Of a stretch of DNA of 64,000 nucleotides, positions 1 through 64,000 are shown one piece after another. Numbering within the stretch: the stretch's first letter is position 1; every line of letters begins with the position of its first letter. The notes under the pieces were generated by a model. That model searched no databases. It saw only the letters and a program-made list of their open reading frames with translations, and was not told the origin of the DNA. Origin of the DNA: Nonlabens ulvanivorans (GTDB taxonomy: Bacteria; Bacteroidota; Bacteroidia; Flavobacteriales; Flavobacteriaceae); assembly GCF_000755285.1 (NCBI RefSeq), contig NZ_BBMK01000006.1, positions 62,001 to 126,000 on the forward strand, in the 5' to 3' direction. The position numbers and the translations under genes were made by a program.

Positions 1-3000
1 GCAGCATTTAAATACGCAGCTGGCATAGTTCCTTGAGCAACACCTTGAGGCTGTACTTCAACTGTCCAAACGGTTGAACCACCATTCTCAGTCCAAGATA
101 AATCAGCAGTAGTATCAGTCAAGTTAGACGCACTTAAGAAACTAGGATTAGGACAAGCTGGCAGTTCATCTACTCTAAAGTCATCTAAACTTATATCTCC
201 TTCGAATGTACCTGCACTAGTAGCCACAAATCTAAATTGAACTGTTGAACCTGCATAAGCAGATAAGTCACTGATTTGAGATACCCACGGATCAGCCTGC
301 GCTGTTTGTATTTGTCCAGGACCTATTGTAATAACATTAACCCAACCTGTACCATCATTTATTTCAAGATCTAAAGTTCCTATTTGACCACCAAACATAT
401 GGTAGAAGAATTCTACAGATGGAGTTGTCAATGGACTAAGATCCACTAATGGGGAGACTAGAGTAGCAACACTAGTACCGGACGTACCAGAACTAGCTTC
501 AGTATAGAAGTAATTCACACCACTATTTGCATTTGCAGGACCAGTTCCAGTTGAAGGTGTACTACCTACTCCGTCAACATTCCAATCATAAGCATCTACT
601 GAAGATGCTGTCCAACACAATTCTTCTACAAATGAAGTATTTGGAGCAAATGTTTCAAAGTCTTCAAAATATGGAGCTGATAAAGCATCACATAAAGTTT
701 GGAAAGTAGATGGTCCAACCCATACTGATGTATCAGTTGCACCACAAATTGCTCTCACATAATAATCATATTGTGTGCTGCCTTGTAATCCAGTTATAGT
801 AAATGGATTAGTAACACCCGTTGCAGATCCACCAAGTGGCGCTGCTGGAGGCATACCTTGCGTATAACCTATTGGTCCCCCATTCTACATCATAAGTTGT
901 AGCAGTTCCGTTTTCAGTCCAACTAACAGACGCATCAGTTACCGTGATTGAAGCATCATCCACTAATAAAGCAGATGGTGCTGGACAAGTTGGTATTTCA
1001 TCAACTCTAAAATCGTCAATTGAAATATCACCCGCAAACGTACCATTCGATTCTGCTCTTAATCTTACAGAAAGCTCTGTTCCTGTTAAACCAGTTATAG
1101 CACTAATATCAACGATTCTCTGAATCCAATCATCAGCTTGCGCTGTTTGTTGTGCACCAACAATCATATCTACATCATTAATCCAACCTGTTCCATCATT
1201 AACATCAACATGTAAAGTTCCTATTTGTGCACCAAACATGTGATAATAAAACTGAATAGAAGGAGTCGTTAAAGTCGAGTAATCAATAATTGGAGAAACT
1301 AATCGAGCCTCTGCACCAGTAGATGAAGCCTCTGTATAGAAATAAGTCGTTCCACTAAAGGCCATTAAAGGACCTGTACCCGTACTTGGTGTTGAACCAT
1401 TATTATCCACATTCCAATCATATGTTCCATCTGCATCAGCTGACCAACAATTCTCTTCTAAGAAATTTGTCGAAGCAGTAAACGCCTCAAAGTTATCGGA
1501 ATAAGGTGCTGTAAAAACAGCACAAGCCGTTTGGAAAGAAATTGGCCCAGACCACACAGAGAATCCTGCAGCACCCATACAATCAGTTCTTACATAAACA
1601 TCATAATTAGTGAAAGCTGTTAAACCTGTCCAGTTATAAGGATTAGCTGTTGCCGTTTGTTGAATCCCAGTTGTTGTAGCATCTGGAGCAGGATCACCTG
1701 CTGGTTGTACTAAAACCTCATAACTAGTTGCAGCCGTAGCATTCGTATCTGCAAAATCTACATCAACCGTTGTATCTGTAATATTCAAAGCAGCTAGCAT
1801 ACTAGGTGGTGAACAAAAAGCACCACAAGTTTCAATTCTTAATAAATCTATAGCCATATCACCTGCAAACCCATTATTAGAAGCTTCATCACCTGTAATT
1901 TGTAGATAAATCACTTGACCTAAATAAGCATCTAGATTAACTCCTACAGGAGCCCATGGATCATTTCCAGCAGTTTGAAGTTGACCTATAGCAGAAAATT
2001 CATTAGTCCAAGGTCCAGTAGGTGATGTTCCCACATTCACACGGATTTCCCCCCCTATATCAGCTCCAAAGCCAAAGTAATAAAAACTTAATTCTGCCCC
2101 CCCATCCGTCGCAAAACTTAAATCAATAGCAGGAGAAACAATAGCTGCAGGTGTTGTTACCGTACCCGATGTCTCTAAATAAGCAAATCCACCACCACTA
2201 AATGGTGCATCTGGACCTGTATTAGTTGAAGTTGGTGATATAGCTCTATTAAAGTTCCATAAAGCAGCAGTTGTAGTACCTACACCAATATCTCCTGTCC
2301 ATCCATTATCATTAGTTTCAAATTCTTCTTGGAATACGAAGACATTATCCATACCAGGACAACTTACACCTGACGGTGGTAAGAATGCTGTAGTAAAAGT
2401 ATCTGGTCCTGTTTGAGTACTTAATGTACTCATACCGCAATCTGCAGTTACATAAAAATCATATGTCGTTGTATCATCTAATCCTGTAATTGTGTATGGA
2501 TTGGTTGTTACTGAAACCTCAAATACATCAGGATCAGTAGCCGAAGTACCAGGAACAAAACCTGTTGGACCGTATTCAACAATCCAAGTTGTTTCAGAAC
2601 CTTGACTTTGCCATGTAATTTCGGCATCATTTGCGTTAAGAACACCTGTATTCAATAAAGAAACTGGAGCACAAGCTGGTGCTTCTTCAACACTAAAATC
2701 ATCAATAGCCATATCACCAGAGGTAAAACCAACTCTAGTGGAAACAAAACGTACTTGAATATCACCTGTATAACCAGCTAAATTAATAATCGCTTGTTCA
2801 AAAGGATCATTACCTGCCGTTTGAACTTGACCAGAACTTGTAAACAAGCCAGTTTGCCATGTTGTACCATCATACACATCAACACTTAAGTCTCCCATGT
2901 TAGGACCAAATAAGTGATAATAGAATTGTACCGAAGGCTCTGTTAAGCCATCAACATTAATAATTGGAGAAAACAAAGTTGCTGTATCACCATCATTACC

Positions 3001-4452
3001 TAATGTCTCTATATACATGTATCCTGTACCAGAATTTGCAGCATCAGGACCTGTACCTCCAGATGGAGTTACACCAGTTGTAGTTACATTCCAGTCATAC
3101 TCACTGAAGTTATTAGTTCCCATAAATGTTGCAGACCAACAGTTTTCTCTTTCAAAGTCTGTATTTGTAGTAAAAGTCTCAAAATCCTCAGAATAAGGCA
3201 TAGCTGTCGTTGCAGCTAGTGGCAGACATTGTGTCGCAATCGAAATATTTTGAACAGAGCTATAATCTGGAGCTACAGGATCACAAACTGCTCTTACGTA
3301 AATATCATAAGCAGTATCGTCCGTTAAACCTGTAAGTTGTGTAGATGGATTAGTCATCACATTTACGACCGTACCTTGAGAAGGCGTAGAGAATGGTGTC
3401 GTAATTGTTCCTGCTAACGCCCACTCTAGTTCCCATTCTGTTTCCGTTTGACCTGCTAACCAAGAAATGTCAGCTAAATCAGAACCTACAAAATCAGCTT
3501 GTAAAGCACTAACTGGAAAACAAGATATAAGAGTTTGAGCCGTATAAGGACCTACCCATAAACTAAAGTCACCCATTCCACAATCTATGCGGATATAAAA
3601 ATCATAACTAGTATCTGAAGCTAACCCAGTAACATCTGCAAAAGGTGCCGTAAATTGTTGAACTGTAGTTCCACCAGAGCCTTGAGTATAAGGAGAAGGC
3701 CCATACTCTACTTCAAAAGTAGGATTTGGATTTCCATTTGCATCCCATACAAATGAAATACTATTAGCAGTCTGTGTTACTGGCGCAAAATTAGATGGGC
3801 TCGGACAAGATTCAGTCGTCGTTAATTGAACTGGACCTTGACAAGCACTTTGATCCATTGCTCCACAAACAGCTATAACGTATACATCATATGTAGTTAT
3901 AGAACTTAAACCTGTAATTGTGAATGGATTTGAACTTGCTGTAACCTGAGTACCACCAGAACCACAAGTATATGGTGCAACACCATACTCAATAATCCAT
4001 TGTGTTTCAGTACCACCATTCACCCAAGCAATCTCAGCAGAATCTGCAACGACATTGTTGGAGGTGATATTAGTAACCGCTGGACATGAAGGACATGAAG
4101 CAGCACCACTAAAAAAGTTACCTGTTGCTGGTGAAAAACCTGAAGTTACCACAATAATTCCTTCAGAATCATAAAGTGTAAATTCATTATCACCAGGTGT
4201 CACTGCGTCAGCGACATAATCTAATGATATAGTATCACCATCGTTTACAGTAATAGATACTGTGTTAATGTTTCCTGGAGGATTAGGAACAGTATACACC
4301 TGAGGTGTACCACCATTAATAGTCACAGAAATCTGTGAACCATTACCCCAACCATCACCGAAGTTATCCAGCATTTCTAATGAATAGTTACACTGGGCAA
4401 CCATCATAGAAACAGTGAATAAAGCTAAAAGAGTAGCGTAAAAATGTTTCAT
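1..4452 (-). CDS. Giant secreted FN3/MAM-repeat surface protein (3' end beyond window)
   Basis: A very long cell-surface or secreted protein. It starts with a signal peptide ending ...MMVAQ, followed by a Cys-containing domain with the motif FGDGWGNG. Fibronectin type III-like modules follow (recurrent TGL...TxYDxYV and EYGP). They alternate with MAM / choice-of-anchor J modules (FSP-I/V ... FYYHxFG ... DDFxVEE) at roughly residues 417-597, 697-884 and 980-1164, with another running off the window edge. The frame breaks at a run of five C (877-881); four would restore EWGPIGYTQG and an open frame to base 1. Runs of seven C at 2049-2055 and 2097-2103 keep frame but add a Gly that the sister modules lack. 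It is a tandem paralogue of the next gene and almost identical at the N-terminus. A T9SS sorting domain is expected beyond the window but not seen. The ligand is unknown; adhesion is inference. Confidence 0.8.
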
Positions 4453-4556
4453 AGTAAAATTTATAGGTTATTTAACGCTCAAAATAACACTTAATATTAT
4501 CATAAAATAATAGAAAAGCTTTTAATCGACAAACTGATAATTATCTAGACAAAAAA

Positions 4557-4578
4557 AGAGCTGCCGAAAGGCAGCTCT
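4557..4578 (-). terminator. Rho-independent terminator after the second giant surface protein
   Basis: A perfect 9-bp stem (AGAGCTGCC / GGCAGCTCT) with a GAAA loop on the plus strand (TTTC in the minus-strand transcript). On the minus strand it is followed by a T run. It separates the upstream giant gene from its downstream paralogue, so the paralogue probably has its own promoter. Confidence 0.85.
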
Positions 4579-4601
4579 TTAACATTAATGAATTTAAAAT
4601 T

Positions 4602-7600
4602 TTATTTTTTCACAACTCTTATAGTAGAGATGTTTGAACCAGATTGAACTTCAAATAAATATAATCCAGTCGATAGGTCTGAAATATCAATTACGGCGTT
4701 CTCATCATTTACAAGAACTGTTTTCAATTGTTGTCCTAATAAGTTAATTACAGTTACACTATCGATAATCACAGTTCCATTAATATTCACAAGACCTGTC
4801 GAAGGGTTAGGGGAATAATTTAAGGTCTGCTTTCGCGAAAGCGTCTCCATTACTAGCCGTTGCATCAATTGTAAAATTATCTACAAAGAAATCATTATCC
4901 TCTGAATCAGGTGTAACACCGTTAGTACCCCAGAAAGCTAATCTTACTACACCTGAATAGGCTGAAAGATCGATTTCAATATTTTGACCTGTAGGCGCTA
5001 TCACAGAAGAATTGTTCCATACTTGAAGTGCTGTCCAAGTAAGCCCTGCATCATCAGAAATTAAGAACTGAACTTCATCATCAGTTCCTAAACTAGCCTG
5101 AATCCCTGTATCGTCACCAAATTCTGTTAAAGCGATATCAAACAACGCACTCATATTATGACCTGTAGCTCCTAAATCAAAATCAGGAGTCACTAACCAA
5201 TCGTTAATTGCACCAGTAGCCCATATATTAATTTTTGCAGCAGCACCATTAGAACCGCCAAAAACATTTGCATAATCATCTGTTTGCCATGCTCCATCAC
5301 TTCCATTTGGTCCTACAGCTACAGCAGTATCATCACCTTCTTCCCAACATGCTCCTGGGAAAGTAGTAAAGTCATTTCCTGCAGCACCTGATATTGCACC
5401 ATAAGGAGTTGGTAAAACATCACAAGGAGTAGTAAAGTTTAGTGGTCCAACCCAATCACTTAGGTTACCCATTCCACAATCAGCTCTTACATAGACTTCA
5501 TACGAAGTTATTGCTGTTAAACCTGCTTCTACTGCACTAGTAACAGTTACAGGCGTTCCTGCTACTGTTGGCACACCAGTACCTGCAGCTTGAACTACAT
5601 ATTCCCACGCTGTTTCTGTACCACCAGCATTCCATCCAAAATCAACTCCAGTTGCTGTAACTGAATTTAAAACTAATGAATTAGGTGCTAGACATCCATT
5701 AAACTCTTCAATAACAAAATTATCAATAGCAATGTCTGATTCAAAACCAGCTCCACGTTCACCTCTAAATCTAATCTGCACTGTTCCTCCACCATAAGGC
5801 GTTAATCCTAATGTTGAAGTTAAGTAAGCATCACCTTCTGCTGTTTGCTGTTGTCCATTTATAACAAGCACATCATTGATGAAACCTGTACCATCATTTA
5901 CATCTACATGTAAATTACCCATATTAATACCAAACATATGATAAGAGAATGTCAATGCCGGATTTGTTAATGCAGAAACATCCACAATAGGTGCGTATAA
6001 TTCTGCAATATCACCAAGATTACCACTTGATGTTTCTACATACATATAATTACCAGTATTTATTGCTGGTGCAGGACCTGTTCCACCAGAGGCTGTTAAA
6101 GTTGATGGTGCAGCAACCCAACCTAAACTAGCTGTATTTACAGCAGACCAGCAGTTCTCTATATTAAAGAAATCTGCAGCACCAGGGAAACCACTAGTAG
6201 TCGTTGTAAAAGTTTCAAAGTCTTCTGTATATGGAGCCGTTAAAGGATTACATACCGTTGTAAATGTTCTAACATCAGAAGCAACACTAGCGGCACCTGA
6301 ACAATCAAAAGTTACATAAACATCATAACACGTATTATCTGTTAATCCAGTAATAGTATATGGATTACCAGTTGCGACCACTATAGTTCCAGATCCTGGT
6401 GTAAATCCACAAGGCCCATATTCTATATTTACCGCTGTTGCAAGTGGCTCTGTAGTCCAAGAAATAGTAGCAGAATCATTACTAAATGAATCAATTGCAA
6501 CCATTAATGGATCAGGACATGTTGGTTGATCTTCAACAACCACATCATCAATAAACATTCTCCATCCATCAGTTGTTGATGGTGGAATTCTAAATGCGAT
6601 ATAAACCGGACCTGTGTAAGCAGATAAATCTATAATTTCTTCAATATAGGTTACATTACTAAACAGTGTAACTGGAAGTAAAGTGTTTGTAAAATCTGCA
6701 GCATTTGAACCTGTTGTAGAAAGTAACACTTCCATACTATTAGGCTCACCAGCACTTTGTACTCTATACTGGTATTTTAAACGTTGTGCACCAGTTAAGT
6801 TTAATTGTGGAGAAATCAAATAATCATCATCTGCACCACCATTAAAGTCTGTTGTTATTGCAGCAACTTGATCACCTTCAAACGGATTAGTACTGTAATC
6901 AATATTCCATTGATCTCCATCACCATTTGCATCTAATACTGTCCAGCATTGCTCTGTTGCACTGGCAGTATTAAAGCCTTCTTGGAATGGCACATTAAAC
7001 GCGACACATGCCGTACAGAAAGTTCCTGTTGTAGACCACGGGCTAAAACCAGTAGTACTACATACTGACCTTACATAGTAATCAAAACATTGATTAGGAG
7101 ATAATCCAGTTAATGTAAAAGGATTAGTAGTTGCAGAAACAATTGTTCCAGCACCAGTTCCTGGTAAAAAACCAACGGCTCCATATTCAATTTCCCATGC
7201 TGTAGATGCTCCTTGCTCTGTCCATGCAACATCAACATCTGTCGTTGTAATGTTTGAAGTGGATAACATCAATGGTTCATCACAATTAGGTATTGTTTCA
7301 AACCTAACATTATCAATATACATTCTCCATCCATCAGTTGTTCCTGGCGGAATCCTCCAAGCTATATAAACATCACCAGTATAAGCTGATAAGTCAATTG
7401 ACTCTGTCATATAGGTAACATTTGCAAAGTTAGTAACTGGCAACAATTGAGTAGTAAAATCTGCTGGTGCATTTGTAGCTGTTGAGATCAGAACTTCCAT
7501 ATCATTAGGCTCACCTGCACTTTGTACTCTGTAGTCATAACGAACTCTTTCATTACCCGTTAATGTAATCGCTGGAGAGATCAAATAATCATCGTCTGCT

Positions 7601-10317
7601 CCACCATTAAAGTCAGTAGAAATAGCCGCTACTTCATCACCTTCACTTGGGTTAAATGCATAATTCATATCCCACGCATCTCCATCACCGTTAGCATCAA
7701 CTACAGTCCAACAATCTTGAGTTGTACTCGTTGAGTTAAATCCTTCTGAAAAAGGAATGGCAAAGGCCAAACATGTAGTTCGTCCAGCTAGCGGTCCTAC
7801 TTGCGCACTTACATTAGTCGCACTACAATTACCTGTGATATAGAAATCATATTCTGTATTTTCTGTAAGACCAGAAACTGCATATGGATTAGTTGTTACT
7901 GTAACCACAGTTCCAGTACCAGGTACGAAACCTACTGGACCATATTCAATATCCCATTCTGTTTCTGTTGACCCTACCGTCCATGATAAGTTAACAGTAT
8001 CACTAGTTGAAGAATCTACTGCAAAGGCACTAGGAACTGGACAAGCTGGTGGAGCTGCACAAGTTACAGCTGCTTCCCATCCAGATTCTTGAACGGAACC
8101 ATCAGATGTAAATACAAACGTAATACATCCAGAAGGAAGAGCTCCAATTAACATGACTTGCGTTAAATCACCAGTACCTTGGAATGCAGCCGTACTAGCA
8201 GGATCCCAACACCATACATCTCCAACCCCATTAGGAGGACTGATTACTGGAAAAGTATCATCTGGTCCAGCATATACTGTTAGACCATCATAACAATCAT
8301 TAGAAAATCCTCTCTCTTCAGTATCAAAAGCAGTAAAATCAACATAAACTACGTCACCAGCATTATCTGGACATATTGTATACGTTGTATTTTCGCTAGG
8401 ATTATAACCAGCAGTTGTTCCACCAGCATCAGTAAAAGCATCTCCAGCACAATAATCTTTTGTAGTAGAACCAGTTAAAGAAACTGGGATAGACTCATCA
8501 CCAGGCCACATAAAGCTGTAATATAAAATTCGTAAGCTGTATCACTAGTTAAACCAGTAACAGATGTACTTGCCACAGTCGGGTTAGGAGTTACTATTGT
8601 ACCAGAACCAATTACAAATCCAGGAGCACCATATTCAACTCTCCACTCTGTTTCAGTACCACCTGCAGTCCAAGAAAGATCTAAAGATGTTGCAGAAGAA
8701 AGATCAATCATTTGATCAAATACTACTGGACATGTAGGCGGAGCCGCACAAGTAACTGCTGCTTCAAATCCAGCTCGTTGTCCACCACCATCTGATTCAA
8801 ACACAAATGTCAGACAACCAGAAGGTAATTTACCTATTAATAATTCCTGAACTAAATCTCCAGTTCCAGAACCTGCGTCCCAACACCATTCTGTTCCACC
8901 ACCAGGAGGATTGATAGTAGGAGAAGATGTGTCTGGTCCATCATATACTGTCAAACTATCCCAACATCCTGCAAAGGACGTTTCTAATTCAAAAGCTGTA
9001 AAATCTACATAAACAACATCGCCAGCATTATCTGGACAAACAGTATAAGTAAAATTCTCACTTGCGCCATAATCACCTGCTACTCCACCAGTATCAACTA
9101 ATAAATCTCCTGCACAATAATCAGCTGGAGTTAAAACACTTGCACATACTGGAGTTGATAAATCCATAGGACCACAAACCGCAGTTACACATACGTCATA
9201 ATTTACACCTGATAATAATCCTGTAAGAGTGAAAGGATTATTAGTCATAGAAGTAACGGTAGTACCAGTTCCAGCAACAAATCCTGCAGGACCATATTCT
9301 ACACTCCATTCTGTCTCTGTTCCACCTGCAGTCCAGGCAACATCAACAGATGTTTGACTAACGTTAGAAAATGTAATACCTGAAATATCTGGACATGATT
9401 GTGCTGTAGTAGCGGTATAAGGACCAGCCCAAAGACTCAAGTCACCCATCCCACAATCAATACGCACATAAAAATCATAAGTAGTATTTGCCGCAAGACC
9501 TGTTACATCTGCAAAAGGCGCTGTGAATTGCTGTACTATTGTACCTGAACCTTGAGTAAAACCAGTAGGACCGTATTCAATATCTACAATTGTATTAGGA
9601 TTTCCATTTGCATCCCATATAAAGGAAACACTTGTAGCTGTTTGAGTTACAGGCGCAAAATTTGAAGGTGTAGGACAAGATTCTGTAGTTGTAAAACTAG
9701 CAGGTCCTTGAGAATTACTTAAATCAGTTGCAGAGCATTTTGCTCTTACATACACATCATAATCAGTTATAGCACTTAAACCTGAAACAGTTGCTGGATT
9801 TGTAGTAGCTGTACTAGTTACTCCACTTCCTACAGTAAATCCAGGTGGACCTACTTCAATTTCCCATTCAACTTCAGTTCCTACTTGCGTCCAACCGATT
9901 TCTGCACCATCAGCAACAACATTATTAACTGTTATATTAGTTACCGCAGGACATGTAGGACAAGAGGCTGTTCCATTAAAGTAATTACCAGTTGCTGGTG
10001 AAAATCCAGAATCAATTACAATTATTCCTTCAGAATCAAAAAGGGTAAATTCATTATCTCCCGGCGTAACCGCATCTGCGATATAATCCAGAACTAATGT
10101 ATCACCATCATTTACGGTAAGAGATACCGTATTTTGATTACCTGGAGGATTAGGGACTGTATACACAGTAGGAGTACCATTAATGGTAACCGTCATTTGT
10201 GCACCATTTCCCCCATCCGTCACCGAATGCGTCTCTCATTTCAAGAGAGTAATTACATTGTGCTGAAGCTAATGCGGCAGCAAAAAACAATGCAATTGAA
10301 AGTAGTTTTTTAAACAT
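4602..10317 (-). CDS. Giant secreted FN3/CUB/MAM-repeat protein with T9SS C-terminal sorting domain
   Basis: About 1904 residues once three apparent indels are corrected. The start at 10317 gives signal peptide MFKKLLSIALFFAAALASAQ, then the same CNYSLEM...FGDGWG domain as its neighbour. FN3-like modules follow, with two CUB-like domains (about residues 396-535 and 619-752, starting YCAGD, with a WCWD motif). Several MAM / choice-of-anchor modules lie between about 860 and 1825. The end is a T9SS type A sorting domain (LFPNPSTG...STGLYLFEV...RVVKK). Frame breaks: five C at 10210-10214 where four restore GDGWGNG; one base missing near 8504 (CGPGDES restored); four G at 4810-4813 where three restore the sorting domain. 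Export by T9SS and surface anchoring follow from the family; an adhesive role is inference. Confidence 0.85.
4829..4842. repeat. Dispersed palindrome copy 1 (core 14 nt intact)
   Basis: Copy of GCTTTCGCGAAAGC, flanked by T and G, inside the giant surface gene just before its sorting domain. Read there as D-A-F-A-K-A-D. Confidence 0.9.
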
Positions 10318-10427
10318 GAGTTAGTAGTTTGATTTATAATGTCGAATATAATATTTTACAATCAATTAACACTGTTAAATTTTTAATGTTGTAGGAAAGT
10401 GTATTAGTATGTTTTTAATTGTTACTA

Positions 10428-10442
10428 CGCTTTCGCGAAGCG
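10428..10442. repeat. Dispersed palindrome copy 2 (one base short)
   Basis: CGCTTTCGCGAAGCG, lacking one A of the consensus. It lies in the gap between the giant surface gene and fabI, next to the fabI terminator. The missing A may be an indel error. Confidence 0.75.
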
Positions 10443-10446
10443 TAAT

Positions 10447-10477
10447 AAAAAAGCCCCCCCTGTAAAAACAGAGGCTT
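10447..10477 (-). terminator. Rho-independent terminator of fabI, with an over-long G run
   Basis: On the minus strand AAGCCTCTG, a T-rich loop, then CAG followed by a G run, CTT and a T tail. The run is seven G (10454-10460). A length of four gives a continuous stem with one G-U pair, so three bases look surplus. This is a non-coding example of the G-run anomaly. Confidence 0.85.
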
Positions 10478-10500
10478 AAATCAATGATAAATATAAATTT

Positions 10501-11310
10501 CTAGAACTTCTCGATAACTTCTTGGCTCACTCCTGTATTAGAGAAACCACCATCATGGAAGAGGTTTTGCATTGTCACCTTTTTAGTATAGTCTGAGAAT
10601 AAAGTAATTGAGTACTCTGCACATTCTTGTGCTGTAGCATTACCTAAAGGACTCATTTTTTCTGCATAGCTTATGAAACCATCAAACCCTTTAACTCCTT
10701 GTCCAGCTGTAGTAGGCGTAGGTGATTGTGAAATGGTGTTAACACGCACTTTTTTATCCTTACCAAAGAAATAACCAAAACTTCTAGCGATTGACTCTAG
10801 ATAAGCTTTATTATCTGCCATATCATTATAATCTGGAAATGTTCTTTGCGCAGCCATATAAGTTAAAGCTAGGATACTACCCCCCCATTCACTCATCGCG
10901 TCTTGTTTATATAAAGTCTGCATTACTTTATGAAAAGATACAGCACTTACATCCCAACCTTTTTGAGTCCAGTCATAATTTTGATCTGTGTAGGCTTTTC
11001 CTTTTCTAACATTTACAGACATTCCTATAGAATGTAAAACAAAGTCTAATTTCCCTCCTAGAATCTCAACAGATTGAGATACTAAGTTTTCAAGATCTTC
11101 AAGACTAGTTGCGTCAGCTGGTATAATTTGACTACCAGTTTTTTCTGCTAGCTCATTAATGGTTCCCATGCGCATTGCGATTGGAGCATTAGTAAGTACA
11201 AAGGCTGCACCTTCGGCATGAGCAAGCTCTGCTGTTTTCCAGGCAATAGAGTTCTCATCTAGTGCGCCAAATATAATTCCTCTTTTTCCTTTTAGTAAGT
11301 TGTATGACAT
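10501..11310 (-). CDS. fabI: Enoyl-[acyl-carrier-protein] reductase (NADH)
   Basis: Catalyses the last reduction in each cycle of type II fatty-acid elongation in the cytoplasm. The 269-residue SDR-fold protein matches the FabI family in length. It has the Rossmann entry RGIIFGALDENSIAW (residues 10-24) and the FabI catalytic arrangement Y-x6-K at Tyr161 and Lys168 (YNDMADNK). A seven-G run (10870-10876) encodes EWGGS, probably one Gly longer than the usual EWGS. It has its own -7 element upstream and a terminator downstream, so it is probably monocistronic. Confidence 0.95.
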   Translation of the reverse strand: MSYNLLKGKRGIIFGALDENSIAWKTAELAHAEGAAFVLTNAPIAMRMGTINELAEKTGSQIIPADATSLEDLENLVSQSVEILGGKLDFVLHSIGMSVNVRKGKAYTDQNYDWTQKGWDVSAVSFHKVMQTLYKQDAMSEWGGSILALTYMAAQRTFPDYNDMADNKAYLESIARSFGYFFGKDKKVRVNTISQSPTPTTAGQGVKGFDGFISYAEKMSPLGNATAQECAEYSITLFSDYTKKVTMQNLFHDGGFSNTGVSQEVIEKF

Positions 11311-11327
11311 ATCTTAAATATAAGTGA

Positions 11328-11335
11328 CAAATATA
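11328..11335 (-). promoter_or_regulatory. Bacteroidota -7 element upstream of fabI
   Basis: TATATTTG on the minus strand matches TAnnTTTG and lies 18 nt upstream of the fabI ATG. No clear -33 TTG was identified. Confidence 0.5.
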
Positions 11336-11341
11336 AAATTC

Positions 11342-13024
11342 TTATTGAAGTAATACACGTGCATTTTCTCTTGCGGCATCAGATATTTTTCCACCGCTTA
11401 ACATTTGCGCTATTTCTTCTACTCTTTCTTCTATATTTAATCTGTAAATGTTTGAAATTGTTTGTTCGTCTTTAACTGCTTTTCTAACAACTAGATGATC
11501 ATTACCTGCACTTGCAATTTGAGGTAAATGTGTGATAGTAATCACCTGTAAGCTAGCACTCATTTGTTGCATGATAATCGCCATTTTCTCTGCAATAGCA
11601 CCACTTACTCCTGTGTCTATCTCATCAAAAATGATCGTTGGTAAATTCTTATAATTAGACAACAATGCCTTTATAGCCAGCATCAATCTAGACAATTCAC
11701 CACCAGAGGCTGCTTTATTTAATGGTAACAGTGCAGTTCCCTTATTTGCGGTAAACCTGAATTCTACTTCATCCATACCGTAAGAATTAAAGCTATTCTT
11801 TTTCTCTATGTTCACTTTAAAAGATGCGTCTGGCATCCCTAATTGCTTAATAGATAAAAGCACCTCTTCTTCTAGCAAAGCAGACTGGTCGACACGTTGT
11901 TGATGTATTTTATCCCCCCCAAGCTCTTCTAAGCTCTTATAAGTTATTTGTAATTGAGCTTCTGCTTGCTTGATTTTCTTAGTAATATTTTGAGTTGTGA
12001 AAACCTTATCAGCAAGCTCATCTCTCAATACTACAAGTCCTGCAACATCTTCTTTTTGGTGTTTCTTCAATAACTGTTCAATAAGATTAAGTTGTTGATT
12101 TATTAATTCTAATCTCTCCGGATTAGCTTCCACATTATCACCTTTCCGAGAGATCTCTTCACTAAGATCTTCCAATTCTAATAGCGTTGTATTAAGTCGT
12201 TGATTAGCATTTTCAAAATTAGTATCGTATTTAGAGATTTGAGAAAATCTATTTCTTAGTAATCTTAACTGATCTAATAAACCATTGTCATCCTGATCCA
12301 TCATAGATTGAAATTCCTGTAATACAAGTTGTATCTCCTCTACATTACTTAATTGTTCGTTTTCTTGCTCTAGAGCTGTAATATCAAGCTGATCGAGTTG
12401 AGCATTATCTAATTCTTCTAATAAAAAATTATTATAATCTGCTTCTTTAGATAACGATTGCTCTTCTTCTACCCATTTATTAAGCTGTGTTTTAAGAGCC
12501 TTGTACTGACTCCATTCTATTCTAAAAGAGTCTAATAGAAATGAAGCTGGTTCTTTAGCCTTCTCAGTCAGCTTATTGACAAATGATTGTAAAACATCTA
12601 TTTGAAAATCATCAGAAGCTAGTTGTAAAGTTTGATGTTGAGAATGAATATCAATTAAGCGATTACCAACTTCACTCATGGTAGCAAGTGTAACTGGCGT
12701 ATCATTAATAAAAGCACGGCTTTTACCTGACGGTAAAATTTCGCGTCTTAAAAAACAAACTGGCTCAACATCTAGATCGTGAGACTCTAACAACTCATCA
12801 AGAGAAAGACTAGACATCTCTATTTGAGCCTCTACAACACATTTGCGAGTCGTATCCCTTACGGCGCTTAAATCTGCTCTTTTACCTTGAACTAGACCTA
12901 ATGCACCCAGTAAAATAGATTTACCAGCACCAGTCTCACCGGTAATCATGGTTAATCCATTGTTCAAGGCCAGATCGAGGCTGTCGATCAAAGCAAAATT
13001 CTCAATATGAATATGTTTAAGCAA
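11342..13024 (-). CDS. recN: DNA repair protein RecN (SMC-like ATPase)
   Basis: A 560-residue SMC-family ATPase of double-strand break repair. The Walker A motif GETGAGKS is at residues 29-36, followed by long coiled-coil arms. The ABC signature AASGGELSR and Walker B TIIFDEIDTGVSG are in the C-terminal quarter. Length and order are normal for RecN. A seven-C run (11924-11930) encodes ELGGDK in the C-terminal arm, possibly one Gly too many. The gene follows the DUF4835 gene on the same strand, as is common in Flavobacteriaceae. Confidence 0.95.
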   Translation of the reverse strand: MLKHIHIENFALIDSLDLALNNGLTMITGETGAGKSILLGALGLVQGKRADLSAVRDTTRKCVVEAQIEMSSLSLDELLESHDLDVEPVCFLRREILPSGKSRAFINDTPVTLATMSEVGNRLIDIHSQHQTLQLASDDFQIDVLQSFVNKLTEKAKEPASFLLDSFRIEWSQYKALKTQLNKWVEEEQSLSKEADYNNFLLEELDNAQLDQLDITALEQENEQLSNVEEIQLVLQEFQSMMDQDDNGLLDQLRLLRNRFSQISKYDTNFENANQRLNTTLLELEDLSEEISRKGDNVEANPERLELINQQLNLIEQLLKKHQKEDVAGLVVLRDELADKVFTTQNITKKIKQAEAQLQITYKSLEELGGDKIHQQRVDQSALLEEEVLLSIKQLGMPDASFKVNIEKKNSFNSYGMDEVEFRFTANKGTALLPLNKAASGGELSRLMLAIKALLSNYKNLPTIIFDEIDTGVSGAIAEKMAIIMQQMSASLQVITITHLPQIASAGNDHLVVRKAVKDEQTISNIYRLNIEERVEEIAQMLSGGKISDAARENARVLLQ

Positions 13025-13109
13025 TTGATTTTAAGGCATTAGACAGCATAAGAACTGTACTATATTATAATGTTTAAATCTAGATAATTTAAAACATCTT
13101 ACCAAAGCT

Positions 13110-14014
13110 CTAGACCTTAATATTACGCCATTTTGAGGACTGATTAGGAGCCAGTTGTTGTAACGCAGTCTTAAGCTCTCTAATATCGACAGCTGGTCCA
13201 TCAGAAAAAACACTCATGATTTCATCTGCTTTGGCGTCAAAAATAGCCTTTGTATTAAACTGTTAGGTCTGCGGCTATTAAGAGCTTTTAATTTTAAGAT
13301 TTCAGCACTTATTAAAAGCTTTGCTTTTTTCTGATCATCAGCAAATGAATCCATTCCTTTACTGTGATATCCATACAAAACTTCTCTATATTCTTTAAAA
13401 GTTTGAGAAAGCATATCATCATTTAATTGAAAACGCGTTCCCTGACCATCAGTAGCCTTCCATCCTACAGAATTACTTTGTTGTGCTAAACTAACAATGC
13501 GTTGTGCCTCGATGTGATGCTCTTGACCACCATTAAGAGAAAACGTATCTCCATCTATACCTAACATGGTATAAATATAGAATGAAATCAATGAGGTTAA
13601 ATTATTTTCATACTGATTTGCATTGTAAAAAAACGGCGCATATTCTAAATATTCAAACTCAATATTAGAATCCTTAAAATTGAAAATAGGAGATGAATAA
13701 GAAGAATTAAATACCGGTCTAGAAAGCGAAATCTGTAAATTACCCTTAAAGCGATCATTATCATAATCTGTAATTACAAAAACAATCGAACAATTAATTT
13801 TTTCTTCTTCTCTATAATCTTGATCTGACCACTTAGTATTATTGATAAACTCCTGCATAGAAGTCTCCAAAGTTCTAAAAATGGTCTGATTAGGTTGTGC
13901 TACATTTTGCGCATTGACTTGCACCACAGCATTAAATTCTTGTGCATGAGTCGTCCCCATGATGAATAAGACTAATAGCGGTATTATTTTAAAGAGTTCT
14001 TTTAATAACTTCAT
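13110..14014 (-). CDS. DUF4835 family secreted protein (frameshifted in this sequence)
   Basis: A Bacteroidota-specific protein of unknown function, about 301 residues after correction. The start at 14014 gives signal peptide MKLLKELFKIIPLLVLFIMGTTHAQ; the longer frame from 14083 lies inside coaBC and is rejected. The body holds the family's CSIVFVITDYDNDRFKGN region and a C-terminal LNSRRPNSLIQRLFFDAKADE. Near the end five A (13239-13243) stand where six are needed. Restoring one base carries the frame to TAG at 13110 with the ending SKWRNIKV. It overlaps coaBC by 26 bp and precedes recN. Localisation is probably the periplasm or outer membrane. Confidence 0.85.
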
Positions 14015-15200
14015 TAACGATATCTTTTGCCACCTCAGTTTTAGGTTTTGTTTCAAAAACAATTGTGTTTTGATCCCTATCAATCAGTGTTATTTTATTT
14101 GTGTCTTTACCAAATCCTGCACCTTTATCGCGCGTAGAATTCAATACAAGCAAATCTGTATTTTTCTTTTTCGCTTTCGCGAAAGCGTGCTCCAGCTCAT
14201 TTTCCGTCTCTAGAGCAAACCCAACTAGATAAGGACGTTTATCCAATGAACCAACGCTAGCTAATATGTCAGGATTTTTAACCAATTCTATTGTTAACGT
14301 TTCTGACTTCTTTTTTATTTTCTGATTAGCAGGATTTATAGGTTTATAATCAGCTACAGCAGCACTAAATATAGCATAATCTACTTTATCTATATTTTCA
14401 TGTACATGATCGTACATTTCTTGAGCAGTCTTAACGTCAACTCTATGAATTAAATGATGGTCAGTCAATACGTGGCTAGGTCCCATAATTAGAATGACCT
14501 GCGCACCTTGAGAAGCCATTTCAAAAGCCAACGCAGCACCCATTTTACCACTACTATGATTTCCTATAAATCGCACAGGATCTATAGCCTCATAAGTAGG
14601 ACCAGCTGTAATAAGAGATATTTTTCCCCTTAAAGGCAATTGCGACTCAATATCACTCTCAATAAAGGTAACAATTTCCTCAGGCTCGGCCATACGACCT
14701 TCTCCACTTAAACCACTAGCCAATTCACCTGTTCCAGCAGGTATCATTTTATTACCATAAGATGCTAACTGATCAAAATTGTACTGTGTAGACGGATGCT
14801 TGAACATATCCAAATCCATTGCCGGAGCAAAGTAAACTGGACATTTTGCACTACAATAAACAGCCAATAGAAAATTATCAATATTTCCAGACACCATTTT
14901 ACTCATGGTATTTGCAGTCGCAGGAGCAATTATCATGTAATCTGCCCACAGACCTAATTCAACATGATTATTCCATGTATCATTTTCATCATCTTCATTT
15001 GTGAAAGACGACAAAACAGGATTTTTCGAAAGTGTAGATAAAGTTAAAGGTGTTACAAACTCTCTAGAAGATGGAGTCATAACGACCCTAACAGTGGCGC
15101 CCGCTTTAATAAGCAGGCGCACAAGGTAAGTTGTTTTGTAAGCAGCAATACCACCAGTAATACCTAGCAATATATTTTTACCACTTAAAACCGACATCAT
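13989..15200 (-). CDS. coaBC: Bifunctional phosphopantothenoylcysteine decarboxylase / phosphopantothenate-cysteine ligase
   Basis: Two consecutive steps of coenzyme A synthesis in the cytoplasm. The N-terminal flavoprotein half shows GGIAAYK, the His-containing NHVELGLWADYMIIAPATAN segment and PAMDLDM. The C-terminal synthetase half shows TAGPTYEAIDPVR, HSSGKMGAALA and KNPDIL. The 403 residues are normal for the family. A dispersed palindrome is embedded near the C-terminus and read as HAFAKAK. It lies 4 bp from rpoZ, in the block bamD-rpoZ-coaBC-DUF4835-recN that recurs in Flavobacteria. Confidence 0.95.
   Translation of the reverse strand: MMSVLSGKNILLGITGGIAAYKTTYLVRLLIKAGATVRVVMTPSSREFVTPLTLSTLSKNPVLSSFTNEDDENDTWNNHVELGLWADYMIIAPATANTMSKMVSGNIDNFLLAVYCSAKCPVYFAPAMDLDMFKHPSTQYNFDQLASYGNKMIPAGTGELASGLSGEGRMAEPEEIVTFIESDIESQLPLRGKISLITAGPTYEAIDPVRFIGNHSSGKMGAALAFEMASQGAQVILIMGPSHVLTDHHLIHRVDVKTAQEMYDHVHENIDKVDYAIFSAAVADYKPINPANQKIKKKSETLTIELVKNPDILASVGSLDKRPYLVGFALETENELEHAFAKAKKKNTDLLVLNSTRDKGAGFGKDTNKITLIDRDQNTIVFETKPKTEVAKDIVNEVIKRTL
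14172..14187. repeat. Dispersed palindrome copy 3
   Basis: Perfect CGCTTTCGCGAAAGCG inside coaBC, read as AFAKA. Confidence 0.9.
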
Positions 15201-15204
15201 TAGA

Positions 15205-15531
15205 TTACTCTTCTGATTTAGAAGTATCTCTAAAATAGATTTTACCGTCTAACCATTCTTGAACAGCTATCTGGTGAGGCTTAGGTAAACGCTCATAGAA
15301 TTTAGAAACTTCAATTTGCTCTTTATTCTCAAAAACTTCTTCTAGAGAATCGTTATAAGTAGCAAATTCCTCTAATTTCTCAATTAGCTCTTCCTTTACA
15401 TCGGTATTAATTTGTTCAGCACGCTTTGCTATGATTGAAATAGCCTCGTACATATTACCGGTAGGATTAGTTAATTTATCCCTATTATATGTAATAGTAC
15501 TTGCTGGCGCTTTTATGTTTTTAGTATCCAT
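15205..15531 (-). CDS. rpoZ: RNA polymerase omega subunit, Bacteroidota type
   Basis: A 108-residue acidic protein whose segment PTGNMYEAISIIAKRAEQI matches the Bacteroidota RpoZ/omega-like family. Omega supports beta-prime folding and RNA polymerase assembly. Its position between bamD and coaBC is the usual flavobacterial context. The spacings of a few bases point to an operon. Confidence 0.85.
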   Translation of the reverse strand: MDTKNIKAPASTITYNRDKLTNPTGNMYEAISIIAKRAEQINTDVKEELIEKLEEFATYNDSLEEVFENKEQIEVSKFYERLPKPHQIAVQEWLDGKIYFRDTSKSEE

Positions 15532-15539
15532 AACTGAAA

Positions 15540-16334
15540 TTAGATGTTATTCTTTAATTTAAAATCGTTGATGTTTTCCATAATCTCATCTGCATCTTCA
15601 CGATACTCACTAGTTGGAAAACGAGAGACAAAGGTATTATAATATTTTGTAGCAAGCTCTAATCTTTCTAGGACAAGCGACTCCCTACTTTTCATAGCAT
15701 ACAAATATTGTGAATCTATAAGATAAAACTGTGCATCATCCATAAATTCAGAACCTGGATGCTGTACAATGAAATTTTCAAAACTCTTAATCGCTGGTAT
15801 AAATCTATTACGATGATGATAATTCTTTGCTATTTCGTAAGATTTACGATCTAACTTAAACCTCAACTCTGACACAAGAGTATTTGCTTCTTCTGCATAC
15901 TTACCATCTGGGTAAAGGTTAATATAGTCTTGTAATTTTGCTAGACCTCTATCGGTATTTATCTGACTTTTTGAATAAACAGCAGACATATGATAGTGAC
16001 TTTTTGCTCCCATAAAAGCAGCATATTCCCTATTTTCACTAGTCGGATGTGACTGCACAAAACGTTCATATTGATAAGCGCTATTAGGGTAGTCTTTAGT
16101 CTCATAAAGCGCTTGTGCATATTTAATGGATAATGCCTCTGCTTTATCAGTTCCTCTATATTGCGGAATGATTTGATCAAATATGTTCACAGCTTTGCTG
16201 TACTTCTCTCTTTTAAGAAGCGTATCAATCATCGCTAGCTTCACCTCATTATCCGTAGACTTTAAAGCAGTCTGATAAGGTCCACAGCTTACTGCCATAA
16301 TTGCTAAAAGAAGCAAAACAATATAGTTTTTCAT
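15540..16334 (-). CDS. bamD: Outer membrane assembly lipoprotein BamD
   Basis: Component of the beta-barrel assembly machinery on the periplasmic face of the outer membrane. The start at 16334 gives a lipoprotein signal MKNYIVLLLLAIMAVSCGPY with the lipobox Cys near residue 17. The frame can extend 14 codons upstream but would bury the signal. TPR-like helices run through the body (YSKAVNIFDQIIPQYRG, YPNSAYQYERFVQSHP, FIPAIKSFENFI). The 264 residues fit the family. It probably leads the rpoZ-coaBC operon from the -7 element just upstream. Confidence 0.92.
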   Translation of the reverse strand: MKNYIVLLLLAIMAVSCGPYQTALKSTDNEVKLAMIDTLLKREKYSKAVNIFDQIIPQYRGTDKAEALSIKYAQALYETKDYPNSAYQYERFVQSHPTSENREYAAFMGAKSHYHMSAVYSKSQINTDRGLAKLQDYINLYPDGKYAEEANTLVSELRFKLDRKSYEIAKNYHHRNRFIPAIKSFENFIVQHPGSEFMDDAQFYLIDSQYLYAMKSRESLVLERLELATKYYNTFVSRFPTSEYREDADEIMENINDFKLKNNI

Positions 16335-16354
16335 ACTCAATTTTAAATGGTTTG

Positions 16355-16362
16355 CAAAAGTA
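16355..16362 (-). promoter_or_regulatory. -7 promoter element upstream of bamD
   Basis: TACTTTTG on the minus strand (TAnnTTTG), 21 nt before the chosen bamD ATG. It overlaps the longer alternative frame, which supports the shorter start. Confidence 0.5.
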
Positions 16363-16450
16363 CAATTTTTATACATATTTTCTTAGTTGTCTATGCAACT
16401 AACGTATAAAATTGAAATGTCGTATAATACCTAAGAAAATCTAAATAGTT

Positions 16451-17332
16451 TTAAGCTTCATACTGCTTTAAGAATGTATCGATTCTAGATTTTAGATCCT
16501 CATTTACAGGCACCAGTGGTAATCTAAGATATTCTTTAATTAATCCCAAGGAAGCTAACATAGATTTAATCCCGCCTGGATTCCCTTGTTCAAAAATCAT
16601 ATCAATACTTGCAGCAATTTTATAATGTAACTCATAAGCCTCTTCCACATCGCCATTTAATCCATAACGCACCATATCACTAAAGCCTTGTGGCAATCCT
16701 TGACCGATTACCGATATAACACCAGCTCCACCAGCAAGTACCATAGGTAATGTAATCATATCGTCGCCAGATATCACTAGAAAATCTTTAGGAGAATACT
16801 GTATCAATTTCATAGCTTGTACGATATCACCAGCAGCCTCTTTTATTCCAATTACGTTGTCAAAATCATGCGCAAGACGCACTACAGTTTCAACAGCCAT
16901 ATTGGACGCTGTTCTACCAGGTACATTATATAAAATAATCGCTTTGTCTGTCGCAGTTGCTACCGCTTTGAAGTGTTGATAAATACCTTCTTGTGTAGGT
17001 TTATTATAAGCAGGCGACACTGATAATACCGCTATATAATCACTTAAATCAGTACTTTTAATTTCATCAACAACTGCTGCTGTATTACTTCCTCCTATAC
17101 CTAGCACCATCGGCAACCTGCCTGCGTTTGCTTTAGCAATAGTTGATTTAACAGCCTTTTTTTCTTCAAGAGTTAAGGTTGCGCTTTCACCGGTAGTACC
17201 TAATACAACTAAATAATCAATCCCATTATCTATTTGATAATTCACCACTTGTTCTAGTGCGCTGTGATCCACATCACCAGTCGCAGTAAAAGGCGTAATC
17301 AACGCTACACCAGTTCCTATTAAATCTTGCAT
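16451..17332 (-). CDS. dapA: 4-hydroxy-tetrahydrodipicolinate synthase
   Basis: Condenses pyruvate with aspartate semialdehyde in the lysine/diaminopimelate pathway. The TIM-barrel protein has 293 residues. Thr46-Thr47 lie in LGTTGES, Tyr135 in YNVPGRT, and the Schiff-base Lys164 in GIKEAAGD, all at the family positions. It starts 2 bp after the DUF6913 gene ends, implying co-transcription. It is separated from bamD by about 116 bp containing a bamD promoter element. Confidence 0.96.
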
Positions 17333-17333
17333 T

Positions 17334-17845
17334 TTATTGAGTTAAAATTTTTAAATACTTTTTTAATTCTATTATTAATCCTTTATAATCATTGAGGTCA
17401 ACACTTATTGAAAGATCAAAAAGAGATTCATTATCACTACCATAAGCCACCTTTAAACTAGACGGCATCGCTAGACTCACATATTCTAGCAAATCATTCT
17501 CTGTGTTGAAATGATTGATTTGTAGATCAAAAGATTTACTTAGCAATTTCTTTGTTTCGGGATCAGTAATACCACCAGACCACTTAATCAATTTGCGATC
17601 AATTAAATGAACATCTGTAATAGTAGATTTTTTCTTGTCATTTACATAAGCTATAAAAGTTACAGCCTCCTTTTTAATACTTAATTCTTCTGCCATTTTA
17701 AAAAGGGACTTAAGTCAGAAACCTGCAGACCGTCATAAATCACCACAAGAGATTGAGGCCATTTTATAGATGGCCTATCTTGCTCCTTTTGCAACTTCTG
17801 TAGCTCTTTGCGCAACCAGCGGCGCTTAATTCCGTTAAAAATCAT
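17334..17845 (-). CDS. DUF6913 family protein (frameshifted in this sequence)
   Basis: A Bacteroidota protein of unknown function, about 170 residues after correction. The start at 17845 gives a basic N-terminus [19 protein letters not shown], then [13 protein letters not shown]. The frame breaks at five A (17700-17704). Six would join P-F-F-K to [14 protein letters not shown] and the C-terminal remainder. The C-terminal part resembles the family ending ([21 protein letters not shown]). It precedes dapA with a 1-bp gap. The -7 element 19 nt upstream supports this start. Confidence 0.75.
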
Positions 17846-17863
17846 GTACTTTTACTAACTGTA

Positions 17864-17871
17864 CAAATGTA
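17864..17871 (-). promoter_or_regulatory. -7 promoter element of the DUF6913-dapA unit
   Basis: TACATTTG on the minus strand (TAnnTTTG), 19 nt upstream of the ATG at 17845. Confidence 0.5.
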
Positions 17872-17883
17872 GCACAATAGGAC

Positions 17884-18670
17884 ATGAAAACATCTATTTA
17901 TAAGCGACTAGGAAAGGCTTTTTTTCTACATCGCTTTCGCGAAAGCGATATTAATCACAACCTCGTGTAAATCAGATCATTTACAACTCACCAAAGTATC
18001 GAGCTCGCAGACTCACATTGATAGCACACTACAAAGCGTTGCACAAATAGATGAGTATATCGCACCTTTCAAAAAATCCCTGGACGCTCAAATGGATGAA
18101 CAATTAAGCTTCAATCCAGTATCAATGAATAAAAACGATTATAAGTACAACACTCCTATCGGTAACATGCTTGCAGCAATCGTACGAGAACAAGGAGCTC
18201 CTATTTACAAGTCTCGTACTGGAAAAGACATAGATGTGGTTTTACTTAATCACGGTGGTATTAGATCAGGAATGCCCGCTGGACCGGTAACTATGCGTCG
18301 TGCCTATGAAATAATGCCGTTTGATAATGAAATAACCATCGTTGAACTTACTGGCGAGAAGATGAATGAATTAATCAACTACCTTATTGATCGTAAAAGA
18401 GCTCATCCCATTGACGGAATGCAAATTATTTTAAACGCAGACAACAGCGTTAATAAGGTTTCTATACAAAACAAGCCGCTGGATAAGGATAAAACATACA
18501 CAGTAGCAACTAGCGATTACTTGTATAGCGGTGGTGATGACATGAGCTTTTTTAAAGATGCGCCAATGGTGAAAATAGATTACAAAATACGTAATGCGAC
18601 TATCGATTACTTTAAGAAAGTGGACACAATTAAATTTGAACGTGATAACCGATTTGAGGTTCTCGATTAA
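17884..18670 (+). CDS. 5'-nucleotidase C-terminal-domain lipoprotein (frameshifted near its start)
   Basis: This is the substrate-binding C-terminal domain of 5'-nucleotidase/UshA proteins, here a separate gene of about 261 residues. Motifs include NHGGIRSGMPAG, MPFDNEITIVELTG and SDYLYSGGDDM. The frame breaks at seven T (17919-17925). Six T join MKTSIYKRLGKAFF to a lipoprotein signal ending TTSCKSD. A perfect dispersed palindrome encodes IAFAKAI inside that signal. The partner metallophosphatase follows 11 bp downstream, so the two halves probably act together on extracytoplasmic nucleotides. The N-terminal reconstruction is less certain than the domain. Confidence 0.85.
17932..17947. repeat. 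Dispersed palindrome copy 4
   Basis: Perfect 16-mer inside the signal-peptide region of the 5'-nucleotidase C-domain gene, read as AFAKA after frame correction. Confidence 0.9.
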
Positions 18671-18681
18671 TAAGCAAGAAA

Positions 18682-19608
18682 ATGGAAAGAAGAAAATTTA
18701 TACGCAATACAAGTGCTGGAATGGTGGCAGGTGCGGCTTTATGGTCTAACTATGCTCTTGCTAATGGAATTTTTACAGGACCAGAATTAGAACCTGGTAC
18801 TAAGAAAATCACCATTTTACACACTAATGACACACACTCACACATTGAACCTATTTCTGGTGGTCGTAATGATGGGCGTGGTGGTGTTGCTCGTAGAGCT
18901 GCTATTATAAACAAGGTGCGCTCAGAAAATCCTAATACTTTATTACTAGATTGTGGTGATATCTTTCAAGGCACACCATATTTTAACTTCTATGGCGGTG
19001 AGCTTGAGATTAAGTTAATGTCTATGATGGGTTATGATGCTGCGACTATAGGGAATCACGATTTTGATAACAGTATAGAAGGATTATACAAGCAATTACC
19101 TAATGCAGATTTTGACTTTGTTATTTCTAACTATAATTTCTCAAATACCATTATGGATGGTCACACTAAACCATACAAGGTAATGGTTAAAGATGGTGTG
19201 CGCATCGGGCTATTTGGTTTAGGAATAAAACTAGACGGATTAGTAGACCCTAAAATGTATAAAGAAACTGTTTACAATGACCCTATAGAAGTCGCAAAAG
19301 ACCAAATTAAAACCTTGCGAGAAACAGAAAAGTGCGATATTGTTATTTGCATGTCCCATTTAGGCTATTCTTATAGAGGTGATAGAGTATCTGACTTATC
19401 ACTTGCCGCAGCAACATCAGGTATAGACCTTATCATAGGTGGTCACACACACACTTTTCTAGACGCACCAGAGATTGTTGAAAATGCCGCTGGTAAAGAT
19501 GTGATGGTTAACCAAGTGGGCTGTTATGGAATCAACCTAGGTCGAATTGACTTTTACTTAAAAGAAGGTAAGATCGATAAAGGTGTTGATGTGATTTATG
19601 AGATTTAA
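18682..19608 (+). CDS. 5'-nucleotidase/2',3'-cyclic phosphatase-type metallophosphatase (catalytic half)
   Basis: The calcineurin-like catalytic half of a UshA-type nucleotidase, 308 residues. The N-terminus carries a Tat-like signal (RRKFIR then an Ala/Gly-rich segment). Metal-binding motifs appear in order: HTNDTHSH, DCGDIFQGTP, GNHDFD, SHLGYS and GGHTHTF. It lacks the C-terminal nucleotide-binding domain, which is encoded by the preceding gene. Periplasmic nucleotide or phosphoester hydrolysis follows from the family. The exact substrate is unknown. Confidence 0.9.
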   Translation: MERRKFIRNTSAGMVAGAALWSNYALANGIFTGPELEPGTKKITILHTNDTHSHIEPISGGRNDGRGGVARRAAIINKVRSENPNTLLLDCGDIFQGTPYFNFYGGELEIKLMSMMGYDAATIGNHDFDNSIEGLYKQLPNADFDFVISNYNFSNTIMDGHTKPYKVMVKDGVRIGLFGLGIKLDGLVDPKMYKETVYNDPIEVAKDQIKTLRETEKCDIVICMSHLGYSYRGDRVSDLSLAAATSGIDLIIGGHTHTFLDAPEIVENAAGKDVMVNQVGCYGINLGRIDFYLKEGKIDKGVDVIYEI

Positions 19609-19637
19609 TTGAGCTAAATTAATACGTAGAAAGCAAC

Positions 19638-20363
19638 ATGAAAAACTTATTAAAATTGTCATTAGTAACTTTGATGACTTTATCATTAAATTCTTGTAAC
19701 CATGATGACGATTCCTCAAGCGCAGAAGTCTCTATAACAGTTACAGATGTTAATGGCAATAATTATCAAACTGTTACCATAGGTGCACAAGTATGGACTA
19801 CTACAAATTTCAAGGCTACGCAACTTAATGATGGGACACCAATTGAGTTATTTGATTTCACACCTAATGATAACGATTGGTTTGACAACTCTAGAACTTC
19901 TAGTATGTATGTTAAGCCTAGCACAAGTGACTTAAGTAACATGTATCCAGACCCATTACCAGAAGATTTTTATGGCTATGTATATAGTCGTGGTGCCATC
20001 AATAGTGGTAAACTAGCCCCAGCAGGATGGCGCGTTCCTACACTTGCAGATTTTCAAACATTAAGAGCTAACCTATCAGCTACTTATGGAGCTGCTAATG
20101 TATCTACATCTTTAAGATCACAAACAGATTGGTTTCCTAATGACCTTACTAGTAATTTAAGCAATTTTACAGCATTACCTAATGGTTATTGTACAGTTGT
20201 AGGAAATGCTACAGGAGCACCTGCAATCGCAACATTTATGACCAGAAATGAGATCAGCGCCACTGATCATAACATTGTACAATTAATACCATCAGAAAAT
20301 GATGTCTTAATTATAGAAGAAGACAGTCGTTTTTGTGGAGGCGTACGCTTAATACAGGAATAA
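19638..20363 (+). CDS. FISUMP-domain lipoprotein
   Basis: A 241-residue secreted lipoprotein with signal MKNLLKLSLVTLMTLSLNSC, then an Asp-rich linker. It has a Fibrobacter major paralogous (FISUMP) domain: TVTIGAQVWTTTNFKA, YGYVYSRGAI, PAGWRVPTLADFQTL and a terminal FCGGVRLIQE. These domains are common on Bacteroidota surfaces; their role is not established. It lies about 30 bp after the metallophosphatase gene. Confidence 0.85.
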   Translation: MKNLLKLSLVTLMTLSLNSCNHDDDSSSAEVSITVTDVNGNNYQTVTIGAQVWTTTNFKATQLNDGTPIELFDFTPNDNDWFDNSRTSSMYVKPSTSDLSNMYPDPLPEDFYGYVYSRGAINSGKLAPAGWRVPTLADFQTLRANLSATYGAANVSTSLRSQTDWFPNDLTSNLSNFTALPNGYCTVVGNATGAPAIATFMTRNEISATDHNIVQLIPSENDVLIIEEDSRFCGGVRLIQE

Positions 20364-20402
20364 GAGACAAGTTATAATTAAATTAATATCATCTAAATTC
20401 TA

Positions 20403-20804
20403 ATGACCAAATCAACCATCACCAATGGACTCATACTTTCAGGGATTATAAATACCATAGGTATTCTTTTTTTCACAAAGGGTTTTACCAATGATGTTAT
20501 TCCGGAAACAGACACTGTAGTAATGTCCTATTTTGGACTTATTATGATTATGGTTTGGGGGGGCCTTGCTTTTATAGCTGTAGCTAAAATTTTTGATAAA
20601 GTGAAATGGCTTATTGCTGTATTTGCTCTTGAAAAGTTATGCTATGTTATCGCCTATGGATATTGGTTTTCAAATAACAGCCTACAAGAAGTTTATGATA
20701 GAGATATCATAGCAGGCGTTTTCTATTCTATATATGGTTTAAACGACTTTATCTTTATGATCTTTTTTGGGTATGTTTTCATCAAACTCATGAAATCCAA
20801 ATAA
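20403..20804 (+). CDS. Small integral membrane protein of unknown function
   Basis: A 133-residue protein with about four hydrophobic segments (near residues 7-24, 41-62, 69-88 and 104-130). I do not recognise a family. A seven-G run (20557-20563) encodes VWGGLAF, possibly one Gly longer than the true protein. It sits between a surface lipoprotein gene and amtB on the same strand, with no obvious functional link. Confidence 0.7.
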   Translation: MTKSTITNGLILSGIINTIGILFFTKGFTNDVIPETDTVVMSYFGLIMIMVWGGLAFIAVAKIFDKVKWLIAVFALEKLCYVIAYGYWFSNNSLQEVYDRDIIAGVFYSIYGLNDFIFMIFFGYVFIKLMKSK

Positions 20805-20948
20805 AACCACTAAAAGATTAAAGTATATTTTTACCACAACACCCCAAAAATAATATAGTAATAATACCGTTTATTGTATTTAAATAATCAATAACCCTAT
20901 TTTTTACAGGGTGTAATAATAAATTTTACGTATTTTAAATCACTTACC

Positions 20949-20956
20949 TATATTTG
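20949..20956 (+). promoter_or_regulatory. -7 promoter element of amtB
   Basis: TATATTTG (TAnnTTTG), 23 nt before the amtB ATG. The preceding 140 bp hold no gene. Confidence 0.55.
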
Positions 20957-20979
20957 AAAAACAATCCAAATTTTTTCAA

Positions 20980-22263
20980 ATGGGCAAGAAGATTAATTTT
21001 ATAGTTTTAGCTGTTTTAGTACTTATCAGTTTAACGTATAGTAATCCATATACAGAAAACGGTGACATGAGTGCCATCGATAGTGGCGATACGGCATGGA
21101 TGTTAATCGCTTCAGCATTTGTATTATTAATGACGCCAGGACTTGCCTTTTTCTATGGTGGTATGGTCAACAAAAAATCGATGATTTCTACCATGCTACA
21201 AAGTTTTGTAGCGCTAGGCGTGGTAAGTACACTTTGGGTAATTGTAGGCTTCTCACTTGCCTTTGGCGAGAGTTGGCATGGAATCATTGGAAATCCGATG
21301 ACATATTTCAATTTTAGAGATGTTGGTCTTGCTCCTAACCCAGACTTTGCCGGGACCGTTCCCTTTTTAGTATTTGCTCTTTTCCAACTTAAGTTCGCCA
21401 TCATCACGCCAGCATTAATTACAGGAAGTTTTGCAGAGCGCGTTCGTTTTAGAAGCTACATCCTATTTATGGTATTGTTTACTATTTTCATATACACTCC
21501 TTTAGCTCACATGACTTGGCATCCAGACGGATTGTTGCGCAATCTAGGAGTACTTGATTTTGCAGGCGGAACAGTAGTTCACATGAGTGCAGGATTTGCA
21601 GCTCTTGCAGGAGCAGTTTATTTAGGAAAACGTAAAAAAATCACACACGATCCAGCAAATGTGCCCTATATCATTTTAGGAACTGGATTGCTTTGGTTTG
21701 GATGGTTCGGTTTTAACGCTGGTAGTGCACTAGCCGCAAATGCCGATGCCGCCATAGCCTTTGCCAATACAAATATCGCTAGTGCCACCGCCATGATTAC
21801 CTGGATGTTTTATGAACGTTTCTCAAATCGTAAAATGAGCGCTGTAGGCGCTTGTATAGGTGCTATCGTCGGACTGGTTGCCATTACACCAGCAGCTGGA
21901 TTTGTTACTATTTCACAAAGTATATTTATTGGATTTGCTACAGCCATTACTAGTAATATCGCCATTTCATTATTTTCTAAAACCGGAATTGACGATACGT
22001 TAGACGTTTTTCCTAGCCATGGAGTTGGCGGAATAGTAGGTATGATTCTGACCGCTGTTTTTGCAAAAGATGTTGGACTTGTGTATGGTGAGACAGAGAC
22101 CTTTATGTGGCATATCATAGCGCTTATTGGCGTTTCTGTATTTACCTTCGGTGGTAGCTTGTTATTCTATAAACTGGTTGATATATTGATACCTATAAGA
22201 GTAAGAGACGATCAGGAAGAACGCGGACTAGATGCTAGCCAGCACGGTGAAGAAGTTAGTTAG
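20980..22263 (+). CDS. amtB: Ammonium transporter
   Basis: An Amt/MEP/Rh channel of the inner membrane, 427 residues with about 11 membrane segments after a cleavable-looking N-terminus. Family landmarks are AWMLIASAFVLLMTPGLAFFYGG, DFAGGTVVHMSAGFAALAGA, GTGLLWFGWFGFNAGS and DVFPSHGVGGIVG. No glnK/PII gene is adjacent within the window. Its 3' end overlaps the convergent secreted-protein gene by 8 bp. Confidence 0.96.
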   Translation: MGKKINFIVLAVLVLISLTYSNPYTENGDMSAIDSGDTAWMLIASAFVLLMTPGLAFFYGGMVNKKSMISTMLQSFVALGVVSTLWVIVGFSLAFGESWHGIIGNPMTYFNFRDVGLAPNPDFAGTVPFLVFALFQLKFAIITPALITGSFAERVRFRSYILFMVLFTIFIYTPLAHMTWHPDGLLRNLGVLDFAGGTVVHMSAGFAALAGAVYLGKRKKITHDPANVPYIILGTGLLWFGWFGFNAGSALAANADAAIAFANTNIASATAMITWMFYERFSNRKMSAVGACIGAIVGLVAITPAAGFVTISQSIFIGFATAITSNIAISLFSKTGIDDTLDVFPSHGVGGIVGMILTAVFAKDVGLVYGETETFMWHIIALIGVSVFTFGGSLLFYKLVDILIPIRVRDDQEERGLDASQHGEEVS

Positions 22264-23059
22264 ATCTAGTGATACCTTTTTCGGGAAAAGCAGCGTCATA
22301 GATGAATGCAGATTCATCTATTTCTGTAAAACAACTTATCACCTTGGCTTGATCACTATAAATCAACTTATCATTCTCATCAAGTCTGATGTATAAAATG
22401 TAAATTTCCTCACCACCACCACACATTCCTCGGCCATTACCACCAGGTTTAGACGGTACAGAAATATCTAATAGTAGATGATTGACATCGTCTACTATTT
22501 TATGGCTTATAACATCAACAGCATAAGCATACGAGAAATCTAACGCTCCTAGATCTAAAATAATCTGTTCATCTCTAGTTAGGTAAACTTCTTGACTACC
22601 TAGTCCCCCAGAATTGTTCTTGTGGATTACCTTCAAACCAAGTTTTTAATATCGTATTTGAATTGCTTTTATGCCATTTCAAATCATTGAAAATACCGTT
22701 CGCTGCAGTAGTTTCAAAGACCTCATCATAATTTAATACCTGACAAGCATACTCTTCATCAACTTCTGTTTCAAAATCACCATCATATTTGGCATATATT
22801 TTAAAAGACTCTTCTTCAGGATAGACGGAATAATAGAAAAGTATCGGAATAGACTCTGTGCTATTATCATATTTATACCAGCCTGTAAATTCCTGTTCAT
22901 AATCGCAATAACCTACACTTTCCACGTACATAGTTATGGGGTATTCATCGATGAACCATGTAATAACATCGTATTATTAGGGATAATTTTTGAAGAATAG
23001 GTTTGCGCTTTCGCGAAAGCGAAACTTAACAACACCCATAATAAAAACACCTTTTTCAT
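22256..23059 (-). CDS. Secreted protein of unknown function (two apparent frameshifts)
   Basis: About 267 residues after correction. The start at 23059, 4 bp after ligA, gives signal peptide MKKVFLLWVLLSFAFAKAQ, in which the dispersed palindrome encodes FAFAKA. An indel near 22968-22979 is needed to continue into WFIDEYPITMYVESVGYC. A five-C run at 22605-22609 should be four (QFWGLGSQEVYL). The C-terminal part has KPGGNGRGMCGGGEE. No family is recognised. Cysteines and the signal suggest a periplasmic or extracellular location. The N-terminal join is the weaker of the two repairs. Confidence 0.6.
23006..23021. repeat. Dispersed palindrome copy 5
   Basis: Perfect 16-mer at the end of a signal peptide, read as FAFAKA just before the likely cleavage site AKA-Q. 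Confidence 0.9.
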
Positions 23060-23062
23060 ATT

Positions 23063-25145
<2,083 letters not shown>

Positions 25146-25173
25146 TCAAATTTTAAGATTCTAAAATACGATA

Positions 25174-27465
25174 ATGAGCGCTAGATTTCTAATTCTTTGT
25201 AGTTTGATATTAACACTGTTTTCATGTGCTGAGCCTCAGGTAGAATTATTGAGTCCGTCCATTATACCAGCGCCTCAATCTTTGCAAGTAAATCCTGGAC
25301 ACTTCACTATTAATGAGAAAACTACGTTGAGTAATAATGATGATTTTACTGCTTCTCATGATTATCTCACAACGTTTTTAGAACGAGCCACTGATCGCAC
25401 ATGGAAAACAGAATACAGCGAGACGAACTCGATAATTCTGGAATACGATGATAGTATTTCATCAAAAGAAGGTTATTCTATTGAAAATAACGAGCAAAAT
25501 ATTACCATAAAAGCCAGTAGCGATGCAGGTGCTTTCTATGCTGTACAATCTCTCATACAATTAATGCCGGTAGATCTAAATAACATAACCGAAATTCATA
25601 TTCCAGCAGTCACGATAAAAGATGAACCACGTTTTAAATATCGTGGTATGCACCTCGATGTGTCACGTCATATGTATGATGTAGAGTTTATCAAGAAATA
25701 CATCGACGCAATGGCCATGCTCAAGATGAACAACTTTCACTGGCATCTTACAGATGATCAAGGCTGGCGCATCGAGATCAAGAAATATCCACGATTACAA
25801 GAAATAGCCGCTTATCGCGACAGTACTTTATTGGGTCATTATAACGATACTCCACATCAGTATGATAGTAAAAAGTACGGTGGTTATTATACACAAGAAG
25901 AAGTGCGTGAGGTGATCGCTTTCGCGAAAGCGAGACACATCAACGTCATCCCAGAAATAGAAATGCCAGGTCATGCGCAAGCCGCTATCGCTGCCTATCC
26001 AGAATTGGGTTGTACCGGAGAAAATGCCAAAGTCGCTATGAAATGGGGGGGCGTTTTTGAAGACATCTACTGCCCTAGCGAAGAAACTTTTACATTCCTA
26101 GAAAACGTACTGGACGAAGTGGTGGAATTATTCCCGTCAAAATACATTCACATAGGTGGCGATGAAGCACCTAAAACACAATGGAAAAGCAGTCCCATCG
26201 CTCAACAAGTCATTAAAGAAAACGGATTGAAAGACGAGTATGAATTACAATCCTATTTTATCCAGCGCATGGAAAAATACTTGAATTCCAAAGGTCGCAA
26301 CATCATAGGCTGGGATGAAATTCTGGAAGGTGGATTGGCGCCTAACGCAACGGTAATGAGTTGGCGTGGTTTAGAAGGCGCTATCGAGGCTGCAAAAGCT
26401 GGTCACGATGTAATCATGACACCTACTTCGCACGCTTATTTTGATTACTATCAAAGTGAAAATGATGATGAACCACTCGCGATAGGCGGATTTTTACCGC
26501 TTGAGAAAGTGTATTATTTTAATCCTATTCCTGAAGAATTGAGCGATGAAGAAGCTACTCATGTTTTAGGCGTTCAAGGAAATGTATGGACAGAATATAT
26601 GACAACGAGTGATCAGGTGGAATACATGGCTTTTCCTCGCATGCTGGCGATGAGCGAAGTAGCATGGAGTGCAGACGAAAATAAAAACTATGACAGTTTT
26701 ATAAATCGCGTGGAATATTTTCATAAACGATTAGATGCGATGGATATTAATTATGCCAATCATTTACATGAAATTGAAGGAAAGCTGAATAGTAATCAAG
26801 AATATGAATTAAGTACCAAAACCTTAGGAAAAGAAATCAGATTTACAACTGATGGCTATGAACCTGACTCATCCTCTAAAGCATATGAATCTCCTATTCC
26901 GTTTACGGCAGACATGACCTTAAAAGCTCAAGTTTTTGATGATGATGAACCACTCGGTCGTTTATTCACTCAAGAATTCCTCTACCATAAAGGTGTAGGC
27001 GCAACAATTAGTATCAATAAAGAGCCACATAAATCTTATCCTGGAAGTGGTGCCGCTGGATTGATTAACGGTATTAAAGGAAGTAATTCCCGTTATGGAG
27101 ATAGTGAATGGTTGGGATTTTGGGGAGAAGATATTGAAATCGAAATCGAGTTTGAAACTGAAGTTGAATTGGATGAAATTGAGTTACGATTTTATAATGC
27201 GCCTGGTCAGTGGATTTATTCACCTGAAAGATATGAAATTGTTTTGAAGACAGATTTTGATGAAACTGTAATTGACAGAATGGATGTAAAAAATAATTCC
27301 AATAGCATTTTTGAAGTGAATCATAAATTATTCACTCCAAAGGCATTTACACCAAAATATAAAAAAATGACAATTAAAATCCCAAATTACGGCATCATCC
27401 CAGACGGAAATCAAGGTGCAGGAAATAAAGCGTGGACTTTTATAGACGAAATCATCATCAAATAA
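25174..27465 (+). CDS. Beta-N-acetylhexosaminidase, GH20 lipoprotein
   Basis: Removes terminal GlcNAc/GalNAc from glycans. 763 residues with lipoprotein signal MSARFLILCSLILTLFSCAE. An N-terminal GH20b-type domain precedes the catalytic barrel. The barrel shows RGMHLDVSRH, NNFHWHLTDDQGWRIEIK, the catalytic pair Asp330-Glu331 in HIGGDEAP, and GWDEILEGG. A C-terminal chitobiase-type domain and a discoidin-like module follow. Seven G at 26045-26051 encode KWGGVFEDIYCP, where relatives usually have KWGVFED. It overlaps no neighbour; cutC starts 1 bp after its stop, then a GH2 enzyme, so glycan breakdown on the cell surface is likely. Confidence 0.93.
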   Translation: MSARFLILCSLILTLFSCAEPQVELLSPSIIPAPQSLQVNPGHFTINEKTTLSNNDDFTASHDYLTTFLERATDRTWKTEYSETNSIILEYDDSISSKEGYSIENNEQNITIKASSDAGAFYAVQSLIQLMPVDLNNITEIHIPAVTIKDEPRFKYRGMHLDVSRHMYDVEFIKKYIDAMAMLKMNNFHWHLTDDQGWRIEIKKYPRLQEIAAYRDSTLLGHYNDTPHQYDSKKYGGYYTQEEVREVIAFAKARHINVIPEIEMPGHAQAAIAAYPELGCTGENAKVAMKWGGVFEDIYCPSEETFTFLENVLDEVVELFPSKYIHIGGDEAPKTQWKSSPIAQQVIKENGLKDEYELQSYFIQRMEKYLNSKGRNIIGWDEILEGGLAPNATVMSWRGLEGAIEAAKAGHDVIMTPTSHAYFDYYQSENDDEPLAIGGFLPLEKVYYFNPIPEELSDEEATHVLGVQGNVWTEYMTTSDQVEYMAFPRMLAMSEVAWSADENKNYDSFINRVEYFHKRLDAMDINYANHLHEIEGKLNSNQEYELSTKTLGKEIRFTTDGYEPDSSSKAYESPIPFTADMTLKAQVFDDDEPLGRLFTQEFLYHKGVGATISINKEPHKSYPGSGAAGLINGIKGSNSRYGDSEWLGFWGEDIEIEIEFETEVELDEIELRFYNAPGQWIYSPERYEIVLKTDFDETVIDRMDVKNNSNSIFEVNHKLFTPKAFTPKYKKMTIKIPNYGIIPDGNQGAGNKAWTFIDEIIIK
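25917..25932. repeat. Dispersed palindrome copy 6
   Basis: Perfect 16-mer in the GH20 gene, read as IAFAKAR within a barrel helix. Confidence 0.9.
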
Positions 27466-27466
27466 T

Positions 27467-28198
27467 ATGTTACTAGAAATCTGCGCATCCAACTACCAAA
27501 GTGCTGTAAACGCTCAAAAAGCTGGTGCACATCGCATAGAATTATGTAGTGAATTAGGTACTGGTGGCATTACACCTAGTTATGGATTGCTTAAAAAAGT
27601 GATGGAAGAACTCACCATTCCCGTAATGGTATTGATTCGTCCACGATCTGGGAATTTTGTGTACAGCAATGCCGATTTTGATATCATGAAACGTGATATA
27701 GAGCTATCTAAAGAATTAGGTTGCGCAGGAATTGTTTCTGGTGTATTGACCGCAGATTTTAAAATTGACATCAAGCGTACTAGCGAACTCATTGAATTAG
27801 CACGACCATTATCGTTTACTTTTCACAGAGCCTTTGACCATATTATAAATCCAGAACAAGCCGTTGTGGATTTAGTGAATTTAGGCGCAAAACGTATCCT
27901 TACTTCTGGACAGCATTCTAAAGCTATTGATGGAATTGATAATCTAAAACACTACCAGAAACTAGCAGGAGATGAACTAATCATCTTACCTAGTGGTGGA
28001 ATTAATGCTGGTAATTGTTCCGCTTTCGCGAAAGCGAATTTCAAAGAAATTCACGCTAGTGCAACAGAAATCATCCAACAAACTAACGAAGAAAAAGTTC
28101 CCATGAATTCGCCAAAATTTCTTCAAGAAAATATCGAAGTCGTTTCTAGTAAAAACAACATTGCTGCTTTACTCAAAAAATTGAAAAATGAGGATTAG
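27467..28198 (+). CDS. cutC: CutC family protein
   Basis: A cytoplasmic TIM-barrel protein of 243 residues. Matches to CutC include EICASNYQSAVNAQKAGAHR, ELCSELGTGGITPS, VMVLIRPRSGNFVYS, TFHRAFDH and ILPSGGI. The family was named for copper tolerance, but that role is disputed and a sugar-related enzyme role has been suggested. It lies between two glycosidase genes, 1 bp after the GH20 gene and overlapping the GH2 gene by 11 bp, which favours co-translation. Confidence 0.92.
   Translation: MLLEICASNYQSAVNAQKAGAHRIELCSELGTGGITPSYGLLKKVMEELTIPVMVLIRPRSGNFVYSNADFDIMKRDIELSKELGCAGIVSGVLTADFKIDIKRTSELIELARPLSFTFHRAFDHIINPEQAVVDLVNLGAKRILTSGQHSKAIDGIDNLKHYQKLAGDELIILPSGGINAGNCSAFAKANFKEIHASATEIIQQTNEEKVPMNSPKFLQENIEVVSSKNNIAALLKKLKNED
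28021..28036. repeat. Dispersed palindrome copy 7
   Basis: Perfect 16-mer in cutC, read as SAFAKAN. Confidence 0.9.
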
Positions 28199-30692
28199 TA
28201 TATTATTAGTTTTAGTGATATTCATAAGCTCTTGTAAACAAGAACGTTCTAATGTAGAGCGCCAGTATTTAGAAAACAATTGGTTGCTTCACAAAGCTGC
28301 CGACTATAGTTTGATATCAGATTCGGTTCAAATTCCATCTACAGTTCATAAAGAGTTGTTGCCTTTTATCAAACATCCTTTTCAAGGAAATAATGAAGAC
28401 AGTTTACAATGGATTACAGAAGAAGACTGGATTTACGAAACGGTTTTCACAGTTAATAAAGAAACACTCGCCAAAGAAAACATCATTTTGAATTTTGAAG
28501 GAATAGACACTTATGCCAGTATAGAATTGAATGGTCATGAAATTCTTGAAACAAATAACGCTTTTCTCAACTGGCAAGTAGATGTTAAACCATTTCTTGA
28601 AGAAGAAAACGAACTATATGTAACCATCAAATCACCTTTAGAAATAGAAGAACAAAAAGCCGCTGCAAATCCATATACCTTACCAGAAGGCAACCGAGTT
28701 TATACGCGTAAAGCGCAATATCAATACGGTTGGGATTGGGGGGACCAAAACTCAACACCATGGGAATATGGAAACCGGTTTATCTAGAGGCTTATGATGA
28801 TTTTAAAATCGATGATGTTTACATCAAACAGAATTATGTAAAAGATTCCACGGCAAATCTAACGGCGCAAATCAAGCTCTCTGATAAGCGCACAGAATTA
28901 CTACATTATAAAATCAAAGTTAACGATAGCCTCTACTGGGACCAAGATTACCAGCCCAAGGCTCAAGAAGATGAGTTTGAAATTCATTTTGAAATTCCTC
29001 AAGTGCAACTGTGGTGGCCGCACCACATAGGTGAGCCCTATTTGTATGATATTGAAGTGATGGTTTCTAAAGAAGGTAAACTTATAGATTCTCAAAAATT
29101 GAAAACTGGAATACGTACCATAGAGCTTGTGAACGAGCCCGACGAACATGGAACTAGTTTCTTTTTTAAGGTAAACGACGTTCCTGTTTACATTAAAGGT
29201 GCTAATTACATTCCGCAAAACTCGATGCAGGATCTGGTTACTGATGATCATTATGAAAAATTGCTGAGTGATGTCAAGGAAGCTAACATGAACATGCTAC
29301 GCGTTTGGGGCGGCGGGATTTATGAGAACGATATTTTTTATGAGAAATGCGATGAAAAAGGAATCTTAGTCTGGCAAGACTTTATGTTTGCCTGCGCGAT
29401 GTATCCTGGAGATGCACGCTTTCGCGAAAGCGTAACCAATGAAATTACTCAACAAATCACTAGATTGAGAAATCACAGCAGTATTGCCTTGTGGTGTGGA
29501 AATAATGAAACTAGTGAGGCGTGGCATAATTGGGGGGGCTGGCAAGAAGGAAGATCCCAAGCCGAACGCGATAGTATCTGGGAAGATTATCGAGCCGTAT
29601 TTCAAATCGCAATGCCTAAATACGTGAGCGAACTCACCAACGAACCTACTGGGAAAGCTCGCCAGAATACGGTCGTGGAAATCCTAAATATGAATTTGAA
29701 GGCGATGCACATGACTGGCGTGTATGGCATGATGCTTATCCATTTGAGCATTTTGAAGAACACGTACCGCGATTTATGAGTGAGTTTGGTTTTCAATCGC
29801 ATCCATCTTATGAGGCGATACGATATATCAATAATGACGGAACTATTAATATCAAGTCAGATGATTATTCCTCACATCAAAAACACGCTCGTGGAAATGA
29901 ATTGATAAGAGAATACATGCAACGCGATTTCCCAGTTCCTACAAATGATAGAGATTATGTGTATGTAAGTCAGCTATTACAAGCTTATGGAATGTCCAAA
30001 GGTATCCAAGCGCACCGTCGAGCTAGACTTATAACATGGGAACGCTCTACTGGCAACTCAACGATTGCTGGCCTGTGGTAAGCTGGTCCAGTATCGATTA
30101 TTTCGGTAACTGGAAAGCCTTGCATTATCAAGTAAAACGTGATTTTGAGAATGTGTTGATTAGTAATGTCGTGGAGAATGATACGTTGAAGACTTATGTC
30201 GTAAATGACAATATGGAAACTGAGGTTGGAGACTTTGAAATACTCTTTAAAGATTTTTATGGGAAGGTCTTGTATAGAAAATTTGAAGATAGTAGCACAT
30301 CGTTTGTGGATGGTGAATCTAGTAAAATCATAAATACTACCGATTTAAAAACATTACACCTTGATTACAGCAACGTTTATGTAGTTACTAGGTATAGCGA
30401 TAAAGAAGTGATATCATTTTTAGAAAAACGCAAAAAATTAAAGTTAGAACCTACACTGATTTCCATTAAATCAGAACGAATAGCAGAAGGGTTTAAACTA
30501 ACTATAGGGACAAAATATTTTGTGAATGATGTATTTCTTAACACAGAAACTAAAGGTCATTTAAATGATAATTTTTTTAGCTTAGAACCTAACATTGATA
30601 AAATCATCATATTTAAAACAGATAGTGATATTGAACCGAAGTTTACTTACAAGACGTTAAATGATATGATTTGGTTAAATGCTACAGATTAA
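28188..30692 (+). CDS. Beta-mannosidase, GH2 family lipoprotein (three apparent frameshifts)
   Basis: Releases terminal beta-mannose, for example from N-glycan or mannan fragments. About 834 residues after correction. Lipoprotein signal MRISILLVLVIFISSC, GH2 sugar-binding domain, immunoglobulin-like domain, then the catalytic barrel. The acid/base Glu is in CGNNETSEAWHNWG and the nucleophile Glu in FMSEFGFQ. Breaks: six G at 28738-28743 where four restore the family motif WDWGPKLNTMGIWKP; one T missing at 29650 (PTWESSPEYGRGNP); one C missing near 30028 (RPYNMGTLYWQLND). Seven G at 29532-29538 give NWGGWQ where NWGWQ is usual. It overlaps cutC by 11 bp. Confidence 0.9.
29417..29432. repeat. 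Dispersed palindrome copy 8 (read in a second frame)
   Basis: Perfect 16-mer in the beta-mannosidase gene. Unlike most copies it is read as A-R-F-R-E-S-V. Confidence 0.9.
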
Positions 30693-30771
30693 TATTTTAA
30701 AAATCAAACCTTGACTAAATGAATAGAAATTGTTTTAACAACAGTGAGAATGGATAATTTTAAATTAAAAA

Positions 30772-31617
30772 TCAACTTCTTATACACTTCATCATCCTAT
30801 AATTACCGTTCAAATCTTTATAAACTTCAGATTCAAAACCTAGCTCTGTAGCTAGCGCTTTCATTTCTTCAGGTAAGTATTGATTGATTTCAAAGTATAG
30901 TATTCCGTTAGGTTGTAAAGCGTTTTTAGACAGCTCCATTATTTTACGATAGAAAATTAATGCGTTATCATCTTCTACAAAAAGCGCTAGATGTGGTTCA
31001 TTTTCTAATACGTTATCATGTATCTCTTTCTTCTCTAAATTCCTCACATACGGTGGATTGCTCACGATAACATCATATTTCTCAGGCAATTCATCTAAAG
31101 CCAAGACATCTTGCAGAATTGTCTTTACTGGAGTTTTTAAATGATTTGCATTTGATTGAGCAGTGGCAAGTGCTTCTTTTGAAACATCCATAAGTGAAAC
31201 GATGTAACTGGGCTTTGCAGACTTAAGAGATAAACCTATGCAACCCGTTCCTGTTCCTATGTCTATAATATTCAAATAAGTTTCTGCTTTATGATCTTTG
31301 ATGATCATATCAACCAGTTCTTCTGTTTCCTGACGCGGAATCAACGTATGTTCATTTACAGCAAACTCGTGTCCGTAGAAATGGGCTTTTCCTGTGATGT
31401 ATTGAACAGGTTTTGAAGTACGCAGTTCTCTTAAAGACTTTTGTAATATTTCTTCTTGAAGATGACTCAGTTCTTCTCGATCCTTGATCATAAAATCTGA
31501 GCGTGACCAGTTCAATAAGTCTTCACAAACGATTTGAAGAATGCTGTGGATCTCATTTTCTGGATATATTGGAGCCAGTTGTTCTTGATAAAGTAGCTTG
31601 AATTGGTTAAGCGTCAT
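30772..31617 (-). CDS. prmC: Release factor glutamine methyltransferase
   Basis: N5-methylates the GGQ glutamine of peptide-chain release factors in the cytoplasm. 281 residues. An N-terminal helical domain precedes a SAM-dependent methyltransferase fold with IDIGTGTGCIGLSL and the diagnostic substrate motif SNPPYV. TLIPRQETEELVD and YFEINQYL also match PrmC/HemK. About 79 bp separate its end from the convergent beta-mannosidase gene. A short-period repeat lies directly upstream of its start. Confidence 0.95.
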   Translation of the reverse strand: MTLNQFKLLYQEQLAPIYPENEIHSILQIVCEDLLNWSRSDFMIKDREELSHLQEEILQKSLRELRTSKPVQYITGKAHFYGHEFAVNEHTLIPRQETEELVDMIIKDHKAETYLNIIDIGTGTGCIGLSLKSAKPSYIVSLMDVSKEALATAQSNANHLKTPVKTILQDVLALDELPEKYDVIVSNPPYVRNLEKKEIHDNVLENEPHLALFVEDDNALIFYRKIMELSKNALQPNGILYFEINQYLPEEMKALATELGFESEVYKDLNGNYRMMKCIRS

Positions 31618-31620
31618 ACT

Positions 31621-31660
31621 TTGAATTTGAAATTGAACTCGAATTTGAACTCGAACTCAT
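31621..31660 (-). repeat. Short-period purine/pyrimidine repeat upstream of prmC
   Basis: Imperfect iterations of a 6-base unit (GAATTT / GAACTC) fill about 40 bp immediately before the prmC ATG. The region is non-coding and replication slippage is plausible. Function unknown. Confidence 0.5.
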
Positions 31661-31733
31661 TGTGTAAAGATAGGAATGTCATTTGCAAAAACATTGTGAT
31701 AAAAAAAGCAGATTCCGCATCAAGTGCGGAATA

Positions 31734-32210
31734 TCAGAATTTTAAAAGCATTTGCACCGGACAAGAGAAATGACCTGTATCACCCAGTGGTCCATCGAGT
31801 AATTTAAAACCAACGTGTTTGTACAATCCTTGTGCATCGTACATATTATCCATGGTCTCTAAGTAAACACTTTCAAATTGTAATTCTTTGGCGCGCTCTA
31901 GGCAAGTCATCATCAATTTCTTACCGTAACCTTTACCACGTACTTCAGGTTTAAAGTACATTTTTTGAAGTTCGCTCACGTTACCATTATAATTATCTAG
32001 CGGCGCAATTCCTGCGCCACCTACCACTACTCCATCGATTTCTACCACATAATAAGTTCTGCGAGGTTTTTGATATTGCTCATACATCGCTTGCGTTGCC
32101 GCATCGCTGTATGCGGTTCCTATTTTGGGTGCGCCATGTTCTAAAATAGAGGCTTGGATAATCTCTTTGATAGCTTGATTATCTTCAGGAAGAATTTTGC
32201 GAATTTTCAT
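31734..32210 (-). CDS. GNAT family N-acetyltransferase
   Basis: A 158-residue acetyl-CoA-dependent acyltransferase fold. The acetyl-CoA loop is seen as PEVRGKGYGKKLM (about residues 87-99), preceded by beta strands VVEIDGVVVGGAGIAPL and followed by FESVYLETM and YKHVGFKLL. The substrate cannot be inferred. It is divergent from ribD across a 270-bp gap with an inverted repeat. Confidence 0.85.
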   Translation of the reverse strand: MKIRKILPEDNQAIKEIIQASILEHGAPKIGTAYSDAATQAMYEQYQKPRRTYYVVEIDGVVVGGAGIAPLDNYNGNVSELQKMYFKPEVRGKGYGKKLMMTCLERAKELQFESVYLETMDNMYDAQGLYKHVGFKLLDGPLGDTGHFSCPVQMLLKF

Positions 32211-32465
32211 GAAGCGAATTTAGAAATATGAGCTTCAATTTTGTTTAATAATTTCTAAAAGATTTTAGTCCCAAAACTTAGTTAGATAACTTTATACTGA
32301 GTTAATCGAAGTGCTAAGTCTAATCAACAAATTTATTTTAGTTTCAAAACTGAACTTTGACCGCACTTCGACAAGCTTAGTGTGACAACATTATAATCAA
32401 TCTTAATTTTTAAGACTTAGCTTTAAATTTCAATTTAGATTTAGGTTTAAGTTTTCAAAGCAACT
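32211..32465. other. Gene-free gap between the GNAT gene and ribD
   Basis: AT-rich with no convincing open frame. It holds an inverted repeat pair (32294-32387), then a T/A-rich stretch before the ribD -7 element. No FMN riboswitch was recognised. Confidence 0.5.
32294..32387. repeat. Inverted pair of a REP-like element (CACTTCGA... family)
   Basis: Left arm ACTGAGTTAATCGAAGTGC (from 32296) and right arm GCACTTCGACAAGCTTAGTG (from 32363) are imperfect inverted copies around about 48 bp of AT-rich sequence. The arm GTCGAAGTGC and its flanks resemble a repeat I associate with intergenic regions of many Bacteroidota genomes. No gene lies inside. Confidence 0.6.
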
Positions 32466-32473
32466 TACCTTTG
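32466..32473 (+). promoter_or_regulatory. -7 promoter element directly before ribD
   Basis: TACCTTTG (TAnnTTTG) ends 6 nt before the ribD ATG at 32480. Transcription would start at or very near the start codon, suggesting a leaderless or near-leaderless mRNA. Confidence 0.5.
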
Positions 32474-32479
32474 CTAGAG

Positions 32480-33493
32480 ATGACTATAGAAGAAAAATAC
32501 ATGCAGCGCTGCTTGCAACTAGCTCAAAATGGTTTGGGAACGACTTATCCTAATCCGCTAGTGGGAAGTGTAATTGTTTCTGAAAATGATGAGATTATAG
32601 GTGAAGGATGGCATCTCAAATCTGGAGAACCGCATGCTGAGGTAAACGCTGTACGTGATGCAGAGAAAAAGGGTTATGATGAAGACGCTTTCGCGAAAGC
32701 GACAATATACGTCAATCTAGAACCATGTTCACATACCGGTAAAACACCACCTTGTGCATCGATGATCGTCCAAAAAGACTTTAAAAAAGTAGTCGTAGGA
32801 ACGTTAGATCCACATGATAAGGTTGCCGGAAAAGGTGTCGCCTTATTAAAAGAAGCTGGAATTGAAGTCGTAGTAGGCGTCTTAGAAAATGAATGTAACG
32901 AACTCAACAAGCGATTCTTTACATTTCACAGAAAACAACGTCCCTACATCATCTTAAAATGGGCTGAAACCTCTGATGGTTTTATTGCACCTAAAAATAA
33001 GAACGAGCAAAAACCAGTGTGGATTACTAATGCCCATTCTAGACAGTTATCCCATCAACTGAGAGCCCAGGAAAATGCGATTCTAGTAGGCGCTAGAACA
33101 GTTGTCGATGACAACCCATCGCTCACCTGTCGCGACTGGTCTGGTGATCATCCCATTAGAGTTGTTTTGGATTCTAGAAATAGCATCACATCTGACTATC
33201 AAGTTATGGACGCTATTGCGCCTACTTTAAAACTTACATTGAGCTCTTCTAATATCCTAGAAATTATAGACGAGCTTTATAGGAATAACATTCAGTCTGT
33301 AATTATTGAAGGTGGAACAACAACCATTCAATCTTTTATTGATGCTGGTTCATGGGATGAAGCTTATCAATTTATGGGCACAAGTATTTTATTTCACAAA
33401 GGTTTAAAAGCACCTAACTTAAAAGGCGACTACGATATTAAAACACGAGAGATTATTGATAGCGATGTGCTTAAAATATACAGAAAAAAATGA
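32480..33493 (+). CDS. ribD: Bifunctional riboflavin deaminase/reductase RibD
   Basis: Catalyses the pyrimidine deamination and ribosyl reduction steps of riboflavin synthesis. The N-terminal deaminase shows the zinc ligands in PHAEVNA and PCSHTGKTPPC. The C-terminal reductase starts near RPYIILKWAETSDGFIA and includes ILVGARTVVDDNPSLT and IIEGGTTTIQSF. About 337 residues from the ATG at 32480; an upstream TTG falls inside the promoter element and is not preferred. A dispersed palindrome encodes DAFAKAT in the deaminase half. The stop overlaps the next gene by 4 bp. Confidence 0.95.
   Translation: MTIEEKYMQRCLQLAQNGLGTTYPNPLVGSVIVSENDEIIGEGWHLKSGEPHAEVNAVRDAEKKGYDEDAFAKATIYVNLEPCSHTGKTPPCASMIVQKDFKKVVVGTLDPHDKVAGKGVALLKEAGIEVVVGVLENECNELNKRFFTFHRKQRPYIILKWAETSDGFIAPKNKNEQKPVWITNAHSRQLSHQLRAQENAILVGARTVVDDNPSLTCRDWSGDHPIRVVLDSRNSITSDYQVMDAIAPTLKLTLSSSNILEIIDELYRNNIQSVIIEGGTTTIQSFIDAGSWDEAYQFMGTSILFHKGLKAPNLKGDYDIKTREIIDSDVLKIYRKK
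32686..32701. repeat. Dispersed palindrome copy 9
   Basis: Perfect 16-mer in ribD, read as DAFAKAT. Confidence 0.9.
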
Positions 33494-34356
33494 TTTGGCT
33501 TGTTTTAAGTATTACCACATCTAGTTTTCTATACGTGATCTTCAAGTACTTTGAAGTATTTAAAATCAACACCTTACACGCTATTATCATTAATTATATT
33601 GTGGCTTGTATTACCGGTTTTGTTGCTTATGGTAGTGTACCAAATTTTGAGCAAATTATAAAAGCAGACTGGTTGTATTATGCCCTATTTTTAGGAGCTC
33701 TGTTTATCTTCATCTTCAATATTATGGCACTTACCAGTCAAAAAAATGGACTGTCGGTAGCTGCCGTCGCAGGTAAAATGTCACTGGTTATACCGGTTAT
33801 TGCAGGCATATGGCTCTATGACGAGTCTATTGGATGGATGAAGATTGCGGGAATTTTACTAGCGCTAGTCTCCGTTTACCTGACTTCTATAAAAACTAAG
33901 AATGGCATACAGCTAGATAAACGATTACTTATATTTCCGATTATATTATTCCTAGGCAGCGGTATAATAGACACCACACTTAAATATGCCGAAAAGATGC
34001 ATGTACCAGTTGGTGAAGAACCACTTTTTAGTGCGATGTGTTTTGCAATGGCATTTCTTATAGGAATAGTCGTATTAATCTATGAAACTACTCAAAGAAG
34101 ATTATTGACTTTGCGCAGTATAATTGGAGGAATTGCTTTAGGGATTCCGAATTACTTCTCTATCTACTTTATTATAAAAACTCTTAAAAATGGAATGGAA
34201 AGTAGTGTGGTATATCCTATCAATCATGTCGGGACTGTACTTTTCACCTCTTTGTTAGGTATTGTCTTATTCAAAGAAAAATTGATCCCTAAAAACTACG
34301 TGGGAATTGTTGTGGCTATCGTTGCTATTGTGATGATTGCTTTCGCGAAAGCGTAA
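33490..34356 (+). CDS. EamA/DMT superfamily transporter
   Basis: A 288-residue inner-membrane protein with about ten hydrophobic segments in two EamA-like halves, each ending in a conserved pattern (KIAGILLALVSVYL and NYVGIVVAIVAIVMI). The substrate is unknown. It overlaps ribD by 4 bp, so a link to flavin or a precursor is possible but unproven. The last codons are formed by the dispersed palindrome (IAFAKA then stop), followed at once by a terminator. Confidence 0.85.
   Translation: MIWLVLSITTSSFLYVIFKYFEVFKINTLHAIIINYIVACITGFVAYGSVPNFEQIIKADWLYYALFLGALFIFIFNIMALTSQKNGLSVAAVAGKMSLVIPVIAGIWLYDESIGWMKIAGILLALVSVYLTSIKTKNGIQLDKRLLIFPIILFLGSGIIDTTLKYAEKMHVPVGEEPLFSAMCFAMAFLIGIVVLIYETTQRRLLTLRSIIGGIALGIPNYFSIYFIIKTLKNGMESSVVYPINHVGTVLFTSLLGIVLFKEKLIPKNYVGIVVAIVAIVMIAFAKA
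34338..34353. repeat. Dispersed palindrome copy 10 at a gene end
   Basis: TGCTTTCGCGAAAGCG (first base differs) forms the last codons of the DMT transporter, read as IAFAKA, with the stop codon directly after. Confidence 0.9.
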
Positions 34357-34359
34357 AAA

Positions 34360-34383
34360 AAGCTTCCCTGTTAAGAGAAGCTT
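34360..34383. terminator. Bidirectional terminator between the DMT transporter and lipocalin-like gene
   Basis: Stem AAGCTTC / GAAGCTT with a 10-base loop. An A run precedes it and T residues follow, so it can serve both convergent genes. Confidence 0.75.
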
Positions 34384-34407
34384 TTGGAATAATAAATATT
34401 GTATTAC

Positions 34408-34971
34408 TTACTGTCTTTCAAAATCTGCAAACCCATCAATAAGAATTTCTATGGAAGCGCCTCCAGCGGTTTGCGTAGATAACCCATTAATATCAATTGA
34501 TAAATCTGTAGTATTTAAAGTGGTAATAGTTAGTGTTGTAGTATCATCAAAAGGTGTCACATTACTAGGTGATGCGCTATTGAATCTTAATATGTCACCT
34601 GTAACGGTATAAGTTCCTAAATCGTTAAAAGTATTTGTTTGATTACCTTGAGAGACACCTTGATTAAACACTTCAAACTCTAGGTCACCGGTTATAGCGT
34701 ATGTCCCATCTACATTGAAGGTCATTATAGCATTTGAACTTACATATTCTACCGATGCTGTTATTGATACTGGTGTCCCAGAAACAGTAGTTGTCGTTGT
34801 AGTATTGGTTTCTACATCTGTATATAACCAGTTACCGACTATTAATGTAGCATCTACACTACCGCCGCCACCTGTTCCACCTGCAACAGGATTTAATCCT
34901 GGATCAAGAGCCTCAGTATCACAACTTGTTAAGGCTATAATTGAAATTAAGATGGTAAATAACTTTTTCAT
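34408..34971 (-). CDS. Lipocalin-like lipoprotein
   Basis: A 187-residue lipoprotein with signal MKKLFTILISIIALTSCD and a Gly-rich linker. A lipocalin-like beta domain follows (LIVGNWLYTDVE at its start, IMTFNVDGTYAITGD, YTVTGDILRF). Such small outer-membrane lipoproteins are common in Flavobacteria; ligands are not known. It is convergent with the DMT transporter and divergent from the YigZ gene. Confidence 0.75.
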   Translation of the reverse strand: MKKLFTILISIIALTSCDTEALDPGLNPVAGGTGGGGSVDATLIVGNWLYTDVETNTTTTTTVSGTPVSITASVEYVSSNAIMTFNVDGTYAITGDLEFEVFNQGVSQGNQTNTFNDLGTYTVTGDILRFNSASPSNVTPFDDTTTLTITTLNTTDLSIDINGLSTQTAGGASIEILIDGFADFERQ

Positions 34972-35056
34972 TTTTTGATTTTTGGGTTACATTGCAAATG
35001 AAATAGATTATCACGTTAAAACTAACATTCAACTATCCTTTACCATAACTTTAACA

Positions 35057-35662
35057 TTGGCAGATTCTTACAAAACCATTATCAAACCAACTGACGAAAT
35101 CCTTTTTAAGGAAAGAGGCAGCAAATTTTATGGATATGCATTCCCTTTAAAAAGTGACGAAGAAGTGAATGATCTTATCGCTCCATTGCGCAATAGACAT
35201 CCTAAAGCTGGACATCATTGTTATGCATGGAAACTAGGTGCCGATGATCACAATTATAGAGCAAATGATGATGGAGAACCTAGTCATAGTGCAGGTGACC
35301 CTATATTAGGGCAAATCAACTCTTATGAATTGAGCGACATATTAGTGGTGGTTTCAAGAATCTTTGGAGGTACAAAGCTAGGTGTAGGCGGATTGATTAG
35401 TGCATACCGAGATACAGCAAAATTAGCTCTAGAAACTGCAGATGTAAGATTACGTACCATTACAGCGGCTATAGAAATTAGTTTTGAATATCCACAAATG
35501 AGTCAAGTCATGCGATTTATAGACGATGGTAAATACAGCATAATCTCTCAAAATCTAACGGCAAGTTGTATCATAACTATTGCGGTACCTATGTCACAAC
35601 AAGAACATATAACTGCTGTAATCAATAAAATGTATCCTATTAAAGCAAAAGCAATGGATTAA
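35057..35662 (+). CDS. YigZ/IMPACT family protein, probable TTG start
   Basis: A 202-residue cytoplasmic protein with the UPF0029/IMPACT domain (GSKFYGYAFPL, HHCYAWKLG, NDDGEPSHSAGDPILGQI, FGGTKLGVGGLISAY) and a C-terminal YigZ domain. Family links are to translation control, but its bacterial role is unclear. No in-frame ATG precedes the conserved region. TTG at 35057 gives the usual start M-x-D-S/T-Y-K-T; a TTG at 34982 would add 25 atypical residues. The stop overlaps the convergent PNPOx-like gene by 4 bp. Confidence 0.85.
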   Translation: MADSYKTIIKPTDEILFKERGSKFYGYAFPLKSDEEVNDLIAPLRNRHPKAGHHCYAWKLGADDHNYRANDDGEPSHSAGDPILGQINSYELSDILVVVSRIFGGTKLGVGGLISAYRDTAKLALETADVRLRTITAAIEISFEYPQMSQVMRFIDDGKYSIISQNLTASCIITIAVPMSQQEHITAVINKMYPIKAKAMD

Positions 35663-36204
35663 GGCACCATCCATTGACCTTCCCAATTATTTTCTCTTTC
35701 AAATAATGCTCTTAAATGATTTGGACGTTTAAGTTGTAGCACTTCCCATTGATCGGGAACAAATTGTAAAGGAAGAAAATGATTTTCATTGCGTACTGTA
35801 TAATTGACATTATCCGGATTAGATATAGAAGTTCCAGGTATGGAACAAGTCGTGTAATCTTTCATAGCTTTTTCACCAACCATTTGAAATAATCTTTTAA
35901 TTTCACTGGGATCGTCTATAGGATATAAATTACCATTAAGTTTAAGTTGCAACATTTTTTTAGGATGATAAGCAAGTAAGCAGGCTTGAGAGTTATTTGC
36001 TAATTGATGTACTTTACTAGTACGGGAATCTGTGAAAATGATACAATCGAGATTATCGTGAATTTCCCTAAGGACTATAGTGCGCGATTGAGGCATATCC
36101 TTTTCATCGACTGTTGATAAGGTTAAGTATTTAAATGGATGATTGCGTTTTATAAGAGCGCTTTTAAATTCGGCTTTCACTTCTTTAAAAAAATTATCTA
36201 ACAT
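35659..36204 (-). CDS. Pyridoxamine 5'-phosphate oxidase-like flavin-binding protein
   Basis: A 181-residue split-barrel FMN-binding fold. Recognisable parts are PFKYLTLSTVDEKDMPQSRTIVLRE, IIFTDSRTSKVHQL and ACLLAYHPKKMLQLKLNG, with a C-terminal NHFLPLQFVPDQWEVLQL. It resembles the Alr4036/PNPOx-like group rather than PdxH itself. The substrate is unknown. Confidence 0.8.
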   Translation of the reverse strand: MLDNFFKEVKAEFKSALIKRNHPFKYLTLSTVDEKDMPQSRTIVLREIHDNLDCIIFTDSRTSKVHQLANNSQACLLAYHPKKMLQLKLNGNLYPIDDPSEIKRLFQMVGEKAMKDYTTCSIPGTSISNPDNVNYTVRNENHFLPLQFVPDQWEVLQLKRPNHLRALFERENNWEGQWMVP

Positions 36205-36251
36205 ATCAATAGCATATATTGTAACGAATAATGAATCTTCTTTTTTTAATA

Positions 36252-36668
36252 CTAATCTTTATCATTAAACAATAATTTACACGCTTCTAAAAAATCTGGA
36301 AGAGGTTTCATAGGTCTAAAATTAGCGGCATTTGTAAATACTAAAGTTAAATCTGCGGTAGCACAAATCACACCTTGTTGATTAACAATTTCATACCCAA
36401 ATTCCACTCTAGTTGTAGGAGGTTTCTTAAGGGTAGTTTTGACGGTAATTTCCTCTCCAAACTTCATCGGACTTTTATACTTAATATCGATTTGATACAC
36501 CGGTAAAAGGACTTTATTTTCTTCCATTAGTTTATAAGAGAACCCTAGAGTATCTAGCCAATCAAGTCTTGCTTGCTCCATGTAAATCAAATAGTTAGAA
36601 TGATGAATAATTCCCATTTGATCTGATTCTGCATATCTGGTAGTAATTTTTGTAAGTGTACTCTTCAT
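36252..36668 (-). CDS. Acyl-CoA thioesterase, YbgC/4HBT type
   Basis: A 138-residue hot-dog-fold thioesterase. The catalytic-region motif YAESDQMGIIHHSNYLIYMEQARLDWL matches the 4-hydroxybenzoyl-CoA thioesterase family, with the active Asp in SDQMG. It is divergent from dnaA, an arrangement often seen in Flavobacteria. Confidence 0.9.
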   Translation of the reverse strand: MKSTLTKITTRYAESDQMGIIHHSNYLIYMEQARLDWLDTLGFSYKLMEENKVLLPVYQIDIKYKSPMKFGEEITVKTTLKKPPTTRVEFGYEIVNQQGVICATADLTLVFTNAANFRPMKPLPDFLEACKLLFNDKD

Positions 36669-36774
36669 TCTACTAATTAATTTTTTGTATATTAAGTGAG
36701 TTGAAAAAATGATGATTTACTTGCAACAATATTTTAGATAAATCAAACACTTTTCTAGTTTTTTTTAAGGTTTT

Positions 36775-36783
36775 TTATTCACA
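36775..36783 (+). promoter_or_regulatory. Candidate DnaA box upstream of dnaA
   Basis: TTATTCACA fits TTATNCACA and lies 88 bp before the dnaA start, in the 200-bp AT-rich gap shared with the divergent thioesterase gene. One box alone could serve autoregulation. I saw no cluster that would prove oriC. Confidence 0.45.
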
Positions 36784-36871
36784 TATTTGTCATCGATTAG
36801 AAAGAAGCATTTTGTCCTCATTTTCCACTTTTTTAATCCCACAATCTTAATCTTTAAAAGTAATTTATTTT

Positions 36872-38301
36872 ATGGCATCGACGGCAGCATCGGTATGGGA
36901 AAATTGCCTACTATTTATAAAAGATAATATAAATCCTCAAGCCTACAAAACCTGGTTTGAACCTATTAAACCTGTAAAATTAACAGAGACTGCATTAAGT
37001 ATACAGTTCCTAGTCGTTTTTTTTATGAATGGTTAGAAGAACATTATATTAAGTTATTAAAAACAGCTCTTACACGTGAGCTAGGTGAAGGCGCTAAATT
37101 AATTTATGCGATTAAAATGGAAAATACCTTAAAAGGTATGGAACCATTTACTGAAAAGATACCAAGTAGTAATCGCTCTATACAGTCTTCCCAATCTGTA
37201 GACGCACCAGTAAGAAGTAAAAGTCCCGAATTAAAAAATCCATTTATTATTCCTGGAATAAGAAATGTAAAAATAGAATCTCAATTAAATCCATCATACA
37301 ATTTTGATAGTTTCCTAGAAGGTGACTCCAACAGGCTTGCACGTAGTGCTGGTATGGCGGTTGCAAATAAACCTGGAGGTACCTCTTTTAACCCTTTACT
37401 TATTTTTGGTGGTGTAGGATTAGGTAAAACTCACCTTGCCCATGCAATAGGTGTAGGAATTAAAGAAAACTATCCAGATAAAACGGCTCTTTATATCAGT
37501 GCCGAAAAGTTCACACAACAATACATTGAATCTGTACGTAAGAATAATAGAAACGATTTCATACACTTCTATCAGATTGTAGATGTGCTTATCGTTGACG
37601 ACATACAGTTCTTTGCTGGTAAAGCAAGTACACAAGATGTATTCTTCCATATTTTCAACCATTTACATCAAAATGGTAAACAAGTTATTCTTACTAGTGA
37701 TAAGAAGCCTGTAGACATGCAGGATATTGAGCAACGTTTACTTTCTCGTTTTAAATGGGGGGGACTTAGCGCAGAACTTAATCATCCGGATTATGAAACT
37801 AGGGTTTCTATCATTAAGAATAAACTATATCGCGATGGCGTAGAAATGGATGATGATATTATACATTACCTAGCTGACAATATTAAAACTAACATACGTG
37901 AATTAGAAGGTGCTATTATTTCATTAATTGCTCATTCTTCTTTTAACCGTAAGGATATTACTATTGATCTTGCCCGTAAGATTGTAGAAAACTATGTTAA
38001 GAATACTAAACGTGAGATTTCTATAGATCAAATCCAGCAAGTTGTAAGTGATTATTTCCAGATGGATGTTGAAACGCTACAGTCTAAAACCCGTAAACGT
38101 CATATCGTTCAAGCAAGACAACTTGCCATGTACTTCTCTAAGAAAATGACCAAAGCTTCACTAGCTAGTATAGGTTCTCAAATAGGGAAACGTGATCACG
38201 CTACAGTACTTCACGCTTGTAAAACCGTAGATAATCTTGCTTCAACAGATAAGCAATTCAACAAATATGTTGAAGATTTGAGTAAAAAACTGACTAATTA
38301 A
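36872..38301 (+). CDS. dnaA: Chromosomal replication initiator DnaA (one apparent frameshift)
   Basis: Initiates chromosome replication; essential. About 476 residues after correction. Domain I begins MASTAASVWENCLLFIKDN. One base is missing near 37006; CAGGTT restores LSIQVPSRFFYEWLEEHY. The AAA+ core shows Walker A GGVGLGKTHLAHA, Walker B VLIVDDIQFF and the Arg-finger region RLLSRFKWG. Domain IV has the DnaA signature KRDHATVLHAC. Seven G at 37757-37763 encode KWGGLSAEL where relatives have KWGLSAEL. A phosphatase gene follows directly. The conserved downstream part alone would lack most of domain I. Confidence 0.95.
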
Positions 38302-38310
38302 AAACTAGTG

Positions 38311-38784
38311 ATGAGTAAGACGTCCATTTTAATGGTATGCTTGGGTAACATTTGCAGGTCTCCACTTGCCGAAGGTATCATGCGTTCAAAGCTCAACTTT
38401 ACTAAGTTTGATATTGATAGCGCTGGAACTAGTGGTAGTCATCGTGGACAAGCTCCAGATAAAAGATCCATAGCCGTTGCAAAGAAGAATGGACTAGACA
38501 TTTCTAGCCAGGCCAGTCGCAAATTAGTGGTTGAAGATTTAGTAAAATTTGACTACATATTTGTAATGGATAATTCTAACTACAGAGATGTTATAGCACT
38601 TGCACAAAACGATGAGCAACGTGCTAAAGTTCATAAAATAATGGATTGGGCTTTTCCAGATGAAGACCTCGATGTTCCTGATCCCTATTATGGAGGCGAA
38701 AGTGGATTTGAAAACGTGTACCGAATGCTAGATCATGTGAGTAACGTTATCGCTAAGAAGTTAGATTCTTTAACAAACCTCTAA
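38311..38784 (+). CDS. Low-molecular-weight protein tyrosine phosphatase
   Basis: A 157-residue cytoplasmic phosphatase. The P-loop is CLGNICRS (C-x5-R) near the N-terminus and the general-acid Asp is in VPDPYYGG. The ATG at 38311 is preferred over an adjacent GTG at 38308. It follows dnaA by 9 bp, as in many flavobacterial genomes. Its 3' end overlaps the convergent gene by 4 bp. Confidence 0.93.
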   Translation: MSKTSILMVCLGNICRSPLAEGIMRSKLNFTKFDIDSAGTSGSHRGQAPDKRSIAVAKKNGLDISSQASRKLVVEDLVKFDYIFVMDNSNYRDVIALAQNDEQRAKVHKIMDWAFPDEDLDVPDPYYGGESGFENVYRMLDHVSNVIAKKLDSLTNL

Positions 38785-39269
38785 GGAACAATATTTCGCA
38801 ATTGCGTTAAAAGATTTTGCATAGCTTCCTTAGCATCCTTTTCTCTTTGTGTTTTTTCTTGGATTCTTCTATTTTCAGTGATAACGCTTGGTGGTTTTAT
38901 TGGAATCATGAGTTGTCTTGGCATTTCAATATTTGAAGAAATTCCACATTCATTAACCTCAAATATTTTAGAATGATTTCCAAATAAAAGCCACGATCCA
39001 CCTCTATCTATATAAGGATAACATGATCTTAAATTTTTACCTAAAATTATTTGTCCAGACTTCAAATCTCCCTTGAAAACTTCACATACTTCAATAGTAA
39101 GTTTGTTTTTATCATTAGAAAACGATTTCACGTCACCAACAAATACTACCTCTGAATATTCAAATTCCATAGAAGCTGCTTTTTCCCAATGTTTTGGAGG
39201 CGGACAAGTACAATAATCTGATACAAAAGGCCAAACAAGAAATAACAGTATTAGTTTGTAATAATTCAT
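38781..39269 (-). CDS. Secreted Cys-containing protein, possibly NTR/TIMP-like
   Basis: 162 residues with a hydrophobic N-terminal signal (MNYYKLILLFLVWPFVSDYC), then CTCPPP and a beta-rich body (SEVVFVGDVKSF, IEVCEVFKGDLKSGQ). It ends in a charged helical tail (QEKTQREKDAKEAMQNL). The C-x-C start after the signal plus VFVG...V...FKG resembles netrin/TIMP-like domains found in bacterial secreted proteins. The match is by eye only. The function is unknown. Confidence 0.55.
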   Translation of the reverse strand: MNYYKLILLFLVWPFVSDYCTCPPPKHWEKAASMEFEYSEVVFVGDVKSFSNDKNKLTIEVCEVFKGDLKSGQIILGKNLRSCYPYIDRGGSWLLFGNHSKIFEVNECGISSNIEMPRQLMIPIKPPSVITENRRIQEKTQREKDAKEAMQNLLTQLRNIVP

Positions 39270-39289
39270 TCCTAGATAATTGCAAAAAT

Positions 39290-40338
39290 TTACTTCCTAA
39301 ACAAACGCTCTAACGTAGATCGCTTATCCACTTTTTTAGTATGCGTTTCTTCAAAAGAGTTGATGAAATAGACTTCTTTAGGTATTTCATATTTATCTAA
39401 TGCCGTAAAAGCCTGTTGTACATCAGACTCCTTACCTTCTACTATCAAGATGACTTTTTCACCTAGATCTTCATCATTCATTCCAGTGATAAAAAAGCGT
39501 TGAGCGATGTGCGCTGCCATCTTTTGCTCCACCATATCTGGATGAATTTTTATTCCGCCAGTATTGATGACATCATCAATACGGCTCGTATTTTAAATCT
39601 ATGCTCGTCAATCAATTCAACAATATCGTTAGTACCCAAATCATTAGTTCCTAACGACGGTGCATTAATTACTAAACAATCCCTTTTATCTTTTGAAAAA
39701 CTAATATCACCTACTGCGGTATATTCGTTCTCAAATTTTGGATACAACTGTTTAATCGCTACATGTGAAGCTGTTTCTGTCATTCCATAAGAATGGTAAG
39801 CCTTAGTATGTTTGTGTTGTAAGTCCTCAATAAGCTGAGCTCTTATCGCGGCTCCACCTATTAAAACCATTTTTGTTTTATGGATATTTTTTAATGATTT
39901 TGTCACCTGCATAGGTGTCATAGCCGTAAAATCATAACGCTTCTCTGCCTTTTTTAAAGGATTTGAACTAGGCTTTACTAAGTCTATTTCCCATCCTAGC
40001 ATTAATGCACGAACCATCATCATTTTGCCAGCTATATAGCTTAATGGCAAACAACATAAAGCCTCTGTTCCTGGACCTAGATCAAAATGTTCACCAGTCA
40101 TTATTGCACTATTAATCATGTGCTGTTTGTTCAACTTATATTGTCTAGGTGAACCTGTAGAACCACTCGTAAAAACAGTCATTACATCAAAATCATCAAG
40201 CCAATTTAGTAAAAAATCGCCTACTTCTTTCTCCCATTCCGTGCCTTCTTTTACATAAGAATAAGCGACAATCATGACTCCTTGATGATCAAGATGACGA
40301 CCATTGAGCTTAAACGTTGGATGTATTTTAGGAATCAT
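39290..40338 (-). CDS. menE: O-succinylbenzoate-CoA ligase-type AMP-binding enzyme (one apparent frameshift)
   Basis: Activates o-succinylbenzoate with CoA in menaquinone synthesis. About 349 residues after correction, the short form common in Flavobacteria. The AMP-binding loop is TSGSTGSPRQYKL, the adenylate motif YGMTETASHVA, and the hinge region FKIRGRIDDVINTGGIKIHP. One G is missing near 39585 (CGAGGCCGT restores RGRIDD). It abuts the CPBP protease gene (0 bp gap) and shares a strand with menC. Confidence 0.9.
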
Positions 40339-41276
40339 TTATGATGCGTTTAAATTATCAAATTCTTCTTTAGAAAGCACTTTACCAAAAAGCTTTTCTT
40401 TCCAATTAGACCATTTATAAATCTTAGCTAAAATCAACAAAATTATTGGATAACCTATAACTATAGGTAACATATCTGCAAGACCAAAACTAGGTTGTGA
40501 AACATCTAAGAAAACAGAGTCTGTTTGTATAGCCGTCCAGGTTGATGTAACCATAAGTGCGCCAAGAATATTATTTGCAGCATGAAAACCTAAGGCAAGC
40601 TCAAGGCCTTCATCCATTAATGTCATGGCACCTAGTAATAAACCTGTACCTATATAAAACACCATTACTTCCATCCCTAATTTTTCTACCTCTGGATTTG
40701 CGGCATGCATAACACCAAATAGTACAGAACTAAGTATAAATGGAACCCATCTCGTTTTAGTTAGTATCCCTAGACCTTGTAAAAGCTGACCACGAAATAA
40801 ATACTCTTCAAAACTAGTTTGAAAAGGAAATAGTAAAAAAGAAACAATTACTAACGGTATAAACTGTGACCAATTTAAATTATATTCAAAATTCTCTGGT
40901 GCGCTATAAACACTCAATGAAACGGTAACTATAGAGATTACAGCCCAAAAAACAAACATGAAACCGATTCGTTTCCAATCTATTTTTTTTCTACTAGTTG
41001 TTAATGAAGTAATCGATTGTTGATGTATATATTTAACCCAGACAAATATGGACGCTAGACCAACCACAAATACTAGTAAATTTACAATCAGAAAAGGCAT
41101 TTCCCCCCCATCATCTCTATCATTTGCGCCATTATCTCTTCTACAGATTGACCTTGTTCTTCTACTAGCATTTGAGTAGAAAAGTAATTAAAAACCATGA
41201 ATAGCATGAAGCCTACGGGAATTAAAAAGAAATTCCACACTCCTAGATTACCTTTATATCCTTGTTCTATATACAT
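40339..41276 (-). CDS. CPBP family intramembrane glutamic protease (one apparent frameshift)
   Basis: A multi-pass membrane protein, about 311 residues after correction, with the CAAX/Abi family motifs EEYLFRGQLLQGL (EExxxR), VLFGVMHAANP and FHAANNILGAL. The N-terminal segment from 41276 (MYIEQGYKG..., one membrane helix) must join MPFLIVNLLVF. Seven C at 41103-41109 break the frame; five restore IEMMGEMPF. It lies 2 bp after menC and abuts menE. Why a protease sits inside the men cluster is unknown. Confidence 0.85.
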
Positions 41277-41278
41277 TC

Positions 41279-42322
41279 TTATAAATTTAAACTCTTAGTA
41301 TCCCATATTGAGATATCGTTACATTTTAAAGTGCCATTTTTTATTTCTAATGGCGCCTCAATATTATTAGTATATAAACCGCCGGTCCCTAATCCTTGTG
41401 GCATCATATTTCCTAGCGTGTAGGTAAATTGAGCAATTGCATTAAGACCTACATTAGACTCTAGTGCACTAGTCATCCACCAGCCAGCATTATTATTTCC
41501 TGCAATATTAATCCATTCTCTACAGCTTTGAAAACCACCAACTAACGCTGGTTTTAAAATAATGTATTGTGGCTTAATGGTTTCTAGGCAGCGTTGTTTT
41601 TCTTCAACATCATAAAGCCCGATAAGTTCTTCGTCTAGTGCTATGTCTATGGGTGATTTTTCACAAAGCGCAGCCATCTCCTGCCATTGTCCTTGTTGAA
41701 TAGGTTGCTCTATGCTATGTACTTTGTATTTAGCAAGCGCATCTAATTTACTCATGGCATTTTGAGAAGTAAAGGCTCCATTGGCATCTACTCTTATGGT
41801 TATTTCGCTTTCGCGAAAGCGAGACCTTACAGCATCTAGCAATTCTAATTCTTTCTGAAAGTCTATGGCGCCTATCTTAAACTTTATACAATCAAAACCG
41901 TTAGTTAGCTTTTCCTCAAGTTCCCGTAACATAAAGTCCTGATCGCCCATCCATACCAATCCATTAATATTGATGGTATCCATACCTTCTGTAAATAAAG
42001 ATGGGAAAAGTGTGAAAACATCAGATGATTGCAGGGATTTAATGGCCATTTCATAACCAAACAGAATAGAAGGCCATTCCTTTAACGCTACACATATATC
42101 AGAAGGTTTTAAATGAATATGATCACATAACCATTGTAATTTATCTTCATATCCTGGTCGATCATCTATAGATAATCCTTTAAATAAATTACATTCTCCG
42201 ATACCTTTTTTATCGCCATTGGAAAGGTATAGAAAATAGGTTTCTTTAATACGTAAAACACCTCGAGAAGTGCCGGCTGGACGCCTAAATTCTAATGTGT
42301 ATTTTTTAAATTGAGCTTGCAT
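41279..42322 (-). CDS. menC: O-succinylbenzoate synthase
   Basis: An enolase-superfamily dehydratase of menaquinone synthesis, 347 residues. Seen in order: capping domain, catalytic KFKIGA (K-x-K), metal-ligand strands RVDANGAF, SIEQP and ALDEELIG, and the second catalytic Lys in ILKPALVGG. A dispersed palindrome between the K-x-K and RVDANG strands is read as SRFRESE. It is the first gene of the menC-CPBP-menE unit. Confidence 0.93.
   Translation of the reverse strand: MQAQFKKYTLEFRRPAGTSRGVLRIKETYFLYLSNGDKKGIGECNLFKGLSIDDRPGYEDKLQWLCDHIHLKPSDICVALKEWPSILFGYEMAIKSLQSSDVFTLFPSLFTEGMDTININGLVWMGDQDFMLRELEEKLTNGFDCIKFKIGAIDFQKELELLDAVRSRFRESEITIRVDANGAFTSQNAMSKLDALAKYKVHSIEQPIQQGQWQEMAALCEKSPIDIALDEELIGLYDVEEKQRCLETIKPQYIILKPALVGGFQSCREWINIAGNNNAGWWMTSALESNVGLNAIAQFTYTLGNMMPQGLGTGGLYTNNIEAPLEIKNGTLKCNDISIWDTKSLNL
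41806..41821. repeat. Dispersed palindrome copy 11 (second frame)
   Basis: Perfect 16-mer in menC, read as R-F-R-E-S. Confidence 0.9.
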
Positions 42323-42453
42323 TCACGCAATATAATCATCCTAATAGTGACATCCATATGGCTTTAATAAATTTTTACACTGTGTTTTTATACCTTCAAT
42401 CACGCAACCTATTAAGTTATATGGCATCTATTTGATAACCAATCAAACAAGCC

Positions 42454-45012
42454 ATGATCAAAAAACTACTCTTCATTTTAATAGGATGCATTGCTACCGT
42501 TGCGATGGCCCAATGTCCACCTGGCAATATCATTTTAGAAACCCAGGCAGATGTAGATGCATTTCAATCTAACTATCCTAATTGTACTCAAATATTAGGT
42601 GATTTATACATTGGTAGTTATTCTACATCCTCATTTAGCAACATCAACAATTTAAATACTTTAAACGGAATTACTTCTGTAGCAGGTAGACTTCAGATTT
42701 CTCAAGTAGATCAACTTAATGATTTAAGTGATTTAATTAACTTAAACAGCTTAGATTCTTTATGGATTTCACAGAGTTACTTGTCTAGTGTAAATGGCTT
42801 ACAAAACTTAACCGCATTAGAAAATTTAAGGTTATTCAATAATCACACGAGTGATTTTACAGCTTTAAATCATCTTACATCTCTTAATCAACTAAGAATC
42901 GCTTTTGATGAAGTATTAGTCGATTTAAGTGGTTTCGATCATTTTACAAATATTAATTTTATTGATATAAACAATAACCGCCAACTCACGAGTATTAACG
43001 CTTTTCAAAATTTGAATGGTGTTCCTCCTTTTACAACACCTAGCATTCAGATAGATGATAACCTTGTATTAACCAGCTTAAATGCATTTCAAAATGTGCA
43101 AGTACTCTCAAATTTAGAAATCAATAGTAATCCTACGCTATCTTCTATAAATGATTTCGGTAATCTGATACAAGCCAATAGACTCAGAATATACGATAAT
43201 GGCTTGATAAGCATGAATAATGCTTTCTCTAGTCTGACTACCATCAACAGCCTACTTACAATAGGTAATAATTTTAGCATGACTTCTTTTGATGATTTTA
43301 ATTCACTAACGAGCATTCAAAGCATCACATTCACTAACAATAATAGTCTTCAAAATTTCACTGGGTTTAATAATCTAATCAACGTAAATTCAGTAAACGT
43401 TTCGTCAAACCTAGCTTTAACGCAATTCAATACATTTCAAAACATACGACCACTTCAATATTTAAACATCTCTAACCATCCCGTTTTAAGTAATATCAAC
43501 GCTATAACAAATACTGACTTCACATTACTAAATAGCTTGAGAGTCGCAGATAATGATCTTCTCTCAACTTGTAACGTAACTAGTATATGTCAATATCTCA
43601 ATTCTAATAATGCAAATGCTGAGATAAGGAATAATGCACCAGGTTGTAATTCTCCTCTTGAAGTCGCTGCAGGATGTAATTTAAATGTAATAAGTGGTAG
43701 CGCATATTATGATTTAAACAGTAATAACATCTTTGATTCAAGCGATCTTCCTGTTCAAAACATTAAAATTACTAGCGATAATGGAACAGAAACTTTTACT
43801 ACTTACACTCGTCAAAATGGCTCTTATGATAATTTCACTGATGATGGCGCTATAAACACCACTATAGATGCTGTTTCCAACTTTACTTTTGCGCCAGCCA
43901 GTCACAGTTCAACATTTAGTGGTGTAGGAAATCAAGATATAAATAGAAATTTTGAAGGCTCTGTTAATAATGCTTTTAATGATGTGTCTGTTCAAATTAT
44001 TCCTACTAATGCAGCAAGACCTGGATTTGAAGCTCGCTATAGATTAATTTTAAAAAATGAAGGAACACAAAGTTCATCTGGAGTAGTAACCGTTAACTAT
44101 GACGCTACTAAATTAACTTTTAACAGCAGTAGTGTGACTGCAATTAATCAAACTGCTGGGTTAATAACCTTTAACTATAACAACCTCAACTTATTTGAAA
44201 CTAGAATTATTCAGCTACAATATGATGTGGCTTTACCACCTACTTTAATAGGTGGCGAAATTCTAGATTTCAATGTTCAAATAACATCTTCAATTGCAGA
44301 TGTTGATACTACTAATAACAATAATGTCCTTTCCCAAACTGTAGTAAATTCTTATGATCCAAATGACAAAACAGTTTTTGAAGGCAATGAGATACTACCT
44401 AATCAGTTAAATGAATATCTACATTACCTCATTCGTTTTCAAAATACCGGAACAGCAAGTGCTATTAATGTAAAAGTTACCGATACACTTTCTAACAACT
44501 TGGATTGGGACACTTTTGAACCTATAAATATGAGTCATGATGTAGGTGAGGTTCATATTAGAAACAAACGATTCATAGACTTTGACTTTCCTAATATCAA
44601 CTTGCCAGATAGTACAGCAAATGAACCGTCAAGTCATGGATACATTTATTACCGCATTAAGCCAAAGCAAAACTTAGTTATAGGCGACCAAATGGAAAAT
44701 ACGGCTTATATATTCTTTGACTATAATGAAGCTATCATTACAAACACTACTGTTACCACATTAGTACAAACTCTTTCTGGAAATGATGAAGAACCGTTAG
44801 GTGTAAGCATTTATCCAAATCCCGTTAAAGAAATCTTACTTTTAAAAACTGATAATGAGATTGATTCAATTTCTATTTATAATCTTCAAGGACAAGAATT
44901 GATCAAGACCAATTCCAAAAAAATTAATGTAAACAATCTGAATACCGGTATTTACCTTATAACCATTCACTCCAATAGTCAAACTCAGACGCTAAAGTTC
45001 ATAAAAAACTAA
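42454..45012 (+). CDS. Secreted L-domain (LRR-like) protein with DUF7619-type and T9SS sorting domains
   Basis: 852 residues. Signal MIKKLLFILIGCIATVAMAQ, then receptor L-domain/LRR-like repeats (ETQADVDAF, NCTQILGDLYI, repeated SLxxL/INxFxNL units) to about residue 400. A Cys-flanked end precedes an SD-type segment (SGSAYYDLNSNNIFD). A conserved C-terminal module starts near residue 632 (NSYDPNDKTVFEG ... IRFQNTGTASAINV ... YIYYRIKPKQ). The T9SS sorting domain is SIYPNPVKE...GIYLITI...KFIKN. Exported by T9SS; binding or adhesion is inference. A paralogue follows 20 bp downstream. Confidence 0.88.
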   Translation: MIKKLLFILIGCIATVAMAQCPPGNIILETQADVDAFQSNYPNCTQILGDLYIGSYSTSSFSNINNLNTLNGITSVAGRLQISQVDQLNDLSDLINLNSLDSLWISQSYLSSVNGLQNLTALENLRLFNNHTSDFTALNHLTSLNQLRIAFDEVLVDLSGFDHFTNINFIDINNNRQLTSINAFQNLNGVPPFTTPSIQIDDNLVLTSLNAFQNVQVLSNLEINSNPTLSSINDFGNLIQANRLRIYDNGLISMNNAFSSLTTINSLLTIGNNFSMTSFDDFNSLTSIQSITFTNNNSLQNFTGFNNLINVNSVNVSSNLALTQFNTFQNIRPLQYLNISNHPVLSNINAITNTDFTLLNSLRVADNDLLSTCNVTSICQYLNSNNANAEIRNNAPGCNSPLEVAAGCNLNVISGSAYYDLNSNNIFDSSDLPVQNIKITSDNGTETFTTYTRQNGSYDNFTDDGAINTTIDAVSNFTFAPASHSSTFSGVGNQDINRNFEGSVNNAFNDVSVQIIPTNAARPGFEARYRLILKNEGTQSSSGVVTVNYDATKLTFNSSSVTAINQTAGLITFNYNNLNLFETRIIQLQYDVALPPTLIGGEILDFNVQITSSIADVDTTNNNNVLSQTVVNSYDPNDKTVFEGNEILPNQLNEYLHYLIRFQNTGTASAINVKVTDTLSNNLDWDTFEPINMSHDVGEVHIRNKRFIDFDFPNINLPDSTANEPSSHGYIYYRIKPKQNLVIGDQMENTAYIFFDYNEAIITNTTVTTLVQTLSGNDEEPLGVSIYPNPVKEILLLKTDNEIDSISIYNLQGQELIKTNSKKINVNNLNTGIYLITIHSNSQTQTLKFIKN

Positions 45013-45032
45013 CCAAAGAAACTACTTAAGTC

Positions 45033-47504
45033 ATGAAATACATTTACTCCATATTACTATTCTTCACCATTTCTTTATGCAGCTATGCACAATGTCCTAC
45101 CAGTATTATCGTACTAGAAACACAGGCAGATGTAGATGCTTTTCAATCCACATACCCTAACTGTACTCAAATATTAAATGGTTTGCAAATAGGTCCTGCT
45201 ACTGGAAGTTCAGATATTAATAATCTTAATAATTTACAAGGATTAGTACAACTAGATGGTGGATTAAACATCTTAAACAATCCGCTACTGAATGATCTCA
45301 CCGCTTTTTCAACACTTACACAATTAGAAGACATCTATCTATTTAATAATCCAGGCATCACAAGTTTCAACGGTTTTCAAGGAATAACAAGTATTAATGA
45401 TATTAAACTAGAACAATCTTTTGTAACAGATTTTAGTGGTTTATCAAATATTGATGACGTTCATAAACTATGGATTGTGGATGATTCGGTTCTCAATGAT
45501 TTATCAGGATTAAATCAATTAGTCATTCTTAATTTTTTAGAATTAGATAATACTCGTTTAACCAGTATCAACTCCTTTGACCTTGTGGATCAAGTAGAAT
45601 GGATGATTATTAAGGATAATGACTTCCTGACTTCCATAGACGGTTTTGGCACAATGACAATGATTGATAATCTATCTATTTTACGTAATTCGCAACTATC
45701 AACGATATCACAATCTTTTCAGTCGTTAAGATTCATACAAAATAACCTGATTATAAAAGGAAACATCAACTTGAGTGACATTAGTGGCTTTAGTTCTATA
45801 CAAGCAGTTGACACCATTCAATTAGATCAAATGATAGGATCTCAAGATTTATCTTTTTTCAACACTATCTTACAGTTAAGAATATTGCGTGTAACACGAG
45901 TAGATTCTATAACTAGTTTAAATGGATTGCAAAACGCTCTCACTTTAACTTACATCAGTATTGAAAACAATCCATTATTAACAGATATTAATGCCATAGG
46001 TGGAAGTGATGCTAATTTTTTAACAGGCATGCGTATTGTAGGAAATCCATTGCTAGCCATTTGTGATATACCAGTTGTTTGTAATTACTTGAGTGGTACT
46101 ACTTCTACAGCAACTATTAATGGAAATTCAACTGGATGTGCTTCAGAACAAGAAATAGCAAATGAATGTGAACTTAATGTAATAAGTGGTACTATCTACT
46201 ATGACACTAATGGTAGTGGTGATTATTCACCAGCTACAGATGCAGTAGTTCCGTATTATAAAGTATTTAGCACACACAGTACGGGAACTAGCACTACCTT
46301 TTCTAAAGCCTATGGCGATTATTCAAATTATGTCGGAACTGGTAATATCAATACAGATGTAGAAGACTTATCCATGTTCGCATTTACACCTGCAAATGGT
46401 TTTAATAATAACTTTACAGGATACGGTAATGTAGCTAGTGGTGATTTTGAAGCACAGACTACCAATACTGTTCAAGATGTCTCCATAGATCTAATAGCAA
46501 CCATTGCTACTAGACCAGGATTTACAGCTGGCTATAAATTAATTGCTATTAATAAAGGATCTGTACCTGTATCAGGGACCATTGAATTACCATATAATAG
46601 TAATCTTTTCACTTATCAAACTAGTGTACCAGCAGCTAGTACGGTATCCACGGGTATGTTGAACTGGTCATATAATTTAGGCCCATTTGAAAGATTACGT
46701 ATTGATGTAGAATTTCTAGTCGCTCAACCACCTGTTTTAATAGGTGGAGAAACAGAAGCATGGACAGCGACAATTAACCCAATACCTGGTGATGCAAATC
46801 CACAAGACAATGTTTTCTATTATAACAACAACATAGTTAACTCGTATGATCCTAATGATAAAACCGTATTTGAAGGTGCAGAAATACTACCTACAGAGTT
46901 AGATGATTATCTACATTATAGAATTCGTTTTCAAAACACAGGAACTGCAAGTGCGATAAATGTTACCGTTAAAGATACCTTGTCTAATAACCTAGACTGG
47001 GACACCTTTGAACCTATCGATATGAGTCATGATGTGGGCGAGATTCATATTGAGAACAAGAGATTTATCAACTTTGATTTCCCTAATATCAACTTACCCG
47101 ATAGCAATACTAATGAGCCATTGAGTCACGGATACATTTATTACCGCATTAAGCCTAAACAAAATCTAGTCATTGGCGATTTTATTGAAAACACCGCTTA
47201 TATATTCTTTGATTTCAATGAAGCCATAATTACTAATACAGCTATAACGACAATCGTTCAAACACTTTCTAATAGCGATGATGAATTATTGAATATTAGT
47301 CTATACCCTAATCCAGTAAAGGACGCGTTACAATTGCAAACCTCAGTAAAAATTGATACCGCTGTCATTATGAATCTTCAGGGACAGTCATTAATTGAAA
47401 CTACCGATAAAAATCTTAATGTAAGTAACTTAATTACTGGTGTCTATTTTATAAGAGTAACTTCTGATGATCAATCTCAAGTTTTAAAATTCATTAAAGA
47501 GTAA
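45033..47504 (+). CDS. Secreted L-domain (LRR-like) protein, tandem paralogue with T9SS sorting domain
   Basis: 823 residues with the same architecture as the gene before it. Signal MKYIYSILLFFTISLCSYAQ, LRR-like repeats (ILETQ-type start, FNGFQGITSIND units), SD-type segment (SGTIYYDTNGSGDY), conserved module from about residue 603, and T9SS sorting domain (SLYPNPVKD...GVYFIRV...KFIKE). The C-terminal 200 residues are close to identical with the paralogue, while the repeats differ in sequence and number. This indicates tandem duplication with divergence of the presumed binding region. Confidence 0.88.
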   Translation: MKYIYSILLFFTISLCSYAQCPTSIIVLETQADVDAFQSTYPNCTQILNGLQIGPATGSSDINNLNNLQGLVQLDGGLNILNNPLLNDLTAFSTLTQLEDIYLFNNPGITSFNGFQGITSINDIKLEQSFVTDFSGLSNIDDVHKLWIVDDSVLNDLSGLNQLVILNFLELDNTRLTSINSFDLVDQVEWMIIKDNDFLTSIDGFGTMTMIDNLSILRNSQLSTISQSFQSLRFIQNNLIIKGNINLSDISGFSSIQAVDTIQLDQMIGSQDLSFFNTILQLRILRVTRVDSITSLNGLQNALTLTYISIENNPLLTDINAIGGSDANFLTGMRIVGNPLLAICDIPVVCNYLSGTTSTATINGNSTGCASEQEIANECELNVISGTIYYDTNGSGDYSPATDAVVPYYKVFSTHSTGTSTTFSKAYGDYSNYVGTGNINTDVEDLSMFAFTPANGFNNNFTGYGNVASGDFEAQTTNTVQDVSIDLIATIATRPGFTAGYKLIAINKGSVPVSGTIELPYNSNLFTYQTSVPAASTVSTGMLNWSYNLGPFERLRIDVEFLVAQPPVLIGGETEAWTATINPIPGDANPQDNVFYYNNNIVNSYDPNDKTVFEGAEILPTELDDYLHYRIRFQNTGTASAINVTVKDTLSNNLDWDTFEPIDMSHDVGEIHIENKRFINFDFPNINLPDSNTNEPLSHGYIYYRIKPKQNLVIGDFIENTAYIFFDFNEAIITNTAITTIVQTLSNSDDELLNISLYPNPVKDALQLQTSVKIDTAVIMNLQGQSLIETTDKNLNVSNLITGVYFIRVTSDDQSQVLKFIKE

Positions 47505-47527
47505 TTATTCCATTACCTCAACTATGC

Positions 47528-47590
47528 TAAACCTGTCTTCCTTTTTAACAAGATTAATACATCTTAATTAAATAATGTGAGACAGGTTTA
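47528..47590. terminator. Possible long-loop hairpin between convergent genes
   Basis: TAAACCTGTCT and AGACAGGTTTA are exact inverted repeats 41 bp apart between the L-domain gene and the DUF4442 gene. The loop is long and AT-rich, so the terminator role is tentative. Confidence 0.4.
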
Positions 47591-47591
47591 A

Positions 47592-48053
47592 TTATGCCTT
47601 CTTTTTAACAGTCCATTCAAATCTGAACTGGCTTACCTCTACTCCATCCTGGTTCACACCACGAGATTCCATCCATACAGTTTGCCCATCACCAGTGGCT
47701 ACCGTTTTTTCTATCGCTTGTTGAATAGCTTTACCATCATGACAAGTAAATGTGATGATACCCGTTGCTTTTTTAGTAAAAACGGCCTCATTACGAGCAA
47801 CTAACATAGATACTCTTGCATCGCTTTTTTGAATAAATGACATCACTAACGCTCCTGTAGAAAGTTCGGCAGCCATCGCTTGTGTGGCAAAATACATACT
47901 CTTAAATGGATTCTGGTTGAACCATTTATGGCGCACTTTTACCGTACAAGATTCCTCACTTATGGTCTTACATCGTACACCTGCCCACCATGCACTAGGT
48001 AGTTTTAAGAAGGTAAATGCATTTATTTTCTTTGGAGTGATCATTTTTAACAT
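47592..48053 (-). CDS. DUF4442 family protein (thioesterase-like fold)
   Basis: About 153 residues from ATG 48053 (48044 also possible). An upstream TTG overlaps the promoter element and is rejected. The hot-dog-like family features are VKVRHKWFNQNPFKSMYFATQAMAAELSTGAL and ARNEAVFTKKATGIITFTC. Members are thought to resemble acyl-CoA thioesterases, but the substrate is not known. Confidence 0.8.
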   Translation of the reverse strand: MLKMITPKKINAFTFLKLPSAWWAGVRCKTISEESCTVKVRHKWFNQNPFKSMYFATQAMAAELSTGALVMSFIQKSDARVSMLVARNEAVFTKKATGIITFTCHDGKAIQQAIEKTVATGDGQTVWMESRGVNQDGVEVSQFRFEWTVKKKA

Positions 48054-48059
48054 TTTGTA

Positions 48060-48067
48060 CAAATGTA
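48060..48067 (-). promoter_or_regulatory. -7 promoter element of the DUF4442 gene
   Basis: TACATTTG on the minus strand (TAnnTTTG) ends 6 nt before ATG 48053. This implies a leaderless or very short-leader transcript and argues against a further upstream start. Confidence 0.5.
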
Positions 48068-48089
48068 ATCAAAAGGCGCGTTGTTGTTA

Positions 48090-48104
48090 CGTTTCGCGAA
48101 AGCG
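48090..48104. repeat. Dispersed palindrome copy 12 (one base short, intergenic)
   Basis: CGTTTCGCGAAAGCG, lacking one C of the consensus, between the divergent DUF4442 and DUF4870 genes. Confidence 0.75.
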
Positions 48105-48173
48105 AAATATAAAATATCAAACAATTTTGAAAATATATGGTACTTTGTATTGCATAATACTATCTTTTAGATA

Positions 48174-48181
48174 TATATTTG
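48174..48181 (+). promoter_or_regulatory. -7 promoter element of the DUF4870-PadR-PspC operon
   Basis: TATATTTG (TAnnTTTG), 19 nt upstream of the DUF4870 ATG. A TTG at 48150-48152 is a possible -33 element. Confidence 0.55.
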
Positions 48182-48200
48182 CATAAGAAAATAATATGCC

Positions 48201-48704
48201 ATGGAGAATACTTTACAAAATAACCATCGAAACTTAGCGACTTGTTTACACTTGTTGAGCTTTGGCAAATGGTTGTTTCCTTTAGGGAATTTCATTTTAC
48301 CCATTTTATTATGGATGATGAATTCAAAAAAATCTGACTTTGTAGATCATCACGGGAAACAGGTCATCAACTTTCAATTAAGCATGACGCTTTATTCAAT
48401 AGCTCTAGCTGTTATTGCAGCTATCATACTAGTAGTTGCGTTTGCATCTGGCGGAATTGAATTTTTAGAAGGTCTAGATAGAATGGATGGCGATGAATGG
48501 ATGCATGGTCAACATATGGGAATATTTGCTACTATGATAGGTGTAGGAATCCTTTTTGGCGGTGCGCTTTTACTCATCGGTATTGTAGACTTAGTCTATA
48601 CCATTAAAGGAGCGATGCAAGCAAATGATGGGGTGCTTTTTAAATACCCTTTAACGATTCCGTTTTTAAGCACAAAAACAGAATCTAATAATACAACAAC
48701 ATGA
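48201..48704 (+). CDS. DUF4870 family membrane protein
   Basis: 167 residues with about three to four membrane segments. The DUF4870 pattern is ATCLHLLSFGKWLFPLGNFILPILLW, DFVDHHGKQVINFQLS and IVDLVYTIKGAMQANDG. The function is unknown. The stop overlaps the PadR start as ATGA, so the two are probably translationally coupled. Confidence 0.85.
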   Translation: MENTLQNNHRNLATCLHLLSFGKWLFPLGNFILPILLWMMNSKKSDFVDHHGKQVINFQLSMTLYSIALAVIAAIILVVAFASGGIEFLEGLDRMDGDEWMHGQHMGIFATMIGVGILFGGALLLIGIVDLVYTIKGAMQANDGVLFKYPLTIPFLSTKTESNNTTT

Positions 48705-49042
48705 AGATAGAAAACACAAAAGCGCAAATGCGTAAAGGAGTACTCGAGTACTGCATTCTATCCATCCTCAAGGAAGAAGATGCTTATGTAGCAGAGATTC
48801 TCGAAACTCTTAAGGATGCAAAGTTACTAGTGGTAGAAGGAACTATCTATCCATTATTAACCCGATTAAAAAATGCAGGTTTACTTAATTACAGATGGGA
48901 AGAAAGTACCAGTGGTCCACCACGTAAATATTATGGACTGACAGAAACTGGAAAGATTTTCCTTAAAGAATTATCCAGTACCTGGGATGATCTTAAAAAC
49001 GCCGTTAACCTGGTAACCACCACAAAAACTAAGAAATCATGA
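48701..49042 (+). CDS. PadR family transcriptional regulator
   Basis: A 113-residue winged-helix regulator: RKGVLEYCILSILKEEDAYVAEIL, VVEGTIYPLLTRLKNAGLL, YYGLTETGK. PadR proteins typically repress their own or neighbouring membrane-stress genes. Start and stop both overlap neighbours as ATGA, so it is built into the DUF4870-PadR-PspC operon and likely autoregulates it. Confidence 0.9.
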   Translation: MKIENTKAQMRKGVLEYCILSILKEEDAYVAEILETLKDAKLLVVEGTIYPLLTRLKNAGLLNYRWEESTSGPPRKYYGLTETGKIFLKELSSTWDDLKNAVNLVTTTKTKKS

Positions 49043-50789
49043 ACAAGACCATAAATATAAACCTCGCAGGGCTGTTCTTCCACATCGATGAAGATGCCTT
49101 TAATAAGTTACAAAAATATCTAGCCGCTGTGCGTCGCTCTTTTAGCGGTATGCAAGGATCTGAAGAGATCATGGCAGATATAGAATCTCGTGTAGCTGAA
49201 CTTTTCTAGAAAAAAGAGCTAATGAGCAACAAGTCATTTCAATCACTCATGTCGAAGACGTGATTTCCATAATGGGACAGCCAGAAGACTATGAGGTTGA
49301 TGAAGAAATCTTTGAAGGCGAGAGAAGATCGACTGCTCAAGAGATGAAAACACGTTTCAGCAGGCCACTTTTTAGAGATACTTTAAATGGTTATATAGGT
49401 GGTGTTTGTGCTGGTCTAGGTCATTTTCTAGGTATAGACGCTATATGGGTGCGTATCTTTTTTGTGGTAGTATCCTTTGTATCATTCCCATTTAATGTAC
49501 TGGCTTACATCATCTTCTGGATCGTTGCTAAAGATGCTGTTACTACAAACCAACGTCTAGCGATGATGGGTAAAGAAGTGAATATTTCAAACATAGGTGA
49601 AAACTTTAAGTCGGGTTTTGATGATGTAGTCGATGGGCAGACCGACGCCGACTACCGAATTGTAGGTCAAAGAGGAAAGCGAGGAACGGTGCGTTTCTTT
49701 AGTTTTTTAGGACGTTTTATTAAAGGAATTTTTAAAGCTATAGCTAAGATTATAGGGCTGTTTATGTTCTTATTAGGTGCTACAGGTTTAATTGCATTAT
49801 TCTTTAGTTTAATAGGAATAGGTACAGCACAATTACAAAGTGATGACTTTATGTTACTCATGAACATGAGTATACCTTCTAACCTATCTACATGGTGGAT
49901 TTATTTAACGGCTTTTTTCTTAATAGGGATTCCATTCTTTATCATAGCTGTATTAGGTTTGCGATTGTTGGTTTCTAATCTAGCTTCCATAGGTCGCACG
50001 GCAAAGGTTATTATAGGTTTGCTTTGGGTTGCATCTGTAATTGGACTATGTGTGATTATCGCTACCATAGGTACATCACAAGCATTTGACAGTAATGTGA
50101 ATAGTTTTGAAAAATTCCCAGTCAGTCCTGAAAAGGTTTTTCAATTGAACATGGAAGACAGCACTCTTGAAGGCTATGATAACATTTATGTAAATGGTTC
50201 TCACTTTAGTATAGGAGAATTTGATGGAGCTAAAGAAATACGTTTAATGGGAATTAAAACAGCGATTGCCGCTACCACAGACAGTGTAGCATCCATTAAT
50301 GTTAAATTTAAAGCTAAAGGATCTTCTATAAATGAAGCTAAAGAAAAGGCTTCTCAAATAGAATATAACTATGTTATTACAGACTCTACAATTACATTAG
50401 ATGATTTCTTTAAAATTAATGGTGGTAGCTTAAACAACCACAAAATTGAAATTATAGTAAATCTTCCAGAAGGAACAAAAGCTAGAATGAATGACGAGTT
50501 TGCAAATCACTATAGAGACTACATTAGTAATGATGCGTTCTCACTAGGTAGTAATGATTCTTACACTTATCAAGTAAAAGATGGCAAGGCAGTATGTTTA
50601 GACTGTCCTGTAATAGAAGAAAGTAAAGATGATATTGAAAAAGATGAAATCAATTCTCCATCTAGCTCAACAGATAATAATGAGTGGAAATATGAAGATG
50701 ACGATGAAAATGAAACATCTGAAACGACTACTATTAAAACTTCAATAGACTTAGGGCCTATAGAAATAGAAACTGAGGAAAGCTTTTAG
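49039..50789 (+). CDS. PspC domain membrane protein (one apparent frameshift)
   Basis: About 583 residues after correction. The N-terminal cytoplasmic part starts MNKTININLAGLFFHIDEDAF. The frame stops at 49209 because one C is missing near 49206; TTCCTAGAA restores AELFLEKRANEQQ. The PspC domain is RPLFRDTLNGYIGGVCAGLGHFLGIDAIWVRI, followed by several membrane segments and a soluble C-terminal domain ending in an acidic tail. By family, an envelope-stress (phage-shock-like) sensor. It is co-transcribed with PadR through an ATGA overlap. Confidence 0.88.
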
Positions 50790-50843
50790 TATAAAGATTC
50801 ATGTGATCGTCAACTGTATTTTAAGAGATTCTTGTTGACTATA

Positions 50844-50873
50844 AAACCGCTTCATTCATTTGGAGCGGTTTTT
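50844..50873 (+). terminator. Rho-independent terminator of the PspC operon
   Basis: Stem AAACCGCTTC / GGAGCGGTTT followed by a T-rich tail, between the PspC gene and the head-GIN gene. Confidence 0.8.
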
Positions 50874-50905
50874 GTTTTACCTTTGTTAAACAAATTAATT
50901 TTCAC

Positions 50906-51723
50906 ATGAAAAAATTATTACTAGTAACCTTAATTCTTACAGCCACTTTTTCTCAAGCTCAAGAGAAAGTAAAAGGAAATCGCGAACCTAGTACCGTTAT
51001 TACAGATGTTGATCCATTTACAGTTATTGAGATAGGTGGTGATTATGAAGTTGCAATTGTAGAAGGCGTGGTGCTCAAGTTGAAATTACCACAGATTCAA
51101 ATCTACATCAGTTTCTAGAAGTTACTGTAGTTGATGGTAATTTAAGTATTAGCTCTACAGCAAACATACGTTCTAAAAAAGAGATGACAATACGCTTAAT
51201 TTATCCTGCTGGATTAACTAAAATTGTAGCTAAAGACAAGGCAGAAATAAGTGCTATCACAGAATTGAAAATGGATAAATTAGAAATAGAAGTACGTGAT
51301 GATGCAAAATTATTTATTACTGCAAAAATCGATGACTTAACTCTTAATCTTAAAGGAGATTCTCAATCAGAATTAAACTTAAGAGGTAATGAGGCAAAAA
51401 TTAATTTTGATGATAAAGCCACTGCAAAAGCACTATTAAAATTTCAAGATTTAAATCTAACGATGAAAGGTCGCACGATAGCAAAATTAGAAGGTGATGT
51501 AAAATCAGGTACTTTATTACTTGAAAACAAGGCTAGCTATCAAGGAGACAATCTAGTATTCAATAATTTGAATATGAAAGCCTCTCAAAATACGGATTGC
51601 GAGGTTAATGTAAAGGATGAATTAACTCTAGCTGCCAGTGATAGTTCTAAAGTAGAACTATTCAATTCACCTAAAGTCATCTTAGAAAAATTTACTGGAA
51701 AAACGCAATTGATAAAAAAATAA
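50906..51723 (+). CDS. Head-GIN domain (DUF2807) secreted protein (one apparent frameshift)
   Basis: About 272 residues after correction, with signal peptide MKKLLLVTLILTATFSQAQ. The GIN domain is a repetitive beta-structure (PFTVIEIGGDYEVAIVEG, IRLIYPAGLTKIVAKDKAEIS, LTLNLKGDSQSELNL). One base is missing near 51067 (GGCCGTGGT restores EGRGAQVEI), and the frame then runs to 51723. GIN proteins often sit beside PspC/PadR operons in Bacteroidota, which suggests an envelope role, but no mechanism is known. Confidence 0.85.
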
Positions 51724-51776
51724 TTGTTGATTGTATTTGTTGAACTGATTAGTTGACATTTCAATTCTAATTAAAT

Positions 51777-51806
51777 AAAAAAGCCTCGCGATGCGAGGCT
51801 TTTTTT
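51777..51806. terminator. Strong bidirectional terminator between the GIN gene and trxB
   Basis: AAGCCTCGC-GAT-GCGAGGCTT with A and T runs on the two sides; suits both convergent genes. Confidence 0.9.
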
Positions 51807-51827
51807 ATTATACTTAAGTGTCACATA

Positions 51828-52805
51828 CTAATAGTTCCCACCTATTACTTCTTCAACGATACCTACCTCAGCAAGATAGCGTTCAGCATCTAGTGCTGCC
51901 ATACAGCCTGTACCTGCAGCGGTAATCGCCTGTCTGTATATTTTATCTTGAACATCTCCACTAGCAAATACACCTGGCATGTTAGTATAAGTAGATCCAG
52001 CTTTAGTTTTTAAATAACCAGCGTCATCCATATCTAGCTGACCTTTAAAAATATCAGTATTAGGCTTGTGCCCTATCGCGATAAACAATCCTGTGATTTC
52101 AATATCGTGCTTTTCATTAGTCTGATTATTTACTATTCGTAAACCTTCCACAACTTGATCTCCTAGCACTTCTTCAACTTCGCTATTAAACAGTACTTCT
52201 ATATTCTTAGTTTGCGCTACACGATGTTGCATTGCTTTAGACGCACGCATTTCTCCTTTACGTACCAGCATGGTAACTTTAGTACAAATATTAGATAGAT
52301 AAGTAGCCTCTTCTGCAGCAGTATCTCCTGCACCTACAATAGCAACATCTTGTCCACGATAGAAGAATCCATCACAAACAGCACAAGCACTTACTCCACC
52401 ACCACGTAATCTTTGCTCACTAGGTAATCCTAGATATTTTGCTGTTGCACCTGTAGAAATGATAATTGTATTTGCTTCAATTTTAGTTTTCCCATCTACA
52501 ATTGCTGTGTGAATACCGCCTTTTTCACTGGCAAAATTTACTTCAGTAACCATTCCTATACGTACTTCTGTACCAAAACGCTCTGCCTGTTTCTGTAAAT
52601 CTACCATCATAGCTGGTCCATCAATACCTTCTGGATAACCTGGGAAGTTATCAACTTCTGTAGTGGTTGTTAATTGTCCGCCTGGTTCCATACCTGTGTA
52701 AAGTAGTGGCTTCATATCTGCACGTGCGGCATATATGGCTGCTGTATATCCTGCTGGTCCTGATCCTATGATCAAACACTTTACTCTTTCTATTTGTTCT
52801 GACAT
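51828..52805 (-). CDS. trxB: Thioredoxin-disulfide reductase
   Basis: An FAD/NADPH enzyme that reduces thioredoxin in the cytoplasm. About 325 residues from ATG 52805 (MSEQIERV); the frame can extend 21 codons but without family similarity. FAD motif GSGPAGYTAAIYAARA, redox Cys pair in SACAVCDG, NADPH motif GAGDTAAEEA, and the FAD ribityl motif GVFASGDVQD. It is monocistronic and convergent with the head-GIN gene. Confidence 0.95.
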   Translation of the reverse strand: MSEQIERVKCLIIGSGPAGYTAAIYAARADMKPLLYTGMEPGGQLTTTTEVDNFPGYPEGIDGPAMMVDLQKQAERFGTEVRIGMVTEVNFASEKGGIHTAIVDGKTKIEANTIIISTGATAKYLGLPSEQRLRGGGVSACAVCDGFFYRGQDVAIVGAGDTAAEEATYLSNICTKVTMLVRKGEMRASKAMQHRVAQTKNIEVLFNSEVEEVLGDQVVEGLRIVNNQTNEKHDIEITGLFIAIGHKPNTDIFKGQLDMDDAGYLKTKAGSTYTNMPGVFASGDVQDKIYRQAITAAGTGCMAALDAERYLAEVGIVEEVIGGNY

Positions 52806-52925
52806 TTTGTAAACTTTGGACTGTAAAAATAATGATTCTCTTAACTTGAAATCAAATCTAGTTATCACTATTTATTATCACTTTATTAAGGTTATCCATG
52901 TCATCCTGTTTTACTTTTACATTTA

Positions 52926-53475
52926 ATGTCTAGAACCTACATCAATCCTATCACAAAAGAACGCGCTACCATTCTTAAAACTAGCGCACAAACTAATGGA
53001 TCATACACTTACATAGAAGTAGAATTGCAGCCTGGTGGCGGTAATCCTATCCATTATCATCAACATTTTACAGAACAGTTTGAACCTATTGACGGTACCT
53101 TAGGCGTTCATTATTTAGGTAAAGAAATAAGCTTAAAACCTGGTCAAATATTTAAAGTACCCGTAATAGATAATCATCGTTTTTATAATCCAGGTGATCG
53201 GCCTATTATCTTTAGAGCAAAACTGGAACCTGGCCAGCCCGGATTTGAAAATTTCATGGCAGCACTTTTTGGATTGGTTAGTGATGGTAAAACTTTTGGA
53301 AAAAACCAGATTCCGTTCAATCCATTTTATGCTATAATTTTACTTAAATGGGGGCGATACTCAAGTAGATAGCTTATTCTTCAGGTTATTTAAACCTGTT
53401 TTGATATTACTGTATACGCTTTCGCGAAAGCTGGGATACGAAAAGAAATTGCTACACAAATATGTCATAGGTTAA
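52926..53475 (+). CDS. Cupin domain protein (one apparent frameshift)
   Basis: About 182 residues after correction. The cupin barrel motifs are GGGNPIHYHQHFTEQFEPIDG and PVIDNHRFYNPGDRPIIF (metal-binding His). A run of five G at 53350-53354 should be four; this restores KWGDTQVDSLFFRLFKPVL and an ordinary C-terminal hydrophobic tail ending at 53475. The palindrome copy 13 falls in that tail. The substrate is unknown. Confidence 0.8.
53417..53431. repeat. Dispersed palindrome copy 13 (third frame)
   Basis: CGCTTTCGCGAAAGC followed by T, in the restored end of the cupin gene, read as L-S-R-K-L. Confidence 0.85.
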
Positions 53476-53533
53476 GGCAGTACTTGCAAACGCGTTTTCA
53501 AAATCGTAACATTACACTCAATAATCCCTATAC

Positions 53534-55054
53534 ATGGAAAGTCAAAATATCAACCAAGAGGACGAAAAAATAATCATTAATCAAGAATTAAACATTTGGG
53601 AAGCGCTTATTCCTGTAATAGCGTTAGTTGGGCTACTGGCTTATAATGTGTTTGTTTTTGGTGATAGCGCTTTAGGTGGTTCTAACCAATTTATATTAAT
53701 TATAGGTGCAGCTATTGCAGCTATCGTAGGCTTTAAAAACAAAGTTTCTTATAAATCCATGGTGGAGGAAGTTGCTCAAAATTTAAAATCTACTACCGGT
53801 GCTATTCTTATACTTTTAATGGTAGGCGCGCTTGCTGGGACCTGGCTGGTTAGTGGTATTATACCTACCATGATTTATTATGGACTTGATATTTTAAACC
53901 CAACTATTTTTCTGGCTGCATGTGTTATTATTTGTGCTGTGATTTCTGTCGCAACTGGTAGTAGCTGGACTACTAGTGCAACAGTAGGTATCGCACTTAT
54001 AGGTATTGCAGGCGCATTAGGGATAAGTCCAGGAATGACTGCTGGTGCGGTGTTGAGTGGTGCCTATTTTGGTGATAAATTAAGTCCGCTGAGTGATACG
54101 ACTAACCTTGCTCCTGCTATGGCTGGTACTGATTTATTTACTCATATTAGATACATGACCTACACAACAGTACCAACTATCATAGTAACACTATTATTCT
54201 TTATTATTCTAGGATTTACTAATGATACGACCGGTGCTGCAGACGTATCTCAATATCAAGGTGCTATAGATGCCACTTTTAATACTTCTCCTTGGTTATT
54301 TCTAGTACCCATTGCTGTAATAGCTATGATTGTTAAAAAGATATCGCCTTTAATCGCTTTACTGGCTGGTACGTTACTAGCAGCTGTATTTGCATTGATT
54401 TTTCAACCCGATCTTGTACTAGCTGTTTCTGGAATGAAAGAATGGAGTTTTGAAGCTGGTTATAAAGGAATCATGAATGCTATCACTGTAAAAACCACTG
54501 TTAATCCTGTGTCTGACAATCCTAAAATTGTTGAAGAACTAGCAGGACTATTTGAAGGAAAAGGAATGGAATCTATGTTAGGTACTATATGGTTGATTAT
54601 TTGTGCCATGGTCTTTGGTGGTGTCATGGATGCTATAGGTGCATTGAGCAGAATTTCAAAAAGTTTGCTGAATTTATTCAGTAGTGTTTTTGGATTATTC
54701 TTTAGTACGGTAGCTAGTTGTATCGCGATTAATTTTACTGCAAGTGATCAATACCTAGCACTGGTAGTACCAGGAAAAATGTATGAGAAAGCTTATCGTG
54801 AAAAAGGACTCGCGCCAGAGAATTTATCGAGAACACTAGAAGACTCAGGAACAGTTACATCTGTTTTAATACCTTGGAATACCTGTGGTGCTTACCACAG
54901 TGGTACTTTAGGTGTAAGTGTATTGGATTATGCTATCTATGCTATGTTTAGCTGGTTGTCTCCTATCATGACGCTCATTTTTGCAGCGTTTAGCATTAAG
55001 ATTAAACAATTAGTTACTAAAACACCTACTCTAGATACAATAGGTGAAGAATAA
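53534..55054 (+). CDS. nhaC: NhaC family Na+/H+ antiporter
   Basis: A 506-residue inner-membrane protein with about 11-12 hydrophobic segments. Landmarks of NhaC include SSWTTSATVGIALIGIAGALGI, SGAYFGDKLSPLSDTTNLAPA and SVLIPWNTCGAYHSGTLGV. Sodium extrusion fits a marine lifestyle. The MBL gene follows with the stop codon and next ATG about 16 bp apart. Confidence 0.93.
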   Translation: MESQNINQEDEKIIINQELNIWEALIPVIALVGLLAYNVFVFGDSALGGSNQFILIIGAAIAAIVGFKNKVSYKSMVEEVAQNLKSTTGAILILLMVGALAGTWLVSGIIPTMIYYGLDILNPTIFLAACVIICAVISVATGSSWTTSATVGIALIGIAGALGISPGMTAGAVLSGAYFGDKLSPLSDTTNLAPAMAGTDLFTHIRYMTYTTVPTIIVTLLFFIILGFTNDTTGAADVSQYQGAIDATFNTSPWLFLVPIAVIAMIVKKISPLIALLAGTLLAAVFALIFQPDLVLAVSGMKEWSFEAGYKGIMNAITVKTTVNPVSDNPKIVEELAGLFEGKGMESMLGTIWLIICAMVFGGVMDAIGALSRISKSLLNLFSSVFGLFFSTVASCIAINFTASDQYLALVVPGKMYEKAYREKGLAPENLSRTLEDSGTVTSVLIPWNTCGAYHSGTLGVSVLDYAIYAMFSWLSPIMTLIFAAFSIKIKQLVTKTPTLDTIGEE

Positions 55055-55070
55055 TATCAACACATTAACA

Positions 55071-55934
55071 ATGAAAAATTTATTATCTGTATTTGCACTT
55101 TTAAGTATTCTTAATGCTGGTGCACAAGACCGATTTGCAAAAGTTCAAATAACATCTACTGAGGTAAGCGAAAACACTTTCATGCTTACTGGAGCTGGCG
55201 GTAATATCATGATTGCCATTGACAAAGAAAAGGTAGTGATGATAGACGATCAATTTGCACCATTAAGTGATAAAATTAAAGATGCCATTGAAGGCATTAC
55301 AGACTATCCCATTGCTTATTTAATCAATACACACCACCATGGAGATCATACAGGTGGTAATGGAAATTTTAACTCTAAAGAAACAACAATTGTTGCTCAC
55401 GTGAACGTAAAAGAACGATTGATTTCTGAAGGAAAAGAAGAGAATTTTATTCCGGAAATGACGCTGGAAGAAGAGCTTGAATTACAATTACCTACTCAAA
55501 CTTGTTTATTAATCCACGTTCACAACGCACATACGGACGGTGATACATTTATCTTTTTTGTTCAGGAAAATGTGGTACATATGGGTGATGTATTCTTTAA
55601 TGCAAAATATCCATATATCGATCTAAAATCCGGCGGATCTATCGATGGTTATATCGCTGCTCAAGAAAGAGTTCTTTCTACCATTAATGAAGAGACTAGA
55701 ATAATCCCAGGTCATGGTAAATTAGCCAGTTATGAAGATTTAAGAAACAACATTGAGATGTTAGTGGATATTAAAAAAAACATTGCTTCAAAAATTAAGA
55801 AAGGTGTTTCTAAAGAAGATATTATCGCAGACACTACTATAACAGCAGCTTATGATGCAAAAGGTTATGGAGATGGCTTTATTAATGCAGAGCGTTTTAG
55901 AACTACCGTTTACGAGAGCATCACAGGTCTATAA
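55071..55934 (+). CDS. Secreted MBL-fold metallo-hydrolase
   Basis: About 287 residues with signal peptide MKNLLSVFALLSILNAGAQ; ATG 55071 is chosen because an upstream in-frame ATG lies inside nhaC. The zinc-binding motif is THHHGDHTGG (HxHxDH), with downstream His ligands in AHTDGD, HMGD and PGHG. It resembles periplasmic MBL-fold proteins related to subclass B metallo-beta-lactamases and quinoprotein-relay hydrolases. Substrate not determined, so no resistance claim is made. Confidence 0.85.
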   Translation: MKNLLSVFALLSILNAGAQDRFAKVQITSTEVSENTFMLTGAGGNIMIAIDKEKVVMIDDQFAPLSDKIKDAIEGITDYPIAYLINTHHHGDHTGGNGNFNSKETTIVAHVNVKERLISEGKEENFIPEMTLEEELELQLPTQTCLLIHVHNAHTDGDTFIFFVQENVVHMGDVFFNAKYPYIDLKSGGSIDGYIAAQERVLSTINEETRIIPGHGKLASYEDLRNNIEMLVDIKKNIASKIKKGVSKEDIIADTTITAAYDAKGYGDGFINAERFRTTVYESITGL

Positions 55935-55954
55935 ATAGTTTTACAATTTAAACA

Positions 55955-56870
55955 ATGAGAGCATTAGTCATATCTGGCGGTGGTAGTAAAGGTGCATTTG
56001 CCGGTGGCGTTGCTCAATACCTCATTGAAGAAAAAAAATTAGACTATGATATTTATATAGGAACATCAACAGGCAGTCTTCTTATCTCACATCTAGCGCT
56101 ACACAAAATAGAAAAGATTAAAGAGGTCTATACCAATGTAAATCAAAAGTCTATTTTCAGTAATTGTCCATTTATAGTTAAAAGAAGTAAATATGGTGTT
56201 GAGGAAATAAAAATCAATCACTGGAATGTTCTACGCAATTTTTTAAATGGTAATAAAACCTTTGGCGAAAGCAAAAACCTCAGAAAACTAATCAAAAAAG
56301 ATTTTTACCATTGAAGAATTTAACGAATTAAAAGCTACTCAAAAAGAAGTCATCGTTACCGTATCTAATCTTTCACTTAATGAAACCGAATATAAATCGA
56401 TTCAAGAAGTAAGCTATGAAGACTTTTGTGATTGGATATGGATCTCTTGCAACTATATTCCTTTTATGAGTATGGTTAAAAAGGACAACTGCGAGTATGC
56501 AGATGGTGGCTATGGTAGTATGGTACCTATTAAAGAGGCTATAGAACGTGGTGCTACAACAGTCGATGTTATTGTACTAGAAACAGAAGCTACTTACTAT
56601 AATAGCTTACCATCTACCAATGTCTTTTCACTACTTACCAGCCTTCATGGATTTATGATGGATCGTATTGAAAAACAGAATATAGCGATAGGAAAGTTTA
56701 CAGCAAACCATCATGATACTATTCTTAATTTCTATTACACACCTACGGTGTTAACGACTAATTCGCTCATTTTTAATAAATCAAAAATGACTAATTGGTG
56801 GAATAGCGGATTTAAATATGCCGCAAGCACTACAGAAAAAACGAGCGAAATCAAGCCTCAAGAAGAATAA
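55955..56870 (+). CDS. Patatin-like phospholipase (one apparent frameshift)
   Basis: About 304 residues after correction. Oxyanion loop SGGGSKGAFAGG, catalytic Ser in GTSTGS and catalytic Asp in ADGGYG match the patatin Ser-Asp dyad. A homopolymer stretch at 56294-56306 (six A, then five T) breaks the frame. One base fewer restores IKKIFTIEEFNELKATQK and joins the catalytic Asp half. No signal peptide is evident. It lies 20 bp after the MBL gene. Confidence 0.88.
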
Positions 56871-56876
56871 AGTAAA

Positions 56877-57713
56877 TTACTTCCTTACTCTACTACTCCA
56901 TCTTTTATAAAAGAAAAGTGCTGCAATGAAAAGTAATAGTAATGGCCAGATATTTACTAGAATTAAAAGTAAAGTTGTTACTATAGACCATCCATTTTTA
57001 AAACCGCTCAAAGCTTTGTCTTTAAAGGTAACCTCGTAAACTACAGGATCTTCTCTAAACTGTACAGTTTGATATAATTGTAATTCAATATTACTATAAC
57101 CAACTTTATGATTTAGTAATTTTAATCTTCCTTCGGCGCTCTCTATTTCTTCTTGTAGAATCCTTAATTTCTCTTCAGTTTTAAGTACCTCTTCTACTGT
57201 TTTTGCTTTGCCTCTTAAGATTTCGTCATATCTTAATTTGACTTCTTTTTTAGTTTTAAGTCTAGTTTGTAAATCGAAATATTCATCACTCACGTCAGTA
57301 GTAGATATATTTTTGAAGTCGATAAAATCGGCTAGCGCAGTAAGTTGTGTCATCGTAGATTCAAAATGTGTAGCAGGAACTTTAAAGATGATTCGATTTT
57401 CTAATTTGTAATCATTTTGAGTGTATTTCATATCTGCTACATATCCTTTTTGAGCAGTAATTAAATTTTGTGCTGCGGTACTCGCACTGTCTAAATTAGT
57501 TACTTTAAAACGACAATTAGCATTTTTAATAATCTTGAGATTTTCTAAAGTTTGAGTATTTTTTTCTGTGGATTGGGATGGAGACTCGATAATTAATTCT
57601 GGAGAAGATACTATGATATCTTCCTTATAACTAGCTTGGTTTTCATAAGCCTCTGCACATGATGATAGGTTAAGAATTACCGCTATTGCAGTTACATAAA
57701 TTACATTTTTCAT
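56877..57713 (-). CDS. DUF4349 family lipoprotein
   Basis: 278 residues. Lipoprotein signal MKNVIYVTAIAVILNLSSC, then the DUF4349 body (LDSASTAAQNLITAQKGYVADMKY, coiled-coil RILQEEIESAEGRLKLL, VGYSNIELQLYQ). A C-terminal transmembrane helix with a basic end (FFYKRWSSRVRK) closes it. It may span the periplasm between lipid anchor and membrane helix. Function unknown. Convergent with the patatin gene. Confidence 0.85.
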   Translation of the reverse strand: MKNVIYVTAIAVILNLSSCAEAYENQASYKEDIIVSSPELIIESPSQSTEKNTQTLENLKIIKNANCRFKVTNLDSASTAAQNLITAQKGYVADMKYTQNDYKLENRIIFKVPATHFESTMTQLTALADFIDFKNISTTDVSDEYFDLQTRLKTKKEVKLRYDEILRGKAKTVEEVLKTEEKLRILQEEIESAEGRLKLLNHKVGYSNIELQLYQTVQFREDPVVYEVTFKDKALSGFKNGWSIVTTLLLILVNIWPLLLLFIAALFFYKRWSSRVRK

Positions 57714-57829
57714 AAGTTGATTTTTAAATTCCTAACAAACCTAATGCTCCATGTAAAAATCCATTTGTAATACTCTTGTAAAACCTTTGTAAACTATATT
57801 ACAAGAGCTATTTTAGTGCTGTATAACCT

Positions 57830-58770
57830 ATGAATAGTATAACAGACCTCTTATTATTTAATCTGCTCTTAGAACAGGTTTCTCTTAAATTTAGAGAGAC
57901 TTATTCACCTCAACAGTCTATTATGAAAGATTGGAAAGGTCAAGACATCATCAATTTTCAAGATGATTTGAGGTCTAAAACAGGAAGCAGCGTCAGCGAA
58001 AAATGGTTCTACACGTATATAAAAAACGAGCCAGAAAAGTTACCTAGAATTGATATTCTCAATATGCTATCTGTATATATAGGATGTGATCATTGGTCCG
58101 CTTTCGCGAAAGCGAATGAAGACTACCTCATGCCCGATTATAGTACAGCTTTAAAGAAAGACACAAGTAGCTCCATTGAAAATGTTTTAAAGATTCTATT
58201 GAGGGTAATAATCACAATCGCAGGAATGGCTATCACTTATATAGTCCTGAGTAATAAAGAATATGATTACAACTTTTGCCTAAAGGATTTTTATAGAAAA
58301 GAGGCTATAAAAAATGTCCCATTTACGATTTACAGAATTAATACGAATCAAAAAGAACGAATTGAGGTTAACGAGGATGGTTGTTTTTCTGGGAAAAGTG
58401 ATTCTAAAAGCAATACATTCATCATTGAATCTCCATACTATAAAAATGATACATTAAGTCTTAATCTAGAACGTCTAGTAAGTAGAGATATTTATTTAAA
58501 ACCTGATGATTATGCTTTAATGCTCGATTACTATTCTAATGGCGATATCAAAAGTTTAAAAAACCGTAGAAGACAACTGGACCAACTATTACATAAGGAT
58601 GTTATTATTATGGAACTATTACCTTATGAAATAGGTGTAACCATATACGACAAACAACAATTTATTGATAAACTCACCACTCCTACCCAAAGCTTGAAAA
58701 ACTATTAATAGTTGATACTGAATATGCTGGTGAACAAATCAAGAAAATAAAATACCGCATTAAGTCATGA
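57830..58770 (+). CDS. Membrane protein with N-terminal HTH-like domain, unknown function (one apparent frameshift)
   Basis: About 313 residues after correction. The N-terminal 100 residues (LEQVSLKFRETY, LRSKTGSSVSEKWFYTYIKN, LPRIDILNMLSVYIGCDHW) resemble helical regulator-like domains common in Bacteroidota. A single membrane helix follows (ILLRVIITIAGMAITYIVLS), then a presumed periplasmic beta-rich domain with an EDGCFSGKS segment. Five A at 58697-58701 should be six, giving SLKKLLIVDTEYAGEQIKKIK and a stop that overlaps the next gene as ATGA. The layout suggests a one-component membrane signal protein; this is inference. Confidence 0.65.
58099..58114. repeat. Dispersed palindrome copy 14
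   Basis: Perfect 16-mer in the HTH-like membrane protein gene, read as SAFAKAN at the end of the N-terminal domain. Confidence 0.9.
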
Positions 58771-59264
58771 GAAATTGGACCTTAATTTTTGTTTTAATAT
58801 TATTTTCTTCTTGTAAGAACAACAACATTGCATTTGAAAGTGAAATTGATGATCCCAATTCTATTAATGACGCAAAAGCAAACGCTCCTAGCACCGAAGC
58901 AGTTTTAACAATGCGTAAAGTATTATTTTATGATGAAATGATACGGACCGAATTTAATGATATGATTGAGGCTCATAAAATCAGGTCTAAAGCCGATAGC
59001 ATTAATATGATTTTCAAAGAAGATGCTTCTTTTAAAACCCCTCATAGTTCAGTGTTCAAATACTTAGATCTACACTCCATTGAAAAACCTGATCAAGATT
59101 ACCCAGCAGATCAAATGGATTATGAGTTTTATTACCGTTATACTAAAGTTTTTTGGGATACTATAAATCAAAGAGAAATTAAAACTACTGGATTTATCGC
59201 CATAGATGAACAGCCACAAGTTATTGATAATGACACCATCAACTCTGTGAAAATTATTTGGTAA
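58767..59264 (+). CDS. Lipoprotein of unknown function
   Basis: 165 residues with lipoprotein signal MRNWTLIFVLILFSSCKNNN and a hydrophilic, acidic body (FYDEMIRTEFNDMIEAH, DYPADQMDYEFYYRY). No family recognised. It overlaps the preceding membrane-protein gene by 4 bp (ATGA), so the two are probably made together and may interact across the envelope. Confidence 0.65.
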   Translation: MRNWTLIFVLILFSSCKNNNIAFESEIDDPNSINDAKANAPSTEAVLTMRKVLFYDEMIRTEFNDMIEAHKIRSKADSINMIFKEDASFKTPHSSVFKYLDLHSIEKPDQDYPADQMDYEFYYRYTKVFWDTINQREIKTTGFIAIDEQPQVIDNDTINSVKIIW

Positions 59265-59366
59265 TATAACCTTAGACTATTACAAGTTTTACACACTATA
59301 ATCATAACCTATAACGCTATTGTGTTATAAGATTGTAAAACGCATTAAAAAACCGTCGCTCTGAAC

Positions 59367-59374
59367 TACTTTTG
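59367..59374 (+). promoter_or_regulatory. -7 promoter element of the peroxiredoxin gene
   Basis: TACTTTTG (TAnnTTTG), 36 nt before the peroxiredoxin ATG. An upstream TTG start would overlap this element and is rejected. Confidence 0.5.
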
Positions 59375-59410
59375 CAGCCTGAAAAACAATACAATTTAAA
59401 ACTAACAACA

Positions 59411-60045
59411 ATGGCAATAGTAGGAAGACAGTTTCCAAGTATCGATGTAGATGCAATGAACGAAATGGGAGATACGTTTAAATTAAACGTTCTTGAAGAA
59501 GCAAAAAATAAGAACAAAAAAGTTCTACTTTTTTGGTATCCTAAAGATTTCACTTTTGTATGCCCTACTGAATTACATGCTTTTCAAACTGCTTTAGGTG
59601 AATTTGAAAAAAGAAATACCATAGTAATTGGTGCATCATGTGATACTCCAGAAGTACACTTTGCATGGTTAAATACTGCAAAAGATGATGGAGGAATTGA
59701 AGGTATTACTTATCCAATTCTTGCAGATACTAATCGTAATCTTGCAAACATGCTGGACATTCTAGATGTGGAAGAAGAATACAATGATGATCTTGAAGGT
59801 TATGTCCTTAAAGGTGATAATGTGACTTTCCGTGCTACATACCTTATTGATGAAGAAGGTACTGTATTTCATGAAGGTGTGAACCACATGCCAGTAGGTC
59901 GTAACGTAAATGAATTCTTAAGAATGATTGACGCTTACACTCACGTTCAAAAGAATGGTGAAGTATGTCCTGCAAACTGGAAGAAGGAAAAGATGCAATG
60001 AGTGCAGATCGCAAAGGAACTGCCGCTTACCTTTCTCAAAACTAA
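59411..60045 (+). CDS. Typical 2-Cys peroxiredoxin (AhpC/Prx1 type; one apparent frameshift)
   Basis: Reduces peroxides with thiols in the cytoplasm. About 211 residues after correction, normal for the family. Peroxidatic Cys in DFTFVCPTELHAF, resolving Cys in EVCPANW. One G is missing at 59979-59980; restoring it gives ANWEEGKDAMSADRKGTAAYLSQN, the expected ending. A terminator follows, then thioredoxin, which is its likely reductant. Confidence 0.93.
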
Positions 60046-60062
60046 TTATTAAATTAATTAAG

Positions 60063-60106
60063 AAACACAACAGGTCGTTTCTTTAAAACAGGTCTGTTGT
60101 GTTTTT
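60063..60106 (+). terminator. Rho-independent terminator after peroxiredoxin
   Basis: Perfect 11-bp stem AAACACAACAG / CTGTTGTGTTT with a 20-base loop and a T tail. Confidence 0.85.
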
Positions 60107-60121
60107 ATAATATAGTATCAT

Positions 60122-60433
60122 ATGCAAACTTTAGATCAAGATAACCTACAGGAAATCGTTGCAAACAACGATACTGTAGTTGTACAATATATGGCTAGCT
60201 GGTGTGGTAACTGCCGCTTAATGAAGCCTAAATTTAAAAAACTAGCTGCCGAAAATGAGAATACTACATTCTTATTAGTGGATGCAGAAAAATTCCCAGA
60301 ATCACGTAAAATGGCAACTGTAGATAACCTACCTACGTTTGCAACTTTCAAAGGCGGTTCTTTTGTAAATCAAGTACAAACTAACAAATTTGAAAATCTT
60401 AAAGACTTAGTACATGAAGTTACCAATAATTAG
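60122..60433 (+). CDS. Thioredoxin family protein
   Basis: 103 residues with the active site WCGNC (a variant of WCGPC) in YMASWCGNCRLMKP, the LVDAEKFPESRKMATVDNLPTFATFKGG segment with cis-Pro, and no signal peptide, so cytoplasmic. It is the likely partner of the upstream peroxiredoxin. It overlaps the DUF6952 gene by 20 bp. Confidence 0.9.
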   Translation: MQTLDQDNLQEIVANNDTVVVQYMASWCGNCRLMKPKFKKLAAENENTTFLLVDAEKFPESRKMATVDNLPTFATFKGGSFVNQVQTNKFENLKDLVHEVTNN

Positions 60434-60662
60434 ACATATACAAAAAGGTACTACTCCAGAACAATTAGAAGCTACTCTAGAGGTTCTAGAACATTTTTCA
60501 GAACACAGATCTGTAACTGAAGAGGAAATGGATGTAGTAGGTGAATTAATCACCAATATATGTGGCGCTCTAGAAGTACACGCAAATGTTGCAAAAGGTA
60601 TGAGCGGTATAGAAGCCGCAAACGCTTTTGCACAAAAAGTTATGGGATCTATAGACCAATAA
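60414..60662 (+). CDS. DUF6952 family small protein
   Basis: 82 residues, cytoplasmic and helical: MKLPIIRHIQKG, LEVLEHFSEHRSVTEEEMDVVGELITNICGALEVH. It matches a small Bacteroidota family that sits next to thioredoxin and peroxiredoxin genes. Function unknown; a role linked to thiol redox is suggested by context only. A strong terminator follows. Confidence 0.85.
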   Translation: MKLPIIRHIQKGTTPEQLEATLEVLEHFSEHRSVTEEEMDVVGELITNICGALEVHANVAKGMSGIEAANAFAQKVMGSIDQ

Positions 60663-60682
60663 CGTTTAACATTATTATTAAA

Positions 60683-60717
60683 AAACCTCAAAACCCTTAA
60701 CGTTTTGAGGTTTTTTG
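60683..60717 (+). terminator. Rho-independent terminator after the thioredoxin-DUF6952 pair
   Basis: Stem AAACCTCAAAAC / GTTTTGAGGTTT with a T run. Confidence 0.9.
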
Positions 60718-60822
60718 TTTGTAATATTATTAATTAAGCAATAATTTGATAATAAAAATGAGTTTTTCGTTATTTCTAGTTGTTGTTTTAATATTTTTGA
60801 TTTCAACATATCCCTATATTAT

Positions 60823-61710
60823 ATGAAAAATCAATTACCTTTTCTTATCGCACTTTTAGGATTGAGTATGGCATCGGCTCAAAACTATTTAGACATTGCG
60901 CGACTTAATGTCTCTAATACAACGCTAGAAGATTTAGAACAAACCCATGAGACTAACATTACTAATGTCAATCTCGAGTTTCTTCTCCCTACTCCTATTA
61001 ATGATAAAACAATATTGATTACAGGTCTTACAGCCGAGAATTCGAGCCTTGTTTTGAGCAATGGATTATCTAGAGAAAATTTGATAATGACTAGAATTAA
61101 TTTAGGAGCAAAAATTTATCATTCCAAAAAATGGACTGGAACCTATTTATTATTACCCAAAATAGCTTCTAACCTTAATGAAGTTGCCAGTCAAGATTTT
61201 CAAATAGGCGCCATAGCTTTATTAGAATACAGACATAAAAATAGATTCAGGACAAAGTACGGTTTGTATAGCTCTTCAGAAGAGTTTGGCACAATAATTA
61301 CACCATTGCTTGGAGTTTACTATAGAACACCTAATAACAAATTTTATATCGATGCTGCATTTCCTATACGTATGGAAGCAAACTATAACGTGACTAAGAA
61401 ATTCAGTTTGGGAGCAGATTTACGAACCTCTGTTAAATCATACAATCTAGGATTAACTGATCGTTATGTACAAGAAGAGTCCATACGAGGTGGCTTATAT
61501 GCTTCTTACTCTTTAATGGATGATAAACTTATATTAAGAGCTAAAGCAGGTCTAGACACCACAGACTATGGTCTTTATAATTCTGGCGACAGGATAGGTG
61601 CACAAATTTTAACGATCCAAGTAAATGGTGATGATCGAGCTCGATTAAATAATGAATTTGACAGCAGTGTATATTTTGGCTTTGATGCGATATATAGACT
61701 AAATTTATAA
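60823..61710 (+). CDS. Outer membrane beta-barrel protein, DUF6268-like
   Basis: 295 residues. Signal peptide MKNQLPFLIALLGLSMASAQ, then alternating amphipathic strands (MTRINLGAKIYHSKKWTG, IGAIALLEYRHKNRFRTKYGLYS, FSLGADLRTSVKSYNLG). It ends in an aromatic/hydrophobic residue pattern (VYFGFDAIYRLNL) typical of barrel insertion. The family assignment is moderate; no substrate known. Confidence 0.75.
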   Translation: MKNQLPFLIALLGLSMASAQNYLDIARLNVSNTTLEDLEQTHETNITNVNLEFLLPTPINDKTILITGLTAENSSLVLSNGLSRENLIMTRINLGAKIYHSKKWTGTYLLLPKIASNLNEVASQDFQIGAIALLEYRHKNRFRTKYGLYSSSEEFGTIITPLLGVYYRTPNNKFYIDAAFPIRMEANYNVTKKFSLGADLRTSVKSYNLGLTDRYVQEESIRGGLYASYSLMDDKLILRAKAGLDTTDYGLYNSGDRIGAQILTIQVNGDDRARLNNEFDSSVYFGFDAIYRLNL

Positions 61711-61736
61711 ATTGACATATACCATACCATATGATT

Positions 61737-61771
61737 TAAACACCTTAAACTTAAAAATTTAAGGTGTTTTT
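61737..61771. terminator. Terminator between the beta-barrel gene and the convergent lipoprotein gene
   Basis: Stem AACACCTTAAA / TTTAAGGTGTT with a T tail on the plus strand. It touches the stop codon of the minus-strand gene. Confidence 0.75.
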
Positions 61772-62327
61772 ATTTTAATACCTTTCTATCAGGTCTTTGA
61801 TCACTTCTTCTCAAGTAAACTGCTGTGACAATCTCTGCGTCATCTACGGCTTCATCTTCCATCAACATGGTTTTGTGTGAATGACCTTGCGCTACTAATA
61901 AATCTGCATTTGCATCATTGCCTAAAATTGTCTTTTTACTTTGAATCGAAGTCAGAAAAATTAAAGTAAAGAAGTGGCTTCCTTTTCTTATCGTAAAATA
62001 TTTATCCTTCGGCTTACCAGGAAGCGTCATCTTATCTATTAAAAAATCACCTTGATAAAGTTCTGCCGTTATTTCATTTCCTTTAGTATAGGATAAAAAG
62101 ACTTGATTTCCTTCAGCGATATTTTGCTTTTTATCTTTGTTATGAAGACATAAGTCGTTCCATAGACTATTTTGATCATCTCCTTCTATTCTATTTTCAT
62201 AAAGTCCAGTTAATGCGCTAGGTGTCAAAACCATTGGGTTTTCTTGAATTCTGTTTGCTAGGCTTGTTGAGGTATAGCAGCTACTTAACAAAATAGTCAT
62301 CATTAAAATTGTAAAATATTGTCTCAT
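61770..62327 (-). CDS. Lipoprotein of unknown function
   Basis: About 185 residues from ATG 62327, which gives a proper lipoprotein signal MRQYFTILMMTILLSSCYTS; an upstream ATG would add 11 polar residues. The body is a mixed domain with YFTIRKGSHFFTLIFLTSIQSKK and a basic C-terminal RRSDQRPDRKVLK. No family recognised. Confidence 0.65.
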   Translation of the reverse strand: MRQYFTILMMTILLSSCYTSTSLANRIQENPMVLTPSALTGLYENRIEGDDQNSLWNDLCLHNKDKKQNIAEGNQVFLSYTKGNEITAELYQGDFLIDKMTLPGKPKDKYFTIRKGSHFFTLIFLTSIQSKKTILGNDANADLLVAQGHSHKTMLMEDEAVDDAEIVTAVYLRRSDQRPDRKVLK

Positions 62328-62413
62328 AACATTAATTTTTGGTTGTTCATCTGTTATCAAAAAGCATGCTAAACTAATAGCGATTAAAAAAACACGTTAC
62401 TGAACATATATTT

Positions 62414-62421
62414 TATCTTTG
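62414..62421 (+). promoter_or_regulatory. -7 promoter element of the DUF4197 gene
   Basis: TATCTTTG (TAnnTTTG), 15 nt before the ATG at 62437. Confidence 0.55.
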
Positions 62422-62436
62422 TAAAAAATATTATAA

Positions 62437-63145
62437 ATGAAAAAGATCATAATCCTTTTAACCATAGCTATTAGTTTTAACAGTTGCGGTAGTCTCAATG
62501 AAATTGTTAATAGTATACCATCAGGCAGTGGTGGCGTTTTATCTCAAGCAGACATAGGCAATGGACTTAGACAAGCTCTTGATCAAGGAATTGACAAGGA
62601 AGTTTCTAAGCTTATGGCCACAGATGGTTTCTATAGAAATGAACTGGTTAAAATATTATTGCCAGAAGAATTACAAAAAGTAGACGATGGTTTACGTAAA
62701 ATAGGTTTATCAAGTGTCGCAGATGAAGGACTTAAACTTCTTAATCGCGCTGCCGAGGATGCTACAAAAGAAGCACTTCCTATCTTTGTAGATGCTGTTA
62801 AAGGAATATCTTTTAATGATGCAAAACAAATTTTATTAGGTGATCAACGTGCAGCAACTTCTTACCTAGAAACGGCAACACAACAAGCCTTGTACGCAAA
62901 ATTCAGCTATTATTAATAATAAACTGGGTGAAGTAGGTGCGACAGAACTATGGTCTGGTGCTATTAATAAATACAACTCTTTGCCATTAACTAGTGATGT
63001 AAATCCAGACTTAACTGATTATGTTACTCAAAAGGCACTTGAAGGTGTTTATAAAATGATTGCTCAAGAAGAAATTCAAATACGTAGTCAAGTATCATCT
63101 AGAGGTACAGATTTATTACAACGTGTATTTGCATTGCAAGACTAA
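62437..63145 (+). CDS. DUF4197 family lipoprotein (one apparent frameshift)
   Basis: About 236 residues after correction. Lipoprotein signal MKKIIILLTIAISFNSCG. DUF4197 body: DIGNGLRQALDQGIDKEVSKLM, EELQKVDDGLRKIG, NRAAEDATKEALPIFVDAVKGISFNDAKQIL. Two bases appear missing near 62907 (AGCCCTATT restores KFSPIINNKLGEVGATELW), after which the frame runs through ALEGVYKMIAQEE and LLQRVFALQD to 63145. Function unknown. It has its own -7 element. Confidence 0.88.
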
Positions 63146-63237
63146 ATGTAACAGCCTTTTTACAATCAATTAACCTGTGTGAAAGAATATTATAGAATTT
63201 TGCCCTGCTGTTGAATCGTTATAATGGGTTAGTTAAT

Positions 63238-63272
63238 AAAGGAAACCGTTTATATTAATGTTTTCCTTTTTT
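63238..63272 (+). terminator. Terminator-like hairpin after the DUF4197 gene
   Basis: AAAGGAAAC and GTTTTCCTTT pair with one bulged base; a T run follows. It lies about 93 bp beyond the DUF4197 stop. Confidence 0.6.
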
Positions 63273-63354
63273 ATTTAAAATCTCACGCAACCTTTTAAGG
63301 TTATCGACGTCTAGTAAGTGTATGTTTCGACATCATTAAGGGGGGGATTTTAAG

Positions 63355-63388
63355 AAGGCTGTTTCAATTGAAGCAGCCTTTTTTTTAT
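63355..63388 (+). terminator. Rho-independent terminator of an unidentified transcript
   Basis: AAGGCTG(TTTC) / (GAAG)CAGCCTT stem followed by eight or more T. No gene ends just upstream of it, so it either backs up the previous terminator or ends a small RNA. Confidence 0.75.
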
Positions 63389-63507
63389 GTAAAATGAATT
63401 GTGAACAAACTCACAATTGGTATTTTGTTAACCGTTATTAACTTTAAATGGGGGGGAAAATAATAGACAGCCTAGAATTAATTTTGTTGTCTAAATGATA
63501 AGATAAA

Positions 63508-63678
63508 ATGAGTGACCGCACTTTAGATTTATATAAGAAAGAGCGTCTATACTGTTCTATGATTAGAAAGTCTTTTGACGTTGCATTAAAAGATAGAAAT
63601 CGCAGTAAAGCTATTCTCAAAAAAGCAGAACAGCTTAAAGCAGAAATTATACAGCTCAAACAATCACTGTTTAATTAG
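63508..63678 (+). CDS. Small basic helical protein (56 residues)
   Basis: MSDRTLDLYKKERLY... with Lys/Arg-rich, heptad-like helix (KAILKKAEQLKAEIIQLKQSL). It starts at ATG 63508 and stops at 63678, 8 bp into the convergent substrate-binding gene. No family recognised. The even charge pattern and intact frame support a real gene, but it could also be spurious. Confidence 0.45.
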   Translation: MSDRTLDLYKKERLYCSMIRKSFDVALKDRNRSKAILKKAEQLKAEIIQLKQSLFN

Positions 63679-64000
63679 ACCTTAACTTTTTAAAATAGTT
63701 AGGTGCATCTATTAAACGGCTTCCGTACCATGAAAAATACGTCCCATCAACTGTTAGTAACATGGGACTTTTTAATTCCGCTTTCGCGAAAGCGTCTTCA
63801 ATATCCTTCTTATCTGACTCACTGAAGGAATAAGGTTCTGATGAAAACAGAATAACTTCAGGATTTAAATTAACAATGTTTTGTAGTGTCAATTCTGGAT
63901 AGCGACTTGCACCATCCATGATGTTTTTATAACCACCGCGCTCCATGATATCGTGAATAAAGGTATCGCTACCGACCGTCATATATGGATCTTTCCATAT
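63671..64000 (-). CDS. ABC transporter substrate-binding protein, BtuF/FhuD-like (5' part beyond window)
   Basis: The C-terminal 109 residues of a helical-backbone metal-receptor protein. The segment MTVGSDTFIHDIMERGGYKNI, then LTLQNIVNLNPEVILFSSEP and a C-terminal YFSWYGSRLIDAPNY are typical of periplasmic binding proteins for cobalamin or iron complexes. The ligand cannot be told from this part. Its start lies outside the window. A dispersed palindrome is read as DAFAKAE. Confidence 0.85.
   Translation of the reverse strand: MWKDPYMTVGSDTFIHDIMERGGYKNIMDGASRYPELTLQNIVNLNPEVILFSSEPYSFSESDKKDIEDAFAKAELKSPMLLTVDGTYFSWYGSRLIDAPNYFKKLRSN
63779..63794. repeat. Dispersed palindrome copy 15
   Basis: Perfect 16-mer in the substrate-binding protein gene, read as DAFAKAE. 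Confidence 0.9.

Follow-up and report, generated by a model that had tools for sequence, protein, structure and literature searches.

To our knowledge, DNA-uptake sequences that come in dialects are known from two proteobacterial families only. In the Pasteurellaceae, the USS (Hin and Apl types) are abundant and non-inserted, are stable for long periods at their sites, have a consensus specific to the clade or subclade and are flanked by AT-rich segments (PMC1626085). Karlin et al. noted their even spacing, according to PMC1939737, whose own assessment is that it is less even than compaction would need; the over-representation of known uptake sequences falls gradually with mismatches (PMC1939737). 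In the Neisseriaceae, several related DUS words follow the phylogeny of the family (PMC3630211) and, unlike the words described here, are bound by the pilin ComP (PMC3868556, PMC12061091), the known uptake receptors being type IV minor pilins (ComP; ComN is predicted). HIP1 of cyanobacteria, GCGATCGC, is a highly iterated palindrome with which orphan methyltransferases are associated (PMC4390886); a term search of the available text of that source for Bacteroidetes or Flavobacteri gave no match. Riemerella columbina can be transformed and favours DNA of its own kind, an uptake sequence not having been identified in that work, in which Flavobacterium johnsoniae was reported not to be competent under the conditions used (PMC7965970).

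Here we compare with these systems a palindromic motif found in a 64-kb stretch of Nonlabens ulvanivorans DNA, the whole of which we call the window. Its overall pattern appears to resemble the uptake-sequence dialects of the Pasteurellaceae and Neisseriaceae, and we give a probability of roughly 0.5 to the reading that the palindrome serves the Nonlabens-Dokdonia lineage as a DNA-uptake (self-recognition) sequence and is one dialect among those of several Flavobacteriaceae lineages. The likeness to USS extends to abundance, lack of insertion, site stability, an apparently clade-specific consensus, AT-rich flanks and, in Nonlabens, even spacing. Unlike USS, the Nonlabens-Dokdonia form belongs to a different phylum, is perfectly palindromic and has a strict core of 14 bases; in Nonlabens it has few one-mismatch forms and occurs without a PF00482 match. 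As with DUS, one family has several related words, which may be distributed along its phylogeny; the DUS sequences themselves are unlike the Flavobacteriaceae words. In the literature text searched, which covered few subscription papers, CTTTCGCGAAAG was not found and TTTCGCGAAA occurs in 10 papers, all with titles on other subjects; nor did the Nonlabens, Dokdonia or Bacteroidetes/Flavobacteri* uptake-sequence literature, with the same coverage, yield a description of the motif.

Fifteen copies centred on TTCGCGAA lie in the window, within 1 base of the positions given in a preliminary description. Ten are exact 16-mers and three more, at 4828, 34338 and 53417, deviate at one outer base only, so the 14-base core is present in 13, as described earlier, and two copies are each one base short. 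A scan allowing <=3 mismatches gave 15 matches against 0.04 per shuffle; these include a match with 3 mismatches at 24394, taken as chance, and miss the copy at 10428. Shuffles, reversed controls and mismatch counts led us to reject chance or base composition as the source of the copies. Rfam at gathering cut-offs gave no match in the window.

By ORF calls, 10 copies are clearly genic (8 AFAKA, 2 RFRES), 3 are extragenic and 2 uncertain, whereas the preliminary description had placed 13 in coding sequence and tallied 10 AFAKA, 2 RFRES and 1 LSRK; its RFRES count stands, but only 8 AFAKA copies are clearly genic. The AFAKA frame is used at 4828-4843 (TGCTTTCGCGAAAGCG; near the 3' end of gene 4807-8511, kept in 3/3 aligned relatives), 14172-14187 (CoaBC gene 13989-15200; core kept in 5/5), 25917-25932 (gene 25174-27465; 5/5), 28021-28036 (gene 27467-28198; 3/5, with a substituted site in G002 and longer unrelated sequence in G016), 32686-32701 (ribD gene 32471-33493; core intact in 10/22 aligned genus genomes), 58099-58114 (gene 57830-58708; kept in the 1/1 aligned relative) and 63779-63794 (gene 63671-63982; core kept in 3/3). 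Another TGCTTTCGCGAAAGCG copy, at 34338-34353, forms the last codons of gene 33490-34356, its core being intact in 21/22 aligned genus genomes. RFRES is read at 29417-29432 (gene 28730-29779; 5/5) and 41806-41821 (o-succinylbenzoate-synthase-like gene 41279-42322; 3/3). The extragenic copies are those at 17932-17947 (4/4, the motif being intact between flanks with interspecies indels), 53417-53432 (CGCTTTCGCGAAAGCT; 3/3) and 10428-10442 (CGCTTTCGCGAAGCG, the motif minus one A). Coding status is uncertain at 23006-23021, in a 41-aa ORF only (AFAKA; 5/5), and at 48090-48104 (CGTTTCGCGAAAGCG), in a 100-aa ORF. Since the 10428 and 48090 copies have intact counterparts in three aligned relatives each (G016, G011 and G001 for the former, 3/3 for the latter), the missing base was either deleted in this genome or lost through an assembly error.

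In the genome of origin there are 372 exact 16-mers, against 0 for the reversed control, and 487 14-mer cores, a count that is far above expectation and not confined to the window, in keeping with what had been proposed. All 23 of the 23 genus genomes searched carry 180-737 exact copies each, while any core was found in just 15 of 246 other genomes of the phylum sample (1-4 each). Restriction to one genus is rejected, since the sister genus Dokdonia has the motif at two loci (L049 and L058) and the family scan found it in genera g247 and g231. Outside g1, g247 and g231, exact copies occur in 42 of 397 family genomes (1-13 each, a single copy in 22), and 10 loci were inspected among these strays. 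A plasmid search with a motif tandem as query returned short, low-scoring matches only, in other phyla. Viral avoidance of the motif is seen in a single phage (n=1), Nonlabens phage P12024S, with 0 copies in 35.7 kb. The 16-mer is present in 41 viral-contig stretches, for which copies and GC were counted.

Individual sites are very stable at orthologous positions. Across six genomes, TTTCGCGAAA persists in 312 of the 328 aligned site pairs, with substitutions in 6 and gaps in 10. Core differences amount to 60 in 6541 positions compared (0.9%), and those of flanks 61-300 bp away to 34070 in 201586 (17%). No clean motif-sized gap was seen among the 16 motif-less pairs: four of the gapped pairs reflect one place with longer unrelated G016 sequence, three the one-base deletion at window position 10428 and three one badly aligned noncoding place. 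The RibD site reads CGCTTTCGCAAAAGCG in G005, CGCTTTCGTGAAAGCG in G006 and CGCTTTTGCAAAAGCG in G013, and of the 12 motif-less rows of that alignment 8 have no indel near the site and 4 have short in-frame indels. Copies change by substitution and not by insertion, the direction of change being unpolarised; the RibD alignment and the 328 site pairs thus support the same-length replacement suggested at the outset.

The regular spacing noticed in the window is borne out (CV 0.43, p 0.0007 against uniform placement) and recurs in the Nonlabens samples (CV 0.37-0.60, each p < 0.001), of which G011, G016 and G002 overlap the window region by orthology. Over 40 blocks of G019 the dispersion index is 0.46 (p 0.0016); evenness in G289 is not significant (p 0.07). 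The remark that no gene holds two copies is true of the window but not in general: 400 kb of G019 contain 1 two-copy gene, and 200 kb of G305 contain 3. The reported frame bias is real, as six genome samples, orthologues included, gave 98 AFAKA, 30 RFRES and 33 LSRK copies; we read it as Ala-Phe-Ala-Lys-Ala being best tolerated by proteins. Copies are denser between genes than within them in G019 (1.07 against about 0.17 per kb), the intergenic excess being less than two-fold in G289 and G011. At 120 intergenic half-sites of G019 and G305, T occupies position -2 in 89% and C makes up 1-14% from -1 to -20. Intergenic flanks also have a 3-base periodicity (p 0.018 for T, 0.036 for keto), too weak to use.

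Words of the same kind occur in other genera. The best documented is that of Psychroserpens, TCTTCGGAAA, with 633 and 402 copies in two genomes and 164 and 142 in two Aequorivita, against 7-26 for its reversed controls, and low counts in Dokdonia pacifica (8) and N. tegetincola (2); of five Psychroserpens loci, three had it. Around LigA the Aequorivita word is dense, but a further 120 kb gave just 8 copies, and the Olleya word is thinly documented, its 9 copies all falling within three orthologous loci. In the family scan, CGCTTTCGCGGAA reached a maximum of 53 per genome. TTCGGAA is common to Psychroserpens and Aequorivita, though these are not sister genera, and in the LigA tree, for which bootstrap is not settled, genomes with the same word group together. 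The words of different genera share locations more often than expected for Aequorivita-Psychroserpens (29/120, 1.3 expected), Olleya-Psychroserpens (9/21, 0.1), Aequorivita-Dokdonia (10/92, 0.3) and Dokdonia-Psychroserpens (2/13, 0.02); Aequorivita-Olleya gave 1/135 against 0.4 expected, and co-location was absent in four Nonlabens pairs (0/79, 0/10, 0/13, 0/21) and in Dokdonia-Olleya (0/13). Because the distinct sites are few and the loci orthologous, this cross-dialect co-location is only suggestive. Weak repeated words were also seen in Winogradskyella, Algibacter, Flavivirga and Lacinutrix (75 of 80 loci).

From the copies, their substitution, stability, spacing and flanks, the related words and the presence of ComEC and DprA, we infer a function, a receptor, an uptake preference and a drive. 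The double-stranded site, made up of the 14-base core and of soft flanks that are T/G-rich 5' of it on either strand, would be bound by a putative DNA receptor at the surface or in the periplasm, and motif-bearing fragments would be taken in preferentially. Single strands would next move inward through ComEC, to be recombined by DprA/RecA. Uptake bias together with recombination could create copies by point mutation where protein sequence permits, restore damaged copies and favour roughly one copy for every fragment of a few kb. ComEC and DprA were each found in 15 of 15 genomes, motif-poor genomes equally.

Several observations count against uptake. PF00482 (pilus platform) is absent from 3 of 3 Nonlabens (G000, G019 and G502), from G305 and G289 and from one of two Olleya; it is present in Dokdonia pacifica, two Psychroserpens, one Olleya, Aequorivita antarctica and one Lacinutrix without a strong word, so the pilus platform does not track the motif, and the search, made with PF00482 only, gave no sign of a type IV pilus machine in Nonlabens, G305 or G289. 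One-mismatch forms are scarce in Nonlabens, with 21 against 205 perfect cores in 800 kb of G019 and 0 against 33 in G000 and G016 together; in G305 there are 15 against 44 and the fall-off is graded, that in Nonlabens being much steeper, also than in the known uptake sequences. A palindrome is equally suited to an intracellular dimer. Also on this side are the small intergenic excess in G289 and G011, the non-significant evenness in G289, the low density of the Aequorivita word away from LigA, the equal occurrence of ComEC and DprA in motif-poor genomes and the reported non-competence of Flavobacterium johnsoniae. More tentatively, and at somewhat less than even odds, we suggest that Flavobacteriaceae may have a self-DNA recognition with dialects that evolved apart from those of the Pasteurellaceae and Neisseriaceae, in Nonlabens through a pilus-less, putative outer-membrane machine with a dimeric receptor for the palindrome.

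Three roles were proposed in the preliminary description, and the uptake signal fits best, with a protein site for chromosome organisation as a possible reading. On the latter account, the motif would be bound by an intracellular dimeric protein of the nucleoid, segregation or repair, about once per 4-8 kb, with dialects of the protein site in each lineage. We regard this as unlikely but worth serious attention, given the two-fold symmetric core under very strict constraint, the even spacing with no obvious chromosomal density gradient in the G019 samples, and the site-by-site stability. Noc/parS-type sites are likewise 14-16-base palindromes with TTTC/GAAA arms, from which we take the Nonlabens motif to be shifted by one base in arm spacing; they are, however, far fewer. 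No candidate protein was found, and a Noc-like ParB paralogue is rejected because ParB-family (PF02195) matches do not track the motif (1 each in G000, G305, G289 and G502; 2 in G019). The core's 28 bits also greatly exceed the roughly 12.5 bits needed for 500 sites in 3 Mb, and the protein and hundreds of sites would have to change together for each dialect of the family.

A HIP1-like word, kept by an orphan methyltransferase or by repair bias at TCGCGA/CGCG, would be palindromic, iterated, mostly genic and genus-wide, as this motif is, but its sequence differs from GCGATCGC, the words of the other genera share no palindromic target with it, and beyond the motif TCGCGA shows no excess (8 copies in 64 kb, with about 7 expected from base composition). 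We therefore consider it improbable, and the comparison with HIP1 made earlier holds loosely only. A directional signal for a translocase, like Chi or KOPS, would suit the T/G-rich 5' flanks, and Chi density in E. coli is similar to that of the motif. A palindrome is nevertheless directionless, and the two non-palindromic words showed no strand bias in local short segments and whole-genome counts (30/30 over 7 segments, heterogeneity p 0.49; 21/23 over 11, p 0.80), which leaves this reading disfavoured and very improbable.

Regulator sites or terminators, suggested by the intergenic enrichment in G019 and G305, are more doubtful still, as window copies are mostly genic, the T-rich side lies 5' and the A-rich side 3' of the motif, the reverse of a terminator layout, and G019 densities are alike in tandem (1.05 per kb), convergent (1.33) and divergent (0.98) gaps; the 19 intergenic copies of G305 lean to tandem gaps (16, against 2 convergent and 1 divergent), so this evenness is not uniform across genomes. 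A mobile short palindrome of REP/MITE/RPE type inserted in many genes, or the earlier idea of a spreading element selected for harmless peptides, would account for dispersed identical copies in a peptide-tolerant frame, but it can hardly be entertained and an insertion element is rejected, because neither the 16 motif-less pairs nor the 12 RibD rows hold a clean empty site and copies sit in conserved orthologous places.

Should the motif act inside the cell instead, its hundreds of almost invariant copies in each genome would still call for an explanation. If the uptake-sequence reading is true, the several dialects within one family would make the question of drive versus selection testable, the right word on donor DNA may aid the transformation of marine flavobacteria, and there is a possible bearing on the self-preference of Riemerella columbina (PMC7965970). 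It would also mean a third origin of such sequences, this time in the Bacteroidota and, as far as Nonlabens is concerned, apparently with no pilus platform, and hence that the self-tagging of DNA evolves repeatedly.

All fifteen window copies of the 16-base palindrome listed in the preliminary description were found (15/15). As described there, thirteen have the intact 14-base core, GCTTTCGCGAAAGC, 10 of these being the exact 16-mer, and the remaining two (10428 and 48090) are each short of one base, with intact counterparts in relatives. These two one-base deletions, for each of which three relatives carry an intact copy, are either recent losses or errors of the assembly. The window is from Nonlabens, since its LigA is 84% identical to that of N. 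tegetincola and groups with it at 100/100 in the LigA tree. The motif extends genome-wide: the window's own genome (a 3.09 Mb assembly, 87% complete) holds 487 cores and 372 exact 16-mers, against 0 for the reversed control. Exact copies number 180-737 in all 23 genus genomes searched, and the same search outside the genus returned 1-12 in 11/174. Among 397 genomes of the family, only two from outside the genus exceed 100 exact copies, G305 (630) and G289 (153). Two loci of Dokdonia, the sister of Nonlabens in the LigA tree (99/94, a bootstrap not fully settled), carry the exact word three times each per 21 kb (L049, L058). In a phylum-wide sample of 247 genomes, where our genome is the sole member labelled g1, g247 or g231, it alone has more than four cores. 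In other genera, exact 16-mers lie in clusters that by eye resemble RND metal-efflux operons (L007, L009, L011, L012, L144; neighbourhood also in L008), with spacings of 2446-2481, 933 and 3460 bp recurring in several genera, which may mark transfers from the Nonlabens-Dokdonia lineage to other bacteria.

Of 68 one-mismatch copies in nine partly orthologous samples, 55 deviate at the outermost base, which makes the 14-mer the strict unit. Beyond the core, C is scarce and T/G abundant for some 20 bases on the 5' side of each strand. Of 120 intergenic half-sites from G019 (Nonlabens) and G305, 89% have T at position -2 and 92% have T or G at position -3. The trend, weaker in G289, is also present inside genes in all three frames, so codon usage is not its source. 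This flank preference is soft, as near flanks (1-18 bp; 2649/16679 positions differing) are almost as variable as those 61-300 bp off (34070/201586), in a comparison of two species at sites picked in a third; core differences there were 60/6541. The intergenic flanks of G019 and G305 also show a weak 3-base periodicity (T, p 0.018; keto bases, p 0.036).

The earlier suggestion that copies arose by replacement of same-length segments rather than by insertion held in orthologue alignments of six genomes around the window region, where the motif was kept in 312/328 site pairs and substituted in 6, and none of the 10 gapped pairs had a clean motif-sized gap. A window-based comparison of 14 of the 15 copies kept 50/52 aligned sites, in alignments 68-100% identical. 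At the RibD site, aligned without G010 (no RibD match), the core occurs in 10/22 genomes and three more have one- or two-base variants; of the 12 core-less genomes, 8 have no indel nearby and 4 have short in-frame indels. Constraint lies at the DNA level at the end of gene 33490-34356, given that the codons GCT TTC GCG AAA GCN are identical in 21/22 species despite products sharing 50-95% identity with that of the window. At the place matching window 28021, the Nonlabens genome G016 has the motif region swapped for a longer unrelated sequence containing TTCGACAAGCTCACTGTGACA, which may be another dispersed repeat.

Spacing in the window is indeed more even than random (CV 0.43, p 0.0007), and so it is in G011, G016 and G002 (0.37-0.39, largely one orthologous region), G019 (0.60) and, to a smaller extent, G305 (0.74, p 0.02); evenness was not significant in G289 (0.78, p 0.07). 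Forty 20-kb blocks of G019 hold 5.1 cores each (dispersion index 0.46, p 0.0016), with a single copy in two blocks, one of them low-GC. Placed copies in this genome number 81 in 75 kb outside genes versus 119 in about 709 kb of coding sequence. In G305, the roughly 9% of the sequence that is not genic holds 19/44 copies, and the excess is less than two-fold in G289 (5/34) and G011 (3/23). No preference for gap orientation was found among G019 intergenic copies; those of G305 lean to tandem gaps (16/19).

A within-locus search of 80 named LigA loci, 75 of them regrouped by genus, returned strong iterated short words in four groups, including Nonlabens-Dokdonia, besides a tandem repeat in Flavobacterium poyangense (L111:178-4960; ACTTTGACAACC occurs 17 times, mostly at intervals of 237-240 bp). 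Psychroserpens and Arcticiflavibacter carry CTTCGGAAA (three loci have 10-12 per 21 kb, a fourth has 4 and the others fewer; 3/5 Psychroserpens loci passed the search), Aequorivita CTTCCGAAG (6-10 per locus, four loci; A. antarctica has few copies away from LigA, 8 in 120 kb) and Olleya CTTTCGCGGA (2-4). Whole-genome counts of TCTTCGGAAA are 633 and 402 in two Psychroserpens, 164 and 142 in two Aequorivita, 81 (control 30) in Algibacter lectus, and 2-16 in N. tegetincola, Dokdonia pacifica, three Olleya, Winogradskyella, Lacinutrix and NBU2973; across the family it exceeds 200 copies in 11/397 genomes, with 0-3 in the four Nonlabens. The words of different groups look related, on a TTTC-CG-GAAA theme. 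Psychroserpens and Olleya words share a T-rich 5' flank (Olleya n=9, orthologous), no clear flank was seen for the Aequorivita word, and TTCGGAA is common to Psychroserpens and Aequorivita, non-sisters in the LigA tree. Neither of two non-palindromic words tested had a strand bias. Own words stand at one homologous place just past the LigA match in Dokdonia (L058, 11676), Aequorivita (L071, 11680) and Psychroserpens (L057, 11679), and likewise at one homologous place in a gene shared by Olleya, Psychroserpens and Aequorivita, which we take to be PrmC/HemK-like. CGCTTTCGCGGAA, with 25-53 copies in G105, G267, G389, G252 and others (control 0) and 43 in our genome, possibly represents further dialects or relics.

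We favour, at roughly even odds (about 0.5), the reading that the motif would be a DNA-uptake sequence. Its main obstacle is PF00482, the pilus family searched, which had no match in three Nonlabens, G305 and G289, and whose presence among relatives does not track the motif. The few one-mismatch copies in Nonlabens point to a constraint stricter than in known uptake systems, a scarcity for which a site of a putative intracellular binding protein would account equally. The DNA-uptake reading is favoured because ComEC and DprA are present (each in 15/15 genomes checked), because Riemerella columbina is reported to be naturally transformed with a preference for its own DNA, and because the pattern resembles published signatures. 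In the R. columbina study, the frequent words listed by the authors are only A/T-rich, they did not identify an uptake sequence, and Flavobacterium johnsoniae was not competent (PMC7965970). The uptake sequences of Pasteurellaceae have a similar published signature in their stability without insertion, clade-wise related words, strict core set in softer AT-rich flanks, evenly spaced copies and lack of orientation (PMC1626085, PMC1939737), and the dialects of Neisseriaceae resemble the related words in different flavobacterial clades (PMC3630211).
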